Below, piece by piece: positions 1 to 29,344 of a DNA stretch of 29,344 nucleotides. The stretch is taken from IMG/VR virus record IMGVR_UViG_3300006919_000287, positions 1-29,344 of that record, one strand, 5' to 3'. The translations under genes and the position numbers were made by a program. This DNA comes from a virus. Position 1 is the first letter of the stretch, and the number at the start of each line of letters is the position of its first letter. Under the pieces are notes generated by a model, which worked only from the letters and a program-made list of their open reading frames with translations, searched no databases and had not been told where the DNA came from.

Positions 1-771
1 AATACGCATACGTTCTGAGCCATTAGTTCTAAGCTGCATAGAATTGTCAGCATTATTGTAAGCAATAGAACCTGCATCGTTATCTGCTTCGTCTCCTAAT
101 CTTAATTCGCATTCTCCAAGACCGTCTGATGACGTTATAAAAATATATCTATTACTTGCTCCGTCAATAGTTAATGAACTTGCATTAATTGTACCGTTTA
201 CATCTAAAGCAGAGGTGGGACTACTCGTACCAATACCTACATTACCACTTGAATCAAGTGTCATAGCAGTAACACCTGCAGGCTTAAATGTAATAGGTTT
301 AAATAAGTTTGTTTCAATAGCAAAACCTGTAGCATCATTACCAACCCAAGAGGCGAAAGCATTGTTTTGTATTTTTAATCTACTATTATCAGCAGCTTTG
401 TAAACTTCTAATATTTCAGTAGGATTAGAATTATTAATACCAACACCTGTACCATTATCAGTAACAATACTATTTCCTATTGTGTCTGAGTCTGTAAACT
501 TAGGTAATTTATTTGCAGTACCGCTTCCGTCTACATAACCTGCACCGTTTATTAATTGGTTGTTGTTGGTTATTGTGTTGGTAATTGTAACATTCCCCGT
601 TGCGGTGTCTACGCTTATACCATCCCCTGCTATAATAGAATTGACCTCGCCTTGACTTTCATCGTTGTAAAGTTCTGTAAAGTTACTGTTTACTTTATCA
701 AATGCGATTCTTAACGGGTCACCTGTGCCATCGTTTGCACTTGCACCTATGTTTATTGTTTGTTGAGCCAT
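1..771 (-). CDS. Tail fibre protein, 3' end outside window
   Basis: The reading frame is open for 257 codons from ATG at 771 to the window edge, so the C-terminus is missing. The N-terminus (MAQQTINIGASANDGTGDP, then FDKVNSNFTELY) is the short conserved start of many phage fibres that attach to the tail tip. Further on, the shaft has two copies of the VGI(G/N)-x-SNP/SSP...LEVY/LDVNG pattern (about residues 113-125 and 198-216), typical of beta-solenoid fibres. The final residues (NGSERMRI) usually lead into another such repeat and often an S74 chaperone of endosialidase domain, which would lie beyond the edge. It would bind the host surface and set host range. Like the tail-tip gene, it lacks GATC sites, unlike the rest of the window. 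Confidence 0.85.
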   Translation of the reverse strand, partial: MAQQTINIGASANDGTGDPLRIAFDKVNSNFTELYNDESQGEVNSIIAGDGISVDTATGNVTITNTITNNNQLINGAGYVDGSGTANKLPKFTDSDTIGNSIVTDNGTGVGINNSNPTEILEVYKAADNSRLKIQNNAFASWVGNDATGFAIETNLFKPITFKPAGVTAMTLDSSGNVGIGTSSPTSALDVNGTINASSLTIDGASNRYIFITSSDGLGECELRLGDEADNDAGSIAYNNADNSMQLRTNGSERMRI

Positions 772-774
772 TTT

Positions 775-984
775 TTAATATATTGTTTTATCTGCGGTTA
801 TATAAGTAACATCTGATGTTTCCATTGTTGTATCTACTCTTAGCCAGCTACCATCTATGTCAAAAGGATATGCTATACCCCAACCATTTGCTTCGTTTAC
901 ATTCCCCCACCAAGTCTCTTGTACATATTCGGTGCTTTTAACACCAAAAAAATTAAGAACTAAGTTTAAAAGGTTTTTTAACAT
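775..984 (-). CDS. Small hypothetical virion-region protein, 69 aa
   Basis: I do not recognise a family. The first 14 residues are hydrophobic (MLKNLLNLVLNFFG) and could be a short membrane or packing helix. The rest is polar and rich in aromatic residues (ETWWGNV, NGWGIAYPF, DGSWLRVD). It ends 3 bases before the fibre start, which suggests co-translation with it. Its start overlaps the end of a 34-codon frame at 953-1057. The WW/GW pattern looks like a surface-exposed beta protein, but this is only an impression. Confidence 0.6.
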   Translation of the reverse strand: MLKNLLNLVLNFFGVKSTEYVQETWWGNVNEANGWGIAYPFDIDGSWLRVDTTMETSDVTYITADKTIY

Positions 985-1057
985 CTTTTTGCTTTTCTAG
1001 GTATTTTTTAAGTTTTTTGAGGTTCACCTCTTTTGGTTTATACTTTACAGTACCCAT
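953..1057 (-). CDS. Possible very short basic protein, 34 aa
   Basis: An ATG at 1057 lies 13 bases inside the end of the connector gene and opens a 34-codon frame (starts MGTVKYKPKEVNLKKL, ends KPFKLSS). It fills the gap between the connector gene and the 69-aa gene, overlapping each. About one third of the residues are lysine and the centre looks helical. The tight overlap with both neighbours and the even composition favour a real gene, but at this length chance cannot be excluded. Confidence 0.45.
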   Translation of the reverse strand: MGTVKYKPKEVNLKKLKKYLEKQKDVKKPFKLSS

Positions 1058-1545
1058 CCCTGAAATGTTGCGTCGTGATCTGGGTGAATATCATCATTCG
1101 TATTGCTAGTGTACTCAGGGAATTTAGATTGGTTAAAACTCATATGATCTATAAATCTCCTTGTATAATACTCCGCAATGTCTCTCTCTCTTCCTACTAA
1201 GTAATCCACCTCTTCCTTTGTAGCAGTTTCTGAGTTCTCACTTGTATGCTTATATATTCCTCCGTTCTTAATAGAATACGCTGCAAACGGCAAATAGTCC
1301 ACCATAGCGAAATGAATAAGCATAGGCTGAACGTAACTATTAACTAGTGACAAATAATCTCCTGATAAAGTCCCTGCGATAATATCTGCAGAAATCTTAT
1401 TATATAAATCAGTTCCTAGATAGTTTTTTATATGTATCTCCTGAGCGATCTTAATAAACTGTATAAATTTATCAGTATCTACATTACCATCTAGTATGCT
1501 GTTTTTGACTAAGTCTGTTCTCGATATAAATAATGCTGTTGCCAT
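1045..1545 (-). CDS. Head-tail connector/adaptor-like protein (DUF6712-like), 166 aa
   Basis: This gene follows the portal gene directly. The N-terminal half is helical with the pattern SRTDL...LDGNVDTDKF...IKIAQEIHIKNYLGTDLY, followed by two more helices. That resembles the small all-alpha head completion proteins, and in Bacteroidota phages the DUF6712 family. Such proteins sit below the portal ring and prepare the head for tail joining. The C-terminal 40 residues are polar and probably extended. The family name is from memory. The position next to the portal supports the role. Confidence 0.65.
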   Translation of the reverse strand: MATALFISRTDLVKNSILDGNVDTDKFIQFIKIAQEIHIKNYLGTDLYNKISADIIAGTLSGDYLSLVNSYVQPMLIHFAMVDYLPFAAYSIKNGGIYKHTSENSETATKEEVDYLVGRERDIAEYYTRRFIDHMSFNQSKFPEYTSNTNDDIHPDHDATFQGWVL

Positions 1546-3324
1546 CTATCCTCTTGGTTTTAAAAATCCCTCGTTTGGCATATCAGTAGGTCTTTTAGCT
1601 ACTAAAGGATCATTTGTTTCAGGAGTAAATCCCTCTCTTCTTGCTTGGTTTACACTCACCTCTGCTCTAGGGTTTGTTGTATCAGGATTAACACCCTTAG
1701 CCATATACGTTTTTCTCATCCAAAAATGGTGGCAAGATCCTCCTCCTTTGTAAAGCCATAAATCATATGTATCAGCACCATTAGGTCCCCAGCCTGCATT
1801 TACTGCCTTTTGAGACATCTGTTGAATATCCTCTTTCCTATAAATCTTTTTAGCTGCAACCATTTTTTTGCAAAAATCTCTCGATACGTTCTCTCCATTT
1901 TTAACTGTTTCTTGTAAAGGTGCGTATTGGTATCTTACTTTAAATCTAAGATCTCCTGCTTCTCCATCTTGCTCACTCTTAGCATTAGGTCTTGCTGATC
2001 CTGTACTTGCCAATCCTAGCATTTTATCTAAAGCCTCCTCCTGATCATAATCTACCGGTCTCTCATCTACTAACTCCCATTCATCTAGATTCTCATCCTC
2101 TCCAAAGTCAGCCATAAAATCTGCTAACTCAGCATCTACCTTAGGTTTATCACTTGACATTTTAACACCTGTCTCCTCTTCTCTCGTATCTTTATCGATC
2201 ACATTATCTAACTCTGTAAACTCTAAAGGTTGTAAGGTCTTAAAATATAGATTTAAAGCGATTTTATTGTAAGCAAGTACTTGATCAAAGGCATCTATTA
2301 AAAGTGTCTGAAATGGTCTAATAACAGTGTTATCCATTAAAGTGGAAGCCGTCTTTATCTCATCTGCATTATTTCCTAGTCCTGAGTTATCTTTTATTCC
2401 TAATAACATAGGAGAAACAACTCTATGAGATACCATTATTTTCTTACTACTCTCATCAGATAAAAACTGATATTGTTGGTGAGCATCTGATAATTGTACA
2501 GGCTCAATACTTGCAGCAGTTTCTGTGTTATCATTAAAAGAAAGTATAAACTTCCCTGAATTACTAGATCCTGCAAACTTCTGATGTATCTTGTTTTCTA
2601 TTAACTGTCTCTCTTCCTCATTAGGAACCCCATTGTTGAAGTTTATTAGCATCGATGGTGCTAGACCATTCATAATATTATTAAGGTGATAATTTGAGAT
2701 CTCTTCCTCTAATTCAGCATACTGTAATCCTCCCTGATAATCCACAGGAGAATAGTAATAGAATCCTGCTCTGTAAGGTTTTACGAATAATATCTCTATA
2801 GCCTCTTTAGAATATCCAAATGCAGGTATTCTTTTAGGCTCATCTGAGGGTTTTATCTTTGTCCAATCTTTAAAATAGTAATATCCCTCAATATCTCCCT
2901 CTTCATTGCATTTTTCTGCTCTTAAAGTCTCCACAGGAAAGTGCTCTACTTGTACAATCTTAGACCTATCCTTAGAATAAATCACTTGCATTGCACATCC
3001 TCCCATTAATTTAAGATCATATACTAATTTTCTGACACAATCCTTAGTGAATAAGGTCATCATTTGTGCATACTGATCAGGCTTTCTGTTAGAATCCGTA
3101 GCATCTAATCCTTTTCCAAAGATCATTTCTGAAATTCCATTCACAATAGCATTGTTTGTAGGACTTCCATTGTATCTATCTATCAGATATTGGTAGTAAT
3201 TATTATCTGCTCCATAGGAAACGTAATCTTTACCTCGAACCTCTGATACTTTAGGAGATGTATAAGTGCTTAAATTTACCACCCTAACATCACTAGAGTT
3301 TTTTATAATAGGTTTCTTTTTCAT
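1546..3324 (-). CDS. Portal protein with C-terminal extension, 592 aa
   Basis: This should be the dodecameric vertex protein through which DNA enters and leaves the head. Portal features seen: an N-terminal section with NNYYQYLIDRYNGSPTNNAIV and ISEMIFGKGL, a wing/stem region with repeated short helices, and the segment SSKKIMVSHRVVSPMLLGI followed by GLGNNADEIKTASTLMDN, which matches portal stem sequences. From about residue 458 there is an extra module (RFKVRYQYAP, then SRDFCKKM, KEDIQQM, YDLWLYKGGGSCHHFWMRKT), which is not part of a typical portal. The last 40 residues are Pro/Asn-rich. Start at 3324 overlaps the preceding stop by 4 bases (ATGA), so translation is probably coupled. Known portals are usually 400-520 residues, so the extra length fits the appended module. 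Confidence 0.85.
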   Translation of the reverse strand: MKKKPIIKNSSDVRVVNLSTYTSPKVSEVRGKDYVSYGADNNYYQYLIDRYNGSPTNNAIVNGISEMIFGKGLDATDSNRKPDQYAQMMTLFTKDCVRKLVYDLKLMGGCAMQVIYSKDRSKIVQVEHFPVETLRAEKCNEEGDIEGYYYFKDWTKIKPSDEPKRIPAFGYSKEAIEILFVKPYRAGFYYYSPVDYQGGLQYAELEEEISNYHLNNIMNGLAPSMLINFNNGVPNEEERQLIENKIHQKFAGSSNSGKFILSFNDNTETAASIEPVQLSDAHQQYQFLSDESSKKIMVSHRVVSPMLLGIKDNSGLGNNADEIKTASTLMDNTVIRPFQTLLIDAFDQVLAYNKIALNLYFKTLQPLEFTELDNVIDKDTREEETGVKMSSDKPKVDAELADFMADFGEDENLDEWELVDERPVDYDQEEALDKMLGLASTGSARPNAKSEQDGEAGDLRFKVRYQYAPLQETVKNGENVSRDFCKKMVAAKKIYRKEDIQQMSQKAVNAGWGPNGADTYDLWLYKGGGSCHHFWMRKTYMAKGVNPDTTNPRAEVSVNQARREGFTPETNDPLVAKRPTDMPNEGFLKPRG

Positions 3325-3668
3325 AATATTATGTAGTCATTATCAAAACTGTTCTCTGTGGTATATTCACCCTCATTAACAGAGTAATAGTCATTTGTTT
3401 CTTGGTCAATATCCTGATCTGTGCAAAATATTTTATCTCTATATACGATCTCTCCTGATATTTCTATCCTGAAATCATAATATCTACCCTCTGTTAAAGA
3501 GAAACTATGCTCTAGGCTCATATATTCACCTGTCTTGCCCAAAGAAACTACATTACTTGTCTCTGTATTTGTACTGTCATCTCTCAAAATTAATGTACCG
3601 TCTAATCCATAGGATCTTGGTATCATTAGTATTGTCTGAGGATCTGTACTTGTAGTTAAGTGTTTCAT
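3321..3668 (-). CDS. Hypothetical structural-region protein, 115 aa
   Basis: I do not recognise a named family. The sequence is polar and beta-rich (GTLILRDDSTNTE, LTEGRYYDFRIEISGEIVYRDKIFCT), with an acidic Asn/Tyr/Glu-rich tail. It lies between the tail tube gene and the portal gene and overlaps the portal start by 4 bases. The gene follows a terminator and is immediately preceded by the ACGTTATAT motif, so it is probably the first gene of the portal transcription unit. Small beta proteins here often are head or tail completion factors. That is inference only. Confidence 0.6.
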   Translation of the reverse strand: MKHLTTSTDPQTILMIPRSYGLDGTLILRDDSTNTETSNVVSLGKTGEYMSLEHSFSLTEGRYYDFRIEISGEIVYRDKIFCTDQDIDQETNDYYSVNEGEYTTENSFDNDYIIL

Positions 3669-3672
3669 ATAT

Positions 3673-3701
3673 ATATAACGTAATAAATTCCCATTTTTGT
3701 A
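3673..3701 (-). promoter_or_regulatory. ACGTTATAT motif, candidate late promoter 1
   Basis: Read on the minus strand, TACAAAA at 3701-3695 is followed 13 bases later by ACGTTATAT (3681-3673), which runs almost into the ATG at 3668. It lies just after a terminator, where a new promoter is needed. The same bipartite pattern occurs at 7760-7788 and 16370-16399. Confidence 0.55.
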
Positions 3702-3709
3702 CTTAAAAC

Positions 3710-3739
3710 AAAAAAAAACCCCACCGATTATGGTAGGGT
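3710..3739 (-). terminator. Rho-independent terminator after tail tube gene
   Basis: On the minus strand an 8-bp stem (ACCCTACC/GGTGGGGT, one G-T pair) with a 6-base loop is followed by a run of nine T. It sits 28 bases after the tail tube stop codon. Confidence 0.85.
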
Positions 3740-3766
3740 CTATTTTATAGAACGATATTATCCTAA

Positions 3767-4282
3767 TTAAGCAGTAGGATCAATGTCAGTTCCACCTGTA
3801 GTAGGAGCATCACAAAAGAAAGGCGGTGCAGTCTCCTGAGCAGTTAATGTCAATGTAAATCCCGAAAGATCTCCCATTGCAGCACCGGTTACTATTGTAC
3901 CTCCTGAAACTTCTGCTCCGTGGTCTTTACCTACTAAGAAAAAGTTTCCATTGTTATCTTCAATCACTACCTGAGGTCTCCCTGCAGCTAATAATTTAAT
4001 CTCTTCCTGAGTTGCACTATCTAAGAAAGTGAATGTTGCATTTAAAGTAGATTCGTAGAAAGTAGTACCATTCTCACGAGATGAGTTGATAGCAGTCTCT
4101 AAACTAGAATTTCCTTTAATTTCATATTTGTAGAATGTCTCTGTATCGTCAAAGGTAATAACCCCTGCACTCGGTGATAAGGCAGCAATATCTGCATCGT
4201 AATTTGAGAAGTAGATGTTTTTAAGTCCACCTACTGCACTCTTACAAGGCAATACTCTCCCTTTTGCTATTGAACAAGCCAT
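3767..4282 (-). CDS. Probable major tail tube protein, 171 aa
   Basis: The size and beta-rich sequence fit a siphovirus tail tube subunit. Supporting pieces are SSRENGTTFYESTLNATFTF, a helix with QEEIKLLAAGRPQVV, then EDNNGNFFLVG and GDLSGFTLTLTAQE. This order (strand pair, helix, 'DNNG' hairpin, 'G.tltl..qE' strand) is seen in several tail tube proteins of Bacteroidota phages and the wider gpV-like fold. The gene stands alone between two strong terminators, next to the capsid gene, as expected of a second highly expressed virion protein. A head decoration protein is the main alternative. Confidence 0.6.
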   Translation of the reverse strand: MACSIAKGRVLPCKSAVGGLKNIYFSNYDADIAALSPSAGVITFDDTETFYKYEIKGNSSLETAINSSRENGTTFYESTLNATFTFLDSATQEEIKLLAAGRPQVVIEDNNGNFFLVGKDHGAEVSGGTIVTGAAMGDLSGFTLTLTAQETAPPFFCDAPTTGGTDIDPTA

Positions 4283-4307
4283 ATATTTAAGGTTTTTTTA
4301 GATTAAT

Positions 4308-4351
4308 AAAAAAAGGGCAGGCAGGTCTTATATGGACTTACCTACCCCTTT
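4308..4351 (-). terminator. Strong terminator after major capsid gene
   Basis: On the minus strand a 17-bp stem with one mismatch (GGGGTAGGTAAGTC pairing with GACCTGCCTGCCC, extended by A-T pairs) closes a 7-base loop and runs into a T tract. It is the strongest hairpin I found in the window and starts 18 bases after the capsid stop. Confidence 0.9.
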
Positions 4352-4368
4352 AGTTTGTTTATTTTAGA

Positions 4369-5304
4369 TTATGCAGGTGTGTAAAGAACGATATCGCTTC
4401 CGATTCCGTACTCAACTCCACTTGTAAAGCGCATTATCACACGAACATTTTGAGATCCGTCAAGGTCTCCCATATCTAGGACTTTAACCTCGTTGTGGTC
4501 AGAAAGTAATCCTGTTCCGAAAAATAAGTTAGATTTCTCAGCAGCTACCATATAATTGTCAGCTAATCCATTTGCAACAAAGATTTTTACACCATCAAAA
4601 GATAATGCTCCGTTGTTCCACCATTGAGTTCCTTCGTTGTTTACACCATTTGCACCTAATCCTGCAGCAGCGAATCCTCCTAATGCTCTTACATAGGCTC
4701 TAGCTACGTTTTGAGATACATATAAGTAAAGATCTTCTTTTCCGTATAATGCAGATGGAATAGCATCTACTACTTTGCCCATCTCAGCGATTACGTTAGT
4801 AGCGTTAACTGTTGTTCCAACAACATCAATTACAGTAGCATCAGCAGTCATTTTAGTAACTAATCCATCAAATTCACCTGCATTAGCATTAACACCTTTC
4901 CAAATGTTGTTTTCAGTTTTCTCAGCAACTAATCCTGCAACGTGTGCAACTAAGAAATCAGAGAAAGCAGGAGGTAAAGAATCAAATGCAGATACACCCA
5001 TTTGTACGGCTTCCCAATCTGATCTGAAGTCTTTTTTACATAATTCAAGGTTCACTTGGAACTCCTCTGGTTGTAAGATTCTCTCAGTTAATGTTACTTC
5101 AGCAGTATCTGTGAAATCACAAGATCCGTCTTTGATTACGTTAGCATCAGTAGCCATCTTTTTGATAACCTCTTTGTACTTAACGTTTGGTTTAATAGTG
5201 ATACCTCCATTGTTTAGGGTAGCACCTGATAATAATGCTGCAGCGATATATTCTCTCGAAAATTCACCAGCATATGTAGTTGTAATGTCAGTAGTTGTAG
5301 CCAT
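4369..5304 (-). CDS. Major capsid protein, 311 aa
   Basis: The length, position after the scaffold gene and sequence fit a HK97-fold capsid protein. The start is Thr/Ala-rich (MATTTDITTTYAGEF) and is followed by segments typical of these proteins: KPNVKYKEVIKKM, the conserved LTERILQPEEFQVNLELCKK stretch, a helix ending WEAVQMGVSAFDSLPPAFSD (spine-helix region), and late beta strands SFDGVKIFVANGLADNYMV and VRVIMRFTSGVEYGIGSDIV. No long N-terminal delta domain is present, in line with a separate scaffold gene. A very strong terminator follows, and no clear promoter lies in the 19-base gap upstream. It should be the most abundant virion protein. Confidence 0.85.
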   Translation of the reverse strand: MATTTDITTTYAGEFSREYIAAALLSGATLNNGGITIKPNVKYKEVIKKMATDANVIKDGSCDFTDTAEVTLTERILQPEEFQVNLELCKKDFRSDWEAVQMGVSAFDSLPPAFSDFLVAHVAGLVAEKTENNIWKGVNANAGEFDGLVTKMTADATVIDVVGTTVNATNVIAEMGKVVDAIPSALYGKEDLYLYVSQNVARAYVRALGGFAAAGLGANGVNNEGTQWWNNGALSFDGVKIFVANGLADNYMVAAEKSNLFFGTGLLSDHNEVKVLDMGDLDGSQNVRVIMRFTSGVEYGIGSDIVLYTPA

Positions 5305-5323
5305 TTTTTAAATGTTTTTTTAT

Positions 5324-5941
5324 TTATTTTTTAATGTTTGCAATTCTTGCGAATACTGTGTCTCTTGTAGACATTGGTCTGTTTTTTCCTAATACCATTT
5401 TCTTGGTCTCACTTCCTGCTTCAGGACTATGCTTTAAAGGTTGAGCAGCAGGCTGAGAAGATAATTCCTCTTTTACTTGTTCCTCAACTTCTTTCTGAGT
5501 AGATAATTGAGTTTTTAACTCGGCAATCTCATTCTGTAATTTCTCAATTTCGCTAAAGAAAGTTTCCTTGCTTACTGATTCGATTACTTTTTTAGGTTGA
5601 GATACCTCAGCTTCCGCTTCAACTTCTACCTCTTCGTTAGATGCTTCCTCTTCCATAGGTGCATCCATTTCTTTGATCTCTTTAATGATACCCTCAGCTT
5701 CCACAACTAAGATCATTCCATCCTCTAAAGAATATTCACCAACAGGTAAGGCAATTCTGTCCTCTTCTGTTACGATAAATACTTCAGCTTCAGGAGTAAA
5801 CTCTTCTGCTTCGATAATAGTACCATTCTCTAGGGTCATTTGAGCCAATTTGATTTCCTGTACAGTATCTTGTACATCCTCTGATAACTCAATCCCTAGT
5901 ACGCTTTTGATTTCTTTTAGCATTTCTAATGGATTTTTCAT
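5324..5941 (-). CDS. Probable head scaffolding protein, 205 aa
   Basis: This acidic, low-complexity protein sits directly upstream of the capsid gene. Residues 1-85 hold a small beta domain with the pattern TLENGTIIEAEEF...VFIVTEEDRIALPVGEYSLEDG. Residues 90-115 are almost all Glu/Ala/Val. Residues 125-165 form a coiled coil (FFSEIEKLQNEIAELKTQL). The end is basic with a few Lys/Arg (NRPMSTRDTVFARI). Acidic coiled-coil body with a basic capsid-binding tail is the usual design of scaffolds, which fill the procapsid and are removed by the protease (6751-7755). The small beta domain is often found beside XkdF-like proteases (from memory). Confidence 0.7.
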   Translation of the reverse strand: MKNPLEMLKEIKSVLGIELSEDVQDTVQEIKLAQMTLENGTIIEAEEFTPEAEVFIVTEEDRIALPVGEYSLEDGMILVVEAEGIIKEIKEMDAPMEEEASNEEVEVEAEAEVSQPKKVIESVSKETFFSEIEKLQNEIAELKTQLSTQKEVEEQVKEELSSQPAAQPLKHSPEAGSETKKMVLGKNRPMSTRDTVFARIANIKK

Positions 5942-5945
5942 ATTT

Positions 5946-5954
5946 ATATAACGG
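5946..5954 (-). promoter_or_regulatory. CCGTTATAT variant of the repeated motif, site 2
   Basis: CCGTTATAT on the minus strand ends 4 bases before the scaffold start codon at 5941. It differs from the other four copies in the first base, and the upstream TACNAAA element is not at the usual distance. Confidence 0.4.
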
Positions 5955-5982
5955 TTAATAATTATTATTTTGCATTTTCGTA

Positions 5983-6132
5983 TTAACTTTTTCTGTAAAT
6001 ACTACCAATTCCCTGAGCCCATAGTGATCCATCGCAACAATCTCTAGAATAAGTATTGGTTTCTTTACAGTAACACGCTCTAGAACTTCCTTTAGGACTT
6101 GTGTAACTCGGTATCTTGTCATCTTTAAGCAT
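5983..6132 (-). CDS. Cys-rich small virion-region protein, 49 aa
   Basis: The frame opens at ATG 6132, inside the last codons of the upstream gene (8-base overlap), and ends at TAA 5983-5985. The protein begins MLKDDKIPSYTSPKG and contains RACYC, then SRDCCDGSLWAQGIGSIY. A longer frame on the same strand (5955-6206) covers this place but overlaps the upstream gene by 82 bases and has no sensible composition. The 49-residue frame fits the gene spacing and carries four cysteines (residues 20, 22, 32, 33). I recall similar CxC...CCDGSLxAQGIG proteins in other Bacteroidota phages, always near head genes. Function unknown; metal binding or a virion clamp is possible. Confidence 0.7.
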   Translation of the reverse strand: MLKDDKIPSYTSPKGSSRACYCKETNTYSRDCCDGSLWAQGIGSIYRKS

Positions 6133-6751
6133 AACTCTGTGTTTTTTGTATAAAGTAAACTATATCCCATATCTGAGCAGCACCGCCTGTTGCTACAATT
6201 TTCCAATTAGATCCATTATCTACAAAGTTTTGATCTGCATAGTATTGGAATACTTGGTGGAACTCGTGTGCTACGTCATTACCTTTTGGAAATGGTATAT
6301 CTACTCCTACTCTCTCATATGGAGTTCCATTTGTAGCATCTAACTGTAACCTCAAATATGTCTGATTAGCGTTAGGTGCTGAACACTTAAAAACAATAGT
6401 CATTAAATAAACATCATTTAGATTGTCTGCTAATACTTTCCTAGTAGATCCATTGTAATAATCTATTCCCTCGTAACTTCTATAAACACTTGCAGCATTG
6501 TTTGGCATCTCAATAGATATATCAGCCGCTAAAGTCAATTTGCTAGCCTCTGTGAAAGCACCATCATCATATCTAGTCCATCCTAATCCTGATCCTGCTC
6601 CTGACTGAGGATGTAATTTAATCCACTCTCCATTGTACACAGTCCATACTCCTGATTCAGTAGTTACGAACGCTCCCTCTTCAATCTTGTAGCTATTTCT
6701 GATCTGATCAGTATCTACATCTACCTGTACTTTATATGATGTATTTCTCAT
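6125..6751 (-). CDS. Beta-rich virion protein, possibly head fibre or decoration, 208 aa
   Basis: No family recognised with certainty. Residues 1-60 hold short beta strands (NTSYKVQVDVDTDQI, GVWTVYNGEWIKLHP). From about residue 75 a jelly-roll-like domain follows (LAADISIEMPNNAASVYRSY, LMTIVFKCSAPN, VGVDIPFPKGND, WDIVYFIQKT). That domain type is common in short head fibres and base-plate decorations. It lies between the protease and scaffold genes and is linked to both by overlaps (TAATG at 6751, 8-base overlap at 6132), so it is likely made with the head proteins. A minor tail protein is an alternative. Confidence 0.6.
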   Translation of the reverse strand: MRNTSYKVQVDVDTDQIRNSYKIEEGAFVTTESGVWTVYNGEWIKLHPQSGAGSGLGWTRYDDGAFTEASKLTLAADISIEMPNNAASVYRSYEGIDYYNGSTRKVLADNLNDVYLMTIVFKCSAPNANQTYLRLQLDATNGTPYERVGVDIPFPKGNDVAHEFHQVFQYYADQNFVDNGSNWKIVATGGAAQIWDIVYFIQKTQSYA

Positions 6752-7755
6752 TATTTCTCAGGTACACAATTAGGCACTCTTTTACCATTTTTTTCTTTCC
6801 ATCCAATCTGCTCGTATCCATCCCAACAAGGCTCCTTAAGTTCTAGGTCTATCTCTTTTAATTTACCTATTGCCCAATTAACTCCTGCAGATCCTCCCCA
6901 AGCATCCCACATTAAACCACCACAACCCTCTGAGTAAGGAACATCTTTATGTTGTTGGTGTCTCTTAAAACTTGCCATCCTTGCAATCGTGTCTCTACTG
7001 ATAGGTTCTCCTTTTGCTAATTGATTTGCTCTAGCCTTTCCTGTAGCCTCTCCACAAGTTCCCCATCCATTTTTTTCTACCCAATCCAATGCTCTCTGCG
7101 CATTATTCTTAGCACCCTCAGGATAGTCAGAGTAGGATTCTAATTCAACCTCACTAAAAAGGTCTTTTAATTTGTCTATAATTAATTTAGCCTCTTGCTC
7201 TTCCTGAGACATTGCAACCGATTCCTTAGGTCTTTCCATTTTATCAGCAAAGTAACCCTCGATAGAAAATCCTTTGACCTTTCCTGTTTTTACATAATCA
7301 TTCCAGACTTCCTCGTTATTCACTTTTACTGCTCCCATCCAAGTACCTAAGGGTACATTCATTCCATACTTTCTACTCTTATCGTGTACCTCATCCTCTA
7401 CTAACCAACTCTCGACAAGTGACAATCCTTTCAGATCGTATTGATGTTCCATAGTAGAATTGTTCTGATTCCCATTCACTAGGTACATTTGAGACGCTTT
7501 TGCGACAGTTTCTTTAGAGAAATATATATAATACTCATCCTCACCTGATCTGCGATATATAGGCTTGTTAGGTATTAATAAAGCACCCATTAAAATACGT
7601 TTCTCTTTATTAACTTCAGCGAGTTTGATCTCTTCACTCTTTAAAGCGACAAAATCCTCCTCTATTGCAGGGTTTTCCACTACTGAGATAGCCTCAACTC
7701 CTGTCATTTCCTGATCCTCATCTAAAATGAGTTCTATAATCTTAAAATTGCTCAT
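6751..7755 (-). CDS. XkdF-like prohead protease with appended C-terminal modules, 334 aa
   Basis: Residues 1-185 match the XkdF-like putative serine protease type: an opening strand with GVEAISVVENPAIEEDFVAL, STMEHQYDLKGLSLVESWLV and KGFSIEGYFADK. His104 and Ser164 are plausible catalytic residues. It should trim scaffold during head maturation. Residues 208-300 add a second module (YPEGAKNNAQRALDW, NGWGTCGEATGKARANQLA, ISRDTIARMASFKRHQQ, EGCGGLMWDAWGG). The last 28 residues form a CW-x-GYEQIGW...GKRVPNCVP motif that I have seen at the ends of other phage virion proteins. These extras are unusual for a protease and might bind the capsid or act after assembly. The ACGTTATAT motif precedes the start. 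Confidence 0.75.
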   Translation of the reverse strand: MSNFKIIELILDEDQEMTGVEAISVVENPAIEEDFVALKSEEIKLAEVNKEKRILMGALLIPNKPIYRRSGEDEYYIYFSKETVAKASQMYLVNGNQNNSTMEHQYDLKGLSLVESWLVEDEVHDKSRKYGMNVPLGTWMGAVKVNNEEVWNDYVKTGKVKGFSIEGYFADKMERPKESVAMSQEEQEAKLIIDKLKDLFSEVELESYSDYPEGAKNNAQRALDWVEKNGWGTCGEATGKARANQLAKGEPISRDTIARMASFKRHQQHKDVPYSEGCGGLMWDAWGGSAGVNWAIGKLKEIDLELKEPCWDGYEQIGWKEKNGKRVPNCVPEK

Positions 7756-7759
7756 ATTA

Positions 7760-7788
7760 ATATAACGTATAAAACTTTAAATTTTGTA
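7760..7788 (-). promoter_or_regulatory. ACGTTATAT motif, candidate late promoter 3
   Basis: On the minus strand TACAAAA (7788-7782), 13 bases, then ACGTTATAT (7768-7760), 5 bases before the start codon of the protease gene. Spacing is identical to the site at 3673-3701. It fills nearly all of the 35-base gap after the tape measure gene. Confidence 0.55.
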
Positions 7789-7790
7789 TT

Positions 7791-9473
7791 TTAAATTGAT
7801 GCACTCGATACAATATTTCTCTCTAGACTTTGAGCAGTAGTAACATCACTAGAAACAACGTATGCTTTTACAGGCTGATTATTCTTACTTGCTATTGTCT
7901 CTGCTAATTGATTAGTACCTCCTGCTCCTACTATATTAAAACTTGGTGCTTGTGGTTCTGCTACTCCTCTACCGCCTGTAATAGTTCCACCTACTGTTGC
8001 ACCCTGAGGAGATCCACCTGTTTTTAATGCACTTAATCCTTTTGCAGTTGCCGCTACGTTAGCTGCTATTCCAATTCCTGCACTTATATTATTTGCAGTT
8101 TGTTCTGCTTTTGCTAATGCGATACCTCCAGGTATTAAAGCATATTTTAATGCTGCTGCCGCATTTGCTGCCTTAGTATTAATAATAATTTTAGCAACTC
8201 CAATAGCACTCTCTCCTAATAAAGCTGCTGCTTGTAAAGCCTTATTTTTACCTGCTAACTGTCCTAATAAAGCAAAACCTGCTGCTGCATTGTTTAAATT
8301 AGCATCTCTAATAGAGGCTTCTGCATCTGCTACAAACTGAGCGATAGCCACTTTTTGATTTGCTTCATATTGTAACCTAGCTAATCCATCTTTCATATCC
8401 TTGTCAGCTTTGGCTTTATTATCCTCGTCTTCTTTTATCTTAGCATCTTTTTGTGCTTTTTTTCTATTAGCCTCGTCTGTCTCTAATTGTTTAGCAAAAG
8501 CATTTGCCTCAGCATCTCTTGTTTTTCTCAAAGCCATCTCCTCATTGTATAATCCTAAGATCTGACTTGTAACCTCTCTTTGTTTTGATAATCTAGCAGT
8601 CTCTAGTGCAATAACATTAGCTTGTAATTCTGCTTCTGCTTCAAGATCCTCCTGAGTAGATCCACTTAATGAGTTTTGTAATATCTGAGCATCGAGTTTC
8701 TTTTGTGCTAATTCTATCTCTTTATTAGTAATGTCCTCTTCAATTTTTGATGCTTGTTGTAAGAATCCAATTCTCTCCTCTGCGGTAAATTTCTCCTTAT
8801 TTACGGCTTGTTCTAATAATCTTGCTCTATCTTGATCTGCCTGCGCTCTCTCTACTTTAAGTTGTCTCTCCATCTTAGCAGCATCTGCTAACATATTTGA
8901 AATCTCTGCAGCTATCTTTAATTCCTCTCTTGTCTCTTTATTGAAATTTTTAGCTTTTTCTGTGAATCCTGAGAAAGCCTCACCAACTGAATCAATAGCA
9001 CCTTTAAAATCTCCTGCAAATACTTTAGTAATAGCATCACCCAATGAGAGCAATCCATTTCCAAATTCTGCTGCTAGATCTTTTAAGTTTCCAAATACAA
9101 CTCCAATCTGTCCTAATATCTTATTAAGTTTATTAGAACCCTCCTCTGTTGATGTAAAAGCAGAAATTAATGATCCAACTACCACAACAAAAGCACCAAT
9201 ACCTGTGGCAATTAATGCACCTTTCATAGTTTTAAGACCTGTAACCGCACCTTTAATAGAGGTAATCATTCCTTTAAAACCTGAGATAGCACCCCCTGTT
9301 AGCTTATCTGCAGCTGAGGTAAGTTCATCAAAATTATCCTCTACCTTTTTAGATCCCTCAGATACATCCTCTAATCTATCATTAGTTTGTGCTAGATCTT
9401 TATTTAAAGCCTCTACATTCTGTTGTGCTTTATCTGTTTCGACAAGTAATGTAACTACTCTTGTTTCCGCCAT
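7791..9473 (-). CDS. Tape measure protein, 560 aa
   Basis: This sets tail length and is ejected with the DNA. Features seen: an N-terminal coiled coil (residues 15-60), a Gly/Ala-rich section with a hydrophobic segment (IATGIGAFVVVVGSLISAF, about 88-106), a long charged coiled coil (about 170-400, many Lys/Glu/Ala), a second Ala-rich hydrophobic region (395-480) and a Gly/Thr-rich end. This order is typical of tape measures. At 560 residues it is short and would predict a tail of roughly 80 nm using the usual 1.5 Angstrom per residue rule. The gene follows the tail-tip gene instead of preceding it, which is unusual. Confidence 0.85.
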   Translation of the reverse strand: MAETRVVTLLVETDKAQQNVEALNKDLAQTNDRLEDVSEGSKKVEDNFDELTSAADKLTGGAISGFKGMITSIKGAVTGLKTMKGALIATGIGAFVVVVGSLISAFTSTEEGSNKLNKILGQIGVVFGNLKDLAAEFGNGLLSLGDAITKVFAGDFKGAIDSVGEAFSGFTEKAKNFNKETREELKIAAEISNMLADAAKMERQLKVERAQADQDRARLLEQAVNKEKFTAEERIGFLQQASKIEEDITNKEIELAQKKLDAQILQNSLSGSTQEDLEAEAELQANVIALETARLSKQREVTSQILGLYNEEMALRKTRDAEANAFAKQLETDEANRKKAQKDAKIKEDEDNKAKADKDMKDGLARLQYEANQKVAIAQFVADAEASIRDANLNNAAAGFALLGQLAGKNKALQAAALLGESAIGVAKIIINTKAANAAAALKYALIPGGIALAKAEQTANNISAGIGIAANVAATAKGLSALKTGGSPQGATVGGTITGGRGVAEPQAPSFNIVGAGGTNQLAETIASKNNQPVKAYVVSSDVTTAQSLERNIVSSASI

Positions 9474-9604
9474 CTTATTTCTGTTTTTATTTGATTAAAT
9501 GCTCCCTTTATGTTTTTAGGTAAATAGTATTTTCCCTGAGCAATCCTGATATTTTCAGTCTCTCCTTTTACTCTTCCTAATATGTTAAAAATACTTTCTA
9601 GCAT
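9455..9604 (-). CDS. Small hypothetical tail-module protein, 49 aa
   Basis: ATG at 9604 lies 3 bases after the tail-tip stop, and the TAG at 9455-9457 lies inside the tape measure gene (19-base overlap). The sequence begins MLESIFNILGRVKGETENI and ends basic (KTEIRWRKQE). It fills a 134-base gap exactly, which supports a real gene. No family recognised. A small chaperone or tip component for tape measure loading would fit the place. Confidence 0.6.
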   Translation of the reverse strand: MLESIFNILGRVKGETENIRIAQGKYYLPKNIKGAFNQIKTEIRWRKQE

Positions 9605-9607
9605 AAT

Positions 9608-12600
9608 TTATTGTGAACCCTGATAAAATAATACTGCCGAAGCTATTGAACTTACAGAAGCCGTTGGATAAACTCTAAAACTTGTTTTTAATAAACCTTC
9701 TCCTCCTGTAAAAGTTTGTGAAGTTAAAGTGTGTATTTGTGTACCGCCTCCGTAAACATTTATTGGTGTAACACTTGCTATTGCATTGTTGTTGCTAAGT
9801 CCTACATAATAACCACCATCTGCTACTACTTCTATTTGAATAGTTTGTTGGCTGTCTACTTCAATACCGCCTACGGGTATGTCAAAAAAGTCTCCGCTTG
9901 TACCTATTCTATATTGTAGCGTTGCACTTGTTGCAGCTTGTGCTATTGCGTTACCATTCCAAGATGCCGTAGCCGTTTGGTCGCTTGAACCAATTACTCC
10001 GCTTATTATTACAGTTATAGTTGAAGCCGTGTAAGAATCAATTACAACATTAACATTATTACCTAGTACATTTTGAATGTTGCCTATTCCTGTAAATGAA
10101 TAACCACTATCTGCCGTGTAGGTGTAAGTAAATGAGTAAGGCTTACCTTCTCCTGCTACAACTGTGTGAGAGTTTGGTGCAACTACCGTACCTGTTGAAT
10201 TGGTTACAACCAAACTTGAATTGCTTACGCTTTGCGTTACTGTAATATCTGTTTGATATGTTACCGCTGCAGGTGCATTTACATTCATTATAAATGTTCT
10301 ATTTGAACTTTCAAATATTGTTGGGGTTGTACTTTGTAATTGAATACCTATAACACCACCGCTTAATGTTTTAGTAATTGTAAATTCACTTGTCACATTT
10401 GTACCACCTTCAAAAATAGTTATGTCAGTTACTTGGCTTGTAGAACTCCATTCGCCTATGTCATTATTAAATAAATTCCAAGTTACACTATAAGCAGAAT
10501 CACATTGCGTGTAAGGATATACTCCCGTTTGTATAGACATATTATAGCCGCTTAAAGTTCCTTTTGTAAAACTTAAATTACCACCATTACAACTTGGCGC
10601 GGCAGTAGTAAATTGTAAAGTCGCACCTAAAGATGTCCCTACACTATTTGTTGCAAATGCTCTAAACGAGTGTAAGGTAGAATAATTTAATCCTAATATA
10701 GTACCACTAAAAGCGCCGCTATTTGTACCACCTACATATTCTATATTATCTGAAGCCGTTGGTGTACCTCCACCTTCTACCCAATAGAATCCTTTTTCAA
10801 AGTAGTTAGGACTTCCAACTACATCTATGCTACCATTTAAAACTGCACTTGAAGTTAAAACATCCGTGCTTGAAACAGTAGTTACGCTTGGTGCAGATGT
10901 CGCATCACTTGTAAAGAATTGTACTACGTTACCATAAGCCGTTCCTACAGAGTTAGTAGCAAAAGCAACAACCGAATATGTTTCTCCTGTTGTTAATCCT
11001 GTAATATTAGCCGTAAATGTATTTATATCTGTTCCGCTTACTTCTACTCTTGTTCCACTTAAAGGAGAACCTGTACCTAAAATATAATAAAAACCTCTTA
11101 CTGTGTAGGGTTGTTGCCCTACGTTTGTAACCGCTCCTGATAGAGTAGCTGAATCATCATCTGCAGTTGCAGAATTTGTAACTACTGTAGGTAAGAAATC
11201 TGTAACACAACTTGACTTAGCAATCACTACTGAATAAAGCTGAGGTGCAGTTCTCTCTGTTTGTATTGTAGTGTTCTCGTCTATTACTTTTAAGAATCCA
11301 TCTCCTATAAAAGTCTCACAGTTATTGTCTGCGTGTATTCTATCTCCTATCTGAGGATATGTAGTAGAACCACTATGATATAGTGTCCTTGTTCCACTAG
11401 AAGCACAAGCTAAACCATCTGATGAAGTTGTATTACTTGCACTAAAAGACTTTAATACACAAGGTATTGGTTCAGGCTCAGGTTCAGGTATAGGCTCTGA
11501 ACAATCTCTATCTACTGTTACATCAATACTATCTGCTGACCAAAATGTAGTGTCTGCCAATGGACAAGGCAAATCCCCATCGCTAGGTAAAGGTATGTTA
11601 CCTCCTGAACCTTCTCCACCATCAGGAGCAGATGTTTCTACAAACTCATAATCATTTATTAATTCTATATCTGCTTGCCCTGTAATTAAGTCTGAGGATA
11701 TAGAGTTTATTTTATAGTAATTTCCTCTGAATCTTATTTTATCATTTAGCTGATATTTTAGTAAGAAATTAAGAGGTAAGAAAGCATTTACTTTTGTAAG
11801 TCTGTTTCTATAATCAAATATATTGTCTATATATCTTGAGTAATATTTTTTAAATAGTGTATCATCAAAACCTATTGTAAATGTGTACTCACTAGCTTGT
11901 AAGTAAAAGTTTAGATTCATTCTACTTATACTAGGGTCTAGTGATAAACTATTAGCTGCTATGTAGTAATTTTCTACCGTGCTTTTACTATTAGCATCTT
12001 GGTATGTCTCATCATTTAAGAATCGTATGTCAGTACCTGAGTTTTGAATAGGATAAAACAACAAAGGGTCTCCTACATAAGTATCTGTATTGTCATCTAC
12101 AAACCATCCATACTGAACGCTAGTGTTAGACTTGTCAGAGTTGTCTAATAACCTCTCAAACTTCATATGCTCAAAAGGCACTTCTATCTTATAAACATTT
12201 GGAGAGGCATCATAATAGCCATCTGTTGAGGTATATCTTAACTCTCCCCACTCTTGAGAGAATTGATTAGTATGCTTCTTAGCTAGGAATGTTTTGTCTC
12301 CTTTGAATTTAAATTCTACTTCGCTAAATGGTATAGCATTATCTACCACCTCTTGGTCTGTATTTACAAACTCATCTATTGCCCATATATTGCTAGATGA
12401 ATCATAGTAACTATCTAAGGTGTCTATGTATATAGTTCCATCTTTCTCATAGGCAGTCAGATTAAACGTATTAAACAGACCTGTAAGAAAGTCTATTATT
12501 TTCATATTAGGCACTTGCTCTGTAATGATAAACTGCCTAACAGTATTCATAGATACATTAGTAGCTGATGATGTAAAACTAGTACCATCAAAACTATTGC

Positions 12601-13714
12601 TTACTGTCCAAGTAGCAGTAAATGTAAATATCTCATCACTCTCTACATATACTTTGTAACCTGTAGAACTGCTTTGTAACAACCCTGATAAAGTAACCTG
12701 ACTTGCATTTTCTACGTTTGTAGACTTATAATTTACACCATCTTTTTTTATAGTAACTTTAAATGTAGCAGGTACGCTTGTAGTTATGTTTAAAGAGTAA
12801 TTTATGTTAGCATTAAAACCTACATTACCAAATACTAATAATTTGTCTTGTAATAAGTTTACTCCTGTGATTGTCTCAGGTTCAAATGTCTTTACTAATG
12901 TTGTAACTGTATCTCCCTCAAAAGATCTACCTTTGTCTCTGTGTAGCCACATATAAAGGTCATAGTACTCTGTGTTACTTTCATTAAAAAAGTCCTTTGA
13001 GAATACTAAGCCAAACTCCTCTTGTATTGCTTTTACTATTAAGTGTATTCTTATAGCGTATTTTAATTCCTCAAAGTAGACTCCTGAATGGTCTGCAGGT
13101 TCTGTAGTAGGGTTATAAGAACCACCATCATATAAATTACCTCCTAGTGCATTAGGATATGCCTCATATTTTTCTGCACTATCATAGAATAAGCGTGTAG
13201 TGTTTGTAATTAAAGGAGCGACAATAGCCTTAGGATATACTTGCTCACTAAATGAGAAATCCTTACCACTCTCTAAGCAACCTCTTACCTCATCTGCTGA
13301 ATACTCTAGTGAGAAATTATCTAGCCAATCTAAGGTCTCTAGTTTCTCATCTGTTAGTACATCTTTAAGGTTTACTGTATTACCAAAGAATGTAATCTTG
13401 TAAGAATCTGTAATACCATTTTTTAGATTTACTCCCTCTAGTTTTATCTTACCCTCTCTAAAAGGCTTGTTGTTTATTTCAAGTCTTGCATCTACTTTAT
13501 TCCTAGCATCAAAACCCCCTACTATATTCTTGTTATTGTAGTGCTTAAATATCCTATTGTTTGTCTTAGATGCAGGTACTACAAATGACCTAGAGAAGTC
13601 AGTAAATATCTTACTAATATCTCTAATATTTTGAATTGATTGGGTAACATTGATAGACTCATCGCTAAATAAATCTAATCTTTGCCCTTCTACATATACT
13701 TGTAATGTTTGCAT
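9608..13714 (-). CDS. Large tail-tip/baseplate protein with FN3-like repeats, 1368 aa
   Basis: Residues 1-700 look like a baseplate hub/tip protein: LDLFSDESINVTQSIQNI, then FTDFSRSFVVPASKTNNR, RIFKHYNN, and later strands LNDKIRFRGNYYKINSI and GQADIELINDYEF. About residues 735-750 there is a Pro/Glu hinge (PIPEPEPEPIPC). Residues about 840-1040 hold two tandem fibronectin type III-like repeats, each ending in SVVAFATNSVGTA or SFRAFATNSVGTS and then VQFFT/LQFTT. The rest is Thr/Ser/Val-rich beta structure that resembles adhesin domains. It probably closes the tail tube and binds receptor or carbohydrate. Only one GATC site is present in over 4 kb, unlike neighbouring genes. The start adjoins the stop of the upstream gene (TAGATG). 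Confidence 0.75.
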   Translation of the reverse strand: MQTLQVYVEGQRLDLFSDESINVTQSIQNIRDISKIFTDFSRSFVVPASKTNNRIFKHYNNKNIVGGFDARNKVDARLEINNKPFREGKIKLEGVNLKNGITDSYKITFFGNTVNLKDVLTDEKLETLDWLDNFSLEYSADEVRGCLESGKDFSFSEQVYPKAIVAPLITNTTRLFYDSAEKYEAYPNALGGNLYDGGSYNPTTEPADHSGVYFEELKYAIRIHLIVKAIQEEFGLVFSKDFFNESNTEYYDLYMWLHRDKGRSFEGDTVTTLVKTFEPETITGVNLLQDKLLVFGNVGFNANINYSLNITTSVPATFKVTIKKDGVNYKSTNVENASQVTLSGLLQSSSTGYKVYVESDEIFTFTATWTVSNSFDGTSFTSSATNVSMNTVRQFIITEQVPNMKIIDFLTGLFNTFNLTAYEKDGTIYIDTLDSYYDSSSNIWAIDEFVNTDQEVVDNAIPFSEVEFKFKGDKTFLAKKHTNQFSQEWGELRYTSTDGYYDASPNVYKIEVPFEHMKFERLLDNSDKSNTSVQYGWFVDDNTDTYVGDPLLFYPIQNSGTDIRFLNDETYQDANSKSTVENYYIAANSLSLDPSISRMNLNFYLQASEYTFTIGFDDTLFKKYYSRYIDNIFDYRNRLTKVNAFLPLNFLLKYQLNDKIRFRGNYYKINSISSDLITGQADIELINDYEFVETSAPDGGEGSGGNIPLPSDGDLPCPLADTTFWSADSIDVTVDRDCSEPIPEPEPEPIPCVLKSFSASNTTSSDGLACASSGTRTLYHSGSTTYPQIGDRIHADNNCETFIGDGFLKVIDENTTIQTERTAPQLYSVVIAKSSCVTDFLPTVVTNSATADDDSATLSGAVTNVGQQPYTVRGFYYILGTGSPLSGTRVEVSGTDINTFTANITGLTTGETYSVVAFATNSVGTAYGNVVQFFTSDATSAPSVTTVSSTDVLTSSAVLNGSIDVVGSPNYFEKGFYWVEGGGTPTASDNIEYVGGTNSGAFSGTILGLNYSTLHSFRAFATNSVGTSLGATLQFTTAAPSCNGGNLSFTKGTLSGYNMSIQTGVYPYTQCDSAYSVTWNLFNNDIGEWSSTSQVTDITIFEGGTNVTSEFTITKTLSGGVIGIQLQSTTPTIFESSNRTFIMNVNAPAAVTYQTDITVTQSVSNSSLVVTNSTGTVVAPNSHTVVAGEGKPYSFTYTYTADSGYSFTGIGNIQNVLGNNVNVVIDSYTASTITVIISGVIGSSDQTATASWNGNAIAQAATSATLQYRIGTSGDFFDIPVGGIEVDSQQTIQIEVVADGGYYVGLSNNNAIASVTPINVYGGGTQIHTLTSQTFTGGEGLLKTSFRVYPTASVSSIASAVLFYQGSQ

Positions 13715-14635
13715 CTATCTAATGTTATTTATGTAATCATACGCATATTTAAACTCTATAGTGTAATTGATTAGCTTGTCATTAAGATGTGTTTTTCTTG
13801 TTTGGTCTGTTGTTACTATTGTCAATGGTATTATCTCTCCTCCTATATCTCCCCATATGTAAGCAGATAAAGTAAGCTGATTAATTACCTTATCAAATGC
13901 TTCTCCTACGAATCCTGTGTTCATTGTAATACTCTCTGTTGAGCTAAAGTTCTTATTGTAACTTTGATGTCTAGTAGTGCTATAAGAACCATCTATGCCT
14001 ATTATATTACGCTTGTAGTTCTCTGAGGTGCTAGTATATTTCTGCACGTTCTTTTTGTCAAAGTATATATCTTGAAATGCTCCAAACTTGTTTACGAATG
14101 TCACTTTTATTGGAGTGTACTTAGGGTCACAAGTTCTTTTTATGATAATTGATTCCCCTGCAACAGTAGCTGAGGTAGCACTTGTGTTAAAAGACTGATA
14201 TATAATCTCTCCCTCATCTATGTAAGGTATATACCCTGCTACTCCCTCAGGAACGTACATAGTATTGTTTGACTGCATCAGACTCTCATCTGTTATAATC
14301 TTGTTCTTGCCCTCTTTAAAAGTACTATACCCCTCTAAACCTATGTGGTTAAATTGTCTTTGTAGACCTACTGTACTTCCTCCTCCATTTTTGCCTGTGT
14401 AGAAATTAACAACTCCTGATATTACCACCACTTGACTTGTGTAAGTGCCATCATATGTAAGGTCTAAGTAATCTGCTACAAGTTCGGAGATCTCAAACAA
14501 TACGCTTGTACCTACAGTATCTTTTATAATAGTGTATTCTAAATTACCATTAACGCTCAATTCTAACTTTGCAGATAGAGCAGTAGCTTCTGAATCGCTA
14601 AAGTAAAAAGGACTTCTAATTAATATATTTGCCAT
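13715..14635 (-). CDS. Distal-tail-like/baseplate protein, 306 aa
   Basis: The N-terminus (MANILIRSPFYFSDSE) followed by LSAKLELSVNGN and FEISELVADYLDL is a pattern I associate with tail proteins placed before the large tip protein in Bacteroidota phages. The body is beta-rich throughout. The role as distal tail (Dit-like) ring is inferred from size, fold impression and its position directly before the tip gene. It shares the low GATC content of that gene, so the two probably travel as one block. Confidence 0.5.
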   Translation of the reverse strand: MANILIRSPFYFSDSEATALSAKLELSVNGNLEYTIIKDTVGTSVLFEISELVADYLDLTYDGTYTSQVVVISGVVNFYTGKNGGGSTVGLQRQFNHIGLEGYSTFKEGKNKIITDESLMQSNNTMYVPEGVAGYIPYIDEGEIIYQSFNTSATSATVAGESIIIKRTCDPKYTPIKVTFVNKFGAFQDIYFDKKNVQKYTSTSENYKRNIIGIDGSYSTTRHQSYNKNFSSTESITMNTGFVGEAFDKVINQLTLSAYIWGDIGGEIIPLTIVTTDQTRKTHLNDKLINYTIEFKYAYDYINNIR

Positions 14636-14644
14636 AATCTTATG

Positions 14645-15160
14645 TTATCTCTTTGTAGTAAAATCTAATAAATCGTCTATGTCTAATCCAAAGTTTTTTA
14701 TTAAGTCATCTGGTAATTTCTTGAATGCTTGCTCAAAAGGTTTAGTAAAAAACAAAGAGGGTTTTATCCCTTTCTCATATATGCTCCTCTGTAATATAAA
14801 TCCTATGCTTCTGTAATTACCTTTCTTATATCTCCCTTTCTCATCTCTCAGTCTGATCCTCTTTGCTTTTGCCCAATCTGCTAGTGGTTGCATTGGAGGT
14901 TTCTTATTAGTGTAACTGTAAGGTGTATTGTATTTCATTTTAATACCTGATACCCCTTTATCCACAAATGCACCATACTCTTCCATTATGAATCCTAAAG
15001 AGAAAGAGTTAGGCATTACCTTTAAATCGTAATCTAAGCTATTATAGAGACTGCTAGAGACATTCTTTTTGTTTTTTGATAGTCTACTCCTAGATTGTTG
15101 TATAACGAACTTAGCGAACGTATTTAAGGCTCTATTTGTATTTTGTAATTTAGCAGACAT
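14645..15160 (-). CDS. HK97 gp10-like neck/tail completion protein, 171 aa
   Basis: The gene encodes a basic protein whose order of motifs fits the gp10-like family: a helical N-terminus, then FIMEEYGAFVDKGVSG, a stretch PMQPLADWAKAKRIRLRD, and near the end IYEKGIKPSLFFTKPFEQAF. The YG..VDkG and kPS.Ff..a pieces are the family's core. Such proteins join the completed head to the tail. It overlaps the upstream gene by 11 bases. Confidence 0.65.
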   Translation of the reverse strand: MSAKLQNTNRALNTFAKFVIQQSRSRLSKNKKNVSSSLYNSLDYDLKVMPNSFSLGFIMEEYGAFVDKGVSGIKMKYNTPYSYTNKKPPMQPLADWAKAKRIRLRDEKGRYKKGNYRSIGFILQRSIYEKGIKPSLFFTKPFEQAFKKLPDDLIKNFGLDIDDLLDFTTKR

Positions 15161-15620
15161 TAATATCGTTTTGAATTATTACATCAAACGTAGCGGTCCA
15201 CCCTGCGACCTGATTCTCAAATCTATCCATAAAAGGCTCTAGAGTAACATCTCCTAACACCTGATATAAGTCTCTATGTAATTGACCAATTCTTAGTTTC
15301 TGTACTAACTTATTTAAAACTGCTAATTGAGTATTCAATACATCTTGCTCATTGTCATTTCCTAAGAATATATCAGATACCGGATCCTTTGATTGATCTA
15401 CAATATCCATTGCTAGAATACTGATATTAAATCCAAGTGTATTCTCTGAGGATGTTACATTGTTTACAATCATATGAGACAAAGGGAATATAGTCTGCTT
15501 ATTAAGATCCACCTCTGTAATATCTCCTGTCGTAACTGTATTTACGTTTAGATCAGATAGCAAAGTGTCTTTTATCTTTTCAGTGAGTAAATAAAACCCT
15601 CTTATTCCTGTATTGCTCAT
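15150..15620 (-). CDS. Probable tail terminator/tail completion protein, 156 aa
   Basis: The layout (a long N-terminal helix IRGFYLLTEKIKDTLLSDL, then strands around FPLSHMIVNNV and LGFNISILAMDIV, a helix QLAVLNKLVQKL and a last strand GWTATFDVIIQ) resembles the alpha/beta fold of tail terminator proteins. These cap the tail tube and meet the neck. The ATG at 15620 overlaps the stop of the -1 frame of the upstream chaperone gene (TAATG), which ties its translation to the frameshift product. Confidence 0.55.
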   Translation of the reverse strand: MSNTGIRGFYLLTEKIKDTLLSDLNVNTVTTGDITEVDLNKQTIFPLSHMIVNNVTSSENTLGFNISILAMDIVDQSKDPVSDIFLGNDNEQDVLNTQLAVLNKLVQKLRIGQLHRDLYQVLGDVTLEPFMDRFENQVAGWTATFDVIIQNDINVC

Positions 15621-15871
15621 TATAGTTTGTTTTTAATCTTTCTGCTTTCTAATTCGTTTTTCTCCTTTTCAAATGCTAACATCATAAAACACTCGTGTAC
15701 ATTTAGTTTAGTGATATTCTCAAATCGTCTAATATCGCCCTGAGCGAGTGCGTAAATTGATTGATACCAACCCCATTTTGCTCCGAACTGAGATATTGCA
15801 CTAAATTGCTCTCCTGATTCTCCTCCAAATAATTCATCATAGCTTGCGATAAGTCGATCCCTAAATGGTAA
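15620..15871 (-). CDS. -1 frame extension of tail assembly chaperone (gpGT-like)
   Basis: Downstream of the T9 run the -1 frame is open for 83 codons to TAA at 15620-15622. It codes for FGAKWGWYQSIYALAQGDIR, then FENITKLNVHECFMMLAFEK and a Lys/Glu-rich end. The KWGWY...LAxGDI...VTKL pattern is typical of second-domain tail chaperones in Bacteroidota phages (from memory). There is no usable ATG near its start, so it must be reached by frameshifting. If ribosomes slip at the T run the fusion would have 244 residues (161 + 83). It would bind the tape measure during tail assembly, like lambda gpGT. Confidence 0.75.
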   Translation of the reverse strand, partial: LPFRDRLIASYDELFGGESGEQFSAISQFGAKWGWYQSIYALAQGDIRRFENITKLNVHECFMMLAFEKEKNELESRKIKNKL

Positions 15872-16353
15872 AAAAAAAGTATAGAACCTATTACTGCATC
15901 TAAAGGCATATCTTTCATTGTCTCTCCATCTCCTGCTTCATACTCTTTAATAGAATATTTCTCTCCGTATTTCTGATCAATAGGTCTATATAGAACTGCC
16001 ATTGCTCTGTGCATATTCTCCCAATCTCCTAAGAACGCATCTAGATCTACATACTCTCCTAAGCTGATGTCATCGAGTTTTGGTATAAATCCATACTCTA
16101 CCCCATTAATTTTAAAATGTCTCCTTAGATTCGGTTTCTCATTAAACATACCTATCAGGATCTCACATATAGCATTAACATCTGCAAACTTCATTCTCAT
16201 AGTATCTGCTAAAGTAACATTGCAAAATATTTCGATCATCTTAGATGCTAGGAATTTCTCATCTGTAACCTCTTCTGAGATCTTTAAATACTTTTGGTAC
16301 TGCTCTAATGTAATCTCTGATAATGTATCAGGTATGGTAATTTCTAGTTTCAT
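15703..16353 (-). CDS. Tail assembly chaperone, 0-frame product (gpG-like), 216 aa
   Basis: Starts MKLEITIPDTLSEITLEQYQ and continues with helical segments, including INGVEYGFIPKLDDISLGEY and a Met/Leu-rich part up to ILFFYHLGIDL. This matches the first chaperone of siphovirus tail modules: right size, right place before the tail proteins, and it carries a frameshift signal. The 0 frame continues 55 codons after the slip site and ends at TAA 15703-15705. The alternative frame gives a second product (15620-15871). A candidate promoter motif (16370-16399) and a terminator lie upstream, so this is the first gene of the tail unit. Confidence 0.7.
   Translation of the reverse strand: MKLEITIPDTLSEITLEQYQKYLKISEEVTDEKFLASKMIEIFCNVTLADTMRMKFADVNAICEILIGMFNEKPNLRRHFKINGVEYGFIPKLDDISLGEYVDLDAFLGDWENMHRAMAVLYRPIDQKYGEKYSIKEYEAGDGETMKDMPLDAVIGSILFFYHLGIDLSQAMMNYLEENQESNLVQYLSSEQNGVGINQFTHSLRAILDDLRISLN
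15870..15879 (-). other. Frameshift site: C followed by nine T
   Basis: The minus strand reads CTT TTT TTT TAC in the 0 frame. Slipping back one base on TTT-TTT gives TTA CCA and enters the open -1 frame. A T9 run could also act by polymerase slippage, since one extra T has the same effect. In the first 20 bases downstream I see no obvious strong stem or pseudoknot. Confidence 0.65.
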
Positions 16354-16369
16354 ATGCTTGGTATTATAT

Positions 16370-16399
16370 ATATAACGTAATTTTTAAGGCATTTTAGTA
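16370..16399 (-). promoter_or_regulatory. ACGTTATAT motif, candidate late promoter 4
   Basis: On the minus strand TACTAAA (16399-16393), 14 bases, then ACGTTATAT (16378-16370). It lies between the terminator at 16407-16435 and the tail chaperone ATG at 16353. Here the distance to the ATG is longer (16 bases) than at the other sites, which fits a transcription signal better than a translation signal. Confidence 0.55.
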
Positions 16400-16406
16400 A
16401 ATATAC

Positions 16407-16435
16407 AAAAAAAAAGCACCCATCTCTGAGTGCCT
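16407..16435 (-). terminator. Rho-independent terminator before tail unit
   Basis: On the minus strand an 8-bp stem (AGGCACTC/GGGTGCTT with G-T pairs) around a 6-base loop is followed by a run of nine T. It closes the small-gene unit that ends at 16460. Confidence 0.8.
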
Positions 16436-16459
16436 CTTCTTACTAACTATAAAAACATA

Positions 16460-16573
16460 CTAATTCAACCATCCTGTAATTGCGTTAAAAAACATTAAGG
16501 CTATTCCTATCACTGAGTAAAAACTAATCAAATAGTAAATATTCTCAGGGTCTTTCTTTATCCAATCTCTCAT
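16460..16573 (-). CDS. Small single-pass membrane protein, 37 aa
   Basis: ATG at 16573 is 3 bases after the upstream stop (TAAGATATG). The charged start (MRDWIKKDPEN) is followed by one hydrophobic segment (IYYLISFYSVIGIALMFF, about residues 12-29) and a short end. The charge pattern suggests the N-terminus stays in the cytoplasm. No family recognised. A small membrane protein in this place might act in superinfection exclusion or lysis timing, which is a guess. Confidence 0.6.
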   Translation of the reverse strand: MRDWIKKDPENIYYLISFYSVIGIALMFFNAITGWLN

Positions 16574-16576
16574 ATC

Positions 16577-16798
16577 TTATTTATTTATTTCATATTCCAT
16601 TATCTCAGTCTCTGCTCTATTAAGAACATAAGTAGAAAGTAAATCTGTAAGATCTATATCTGATCCCTCTAGTGCTATGTGTAATATCTCCACCTGATCC
16701 CCTGTAGGTGGTTCAAAGTAATCTCCATTACTACCCTCAATAAAATCGTATTGAATCTCTAAAATAATGTCGTCAATTTCAATCTCGTACTGTCTCAT
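16577..16798 (-). CDS. Acidic hypothetical protein, 73 aa
   Basis: Small acidic protein with alternating charged and aliphatic residues (YEIEIDDIILEIQYDFIEG), then an acidic stretch with FEPPTGDQVEILHIALEGSD. This suggests a compact alpha/beta fold. I do not recognise it. It has its own Bacteroidota-type promoter at 16839-16869 and is followed by the small membrane protein gene. Confidence 0.65.
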   Translation of the reverse strand: MRQYEIEIDDIILEIQYDFIEGSNGDYFEPPTGDQVEILHIALEGSDIDLTDLLSTYVLNRAETEIMEYEINK

Positions 16799-16838
16799 AA
16801 TAGTGTCTTTTAAAGTGTCTGTTTTAATTAATAATGCT

Positions 16839-16869
16839 CAAATATATAAAGCATATTTCAGTTATGAAA
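16839..16869 (-). promoter_or_regulatory. Bacteroidota-type promoter (TTTC-N19-TATATTTG)
   Basis: On the minus strand TTTC (16869-16866), 19 bases, then TATATTTG (16846-16839). The consensus for the primary sigma factor of Bacteroidota is TTTG-N19-21-TAnnTTTG, so only one of the eight fixed bases differs. Transcription would start about 35 bases ahead of the ATG at 16798. Confidence 0.6.
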
Positions 16870-16874
16870 GTATT

Positions 16875-17114
16875 TTAATATCTTTTTTTGAAATTTTTTA
16901 ATTTTAAGTATCTTTCTACGTATGCCTCTTTGAGCATTAACATAGTGTCCTCATCAAACCATTTATAAAACATAGAGAAATCAATTTCAAAATATGTTAT
17001 AGAATGTTTTCCTCTTAAAAGATCTGTTGTCTTTGTCTCAATATAAAACTTTCCATTGTCTTGTGTAGATCCTACTGATATAATATCTAAAATCTCAAAT
17101 TCTTTATGTTCCAT
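16875..17114 (-). CDS. Hypothetical protein, 79 aa
   Basis: Two-part small protein: a beta-rich first half (FEILDIISVGSTQDNGKFYI) and a second half that is mostly helix ending basic (AYVERYLKLKNFKKRY). No family recognised. It begins 1 base after the stop of the upstream gene (TAAGATG), so the two are surely co-translated. Confidence 0.6.
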   Translation of the reverse strand: MEHKEFEILDIISVGSTQDNGKFYIETKTTDLLRGKHSITYFEIDFSMFYKWFDEDTMLMLKEAYVERYLKLKNFKKRY

Positions 17115-17115
17115 C

Positions 17116-17337
17116 TTAATCCTCTTTTAAATGATCTAATATCTCGTGGTAATTTACTGCATCGATAAAAGCTAGTGCATAATCTTGTGCTAATCCATTA
17201 TCTGTTTGCTCTCTGATATGTTCCTCTAGCATCTCCTGTAATGTTTCTGCATCCCATTCATCCTCTATCTCCATAAACTCAAAAAATTCTAAATACACTC
17301 TCCAAGTCTGATAATTTGTCCATCCATTGTAACTCAT
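17116..17337 (-). CDS. NGWTNYQTW-type phage protein, 73 aa
   Basis: The start MSYNGWTNYQTWRVYLEFFE is the hallmark of a small phage family found in many hosts (often listed as DUF7249-like, from memory), followed by an acidic helix and a C-terminal helix (ALAFIDAVNYHEILDHL). No biochemical function is known to me. A nearly perfect host-type promoter (17367-17397) stands 30 bases upstream, so it is the first gene of the small-gene unit. Confidence 0.7.
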   Translation of the reverse strand: MSYNGWTNYQTWRVYLEFFEFMEIEDEWDAETLQEMLEEHIREQTDNGLAQDYALAFIDAVNYHEILDHLKED

Positions 17338-17366
17338 AATTGTCTTTTTAAATAATTAATAACACC

Positions 17367-17397
17367 CAAAAATACAGAGCCTAAATTAAACTGACAA
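17367..17397 (-). promoter_or_regulatory. Bacteroidota-type promoter (TTG-N20-TATTTTTG)
   Basis: On the minus strand TTG (17397-17395), 20 bases, TATTTTTG (17374-17367). All fixed bases of TAnnTTTG match. It lies in the gap after the terminase gene and would drive the four small genes down to the terminator at 16407-16435. Confidence 0.7.
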
Positions 17398-17426
17398 GCA
17401 TTTTATTAAATTTTTTTAATTATTTT

Positions 17427-18581
17427 TTATCTAATAGCATATTTACCATAATTAGGCTTAGTAAGTTTATTTACTATTGAATACCTGAGACTATCTAGAG
17501 CGTGATTGTAAGCATCTATTGGTTTGTTAGTAAGCTGACCATTTTTGTCCTCTATGTATTTATAGTTTCTCAACTCTTTGATCGTATTAATACTATCCTC
17601 TGTAACGAATAGTTTGTATCTCCTGATCATATCAATACCGATATTAATAGATCCTTTAAAAGTGGGCTTTATATTCCATCCCATTCTATGTATCTCTTCT
17701 ATTGATTTCGGTTCTGCTGAGTCTGCAAATATCTCATCTCTTCTGTCAAGTCCTAATCTCTTAAATTCATTTGCTATATCCTGATTAGTCATCCCTGTTC
17801 GATATATATGCTCCTTTACGTACATATTATCTCCCATTGTAAATGTCTCCACTAAACTAGTAGGGTCGTTAGTAAATCCAAAGTCTAATCCGTACGATAT
17901 TCTTTTTGCTTCCTGAGGGATCTCTTTAATAGTTTGAAAGTTATATATTAAACTCCTAGACTGTCCTCTCTCTCCTAGTCCGTAAACTTTCCAATAGTTT
18001 TCGTCAATATCTTTTAATCTCTCAATCTCTTCCTTTATTACATCACTTAAAAACGGATTGTCTCTATATGTTGTTTGGTGAAATTCTACATCTGCTCTTG
18101 TTAAGACCTGATCATATATCCAATGAAACTCATCAGAGGGATTGTAATCAAGTACAACCTTCTCAGTAGTCCTGAATATTAACTGCTGCCAATCCTCATA
18201 ATTAAGTTCGTTAGCTTCATTAATAAATAACAAATCTCGCTTCCTACCTCTAATCTTTTGAGGCTCATCTAGACTTATAAATTCAATTCTATTGCCGTTC
18301 AGATAATACTCACTAGCACTCTTGCTATGATACATCTCATTATAAATACCATATCCTTTGATAATATCAAAAAAATCCCTCATAACAGTACCTCGTACCG
18401 CAGGGAATGTCTTTCTGCATATCGTAATAGTTTTATCAGTAGATCTATTGCAATAATCGAATATAATCCATAATAGTATGTTATAGGTTTTCCCTGATCT
18501 AGTTCCTCCCTGTTCTACTATTATCTTTTTATCAGATCTTGCTAAGTGTTTAAATACTTTATTCGTCGTAACTTCCCTCAT
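17427..18581 (-). CDS. terL: Terminase large subunit, 384 aa
   Basis: ATP-driven DNA packaging motor and nuclease. The ATPase half shows Walker A GGTRSGKT (residues 25-32), a RKTFPAVRGTV segment, and Walker B LLFINEANEL (about 116-125). The nuclease half shows YGLDFGFTNDP (first catalytic Asp), IFADSAEP (second) and DAYNHALDSLRY (third). The layout matches the Terminase_3/PBSX-type family. At 384 residues it is slightly short but holds all motifs. It overlaps the small subunit gene by 23 bases. Confidence 0.93.
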   Translation of the reverse strand: MREVTTNKVFKHLARSDKKIIVEQGGTRSGKTYNILLWIIFDYCNRSTDKTITICRKTFPAVRGTVMRDFFDIIKGYGIYNEMYHSKSASEYYLNGNRIEFISLDEPQKIRGRKRDLLFINEANELNYEDWQQLIFRTTEKVVLDYNPSDEFHWIYDQVLTRADVEFHQTTYRDNPFLSDVIKEEIERLKDIDENYWKVYGLGERGQSRSLIYNFQTIKEIPQEAKRISYGLDFGFTNDPTSLVETFTMGDNMYVKEHIYRTGMTNQDIANEFKRLGLDRRDEIFADSAEPKSIEEIHRMGWNIKPTFKGSINIGIDMIRRYKLFVTEDSINTIKELRNYKYIEDKNGQLTNKPIDAYNHALDSLRYSIVNKLTKPNYGKYAIR

Positions 18582-18915
18582 CTATGATTTTGACTTGAAA
18601 CAATCTTTCGCCTTCTGCACCTGTTATCTCTTGTCTCTCTATATATCCTCTCTTTTTTCCCTTAGTCTTTAAATAGAATATTGTTGCTGAGGTACTCCCA
18701 TCTCCTATTTGTTTATGTAATTGGCTCTCTGCAAAATCTAATGCTACATTCTGTATCTCTGCTACCTCTTTAGCAAATACAGGATCTTTATCTAGCCACT
18801 CATAAAATGTTGCTCTACCTATTCCCACTTGTTTACAGGCAGTCGTTACAACTCCTAGGCTCTTCTCTAAAGCCTGAATCATTGCATCCTTTTTTATATG
18901 TCCGGTTTTGTCCAT
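18559..18915 (-). CDS. terS: Terminase small subunit, 118 aa
   Basis: Residues 8-50 form a helix-turn-helix (ALEKSLGVVTTACKQVGIGR, then FYEWLDKDPVF) as in small terminase subunits that recognise the packaging start. A coiled-coil/oligomerisation part follows (residues 50-85), with KQIGDGSTSATIFYLKTKGK, a line common in this family. The end is acidic and probably meets the large subunit. The start overlaps the stop of the glycosyltransferase gene (TAATG), and the gene overlaps terL. Confidence 0.85.
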   Translation of the reverse strand: MDKTGHIKKDAMIQALEKSLGVVTTACKQVGIGRATFYEWLDKDPVFAKEVAEIQNVALDFAESQLHKQIGDGSTSATIFYLKTKGKKRGYIERQEITGAEGERLFQVKIIDEGSYDE

Positions 18916-19655
18916 TATATTCCTTTAATTGGTGTTTTCATAATCGGATTAAAGTCAAAACTTCTCTTGCTTTGTTTATCTCTTTTAATCACATCTTTAC
19001 CCCATTTTCTCTGTAACGCAAAGAATTGTTGTTTCTCTTTATCTAAGTTTCTATATGTCGCACATCCACCCTCCTGTTCTGCTTGTTTCACATTATAGTG
19101 TGCAAAGTTTACTCTTAAGCATCCTTTGTATTTATGTATATGTTGTAATGTAATATCGTAATCCTCCTTTAATGGTAATTCCTCATCATATCTCACTTCG
19201 CTACTTTTTAAATGAGCCTGAAAAGGTCCTCCTATATATTGTAAAGTACCAAATGGGGTATATTCTCTATATGCACCTTTATCTGTTACACAATTTAATC
19301 CCCAAAAATGGAAGCCCATCTCTTTAGTTATATTAGCTATGTTCTCAGAAAATTCCTCTAAGTCATTCATATTGAATTTAATTTGAGATTGCTCTTCCCA
19401 TCTACCAATATATGAACAGTCGTCATCAATAATAACAATACAATCTGCATCATCGTATAAATTATCTAATATCCAATTCCTTACCCTACATAAATTTCCC
19501 TGAGCTGAATCAGGACATACTACAATATCATTCCCATTTGCTCTATACTCTTCTGCTTCACTCTCTCTTACTACTAGCTTTACGTTAGGATAATGTATCT
19601 GTGTTATACTCTTCTCTGGTCTCTTATAAGATGGTGCAAAAAATTTAACTTTCAT
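18915..19655 (-). CDS. GREB1/TAGT-like glycosyltransferase, 246 aa
   Basis: The protein looks like a GT-A-fold glycosyltransferase of the GREB1/TAGT group, which comparative genomics has linked to sugars on modified DNA bases in phages. Seen: KFFAPSYKRPEKSITQI at the N-terminus, VVCPDSAQGNLCRVRNWIL, IVIIDDDCSYIGRW with the acidic metal-binding triad at 77-79, FWGLNCVTDKGAYREYTPF, IGGPFQAHLK, LPLKEDYDITLQHI and a conserved end RSFDFNPIMKTPIKG. All parts of the fold are present. It overlaps the ParB-like gene by 11 bases and follows a PAPS-reductase-like gene, which supports a joint role in DNA modification. Protein or RNA targets are not excluded. Confidence 0.75.
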   Translation of the reverse strand: MKVKFFAPSYKRPEKSITQIHYPNVKLVVRESEAEEYRANGNDIVVCPDSAQGNLCRVRNWILDNLYDDADCIVIIDDDCSYIGRWEEQSQIKFNMNDLEEFSENIANITKEMGFHFWGLNCVTDKGAYREYTPFGTLQYIGGPFQAHLKSSEVRYDEELPLKEDYDITLQHIHKYKGCLRVNFAHYNVKQAEQEGGCATYRNLDKEKQQFFALQRKWGKDVIKRDKQSKRSFDFNPIMKTPIKGI

Positions 19656-20262
19656 TCTGTATCTTGTTTATTGCTTCTGTTCCATTTATTACTCTTCCAA
19701 TTCCTTGGCTCCAGGGTTTTCCATTTGCTCTTTTTGCAGTCTCTGTTTTTAATCCAAATAATGTTTTAGCTTGAATCCAATCTATATCTGTATCAAATTT
19801 TAATATAAGATAATTACTCTGAGTATCTAGTTCAGTAGCAAAAGGTTTTTCGCTCTGTTCATTCATTGGGTTATTCATTTCCTGCACATCGTCATCTGTG
19901 TAAGGCACATCTAATCCCCACTCTCCTAGTTTATCCTGATCCCAATTATTTGCTAATATATCCCAATCCCACTCTCCAAATCCTGAATTGTCTTTAATTA
20001 AGAACTCCTTTTGCTGATCATCTGACAAATCTTTTGCTTTTATGATATAAACCTCATCTATTCTAGCATCTTGACAAGCCTTATATCTCATATTTCCTCC
20101 TAAGATAACATTGTCCTCATTTACTACAATAGGTCTAATCTCTAGCATCTCAGGAAATTCCTTTATACTTTTGACTAACTTCTTAAATTTATAGTCTTTA
20201 ATGATTCTAGGGTTATCAGGATTGATCCTAATATCTCCGATTTTTACTTTAGTGATCTGCAT
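19645..20262 (-). CDS. ParB-like nuclease-domain protein, 205 aa
   Basis: Residues 1-95 carry a ParB/sulfiredoxin-type fold: KIGDIRINPDNPRI, LVKSIKEFPEMLEIRPIVV, VILGGNMRYKA with the GGNMR motif at 55-59, and LIKDNSGFGEWDWDILA. The second part (YLILKFDTDIDWIQAK, LFGLKTETA) is a separate alpha/beta domain often seen in phage ParB proteins. I chose ATG 20262 over one 42 bases upstream because the protein then begins at the domain boundary and the ACGTTATAT motif ends at the start codon. ParB-fold proteins of this type bind CTP/ATP or cut DNA. Paired with a PAPS-reductase-like gene it recalls the IbrA/IbrB arrangement. Confidence 0.78.
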   Translation of the reverse strand: MQITKVKIGDIRINPDNPRIIKDYKFKKLVKSIKEFPEMLEIRPIVVNEDNVILGGNMRYKACQDARIDEVYIIKAKDLSDDQQKEFLIKDNSGFGEWDWDILANNWDQDKLGEWGLDVPYTDDDVQEMNNPMNEQSEKPFATELDTQSNYLILKFDTDIDWIQAKTLFGLKTETAKRANGKPWSQGIGRVINGTEAINKIQNES

Positions 20263-20271
20263 ATATAACGT
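20263..20271 (-). promoter_or_regulatory. ACGTTATAT motif, site 5, ahead of ParB-like gene
   Basis: ACGTTATAT on the minus strand directly abuts the ATG at 20262. A TATAAAA element lies 18 bases upstream in place of TACNAAA. It would place the ParB/glycosyltransferase/terminase genes under the same control as the structural genes. Confidence 0.45.
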
Positions 20272-20291
20272 ATTAAAATTTATTTCTTTTT

Positions 20292-21140
20292 TTATAGTCC
20301 ACAATAACCTGAATCACACTCATTAAAATCATCATCAAATAATTCAAATTGTGAGTTCCAATTTTTTATCTCATCATAACTAATGTCTGTCATCCATTGA
20401 GCATTGTTTACACTCTCTCTTTCTCTTTTAGCAAACCATTCTAACTTATTTGGATGCTTATCCCACATCTTTCTAAGTAACATTGGAGACTTATGGAAGC
20501 AACCTACACAGTTATTCATCCAAGCAAATCTAACAGGCTTATCTAACCAAAACTGTTCTATGGTATCTTTATATATATTAGAGTCTATTAGAGGAAAGCT
20601 AGGTTTCTGATATGGTATATCCTCCCATTTGTTTCTACCGTCTTTGTGTTTTCCGAATGTTGCTTTAAATTCACTAAGACCATCAGCATTGCATCTTTCT
20701 AACATATTCTTAGCTCTCCTAGTTTCATTGGCTCTGAATCCTATTCTCATTTCAATAGGTTCTCCTATCTGTTTAGCCCACCAATAAAAAATAGGTTCTA
20801 TTTTCATTTCTACTGTGCAAAACCTTTGAACCTTATTAGGCAAATAAACTTTATCTTTTCTAGTCGTTATATCGTCAAAAGTTTTTCCTGTAACCCAAGT
20901 AATCTTTCTACCTATAAATTGCTCTAAGTCTAACATAGTATAAACAATCATATCATCCTCAGCAGTTCCTATAAAAGGTGCTTGTATTCTATCCTCTATC
21001 TCTTGTCTTATTTTCTTATCAGGAAAAATACAATTTTTATCTTCAATTCTTACCAAAGAAAAAACATCATAGTCTGCAGGATAGTTAGCTGCAATATAGC
21101 TTGAAGTTTTACCTCCACTCAAACTATTTACTGTTTTCAT
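20292..21140 (-). CDS. PAPS-reductase-family PP-loop protein, 282 aa
   Basis: The N-terminus holds a PP-loop (SGGKTS, residues 8-13) as in ATP pyrophosphatases that adenylate or thiolate a substrate. Further family marks are RFCTVEMKIEPI (Cys108), MRIGFRANETRRA and WMNNCVGCFHKSPMLLRKM (Cys211, Cys214). Cys275 and Cys280 lie near the end (CDSGYCGL). The cysteines could hold an Fe-S cluster, as in DndC or some PAPS reductases. Phage members are thought to act in DNA or tRNA modification, not in sulphate assimilation, as no other sulphur genes are present. It overlaps the DnaA-like gene by 17 bases. Confidence 0.8.
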   Translation of the reverse strand: MKTVNSLSGGKTSSYIAANYPADYDVFSLVRIEDKNCIFPDKKIRQEIEDRIQAPFIGTAEDDMIVYTMLDLEQFIGRKITWVTGKTFDDITTRKDKVYLPNKVQRFCTVEMKIEPIFYWWAKQIGEPIEMRIGFRANETRRAKNMLERCNADGLSEFKATFGKHKDGRNKWEDIPYQKPSFPLIDSNIYKDTIEQFWLDKPVRFAWMNNCVGCFHKSPMLLRKMWDKHPNKLEWFAKRERESVNNAQWMTDISYDEIKNWNSQFELFDDDFNECDSGYCGL

Positions 21141-21546
21141 ATTCTTTAATTTGTTTATCGTAATTCTCTTTTACTATCTTACTCACTTCTGAAAGGAAAG
21201 GTTCTTTTAATGCTTTAATGTCCTCAATAATCATATTCTGCTTTTCCATTAAGTCAGCTTTCTTATTAGTCAATACATTTAACCATTTGTCTAGATCCTT
21301 ATTAAACTTTCTGTAATTGTTAAAATTATCTTTTGCATATAATGCAGTACAATGATCATATTTCTTGCCTCTACTCTTAAAATATCTCTCTATATCAGAC
21401 AGTCTGAATTTCTTTGTATGATACAATAAAAACACAACTAAAGATCGAGCATCTACATACTCCTGTTTCCTTGTGTTCTTAAATATATCTAATCCTGATA
21501 ATTCTTTTACTTTCTCTGCAATCTGATCCGCCTCTTTTACTTTCAT
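21124..21546 (-). CDS. DnaA domain IV-like DNA-binding protein, 140 aa
   Basis: Residues 34-74 (RSLVVFLLYHTKKFRLSDIE, then KKYDHCTALYAKDNF) follow the C-terminal DNA-binding domain of DnaA: helix, basic turn, and the DHxT signature here as DHCT at 64-67. The ATPase part of DnaA is absent. The remainder is a Lys-rich coiled coil. Such solo domain IV proteins may mark a phage origin or steal the host initiator. It overlaps the next gene by 17 bases and its own upstream neighbour by 4. Confidence 0.7.
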   Translation of the reverse strand: MKVKEADQIAEKVKELSGLDIFKNTRKQEYVDARSLVVFLLYHTKKFRLSDIERYFKSRGKKYDHCTALYAKDNFNNYRKFNKDLDKWLNVLTNKKADLMEKQNMIIEDIKALKEPFLSEVSKIVKENYDKQIKEYENSK

Positions 21547-21755
21547 AATCTTTTACTCAATTTAATTAATTCCTCGTAGGTCATATTTCTAACCCTACGT
21601 CTTGCTTCTTTATTTGTTAATTGTTTTAATATATCCTTTCTCAATAATCTCTTATGTTCTTTTTGAGTAGGATTGTATAATTTACTATTTTTTAGCTTCC
21701 CTGTCTTATGGTTAGCATTAATCAATACTTTCTCAGGTATTGGTATAAACTTCAT
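21543..21755 (-). CDS. Basic hypothetical protein, 70 aa
   Basis: About a quarter of residues are Lys/Arg (KTGKLKNSKLYNP, KRLLRKDILKQLTNKEARRR). Two helices are likely in the second half. It probably binds nucleic acid, but I see no known domain. It shares 4-base overlaps with both neighbours, so it is part of the replication operon. Confidence 0.6.
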   Translation of the reverse strand: MKFIPIPEKVLINANHKTGKLKNSKLYNPTQKEHKRLLRKDILKQLTNKEARRRVRNMTYEELIKLSKRL

Positions 21756-21970
21756 TTTTTCTTTTTATCATATTTTTCGTGATACGCTTTTGAAAAATCC
21801 CAGCAATCACTTAAGTAATATAATCTTTGCAGCCAATCTCTCTCATCTATAAATTCAGGATCATCTCCTCCATTTTCTAAATGATCATTGTATGCTTTCT
21901 CGCACTCCTCAGGTGTTCCTCCATAAAACATATGGAAATCTCCTTTTAAATCCCATTCAAATTTTTTCAT
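21752..21970 (-). CDS. Acidic hypothetical protein, 72 aa
   Basis: Contains FEWDLKGDFHMFYGGTPEEC and DPEFIDERDWLQRLYYLSDC, with a Lys run at the end. The pattern of Trp, Tyr and acidic residues suggests a small folded protein. No family recognised. The leader TTAGACAGATG is one of several alike in early genes. Confidence 0.6.
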   Translation of the reverse strand: MKKFEWDLKGDFHMFYGGTPEECEKAYNDHLENGGDDPEFIDERDWLQRLYYLSDCWDFSKAYHEKYDKKKK

Positions 21971-21982
21971 CTGTCTAATAAT

Positions 21983-22756
21983 TTATAATGTTCCCTCTAA
22001 ATAATAATCGTCTATATCTAATCCATCCACAAAGAAAGCCTCATATGTTTTAATAGCAGCCTCTACCTTTTGTTCTCCTGATAGATAAAACTCCTCTGAG
22101 CAATGATATACCCCTATGTCTAAACTCTTCTTGTCAATCCCTATAAACTTAAATTGATCATATGTCATTCCAAATAATTGACAATAAAGATAGCATTGCA
22201 TATCATAGGAATTTTTATAAGCACTGTATTTAAAACTTTTTATGTCAATCGTTGTTTTTAAATCTACGATCATATCCTTACATAATACATCTGCTTTTGC
22301 TCTGAAAGGGTAGCCTTTTACAAATCCAATAGCAGGGTGTTCAAAATTACAATTAGTTATATAAGATCTTGCAGTTTCATTCTTATAAAACGCATCTGCT
22401 AATCTCTCAGCATCTCTCTTCTCTTTTTTAGTGAATACCTTTCCGTGTTCTTTCTTAGCTTCCTGATATGCTTTTGCATTCTTACTTTCTACATTAACAA
22501 AGATCTGTTTCTCGAATACTTCAGGTTCTAATATAGCAGTATGAAATAACCATCCATCTCTCAGGGCTTGACTGCTTGCACTTCCGTACTGAGTAACATA
22601 TTTATAAGTCTTAGGACTATCTAAAAGCATTTTGCAATTAGAACTGCTCAAAGCAGCCTTTCCTAAATACCCATAATAAAACTCGTCATCCTCCATCTCT
22701 TTGAGAATCTCATCCATTTTCCAATCTTTTCCGTCTAATAATTTAATTGTCTCCAT
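21983..22756 (-). CDS. PD-(D/E)XK exonuclease (DUF3799, RecE-like), 257 aa
   Basis: This enzyme type resects double-stranded DNA in phage recombination. Motifs seen: SSSNCKMLLDSPKTYKY near the start, WLFHTAILEPEVF (His72), YPFRAKADVL (Asp156), IVDLKTTIDI (Asp165, Lys167) and YDMQCYLYCQLFG (Gln187). This is the full core of the DUF3799 family. No annealing protein of the RecT or Erf type is obvious nearby; the two ssDNA-binding candidates at 26318-27074 could help. It overlaps its upstream neighbour by 14 bases. Confidence 0.82.
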   Translation of the reverse strand: METIKLLDGKDWKMDEILKEMEDDEFYYGYLGKAALSSSNCKMLLDSPKTYKYVTQYGSASSQALRDGWLFHTAILEPEVFEKQIFVNVESKNAKAYQEAKKEHGKVFTKKEKRDAERLADAFYKNETARSYITNCNFEHPAIGFVKGYPFRAKADVLCKDMIVDLKTTIDIKSFKYSAYKNSYDMQCYLYCQLFGMTYDQFKFIGIDKKSLDIGVYHCSEEFYLSGEQKVEAAIKTYEAFFVDGLDIDDYYLEGTL

Positions 22757-22955
22757 ATAGTTTAAAAATTAATTGTTTAAGTATTTTATTGTTTGTTATT
22801 ACTCCTCTGTTATTGTTTGGTAATTCGTACATCACATACCATTGCCCTGTATGTTTGTCATTATCACAAGAGGTAAAGTCTCCCTTTACATAATTATAAT
22901 AATGATCGTATTCTATTTTCTCAAATCCTAAGTCTTTTAAATCGTTCTCTGTCAT
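22743..22955 (-). CDS. Hypothetical protein, 70 aa
   Basis: Tyr-rich small protein (YDHYYNYVKGDFTS, GQWYVMYELPNN), with a likely antiparallel sheet and a final helix. No family recognised. It overlaps its neighbours by 14 and 4 bases, so it belongs to the early operon. Confidence 0.6.
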   Translation of the reverse strand: MTENDLKDLGFEKIEYDHYYNYVKGDFTSCDNDKHTGQWYVMYELPNNNRGVITNNKILKQLIFKLYGDN

Positions 22956-23215
22956 AATTTACTTTTTATTTCTATCTCACATCCTCTAAATGGCATCTCG
23001 TACCATATATTACTTTCCTTTAATAAAGCCTCTATTCTCAATATATCCACCTCATCAAATACAAGTACCCTTTCTACTATCTTAATCTCAGGAGGTTCAG
23101 GCTTTTGATATTTCATTGCCCTTGCTCTTGCTGCTTCTTTTTTAATTTTATATTTATCTGCTATCTCCTGAGGTGTCAATCCTGTTTTAAAATAATCATA
23201 TTGTAAGTCTGTCAT
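22952..23215 (-). CDS. Small helix-turn-helix protein, 87 aa
   Basis: Residues 5-36 (YDYFKTGLTPQEIADKYKIK, then KEAARARAMKY) form a helix-turn-helix of the type seen in sigma region 4 and small regulators. The second half is a beta-alpha unit (IVERVLVFDEVDILRIEALL) with WYEMPFRGCEIEI. It may regulate phage genes or aid another DNA enzyme. No operator can be assigned. Confidence 0.55.
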   Translation of the reverse strand: MTDLQYDYFKTGLTPQEIADKYKIKKEAARARAMKYQKPEPPEIKIVERVLVFDEVDILRIEALLKESNIWYEMPFRGCEIEIKSKL

Positions 23216-23523
23216 AATCCTAGATTCTTTTTAATTTCTAACTCTTTAATCTTTTCCTCTAATTCCTCTATTCTCTCATCAGCTTTCCTTGCTCTCTCTA
23301 CTGCTCTCACCTTATCAGCTAAACTCTCAGAGATAATCCTATCAAAAGAGAATCTCTCATCCTCTAGTGCTTGAATGTATCTTAATTGTCTAAATAAAGC
23401 ATCCTCAAAAGCCTTTAATTCTTTACTATCAGATTTCTTTGTCCACTTCAATATAAGAGACAATAGCATCTGCATATCTGAATTGTTCTGTAACTCTAAT
23501 AAATTGCGATCTACTTTATACAT
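23212..23523 (-). CDS. Coiled-coil hypothetical protein, 103 aa
   Basis: The C-terminal 45 residues (RAVERARKADERIEELEEK and on) form a clear coiled coil. The N-terminus is a helical cap (LLELQNNSDMQMLLSLILKW). It has the early leader AAGACAGATG, and 48 A/T-rich bases separate it from the DUF3310 gene, so a promoter could lie there. I found no match to the host consensus. Confidence 0.6.
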   Translation of the reverse strand: MYKVDRNLLELQNNSDMQMLLSLILKWTKKSDSKELKAFEDALFRQLRYIQALEDERFSFDRIISESLADKVRAVERARKADERIEELEEKIKELEIKKNLGL

Positions 23524-23571
23524 CTGTCTTAATTTTGTATAAAGATATTAAAAATATTTAATTATAATAAT

Positions 23572-23829
23572 TTATTTTGTAGAATTTTCAAACCATTTAG
23601 GTTCTCTAAAATCCTGAACTTCTTTATTCCTTAGATCTCTAACGTATTGGATCTCTCTCTCTATATAATCTTTAGCTTTTAAAAGATCTTGTAACTCATC
23701 GTCTTTCTTGCCTGCTCTTGCTATGTACTTTACTACATTGCCTCTGTTAAAATTTAACTTGTAATCCTGTACAAAGTCGATCACATCATAGTCTCCTGTT
23801 GATTCGTAGTGCATTGCGTTACCCCTCAT
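23572..23829 (-). CDS. DUF3310 family protein, 85 aa
   Basis: The order MHYESTGDYDVIDFV, then NFNRGNVVKYIARAGKKDD and LLKAKDYIEREI is the DUF3310 core, a short helical domain that in some phages is fused to nucleotide kinases and nucleotide-binding enzymes. A role in nucleotide supply is often assumed but not proven. Translation may begin at Met6 (MHYEST) instead of Met1, since the domain opens there. It overlaps the upstream gene by 11 bases. Confidence 0.75.
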   Translation of the reverse strand: MRGNAMHYESTGDYDVIDFVQDYKLNFNRGNVVKYIARAGKKDDELQDLLKAKDYIEREIQYVRDLRNKEVQDFREPKWFENSTK

Positions 23830-24235
23830 TTCTATTAATTATTGCTGCTTGTTCCTCTTTTAATAAGTAAACAATTTTGTTTCTTTTTTTCTTACTCCAT
23901 AAAGTAGTGTCAGGACAATATAATTCTTTTGTCTCTGTTAATTCAATGTCATTTAGCCAAAACATATAATTTGCTTTTGGATCATTCACAAAATACAGTT
24001 TGACTATATCCTGATCCATACTCATCAATTTATCGTATTTTAGTTTTTCTAACATCTTAGTCTCATAATATTTTTTCCTGAACTTCATTTCCATTACGCA
24101 AGGTTTGCCTTTTGGAGTTAATCCCTTTGCATCGTAATGTTCGTACCCATCTCCTGACCATTCAAGTTGCCAACCGTCTAAATTCAATATCTTAACTACT
24201 GCCTGTTCAAGTTCGTGTACTTTATTTATGGTCAT
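23819..24235 (-). CDS. Candidate PD-(D/E)XK nuclease, 138 aa
   Basis: The segment YEHYDAKGLTPKGKPCVMEM followed by KFRKKYYETKMLEKLKYDKL contains Asp35 and Glu49-x-Lys51 spaced like a PD-(D/E)XK active site, followed by a long helix. The rest is alpha/beta (DIVKLYFVNDPKANYMFWL). In flavobacterial phages similar proteins lie among replication genes. A Holliday-junction or VRR-type nuclease role is possible. The gene is separate from the DUF3799 exonuclease. Confidence 0.5.
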   Translation of the reverse strand: MTINKVHELEQAVVKILNLDGWQLEWSGDGYEHYDAKGLTPKGKPCVMEMKFRKKYYETKMLEKLKYDKLMSMDQDIVKLYFVNDPKANYMFWLNDIELTETKELYCPDTTLWSKKKRNKIVYLLKEEQAAIINRNEG

Positions 24236-24236
24236 T

Positions 24237-24458
24237 CTATTGTTTTAGGAAAAATTCATTTAATTGAGAAATCCATCTTTTGATCTCTTTAGGATTACAA
24301 GTGCAAGGCTTATAATATCTGTGATTAAAATACTTAGCGTGTAACTTACATATCAGTTCAAATTCCTGAGGTTGTAATGTGTTCTTAGGATCTTCTCTGA
24401 ACTTTTCCCACATTAAGTAATCCTCCTTACTCATCTCTGTATATTCCATTTCTATCAA
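24237..24458 (-). CDS. Hypothetical protein with Cys/His cluster, 73 aa
   Basis: A helical protein with ELICKLHAKYFNHRYYKPCT followed by CNP: Cys46, His49, His55, Cys62 and Cys64 could bind one zinc ion. The tail (EIKRWISQLNEFFL) is a helix. Alternative starts at Met4 or Met9 would shorten the overlap with the upstream gene; Met9 leaves 8 bases. I see no named family. Confidence 0.55.
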   Translation of the reverse strand: MIEMEYTEMSKEDYLMWEKFREDPKNTLQPQEFELICKLHAKYFNHRYYKPCTCNPKEIKRWISQLNEFFLKQ

Positions 24459-24618
24459 TTATTATGTTATTTAATTTTTCCTTTCTCTCTTCGCAACCAC
24501 ATCTGTCTCCTAATATCTTTTTAGTAAGCCATTTTATCCCCGTCCAAGTCGTAATTTTCTCTATGATATTTCCTAATCTCATTTTCTTTTTTGCTTTTAG
24601 TTGAATATTTTTTGTCAT
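24427..24618 (-). CDS. Small protein with GDRCGCEERKEKLN motif, up to 63 aa
   Basis: The likely real start is Met13 (24582), as MRLGNIIEKITTWTGIKWL is a natural amphipathic opening and the 12 residues before are only Lys-rich. The core KKILGDRCGCEERKEKLN resembles short phage proteins with a CGCxxRK motif. Function unknown. It overlaps a 51-codon frame (24521-24676) by 62 bases from Met13 or 98 bases from Met1, and both frames may be used. Confidence 0.6.
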   Translation of the reverse strand: MTKNIQLKAKKKMRLGNIIEKITTWTGIKWLTKKILGDRCGCEERKEKLNNIIIDRNGIYRDE

Positions 24619-24676
24619 TTACTTTCCATCCTGTTATCGGATGTATGTTCTCTTGTAATAATTCTTTTAGTGTCAT
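24521..24676 (-). CDS. Possible overlapping small gene, 51 aa
   Basis: ATG 24676 overlaps the TGA of the sigma-like gene (ATGA), the usual sign of coupled translation. The frame codes for MTLKELLQENIHPITGWKVN and a Lys/Tyr-rich rest. It fills the otherwise empty 54 bases before 24618, but half of it overlaps the CGC-motif gene in another frame. Either the gap is translated by this gene or it is leader. Confidence 0.5.
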   Translation of the reverse strand: MTLKELLQENIHPITGWKVNDKKYSTKSKKENEIRKYHRENYDLDGDKMAY

Positions 24677-25155
24677 TTAATAATACTCTTTAAATGTTTT
24701 TTAACTTTTCGATATGTGTTATAAAGTGAGTAATAACTGATCTTTGTTTTATCACTTAATCCCTGAAAACTCTCTCCTGAATCTATTAACTCAAATATCT
24801 TTTTGTCATACCAATATAAACTTTCTAATTCTGTTGTTAGCTTATTAAATAGTTGATCATAATCTATATGCTCCTCCTGTGTTAAATCCTTTGTTATCTC
24901 ATCAAGTCCTAGTATATCGACTTTCTTTTCTTTTCTTTTAAGATCTAAGAATAAAGTGTAAAGCGTTCTATATATGTAATAGTAATTTACCTCCTCATCA
25001 TTGTACATCACATCAGTTCCTCCCTCTGAGATTTTACCAATCTTATAATACATCTCTTGCACTAAGTCCTCAGCAGTATCAGGATTAACTCCAAAACTTT
25101 TGACAATATCGCACCAATCCTGATGTTTTTTAAATAGTATCTCTAATATCTCCAT
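24673..25155 (-). CDS. Sigma-70-like factor, about 160 aa
   Basis: Region 2 is visible in FGVNPDTAEDLVQEMYYKIG, followed by YYYIYRTLYTLFLDLKRKEK (core-binding and -10 recognition). The end LSDKTKISYYSLYNTYRKVK is the helix-turn-helix of region 4. The spacing and size fit an ECF-type sigma factor. I prefer Met11 (25155, MEILEILFKKHQDW) over Met1 at 25185, because the shorter form starts at the domain and reduces the overlap with the upstream gene from 43 to 13 bases. It could direct polymerase to the ACGTTATAT sites. No anti-sigma gene is seen. Confidence 0.7.
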   Translation of the reverse strand: MEILEILFKKHQDWCDIVKSFGVNPDTAEDLVQEMYYKIGKISEGGTDVMYNDEEVNYYYIYRTLYTLFLDLKRKEKKVDILGLDEITKDLTQEEHIDYDQLFNKLTTELESLYWYDKKIFELIDSGESFQGLSDKTKISYYSLYNTYRKVKKHLKSIIK

Positions 25156-25334
25156 ACAGTAATATGTAAACCGACTAACAAGCACATAATTGTAACTTGT
25201 TGATAAAAATCTTCGTCGTCCACATTGTCACTGTCTGGTTCTAAGTTCGGATTGTAATATAAGAATCCAAGTGATAAACCATAAATTGGTATCGCTTGAA
25301 TGTTTACTCCTATACTACCAAAGTCAATATTCAT
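25143..25334 (-). CDS. Small membrane-associated hypothetical protein, 63 aa
   Basis: An N-terminal hydrophobic part (IPIYGLSLGFLYYNP), an acidic loop (EPDSDNVDDEDFYQQ) and a C-terminal hydrophobic helix (VTIMCLLVGLHITVW) suggest two membrane segments with an acidic turn. No function known. It lies between helicase and sigma-like genes. Confidence 0.6.
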   Translation of the reverse strand: MNIDFGSIGVNIQAIPIYGLSLGFLYYNPNLEPDSDNVDDEDFYQQVTIMCLLVGLHITVWRY

Positions 25335-25344
25335 ATTTCATAAT

Positions 25345-26259
25345 TTAAAAAGGCATTTCTTTTTGAATCATTTTAGGTGGGTTAATTAAACTCTTGTGAT
25401 CCACTTCAAAGCCTACGTTATTAATTAAACTTTTTAACCTTATTGGATTATCCAAAGGTGTAGGTCTGCCTCCTGAATCTATGTCTTTTACTTTTCTAAC
25501 GTGGATATGTGAATACATCCAATCTGTAGGGTGTTGCGTGTAACGGTGTATGCAAATAAATTCATCTGCTCTATTCACAAACTTACCCCCACCCTCTACA
25601 TCACTAGCCATTGGTGGTATAGGATGCTCTGCATATTCGTGTCCACTACCGTGCTTTTTTCTCAATGCCTCTGTCGCTGCGTGAGTATTAAGCCAAATAC
25701 TAACATTATTTTTCTTGCAAAATATTCTCATTTCACTTGTTGCCTGATAATCATATTCGTGAGAATTAATCCCTTTCAATACGTTTCTGTCTTTCATTAA
25801 ACTATTATAAGGATCTATCATAAATCCATCATAACTCCACGCATTTTTAACGTGTTGAGCCAATTCCATTATTTGCTTATAAGTATAAAGATCATTCGGT
25901 TCAATAAATTTAAAATGCTCATTAACCCATTTTACCTGTTTATTAAATGAATCAGTATCAATTTTATTAATAGGTTGCCCCTCTATATATTCCACTAATT
26001 TCCTAATTAATGAGTAAGGTTCATTTTCAGAACTGAATACTAACCATCTCAAATTATGTTTAATCGAATAAAGTAACATTAAATACATAACTACTGATGT
26101 TTTCCCTACGTTAGCGTGACCTAATATTACGTTAAAATTTCCTGGTTTAAATCTCAGAAATTCATCTATCTGTATCACATCTAATTTAAGACCCTCCTTT
26201 ATACTTCCACTCCTTACCTTGTTTAATTTCTCTATTTGTTCCTCTAAATTTATAAGCAT
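25345..26259 (-). CDS. DnaB/RepA-like RecA-fold helicase, 304 aa
   Basis: ATPase with Walker A GHANVGKT (residues 47-54), Walker B in DGFMIDPYNSL (about 144-154) and SIWLNTHAATEALRKK (sensor motif). The RecA core is most like the ATPase half of DnaB and of phage RepA helicases. The N-terminal primase-binding domain of DnaB is lacking, which fits a stand-alone replicative helicase that uses the host primase, as no phage primase is present. The end is short (PKMIQKEMPF). It starts after the terminator at 26283-26312, with AAGACA and CAGACAAG elements in the leader. Confidence 0.75.
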   Translation of the reverse strand: MLINLEEQIEKLNKVRSGSIKEGLKLDVIQIDEFLRFKPGNFNVILGHANVGKTSVVMYLMLLYSIKHNLRWLVFSSENEPYSLIRKLVEYIEGQPINKIDTDSFNKQVKWVNEHFKFIEPNDLYTYKQIMELAQHVKNAWSYDGFMIDPYNSLMKDRNVLKGINSHEYDYQATSEMRIFCKKNNVSIWLNTHAATEALRKKHGSGHEYAEHPIPPMASDVEGGGKFVNRADEFICIHRYTQHPTDWMYSHIHVRKVKDIDSGGRPTPLDNPIRLKSLINNVGFEVDHKSLINPPKMIQKEMPF

Positions 26260-26282
26260 CTTGTCTGAATTTTTGTCTTAAA

Positions 26283-26312
26283 TATAAAAAAAAGGGGGTA
26301 AAAAACCCCCCT
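26283..26312 (-). terminator. Rho-independent terminator before helicase gene
   Basis: On the minus strand a GGGGG/CCCCC stem with an A/T loop is followed by a run of eight T. It lies 6 bases after the DUF3127 stop. Transcription of the helicase requires read-through or a new promoter; TATATTTA at the end of the T run is one base from the host -7 box. Confidence 0.75.
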
Positions 26313-26317
26313 ATATT

Positions 26318-26677
26318 TTAAAATGGTAAATCTGCAGTCTCTCTATCAGGAGCAAAAGTCTTGGAATTTACTTCCTGAACCTTAGGTAATTCATCTAGCC
26401 GATCTACTCTGTACATACTTAGATTAGTATAATACTTTCCATTAAACTCATTGCAACGAATATTAAAAGATACCTTAACGAGATCTCCTACATTATAATA
26501 TTGCACGAATTTATGTACATCCGCTGCCTTATCCTGAGACTTAAATATATTTAAACAATATACGTTATTATATTTCTCTTCTGTCTCTACAATGAAATCT
26601 AAAGAGGTATACTCTCCATTTTTTAAACTTGCAGGATCTTTAATTTCTGTAATTTTTCCGCTTATTTCGAAACTCAT
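26318..26677 (-). CDS. DUF3127 OB-fold protein (SSB-like), 119 aa
   Basis: The pattern FEISGKITEIKDP, TSLDFIVETEEKYNNVYCLN and VGDLVKVSFNIRCNEFNGKY matches DUF3127, an OB-fold family often placed beside replication genes. The end is acidic and finishes DLPF like the partner-binding tip of SSB. It probably coats single-stranded DNA and recruits proteins such as the helicase. It lies 4 bases from the next OB-fold-like gene. Confidence 0.75.
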   Translation of the reverse strand: MSFEISGKITEIKDPASLKNGEYTSLDFIVETEEKYNNVYCLNIFKSQDKAADVHKFVQYYNVGDLVKVSFNIRCNEFNGKYYTNLSMYRVDRLDELPKVQEVNSKTFAPDRETADLPF

Positions 26678-26681
26678 AATA

Positions 26682-27074
26682 TTATTTGTTATAGATTAAA
26701 CTTATAAAATGATCGTGTATCTCTTTTATATCTTTTGGACTTGCATTTATAGATATTGCATAATTCACTGCATTAGTTAAACAGGATTGTCTCACTATCA
26801 ATTCCTGAGTATCATTATTTTTCGGTGCTGAACTGAAATTCCCTTGCATTGGATTAGGTCTCACTAACTTTGCAGTATTGTAAATTTGTCCATTGTACTC
26901 TTTTTGCTCTGAGGTGAATTGACACTCTTCACCAACTTGGTGTTTAAATTCTCCAATCGCATTAAATTGATAAATGTTCCCATCTGCCATTGCTACATTG
27001 TAGCGGTTAAATGTTTTAGATCCGTTACTCCAAGATCCATTGGGAGTAATTGCGGTAATCTTACCTGTTTTCAT
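26682..27074 (-). CDS. OB-fold-like protein, possible SSB, 130 aa
   Basis: N-terminal strands (TGKITAITPNGSWSNGSKTF, YNVAMADGNIYQFNAIGEFK, YNGQIYNTAKLVRP) suggest a five-stranded OB-fold. A low-complexity link (NPMQGNFSSAPKNND) joins it to a helical tail (LTNAVNYAISINASPKDIKE). It may be an SSB variant with a dimerising tail. It is the partner of the DUF3127 protein. Confidence 0.55.
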   Translation of the reverse strand: MKTGKITAITPNGSWSNGSKTFNRYNVAMADGNIYQFNAIGEFKHQVGEECQFTSEQKEYNGQIYNTAKLVRPNPMQGNFSSAPKNNDTQELIVRQSCLTNAVNYAISINASPKDIKEIHDHFISLIYNK

Positions 27075-27192
27075 TTTCTAATTGTTTTTCGTTATTAAAT
27101 ATTTCTATTTGAGCCTCTAAAAACTCAACTCTTCTCTCGAGTGCCTCTATTCGCATCTCGTGTAATCTTTTTAAATCATCTGAATATGTCAT
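27061..27192 (-). CDS. Short coiled-coil protein, 43 aa
   Basis: Starts at ATG 27192 (TAATG with its upstream neighbour) and ends at 27061, overlapping the OB-fold gene by 14 bases. One continuous heptad pattern (LKRLHEMRIEALERRVEFLE) indicates a helix. Short charged helices of this kind often form dimers or bind a partner. No family recognised. Confidence 0.65.
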   Translation of the reverse strand: MTYSDDLKRLHEMRIEALERRVEFLEAQIEIFNNEKQLENENR

Positions 27193-27323
27193 TATTGCAA
27201 ACTTTTTAATTCTGTTCTAAATAAATGCAATTCAAACTCTGCCTCTTTTAACTTTCTTTCGTGGTAATCCTCTGCCCACTCTAAGTCTTTAATTTTTGAT
27301 TTTAATAATTCGATTTTGTCCAT
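27192..27323 (-). CDS. Short coiled-coil protein, 43 aa, first gene of early operon
   Basis: MDKIELLKSKIKDLEWAEDY and a Glu/Lys-rich helix followed by LHLFRTELKSLQ. The same length as its neighbour and similar heptads suggest a duplicated or interacting pair, although the sequences are not alike. It follows the A/T-rich leader region and so is the first gene after the terminator at 27396-27427. Confidence 0.65.
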   Translation of the reverse strand: MDKIELLKSKIKDLEWAEDYHERKLKEAEFELHLFRTELKSLQ

Positions 27324-27355
27324 CTTTTTAATTGTTTTTAATGATTAAACTTGTT

Positions 27356-27363
27356 CAAAAATA
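27356..27363 (-). promoter_or_regulatory. Possible -7 box (TATTTTTG) for early operon
   Basis: TATTTTTG on the minus strand fits TAnnTTTG and would start RNA about 25 bases ahead of ATG 27323. No TTTG at the right distance upstream, so support is partial. Confidence 0.35.
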
Positions 27364-27395
27364 ATAAAAATATTGAATAAAAAAACTTTTAACAC

Positions 27396-27427
27396 AAAAA
27401 AAAGGATATATCAATTAAGATATACCC
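27396..27427 (-). terminator. Rho-independent terminator in early leader
   Basis: On the minus strand a 9-bp stem (GGGTATATC/GATATATCC, one G-T pair) around a 6-base loop is followed by a T run. It lies between a promoter (27470-27502) and the early operon and could be an attenuator. Confidence 0.8.
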
Positions 27428-27463
27428 CTCTTTCTCTTAGAATTAAGACAATTAATTAAGACA
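27413..27463. repeat. Three AATTAAGA repeats, two extended to AATTAAGACA
   Basis: AATTAAGA occurs on the plus strand at 27413-27420, 27441-27448 and 27454-27461. The second and third copies extend to AATTAAGACA with a 13-base period (27441-27450, 27454-27463). They lie just downstream of a promoter and could be an operator or iterons. Confidence 0.45.
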
Positions 27464-27469
27464 GACGCT

Positions 27470-27502
27470 CAAATATAATGCTATTTTCTACTATAAAACA
27501 AA
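27470..27502 (-). promoter_or_regulatory. Bacteroidota-type promoter (TTTG-N21-TATATTTG)
   Basis: On the minus strand TTTG (27502-27499), 21 bases, TATATTTG (27477-27470). Every fixed base of the consensus is met. It overlaps nothing but the end of the gap after the NinG-like gene. Confidence 0.7.
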
Positions 27503-27509
27503 CTTTTAT

Positions 27510-27896
27510 TTATTTTTTTCCTATTCTCTCTATTTTTTCTTTAAAGATCTCTATCATTTCCTGTAATTCAATGTTGGAAAATTTCCTAGTTTCTCTGCTT
27601 AAAGCTAATAACTCATCTGCTAACTCATCTCCTAGAAATTTAGAAAACTTATATTGTTCACCATATCGATATACATTGCAACTAACGCATTGCACTTCTA
27701 CATTTCTCTCATCCCATCTAGTAGAATAGTGTTTCCTAGACATAAAATGTCCTGCTTGTAGATTTTTCCAATGATCCTTTTTCCCACAAGTAACACACTC
27801 AGCAATATCATTCTTTGCCTTACGTCTCCTAATATACTCAGAGAATATAGAATCTAGTTTTTTAATTATTGTCTTTCTACTCTGTACTCTTGCCAT
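27510..27896 (-). CDS. ninG: NinG/Rap-like recombination nuclease, 128 aa
   Basis: The core has CVTCGKKDHWKNLQAGHF (Cys34, Cys37, GH at 49-50), then MSRKHYSTRWDERNVEVQC and Cys73 with N74 and YRYGEQYKFSKFLG. This is the zinc-ribbon/HNH-like fold of lambda NinG (Rap), a branched-DNA endonuclease. The usual NinG has about 200 residues, so this short form has the core and a helical end only. Its leader is AAAAGACAGATG after the upstream stop. Confidence 0.8.
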   Translation of the reverse strand: MARVQSRKTIIKKLDSIFSEYIRRRKAKNDIAECVTCGKKDHWKNLQAGHFMSRKHYSTRWDERNVEVQCVSCNVYRYGEQYKFSKFLGDELADELLALSRETRKFSNIELQEMIEIFKEKIERIGKK

Positions 27897-27903
27897 CTGT
27901 CTT

Positions 27904-28134
27904 TTAATATCCGTCCTGATGTTGTATAAGTAATTTACCTGTCTCTAGATCTAAGTCTTTAATTGCTTTGTATATTACCCTACTCTTTTTTTTTACCTCT
28001 AGTTTCTCAGCTTTAGTACTATCAGATCCTAGATTAGTGTACATAGTAGCATCAGCCTCTAGTAATTCATTAATTCTCTGTATTACAGTTTTGTTATAAT
28101 CTTCTGCTATTTTATAAATTTCATCTTTTGTCAT
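27904..28134 (-). CDS. Hypothetical protein, 76 aa
   Basis: Helical protein (DEIYKIAEDYNKTVIQRINE, then LEVKKKSRVIYKAIKDLDLE) with a short end. No domain recognised. It is the first gene after the A/T-rich gap and 7 bases before the NinG-like gene, so the two form the start of the early unit. Confidence 0.6.
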   Translation of the reverse strand: MTKDEIYKIAEDYNKTVIQRINELLEADATMYTNLGSDSTKAEKLEVKKKSRVIYKAIKDLDLETGKLLIQHQDGY

Positions 28135-28302
28135 AGTATATAATATATTATTATGTAAATATATATAATTTATAATTATTATAATATAATAGTATATAGT
28201 AATATATAGTAATATATATATATAATATATAGTTATAAAAAAAACTAAAAATTAATGATATTGAAAAATAATTATTTAAAAACTTATTAAATAGTTATGA
28301 AA
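28135..28302. other. A/T-only intergenic region with short tandem repeats
   Basis: About 94% A/T over 168 bases, with the 10-base unit agtaatatat twice in tandem (28198-28217) after a related agtatat. No gene fits here. No host-type promoter with both boxes and no good terminator is seen. It separates the lysis genes from the early genes and is the best candidate for a DNA unwinding element or origin in the window. Confidence 0.5.
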
Positions 28303-28731
28303 CTATCTATTTTCTTTTTTAGCACTTCCAAAGTAATACCCAAATATAGACAATGCTACACCCTCTACAATTCCTAATAAGTGAATAAAGATCTCTTTGT
28401 TGCTCTCAGGAACTTGTGTAGTAACTACTGTATAGACTAAAAAAGCAAATGCTAGTAATCCTACAATCCCTGTTGCATTAAACATCCAATCCGTACCATA
28501 CTTTCTAAGATAGACTTCTCGCTTTCTTGCACTATCTCTATCGCTTACCTCTATCTTATAAGCCTCTAGGCTCTCATTTAAGAGACTTTCTCTCTCTTCT
28601 GGGGTAAGACTATCATCTCCATCTAAAAGATCTCTCACAACCCCTAAAACACCATCCTTAGGTAATACACCTGATAGTTTCTTAATGAGTTTACCTAATC
28701 CTGTTTCTTTAAATGGTTTCTTATCTTTCAT
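28303..28731 (-). CDS. Holin, 3TM-type superfamily, 142 aa
   Basis: A soluble N-terminal half (KPFKETGLGKLIKKLSGVLP, then EVSDRDSARKREVY) precedes two hydrophobic helices (about residues 83-104 and 114-134). It ends YYFGSAKKENR. The DRDSAR...REV motif and the GS end are hallmarks of the holin family described for gene transfer agents. It would open the inner membrane for the adjacent M15 peptidase. It lies 1 base from that gene. Confidence 0.75.
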   Translation of the reverse strand: MKDKKPFKETGLGKLIKKLSGVLPKDGVLGVVRDLLDGDDSLTPEERESLLNESLEAYKIEVSDRDSARKREVYLRKYGTDWMFNATGIVGLLAFAFLVYTVVTTQVPESNKEIFIHLLGIVEGVALSIFGYYFGSAKKENR

Positions 28732-29085
28732 TTAGTAAGTCCAAATTACATTTCCTGACTTGCTAGGATCATTATCTACGTGAATAAAACTATCTGCTAT
28801 TCCTATCCTAGTGAATCCTGCTTTAAGTAATGATGTTATTATTTTAAATCTATATACACTATTGCTACAAGCTATATCAGCAGCGTGTCCGATTATATGA
28901 GATGAGTTTTCCACTCCACCTACTTTAGCATTATGCTGAGGTGTTCTGAATCCTGAGGTTATTTTAAAAGGTACTCCTGCAATAGATCTAGCCTGATCAA
29001 TACGAGTTAAAAACTCCTGATCCATAGCTTCACCACTTCCCACCATATCAGGACTATCAAATTCAGAAAGTTTAAAATACTTCAT
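28732..29085 (-). CDS. M15 peptidase endolysin (D-Ala-D-Ala type), 117 aa
   Basis: Peptidase_M15_3 layout: FKITSGFRTPQHNAKVGG, SSHIIGHAADI with His63 and Asp70, and FIHVDNDP with His102. These are the zinc ligands of the family. It cuts peptide cross-links of the cell wall. No signal peptide or SAR helix is present, so export depends on the holin next to it. The ATG overlaps the TGA of the small membrane gene (ATGA). Confidence 0.9.
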   Translation of the reverse strand: MKYFKLSEFDSPDMVGSGEAMDQEFLTRIDQARSIAGVPFKITSGFRTPQHNAKVGGVENSSHIIGHAADIACSNSVYRFKIITSLLKAGFTRIGIADSFIHVDNDPSKSGNVIWTY

Positions 29086-29240
29086 AATATCTTACCTAAT
29101 AAAATACTTGTTAAAATCATTATAAGCATCCAAAACAAACCGAACTGAAACTTATTCCAAGTAGAACCGTCTCTTTTGAATTGTAGCCATACCTTTAAGT
29201 CTATGTACTTAATTATAAAAAACTCTATTATTTTTTTCAT
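29082..29240 (-). CDS. Small membrane protein of lysis cassette, 52 aa
   Basis: Basic start (MKKIIEFFIIKYIDLKVWLQ), a middle with FKRDGSTWNKFQFG and a final hydrophobic helix (LFWMLIMILTSILLG, about residues 35-49). Both ends overlap neighbours by ATGA (29237-29240, 29082-29085), which confirms the frame. It may be a second holin, an antiholin or a spanin-like helper. Confidence 0.7.
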   Translation of the reverse strand: MKKIIEFFIIKYIDLKVWLQFKRDGSTWNKFQFGLFWMLIMILTSILLGKIL

Positions 29241-29344
29241 TTTTCAAGTATTTCGTTAATCCTCTTTAAATCTTTTCTTACTCTTTCCCTTTCTAACTTG
29301 ACCTCTAATATCTCTCCTTCAAGTACTCTAATGTCAGGGAATAC
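29237..29344 (-). CDS. Coiled-coil protein, 5' end outside window
   Basis: The last 35 codons of a gene (VFPDIRVLEGEILEVKLERE, then RVRKDLKRINEILEK) end in TGA that overlaps the next ATG. The whole part is a heptad-type helix. It may be a spanin-like or assembly helper in the lysis region; the family cannot be told from this fragment. Confidence 0.65.
   Translation of the reverse strand, partial: VFPDIRVLEGEILEVKLERERVRKDLKRINEILEK

Follow-up and report, generated by a model that had tools for sequence, protein, structure and literature searches.

The window, i.e., the whole stretch of DNA analysed here, is a 29,344-nt fragment of a tailed phage (IMG/VR record IMGVR_UViG_3300006919_000287), and all of its identified genes are carried on the minus strand. 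Scans against PHROGs and Pfam revealed a portal, a protease, a scaffold-like protein, TerS, TerL, a helicase and a recombination exonuclease. The product of 4369-5304, which is similar to PHROG virion structural proteins, we take to be the major capsid protein (MCP). A likely DNA-modification cassette is present at 18915-20262 (minus strand), where a ParB-like gene (19645-20262) is followed by a TET-associated glycosyltransferase gene (Pfam TAGT, 2e-11); the phosphoadenosine-phosphosulfate-reductase-like gene at 20292-21140, directly upstream of the ParB-like gene, likely belongs to it as well. The nearest isolates are the Nonlabens phages P12024S/L (portal about 41% identical), and a blastn search of the region against a phage collection gave no matches.

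Within this window the motif ACGTTATAT occurs in four exact copies, all on the minus strand and without any further copy, and a variant, CCGTTATAT, is found on the same strand. All five lie on the coding strand shortly ahead of start codons. The copy at 3673-3681 (CGTT at 3680-3677) precedes gene 3321-3668 and the portal gene, and carries TACAAA upstream at 3696-3701. The variant at 5946-5954 precedes the scaffold-like gene (5324-5941) and has TGCAAA at 5969-5974, the same spacing as that of TACNAAA at the other copies. The copy at 7760-7768 lies ahead of the capsid protease gene (6751-7755), with TACAAA at 7783-7788, and the copy at 16370-16378 ahead of gene 15703-16353, with the variant TACTAAA at 16393-16399. 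The fifth copy, at 20263-20271, is atypical; it lies ahead of the ParB-like gene, followed by the TAGT glycosyltransferase, TerS and TerL genes, and has no clear -35 element. Intrinsic terminators are located directly upstream of two copies on the same strand, at 3716-3741 for the 3673 copy and at 16408-16441 for the 16370 copy.

Most of this had been described in the initial annotation, and the four copies with their variant, the TACNAAA upstream of three of them (3673, 7760 and 16370), the two rho-independent terminators and the lack of a full host TAnnTTTG box at the copies all held. Its range of 0-5 bases between motif and ATG, stated for most copies, had to be corrected for 16370, which sits 16 nt from its ATG. 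A housekeeping promoter was rejected, since TAnnTTTG is not above chance in the window and is absent just ahead of the motif-bearing ATGs.

The four exact copies of ACGTTATAT compare with a mean of 0.28 in dinucleotide shuffles of the window, none of which reached four. If one mismatch is allowed, the number of matches in the window is not above chance; therefore, the significance resides in the exact core and its position.

Conservation of a bipartite element in related phages

Related loci were collected via portal and terminase (160 loci) as well as via the sigma protein described below (80 loci), comprising IMG/VR loci and the isolate P12024S. In these loci and in the Nonlabens phage, ACGTTATAT is the right half of a bipartite element, TRCAAA-N15-CGTTATAT. 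The layout of TRCAAA, 15 nt, CGTTATAT, 4 nt and ATG is present before the orthologues of gene 3321, the protease gene, gene 5324 and gene 15703, and is kept in dozens of divergent loci, including those in which the proteins share only 35-50% identity. The gap from CAAA to CGTT is exactly 15 nt in 38 of 65 sites, and the copies at gene 15703 have a looser -35. Late-gene units headed by the element are those of the terminase, gene 15703, the protease, the scaffold-like gene and the portal, and the non-head genes checked in the relatives (MCP, TerS and g13715) usually lack the motif. Together, the sites of the window head nested units, which span the morphogenesis genes between 16.4 kb and the portal gene.

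A scoring matrix was built from the sites of the relatives only, leaving out those of the window. Applied to the window, it gave 24-26.7 bits for the four sites at 3673, 5946, 7760 and 16370, 15.1 for the ParB copy and 8.8 for the next site, at a null maximum of 12.7. Furthermore, when ATG-anchored words were counted de novo in clade A, CGTTAT(A) at -12 ranked first.

The -10 box differs between clades, being CGTT in 50/56 sites of clade A, TATT in 16/20 of clade B and CTAT in 9/9 of clade C, and within clades B and C it changed together at all three sites (genes) tested. In group D the sigma protein is very divergent, although TerL is still about 75% identical. Here, ATG-anchored CGTTATA was found once in 378 kb, in comparison to 54 times in 346 kb of clade A, and a de novo search of this group did not yield a clear ATG-anchored motif. 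In three group D loci (L100, L102 and L126) the gene at the position of g15703 is preceded by AATATATTTATAAGT-ATG, a sequence similar to the host -7 box (TAnnTTT) and spaced so that the transcript would be nearly leaderless.

The promoter-like architecture and its conservation at this gene set are thereby shown. That ACGTTATAT represents the -10 region of a phage-specific late promoter, TRCAAA-N15-CGTTATAT, with the geometry of ECF sigma promoters is strongly supported by the sequences, whereas the late timing is inferred. A phage-specific late promoter had already been suggested in the initial annotation, and the bipartite structure, the deep conservation at the same genes, the position after terminators and the phage-encoded ECF sigma all speak strongly for it. 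Those outcomes named there as refuting this suggestion that are open to computation were not seen.

A phage-encoded ECF-type sigma factor

The proposed reader of these promoters is encoded at 24673-25155 (minus strand). Its ORF was called mechanically from a GTG at 25185, and its homologues begin at the ATG at 25155 (MEILE or MEVLE); therefore, the gene encodes a protein of 160 aa (MEILEILFKKHQDW...), which is filed as unknown in PHROGs (phrog_31712). Searching a profile of this protein against PDB chains gave ECF sigmas as the best full-length matches (SigE, SigL and others, E 7.8e-6). Sigma70_r2 was found in 22 of 32 homologues, the window protein alone remaining below the Pfam cut-off. The structure model (pLDDT 88.5) displays two helical domains, residues 1-81 and 97-160, with sigma2 and sigma4 folds and a linker between them, and among the solved structures, its nearest fold matches are nearly all ECF sigmas. 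Its sigma4 domain matches SigmaE bound to -35 DNA with an rmsd of 1.4 over 64 residues. The presence of only sigma2 and sigma4 with a linker of under about 50 residues meets the ECF criterion. No relative of the protein was found in cellular genomes by a pattern scan.

Hallmarks of the studied ECFs are a CGT-containing -10 box and an AAC-containing -35 box (PMC8103513). The first is met by CGTT at -12 to -9 in the clade A sites. The -35 element TRCAAA is without the AAC, which is common in ECF promoters but not obligatory. The matrix scan of the window revealed no such promoter before the sigma gene itself, and the criterion of autoregulation is not met; FecI-like ECFs also lack positive autoregulation (cited with the hallmarks in PMC8103513). 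Among the neighboring proteins scanned, which did not include all small ORFs, no anti-sigma domain was noticed. These three points count against the model proposed below, as does the atypical ParB copy.

By its domain make-up, its homology and the -10 box, the product of 24673-25155 is an ECF-type sigma factor, as shown by sequence homology and the modelled fold. It shares with bacterial ECFs (SigH, SigL and SigE of M. tuberculosis, SigmaE of E. coli) the restriction to sigma2 and sigma4 and the full-length match in profile and fold, and its putative promoters share GTT at -11 to -9 and a rigid spacing between -35 and -10. In contrast to these, it is phage-encoded, the -35 is TRCAAA, and neither a promoter of this type before its own gene nor an anti-sigma was recognized.

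The linkage of this gene to the phages is likewise shown, since it is encoded in 26/26 loci which contain both helicase and terminase, about half of them fetched by the sigma search itself and the others not. The sigmas of clades B and C differ in region 2, for example by D to Q in the LFLDLKRK stretch, which is only suggestive with one sequence each. Because of the CGT-type -10 box, the constant linkage, the joint switch of this box at three genes in clades B and C and its near-absence in group D, it is inferred that the phage sigma reads these sites. We regard this as almost certain, yet there are no sigma-DNA binding or genetic data. A single-subunit phage RNA polymerase as reader was rejected, as the scans of window proteins against PHROGs and Pfam showed none.

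Alternatively, a host sigma, either a Bacteroidota ECF or the housekeeping factor, might read the promoters. Bacteroidota hosts carry many ECF sigmas, and the missing binding data for the phage protein leave room for this possibility. However, within phage sub-clades several sites have switched their -10 box together, every locus with the right span encodes the phage sigma, the motif is missing from group D, whose sigma is divergent, and TAnnTTTG does not occur just ahead of these genes. A host sigma is therefore an unlikely reader, and the phage protein remains the preferred one.

Transcription start and the copy at the ParB-like gene

Of 84 non-redundant sites, 58 have CGTT 8 nt before the ATG. 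Where the ATG lies at another distance, the signals for transcription and translation are uncoupled. In 17/23 of such sites, a pyrimidine-purine step is present at positions 8/9 after CGTT, against 39/208 (19%) for the offsets 9/10 to 21/22 taken together; the binomial p is about 2e-7 if the background is set to 22%. Since sites from related phages are not independent, p values are optimistic.

If +1 is the A of the ATG, the box reads C-12 G-11 T-10 T-9 and TRCAAA lies at -33 to -28. Promoters of M. tuberculosis SigH carry G-11 T-10 T-9 and a GGAAYA -35 at -34 to -29 (PMC6411747). From both the initiator at 8/9 and the SigH register, sites of the main class are predicted to start at the A of the ATG and thus to give a leaderless mRNA. 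The predicted +1 positions are the A of the ATG at 3668, 5941 and 7755, and 16365 for gene 15703, which would carry a 12-nt leader. The paper on SigL numbers the -10 box slightly differently (PMC6372665), and as the numbering varies among ECF papers, the predicted start may be off by a base or two.

It is likely that most of these mRNAs are leaderless and start at the A of the ATG. This is predicted from sequence alone, without RNA 5' ends, and the earlier proposal of leaderless or near-leaderless transcripts is supported to the same extent, by the fixed 8-nt spacing, the initiator kept when the ATG moves and the ECF register. In F. johnsoniae, the leader exceeds 10 nt in 87% of the predicted transcripts (PMC6847099); therefore, leaderless late mRNAs would be out of the ordinary for this phylum.

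It is also possible that the same promoter and phage sigma are used with a start a few nt up- or downstream, resulting in very short leaders. ECF start distances are known to vary by a base or two, and for some copies a leader of 1-20 nt is evident. Against this, the initiator dinucleotide is pinned at 8/9 after CGTT at other ATG positions and the SigH register places +1 on the A. The motif might further be a translation signal or an mRNA binding site by the start codon, as the nearly fixed distance of 8 nt from CGTT to ATG would allow. This alternative, which had been raised at the outset, is disfavored and very unlikely: copies at other ATG distances retain the -35, the -10 and the initiator at 8/9, the spacing of 15 nt to the upstream block is fixed, copies lie after terminators, where a promoter is needed, and most non-head genes lack the motif.

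The copy at 20263 does not fit this picture as easily as the other four. Its predicted +1 (20258) falls inside codon 2. In other genomes the distance from CGTT to the ATG of ParB is 8 nt in some, and 0, 4 or 6 nt in several others, where the RNA would start inside the ORF. In L131 and L103, CGTT abuts the ParB ATG, yet T8/A9 are present, and therefore the predicted start falls within the ParB ORF. A site, CGTTATATA, with a longer leader is also present before a TerS-like start in L222 (7546), L242 (5044), L211 (10698), L213 (4709) and L253 (6928). The TerS-like start is MDKRKNNGGARDGAGRPKK in three of these five loci, and a similar downstream stretch (TTGAATAAACAA) follows the site in all five.

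The copy may be a chance occurrence or a decayed remnant and not a working promoter. This would fit to its weak -35, to the predicted start inside the ORF and to the absence or displacement of the motif before ParB in many relatives. On the contrary, it is conserved in close relatives, full copies at 8 nt precede ParB in L110, L124, L155 and L161, and several other genomes carry a copy before TerS, so that we lean slightly against a remnant. The simplest reading, albeit unproven, is that the ParB-side promoter serves the terminase genes and that ParB is made from other transcripts. The assignment of the promoters to modification genes, also suggested before, is thus weaker, the copy at the ParB and glycosyltransferase genes being atypical and more likely serving the terminase genes.

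A proposed late-transcription switch and known systems

In the proposed mechanism, the two-domain ECF-type sigma would be made from the early/middle region of the phage and join the host RNA polymerase. The sigma-bound polymerase would be directed to the TRCAAA-N15-CGTTATAT promoters heading the morphogenesis transcription units, transcription would begin at the A of the ATG in most copies, and the first late gene of each unit would be translated from a leaderless mRNA. This model as a whole is likely, its sigma-site pairing, exact start and late timing being inferred. In a bolder reading, a whole lineage of marine Bacteroidota siphoviruses launches virion production from leaderless mRNAs via its own ECF sigma, each late unit being transcribed from the AUG of its first gene onwards, in hosts with mostly leadered mRNAs of their own, and sigma and -10 box co-diverge between sub-clades as natural orthogonal pairs. 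The balance tips only slightly in favor of this reading.

Phage sigmas such as gp55 of T4 and gp28/gp34 of SPO1 redirect the host polymerase to short phage-specific middle/late promoters (PMC9429907). The role inferred here is the same, without any claim of homology; in contrast to these, the window sigma belongs to the two-domain ECF type, its proposed promoter is bipartite with CGTT, and transcription apparently starts on the AUG. In Actinobacteria and Deinococcus, leaderless genes carry a -10 box some 10-12 nt ahead of their start codon (PMC3160421), and in the phage, too, the distance between -10 and ATG is short and fixed. However, theirs is the housekeeping TAnnnT box, whereas here an ECF-type box of a phage regulon is found in a phylum with mostly leadered transcripts. 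An ECF sigma driving phage late promoters was not found described in the literature searched, of which the coverage is incomplete.

The isolate P12024S (NC_018271; L165/L264) encodes a homologue of the window sigma, gp33 (27% identity), whose annotation mentions nothing beyond Sigma-70 region 2. Ahead of gp01, gp05, gp08, gp35, gp41, gp44 and gp45, at the heads of virion and terminase operons, there are seven elements resembling AAACAAA...CGTTAA (CGTTAC at gp01), six of them at exactly 8 nt. Their -10 mostly continues with AATA, in comparison to ATAT in the window. The elements are not annotated as promoters in the record, and no description of them was found. With this isolate, the promoter/sigma model becomes testable in culture.

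The analysis offers a concrete late-transcription switch for an abundant and little-studied group of marine Bacteroidota phages and assigns a function to the unknown family phrog_31712. Natural sigma-promoter pairs with altered specificity are on offer as well. If the leaderless reading is true, these phages would represent a simple system for ribosome initiation on leaderless messages in a phylum without Shine-Dalgarno sites.

Follow-up and report, generated by a model that had tools for sequence, protein, structure and literature searches.

The locus considered here raises the question of whether one phage gene carrying a run of nine T's specifies one protein or two and, if two, whether it is the ribosome or the RNA polymerase that slips on the run. 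It lies on the minus strand of IMG/VR virus record IMGVR_UViG_3300006919_000287, positions 1 to 29,344 of which were analysed (the whole 29,344-nucleotide stretch is hereafter called the window), and the initial annotation described it as a tail assembly chaperone gene with a -1 frameshift. That the gene is recoded to the -1 frame at this run is almost certain, and it is very probable that this single gene gives rise to two nested products by the shift, most likely tail chaperones made in a set ratio.

Anatomy of the gene at the slip site

The features of the locus, all on the minus strand where a strand is given, are as follows.
15703..16353, minus strand: 0-frame ORF encoding the short product of 216 aa, from an ATG at 16353 to a TAA ending at 15703
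15879..16353, minus strand: N-terminal domain common to both predicted products, mixed alpha/beta in the AlphaFold2 model
15870..15878, minus strand: T9 run, the slip site, as read from the sequence and from T9 or T10 in the distinct junctions of relatives
15871..15877, minus strand: slippery heptamer T_TTT_TTT, in register, as read from the sequence
15620..15877, minus strand: -1 frame domain of 85 aa (KWGWY...GDI...TKL) without a start of its own, as read from the sequence and from relatives
15703..15876, minus strand: dual-coded stretch, in which the 57-codon 0-frame tail and its stop lie over the -1 domain
15150..15620, minus strand: next gene, matching phrog_30964 (unknown function), its start overlapping the -1 stop

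On the coding strand the slip site reads ATA CTT TTT TTT TAC, that is, C-T9-A at 15879-15869. The -1 frame is open for 85 codons including two TTT codons, or 83 after them, up to a TAA at 15622-15620 that overlaps the ATG of the next gene at 15620 to form TAATG. The first Met of the -1 domain is residue 64, and a start codon giving an ORF of at least 60 aa was looked for in this frame of the window and not found. The 0-frame tail past the run comprises 57 codons when the two Phe residues (FF) are counted and 55 without them. The initial annotation held up on re-reading in the end of the 0 frame at 15703, the coordinates of the run, the 83-codon -1 frame without its own start, the overlap with the next gene, the 55-codon tail over the -1 domain and the 244 residues (161 + 83) counted for a fusion protein.

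Normal decoding of this gene would yield the short protein of 216 aa, and a share of decoding would slip on the T9 run, continue in the -1 frame and yield a protein of 244 aa, whose first 161 residues are those of the short product and are followed by a different C-terminal domain with the KWGWY motif. The slip itself could be a re-pairing of the ribosome on U_UUU_UUU, or the addition of a U (or the loss of two) by the RNA polymerase.

A ACGTTATATA-like stretch at window positions 16354-16385, shortly upstream of the start codon, also occurs in many relatives and may be a promoter. The minus-strand genes between 1546 and 18915 of the window follow an unusual order, with terminase genes, the chaperone-like gene, tail-type genes and a tape-measure-like ORF, after which come a protease, a capsid candidate, a tail-tube candidate and a portal gene.

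Conservation of the T run among relatives

When IMG/VR was first scanned, with the -1 domain of 85 aa as query, 265 relatives were found and 80 of them kept; in all of these the T run was unbroken, the 0-frame tail came to exactly 57 codons and the -1 domain measured 84-88 residues. The set was widened by alignment-based scans and by scans with the 0-frame homologue and the -1 domain of the cultured phage P12024S, and all scans together located about 430 loci, from which 157 distinct junctions were drawn, each sharing <85% identity with the others over 320 nt. The run is T9 in 134 and T10 in 23 of these, in five classes of start and length. The forms include NTT TTT TTT TAY and ATT TTT TTT TTG TGG as well as AGT TTT TTT TTG CGA (locus L329) and GTT TTT TTT TTC TAT (locus L422). 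Where the register is the usual one, FF is followed by Y, W, C, S or L, and the codon of this residue always has T as its first base; T_TTT_TTT is present in register in every class, and conservation of the -1 domain starts at the codon directly after the run. Runs shorter than nine T's, T8 included, and indel variants were absent from the 157 junctions, which come from scans that select loci by conserved peptides, some covering the FF residues, and with degenerate DNA patterns that should admit TTC. Further scans for alternative slippery sequences in distant relatives returned runs of at least nine in every case. Across 457 kb of ORFs elsewhere in these phages, the eight slip-site ORFs being left out, a run of nine or more T's was seen once against 9.2 expected from synonymous shuffling; given this scarcity and a run of T9 or T10 at every one of the 157 distinct junctions, the T9 at the slip site is not due to chance.

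A natural single-frame fusion was not found among 218 relative loci. Three BFVD proteins of 243-258 aa (A0A516L611, A0A6J7WJY4 and A0A6J5MY57) match the model of the short product, and against the model of the -1 domain A0A516L611 also matches, the other two doing so weakly; as judged from these model comparisons, they may be single-frame fusions in more distant phages. The gene is also found on three MAG contigs titled Flavobacteriaceae, Winogradskyella and Bacteroidetes, which may be binned phage DNA.

Homologues in cultured Nonlabens phages

The Nonlabens phages P12024S and P12024L (Inhavirus), whose recorded host is Persicivirga sp. IMCC12024, carry a homologue (P12024S_38; 36% protein identity) directly after the large terminase gene. 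Both have C-T9-A at the same place and keep both frames, the -1 frame with KW.WY. In their annotation the two frames are separate hypothetical proteins, P12024S_39 beginning at an internal ATG; the T9 junction and the homology indicate that P12024S genes 38 and 39 (L219:9001-9695; positions 23136-23830 of the record) are one recoded gene. A tblastn search of INPHARED with the -1 domain returned no relatives, and it was a search with the 0-frame product that led to the P12024 homologue. Flavobacterium phage 6H (L284:10044-10939) has a 191-aa ORF that may correspond to R9VW65, a weak fold relative, by its length only, and whose frame ends near TTTTTTC with open frames following; it looks disrupted, and recoding and a sequencing error are both possible there.

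Homopolymers are error-prone and most of the relatives are metagenomic contigs, so that a sequencing error or a broken gene had to be considered. However, the run is T9 or T10 in the 157 distinct junctions and is present in two cultured phages, and both frames are conserved, which reduces the probability of this explanation to a negligible level; homologues of the -1 frame number in the hundreds, and the T8 or indel variants that an error might have been expected to leave do not appear. A separate gene with its own start in the -1 frame might be suggested by the annotation of P12024S_39 from an internal ATG, but it is very improbable in view of the conservation that begins at the slip codon and of the missing start for at least 60 aa in this frame of the window. 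The recoding and the dual-coded overlap put forward by the initial annotation are thus backed by the relative loci, by their distinct junctions and by a cultured phage.

Dual coding downstream of the run

The overlap of the two frames was analysed in 76 representatives whose -1 domains are <85% identical. In these sequences the 0 frame is open for 54-81 codons past the run; when the codons of the -1 frame were resampled synonymously, it stayed open for 54 codons in 2.8% of cases on average and in 14% at most for any single sequence. Counts of 0-frame stops by region are partly circular, since the overlap is set by its first stop, and the resampling was relied on instead. The tail reaches 86 codons in some relatives outside the P12024 branch, and it measures 27 codons in P12024S and 18-27 across P12024 and its nearest relatives.

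The excess of codon identity over codon usage, uncorrected for shared ancestry, amounts to 1.0 for the pair of TTT codons, to 0.72 in columns 2-9 and to 0.24-0.35 up to column 60, with 0.05, 0.23 and 0.33 in later blocks, and past about column 10 it does not exceed the values reached in parts of the sequence that follows the 0-frame stop. Within columns 2-9, TTTAGG is read as Leu-Gly in the 0 frame and as Phe-Arg in the -1 frame, and the 0-frame consensus after the slip is FfyxLGxxLs. By these codon comparisons, strong constraint on both frames is clear over about the first ten codons and limited to them, and the remaining 0-frame tail is kept open without clear selection on its sequence.

Identity of the predicted products

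The 0-frame product matches phrog_32199 (E 7e-25), a family of unknown function, and weak matches to phrog_166 ('tail protein') occur in 22 of 62 relatives, the best at 3e-5. Searches of Pfam and NCBIfam gave no match to any known tail chaperone. The AlphaFold2 model of the short product (mean pLDDT 79.6, pTM 0.69) has block means of 79-93 up to residue 170, and most of its last 24 residues fall below 50. In BFVD it matches the P12024S homologue and proteins of uncultured phages and, weakly (E 0.027), a protein annotated as a tail assembly chaperone; a fold search of the PDB with it returned nothing significant. The -1 domain is modelled as helical (mean pLDDT 74.3, pTM 0.48). In a profile search, one of the checks proposed in the initial annotation, the domain had no Pfam match, and PHROG matches among its relatives were scattered and weak.

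The gene lies downstream of terminase genes including TerL, and a tape-measure-like ORF (9473-7791) follows with four genes between; this ORF was named from the appearance of its sequence, its phrog_32985 match being of unknown function. The tail-tube candidate (4282-3767) is located elsewhere, and both the tail-tube and the tape-measure candidates are without a profile assignment. The two frames overlap, and a shift close to the end of the 0 frame would join them, an anatomy of the lambda G/GT type. From the initial annotation, the frameshift anatomy stands, and the name tail assembly chaperone draws on gene context and on the weak phrog_166 and fold matches; it is the best reading of the gene and a likely one. 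On the model of lambda G/GT, the two products most likely serve as chaperones of tail assembly, made in a set ratio, and the shared part would bind the tape measure protein and the -1 domain would recruit tail tube subunits.

Ribosomal or transcriptional slippage

To our knowledge, all tail-chaperone frameshifts tested so far are ribosomal. Ribosomal -1 frameshifting on U_UUU_UUU could by itself account for the shift, with the extra T's coming from constraints on the flanking amino acids: the heptamer is perfect and in register in every junction class, and the flanks are mostly hydrophobic (V, L, I or F before the run, Leu or Phe in the -1 frame after it) and supply T's. A ribosomal shift is the established mechanism for lambda-type tail chaperones (PMC5009743), and P2-like phages use T6G, T7G or T7C sites that are described as ribosomal (PMC3931495). 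However, no T7 or T8 is found here, although TTC at the second Phe would be doubly synonymous and makes up ~24% of the Phe codons in these genes; where a TTC or TTG codon does occur, the run is still 9-10 long and has moved upstream, and the codon after FF always begins with T while its residue varies. Ribosomal slippage alone is a real possibility, at somewhat less than an even chance.

Slippage of the RNA polymerase on the homopolymer alone, which the initial annotation raised as well, would explain why the run has at least nine T's even where its register shifts. In a large share of bacteria, selection against such runs, read as avoidance of slippage, sets in at a length of nine (PMC1088944). 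Away from the slip site, in the remaining ORFs of the phages compared, T7, T8 and T>=9 stand at 0.48, 0.19 and 0.11 of the synonymous-shuffle expectation, and the depletion of T7 is about equal in all three codon registers; A runs drop sharply only at nine or more (A>=9 at 0.17 of expectation). An A9 run is itself present on the coding strand at 27986-27994 of the window, inside a small ORF (28134-27904). Depletion of T runs irrespective of frame fits a cost in transcription or replication better than a ribosomal cost, although mutation bias or terminator-like effects could contribute to it. A stimulatory RNA structure was sought in ten stretches downstream of the run, pseudoknots excluded, and none clearly exceeded its shuffles (z +1.7 to -0.7). 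On the other side, the ribosomal heptamer is also always present, and no description of transcriptional slippage in tail chaperones was found in the literature searched, which was covered in part. Polymerase slippage alone comes close to an even chance, and the two mechanisms are weighted about equally, the polymerase being slightly favoured; as constraints on the amino acids can account for some of the extra T's, the mechanism is not called. It is tentatively proposed, at somewhat less than an even chance, that polymerase slippage on the invariant T9/T10 run, and not ribosomal frameshifting, sets the tail-chaperone ratio throughout a family of Flavobacteria phages, the short product having a C-terminal tail of its own that lies over the alternative domain and is selected to stay open.

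Significance and comparison with known systems

Frameshifting in tail chaperones has long been known; the novelty here lies in the family, in a T run that is both long and invariant, and in the extent of the overlap that is kept open. The principle of tail-chaperone recoding is extended to a large and mostly uncultured group of Bacteroidota phages, in which the predicted fusion has been missed by annotation even in cultured isolates. The locus offers a clean natural test of whether a shift on a homopolymer is made by the ribosome or by the polymerase, and it is an example of a second frame that stays open for as many as 86 codons.

As in lambda G/GT, a short and a -1 extended product would be made from one gene in the tail gene region, the role of the pair here being assigned by likeness. 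The slippery heptamer in lambda is GGGAAAG, a mixed sequence, whereas the gene here has a T9 or T10 run; dual coding extends over 18-86 codons as against an annotated G/T overlap of 19 nt in lambda, and lambda G/GT has no detectable sequence match to this gene. The P2 E/E+E' genes and those of P2-like phages resemble it in the T-run slip site, the -1 direction and the location in tail genes, but their sites vary in length and last base (PMC3931495) and the run here never falls below nine T's; P2 E' reaches 37 nt back into E, less than the overlap described here. Thermus dnaX (A9) and IS elements (PMC1088944) share a homopolymer of at least nine that is avoided elsewhere in coding DNA, although they are transcriptional slippage genes of another type and the present gene is known from its sequence alone. 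P12024S 38/39 is a direct homologue, its T9 lying at the corresponding position and its -1 domain showing KW.WY, and it differs in its 27-codon 0-frame tail and in being annotated as two genes.

Follow-up and report, generated by a model that had tools for sequence, protein, structure and literature searches.

A ParB-fold gene and the glycosyltransferase gene lying downstream of it are likely to form a two-gene cassette that glycosylates phage DNA, in which the tail of the ParB would be specific to its partner enzyme and from which the neighbouring PAPS-reductase-like gene is separate. Both lie in the 29,344-nucleotide stretch analysed here, the window (positions 1 to 29,344 of IMG/VR record IMGVR_UViG_3300006919_000287). 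Because the pair occupies a slot where relatives swap DNA-modifying enzymes, it probably glycosylates phage DNA, and would do so without the usual base-oxidising enzyme. A previous sequence-only reading had assigned the glycosyltransferase to a group predicted to add sugars to DNA bases, and a probable DNA-modifying pair of ParB and TAGT is now supported. It had also placed three open reading frames between a DnaA-like gene and the terminase, and all were found (18915-21140, minus strand) with the flanking genes it described:

17427-18581, minus strand: terminase large subunit (PF04466, E 1e-24)
18559-18915, minus strand: terminase small subunit, the downstream border of the slot (phrog_309, E 2e-7)
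18915-19655, minus strand: TAGT-family glycosyltransferase, 246 aa (PF20691, E 2e-11; phrog_842, E 3e-18)
19645-20262, minus strand: ParB/sulfiredoxin-fold adaptor, 205 aa (PF02195, E 2e-6)
19645-19854, minus strand: putatively partner-specific C-terminal tail of the ParB, residues ~137-205 (alignment and tail-only search)
20292-21140, minus strand: PAPS-reductase-like PP-loop protein, 282 aa (phrog_424, E 2e-20; PADLOC SspD, E 3e-10)
21124-21546, minus strand: DnaA domain IV-like gene, the upstream border of the slot (PF08299, E 1e-4, below the Pfam cut-off)

The DnaA-like gene is kept on the same side of the slot in relatives. With a dN/dS of 0.03-0.05, the PAPS-like, ParB and glycosyltransferase genes are under purifying selection, and all three are therefore working genes.

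The TAGT family was reportedly defined by Iyer et al. in 2013. The glycosyltransferase call made from the sequence was borne out by the Pfam and PHROG matches listed above, the score against PF20691 reaching 44.7 bits for a Pfam cut-off of 27.5. Nearly all homologues retain a DDD motif at residues 77-79 and an E164-D165 motif; among 35-37 of them, D78, D79 and D165 are invariant, while D77 and E164 are present in at least 90%. The top PDB matches of the AlphaFold2 model (pLDDT 90.2, pTM 0.90) are GT-A enzymes, and a profile comparison with PDB sequences gave no meaningful match. Judged by its sequence and its predicted model, the enzyme has a GT-A fold with a DxD-type metal motif.

The ParB-fold call proved equally sound, the Pfam match being confined to the N-terminal domain of the 205-aa protein. 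The ATG at 20262 is retained in relatives and the gene is therefore placed at 19645-20262, a TTG at 20304 being a less likely start. The profile of the protein matches CTP-binding ParB/Noc structures and the fold comparison does likewise; its N-terminal domain is accordingly predicted to have the CTP-binding ParB fold. The gene overlaps that of the glycosyltransferase by 11 nt, and among relatives 52 loci show this 11-nt overlap, while 21 have one of 4 nt.

A search with the C-terminal tail of the ParB as sole query returned 80 loci, all of which (80/80) hold a TAGT gene. It directly adjoins ParB in 79 of them; in the remaining locus the two are separated by a gene for an FkbM-type methyltransferase and the contig ends within the TAGT. 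A TET/JBP oxygenase was found in 0 of the 80 loci. In the tree, the TAGTs beside the window-type tail form a single group, separate from the TET-linked TAGTs (one change, support 74/88), and this tail appears to be the signature of a TAGT-without-TET class. Mirror-tree comparisons with the glycosyltransferase gave a rho of 0.78 (partial 0.59) for the tail and 0.73 (partial 0.49) for the N-terminal domain, a weak preference suggesting that the tail tracks the enzyme more closely. The structure model of the tail is of low to middling confidence. From their linkage, the ParB and TAGT genes form one unit, with the PAPS-like gene outside it. It is scarcely credible that this ParB is a plasmid-type partition protein with unrelated cargo for neighbours, as the PF02195 and ParB/Noc structural matches might suggest: no ParA-like gene was seen beside it or among the scanned proteins, it is only 205 aa long, and across loci the gene overlaps that of the glycosyltransferase by 4 or 11 nt. 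The partition reading is already contradicted by the fact that tail and partner enzyme switch together.

The pair lies immediately upstream of the terminase, in a slot that sister phages fill in several ways. At about 49 ParB loci without the window-type tail, this slot, again just upstream of the terminase, holds either TAGT and TET/JBP (36) or TET/JBP alone (13), the TET/JBP genes matching PF12851 with E-values of 2e-10 to 2e-12. Of 36 Mom loci (PF25680, E 4e-43), 35 have ParB immediately before Mom, mostly with an overlap of ~21 nt, and the terminase genes come after. Two loci, L008 and L009, are ~99% identical across the PAPS-like gene, an HNH gene and the ParB N-terminal domain, and their small terminase subunits are identical; the slot holds Mom in L008 and TAGT with TET in L009, and their ParB tails are unrelated to each other. 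A third, L045, carries the window-type tail and TAGT in the same setting. In Streptococcus, residues 1-113 of the Javan291 ParB share 75% identity with the ParB-N6/N4-methyltransferase fusion of Javan316, both being located at the terminase, and the Javan291 protein ends in the window-type tail, followed by TAGT. Other contents of the slot are 7-deazaguanine-type genes (L300), a PF01507 PP-loop protein (SGGKDS) with ParB and GNAT (L298), and a ParB-methyltransferase fusion (L247). Some neighbours are sugar-related: an FkbM methyltransferase lies between ParB and the glycosyltransferase in L060, L095 and L341, and a UDP-glucose dehydrogenase downstream of the pair in the Microbacterium phages Honeyfin and Jayden. 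The class with this tail and TAGT is found in phages or prophage-like regions of Streptococcus, Bacteroides, Lentisphaerota, Verrucomicrobiota and Microbacterium. The best reading of these exchanges is that ParB would be a shared adaptor with partner-specific tails.

We propose that the ParB gene (19645-20262) and the glycosyltransferase gene (18915-19655) constitute a DNA-modification cassette, seated between the DnaA-like and terminase genes in a slot whose contents are exchangeable. The N-terminal domain of ParB would be a common nucleotide- or DNA-binding adaptor, while the tail, specific to the partner enzyme, would probably tether or activate it. The GT-A-fold enzyme would then move a sugar from a nucleotide sugar onto a base of the phage DNA before packaging. 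We infer DNA as the acceptor and the tethering by the tail, and the identities of base and sugar stand on the same footing. The same ParB N-terminal domain and the same slot hold Mom, TET/JBP and N6/N4 methyltransferases, which are DNA-base enzymes. This makes it improbable that the glycosyltransferase modifies a protein instead (capsid, terminase or host target) with ParB as cofactor or regulator, even though GT-A-fold enzymes mostly use glycans and proteins, the TAGT-related GREB1 is linked to protein glycosylation, and the gene adjoins the terminase.

The sequence-only reading had seen no gene supplying a hydroxylated base, and this absence extends beyond the window. PF12851 (TET/JBP) is missing from the window, from 18 related contigs and from the complete genomes of Javan291 and Honeyfin, and the same search does detect it in L009 and L011. 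None of 21 records holds PF00303, the thymidylate-synthase-type hydroxymethylase of T4-like hydroxymethyl-base systems; the window is possibly a fragment. All metagenomic contigs may in fact be fragments, and a base-preparing enzyme of unknown family could escape detection. Since these searches revealed no base-hydroxylating gene, the enzyme may act on an unmodified base, most simply at an exocyclic amino group, as comparison with the Mom and N6/N4-methyltransferase of the same slot suggests; alternatively, the base would be prepared by an unrecognised enzyme. Known TAGT enzymes have hydroxylated or glucosylated cytosine as substrate, that of T6 extending glucosyl-hmC (PMC13216743), and action on a plain base would therefore be without precedent in the family. 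This precedent, the TAGT and TET that fill the same slot in sister phages, and the C5- or N6/N4-methyltransferase-like genes found elsewhere on a few glycosyltransferase contigs all speak for a pyrimidine hydroxylated or hydroxymethylated at position 5, the preparing enzyme belonging to an unrecognised family, coming from the host or being encoded off the contig. We nevertheless regard such an acceptor as rather unlikely, given the searches for TET/JBP and thymidylate-synthase homologues just described; the wide host spread of the tail and TAGT class also makes a single shared unseen helper gene less likely. Possible, if tentative, is the bolder proposal that a tailed ParB lets TAGT glycosylate an unmodified base directly, replacing the route of oxidation or hydroxymethylation followed by sugar addition, the slot being a plug-in platform where one adaptor is re-tailed for different enzymes.

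The third gene had been counted as part of the same cassette. The association of ParB with the glycosyltransferase stood up to the gene-neighbourhood comparison, but the PAPS-like gene is frequently separated from them. It is missing at the window's position from L029 and L030, the closest whole-locus relatives, with ~90% nucleotide identity to the window on either side of it; it adjoins 1 of 62 ParB-tail loci and occurs in 0 of the 30 loci sampled via the helicase. Conversely, L002 and L003 have the gene but not the pair, and it also accompanies Mom (L008, L213, L215, L216) and TAGT with TET (L009). The trio as a unit is rejected on this distribution, and the PAPS-like gene is an independent insertion, a separate passenger of the same region. 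That the PAPS-like protein thiolates or aminates a base, which ParB and the glycosyltransferase then glycosylate, is very improbable and already largely refuted by this distribution, despite the adjacency of the three genes in the window and their co-occurrence in L045 with an HNH gene in between. Since the PAPS-like gene is unlinked to the pair, thiolation before glycosylation is left without support.

The PP-loop protein itself carries an SGGKTS motif and has no match in Pfam or NCBIfam, PF01507 (the IbrA-type domain) included, and its SspD match in PADLOC is partial (103/282 residues, E 3e-10). Five cysteines (C108, C211, C214, C275 and C280) are invariant across ten homologues; as had been noticed, they fit metal or Fe-S ligation, a compatibility that is not proof. 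A PDB entry named PptA (21fy) has CTT and NNCVGC motifs in common with the PAPS profile, at an E-value of only 0.025, and a literature search returned no paper on it. No cysteine desulfurase or other gene of Dnd/Ssp phosphorothioation turned up in a Pfam scan of 20 window proteins, on a contig that may be incomplete. The side-by-side PAPS-reductase-like and ParB genes of the window recall IbrA/IbrB, but the parallel is weak: the window protein belongs to a different, SspD-like branch and is unlinked to ParB in relatives, whereas PF01507 and ParB are together in the L298 slot.

Restriction sites had been invoked as well, dense GATC being taken to agree with a genome that need not avoid them; CATG and GGCC, however, are avoided, and GATC tracks lineage. 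The window contains 122 GATC sites for 100 expected from sub-words, no CATG for 64-90 expected and no GGCC for 10 expected, the two absences having been overlooked at first. Avoidance of CATG does not depend on the cassette, being equal in empty-slot phages, and was rejected as its trace. Among the 30 loci sampled via the helicase, GATC avoidance is seen in 0/10 with a glycosyltransferase gene and in 16/18 without one (rank test against empty loci, p ~2e-4, with only 2-3 independent contrasts on the tree). A wider set of 90 loci did not repeat this pattern, the GATC median being 0.73 with the glycosyltransferase and 0.04 with glycosyltransferase and TET, loci which avoid GATC; the pattern follows lineage, not the cassette. 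No per-locus difference was seen for CCGG. As evidence for protection, site counts were dropped because of the few contrasts and the failure of the wider set to repeat them.

Several known systems share aspects with the window pair. The T6-type TAGT (beta-glucosyl-HMC alpha-glucosyltransferase, PF20691; PMC13216743) has the same Pfam and PHROG family, the GT-A fold and the DDD and ED motifs, action on phage DNA being predicted for the window enzyme. The T6 enzyme works without a ParB, extending the glucose of a hydroxymethylcytosine that other phage enzymes have produced, whereas the window TAGT is solitary and coupled to a tailed ParB, no base-preparing enzyme having been found. The TET/JBP and TAGT hypermodification of phages has the slot, the type of ParB N-terminal domain, a TAGT-family enzyme and the downstream terminase in common with the window class, which differs by the lack of an oxygenase, another ParB tail and a separate TAGT group. 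Mom resembles the pair by its ParB directly upstream, overlapping genes, downstream terminase and lack of need for a prepared base; it differs by an acyltransferase-type chemistry and another tail. The ParB-N6/N4 DNA methyltransferase fusions of Gram-positive phages (phrog_498; Javan316) share the pre-terminase place and the N-terminal domain compared above, with the methylase joined to ParB instead of a separate glycosyltransferase. At the CmoX/CmoY loci of phage cytosine carboxymethylation (PMC12783734), a ParBc protein also lies beside DNA-modification genes, though the enzymes differ.

The role of ParB proteins next to phage DNA-modification enzymes has been stated as unknown (PMC12783734), and 288 of 753 glycosyltransferase-bearing genomes carry a solitary TAGT whose acceptor is not known (PMC13216743). 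A ParB N-terminal domain with a tail that changes with the partner enzyme would provide a testable answer to both questions, that of an exchangeable adaptor. As the pair is carried by cultured phages, Microbacterium Honeyfin and Jayden (complete genomes), analysis of their virion DNA could reveal both the acceptor base and the sugar. Should that base prove to be unmodified, the pair would represent a novel route to DNA glycosylation.

On the minus strand of the window, an IMG/VR virus contig of 29,344 bases (G+C 33.6%) that has no reported end repeats and is possibly incomplete, genes for a DnaA-like protein, a PAPS-reductase-like protein, a ParB protein, a glycosyltransferase and the small and large terminase subunits (TerS and TerL) follow one another. 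Open reading frames on that strand bear out the positions that the sequence-only reading had assigned to three of them:

20292-21140, minus strand: PAPS-reductase-like PP-loop protein
19645-20262, minus strand: ParB protein; the ATG at 20262 is the better start and is conserved among relatives
18915-19655, minus strand: TAGT-family glycosyltransferase

The glycosyltransferase scores 44.7 bits against Pfam TAGT (PF20691; cut-off 27.5), ParB also exceeds the Pfam cut-off for PF02195, and profile searches match the PAPS-like protein to phrog_424 and part of SspD. Against their nearest relatives all three genes show a dN/dS of 0.03-0.05 and are thus maintained.

ParB and the glycosyltransferase form a unit. 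Alignments of the ParB proteins from glycosyltransferase loci revealed a common C-terminal tail of about 69 residues, kept even where the N-terminal domain has strongly diverged (L103, L109, L117 and L120). Searching viral contigs with this tail alone recovered 80 loci, and the TAGT gene directly follows ParB in 79 of them; in the remaining one, L341, an FkbM-type methyltransferase gene separates the two and the TAGT gene is cut off by the contig end. None of the 80 carries a gene for TET/JBP, a base-oxidising oxygenase. The two reading frames share 11 nt in 52 loci and 4 nt in 21. Streptococcus phage Javan291 carries the pair, as do contigs that were binned with, or assigned to, Bacteroides, Chitinophagaceae, Lentisphaerota, Phascolarctobacterium and Roseibacillus. 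Microbacterium phages also have it, with a glycosyltransferase and a tail that is more distant (profile E 4e-6, two-protein test). In a tree, TAGTs accompanied by the tail group together, apart from the TET-linked ones. A short second ParB-like gene follows the glycosyltransferase in L103, L104, L106 and L107, giving a ParB-GT-ParB order. The label 'DNA modification methylase' on Javan291_0034 (L109:5411-6001) was probably transferred from ParB-methylase fusions: the protein lacks a methylase domain and consists of a ParB domain with the glycosyltransferase-type tail.

The PAPS gene, which had been read with this pair as a single DNA-modifying cassette, does not belong to the unit. L029 and L030, the closest relatives over the entire locus, align from the DnaA-like gene to TerL with about 82-99% identity in each 100 bases, in most of them near 90%, yet lack the PAPS gene. 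L002 and L003, which carry the closest relatives of the PAPS gene itself, have it directly before TerS with neither ParB nor glycosyltransferase between. Enough sequence lies upstream of a ParB with the window's tail in 62 loci, and only one of these, L045, has a PAPS gene within 1.2 kb. The replicative helicase also served to sample 30 loci from this phage lineage irrespective of their cassette genes, and none contains a PAPS gene. The same PAPS family accompanies the DNA-modification protein Mom in L008 and TAGT with TET/JBP in L009.

Sister phages fill the slot that separates the DnaA-like gene from the terminase with other DNA-modification genes, preceded by a differently tailed ParB: TAGT with TET/JBP in 36 loci and TET/JBP alone in 13 (confirmed with PF12851), or an N6/N4 methyltransferase fused to ParB (L247 and Javan316). 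ParB directly precedes Mom (PF25680), adjoining the terminase, in 35 of 36 Mom loci of viral contigs (L185-L220), mostly with a gene overlap of about 21 nt. Two further slots are of other types:

L298:11557-14942: ParB, a 374-aa PP-loop protein with a PF01507 PAPS-reductase domain (SGGKDS), a GNAT protein and a second ParB
L300:11650-13602: 7-deazaguanine-type genes (PTPS, radical SAM, GTP cyclohydrolase I) immediately ahead of TerS in a sister phage; ParB not seen within the stretch inspected

The PF01507 protein and ParB of L298 are arranged similarly to IbrA/IbrB. None of the cassette genes sought was present in 13 of the 30 helicase-sampled loci; in L228, inspected in detail, the DnaA-like gene runs directly into TerS. 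The PHROG 6059 label 'queuine tRNA-ribosyltransferase' looks wrong, its members L009:2425-3321, L011:1945-2763 and L121:1540-2340 matching Tet_JBP (PF12851).

The clearest effector exchanges come from two comparisons. Across PAPS, HNH and the ParB N-domain (104 of 106 residues), the DNA of L008 matches that of L009 at about 99%, as it does once more at TerS. The two differ in between: their ParB tails are unrelated, and so are the enzymes, Mom in L008 and TAGT with TET/JBP in L009. Of 113 N-terminal ParB residues, 85 are the same in Javan291 and Javan316; beyond them, the former continues into tail and TAGT, the latter into a fused methylase.

Dense GATC sites had been read as agreeing with a genome under no need to avoid common restriction sites, a reading that the site counts do not sustain. 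The window has no CATG, against 64 occurrences expected from sub-words and 90 from first-order simulation, and no GGCC either. Nearly all phages of the lineage (L222-L301) lack CATG regardless of cassette, empty-slot relatives avoid it equally, and GGCC is likewise avoided, which suggests a restriction specificity shared by their hosts and not blocked by the cassettes. GATC is not avoided in the glycosyltransferase loci of the helicase sample, where the tree gives only 2-3 independent contrasts, and the pattern was not repeated in a wider sample of 90 loci. Site counts do not settle restriction protection.

As families, TAGT, phage TET/JBP, Mom and fusions of ParB with a methylase were already known. 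An earlier tally of solitary TAGTs left them unexplained (PMC13216743), and ParBc proteins adjoining phage modification genes were recorded with their function given as unknown (PMC12783734). No description of the link between tail and partner, or of effectors being exchanged behind a single ParB N-domain, turned up in the literature searched, which did not extend to the 2013 paper that reportedly defined TAGT; part of the ParB/TAGT neighbourhood may already be on record.

The glycosyltransferase is modelled as a confident GT-A fold (pLDDT 90.2), its best PDB matches being nucleotide-sugar enzymes of modest similarity (TM about 0.5); from the company kept by the slot, its acceptor would be DNA. 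A UDP-glucose dehydrogenase gene adjoins the pair in Microbacterium phages Honeyfin and Jayden, and an FkbM-type methyltransferase gene (PF05050), whose product may methylate the transferred sugar, lies between ParB and TAGT in three contigs (L060:3264-3892, L095:5346-6001 and L341:3214-3866). Both neighbours are consistent with a sugar being transferred and then decorated. A protein without assigned function or Pfam match follows the glycosyltransferase in a marine contig (L230:10088-10660); its counterpart in Microbacterium phages (L123:22183-22803) lies one gene further away and is annotated 'AAA-ATPase' in Honeyfin.

Searches of the window, of 18 related contigs and of Javan291 and Honeyfin found no TET/JBP or thymidylate-synthase homologue, and the TET search was positive in L009 and L011; C5- and N6/N4-methyltransferase-like matches were confined to a few contigs. 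Together with the separation of this TAGT group from the TET-linked one, this makes direct glycosylation of an unmodified base a possible, if unproven, route. For ParB, the simplest model would be that of an adaptor. Its ParB/sulfiredoxin-type N-domain, confidently modelled and matching CTP-binding ParB and Noc, would bind DNA and/or nucleotide, and the tail, attached through a linker that is poorly ordered in the model, would recruit the partner enzyme.
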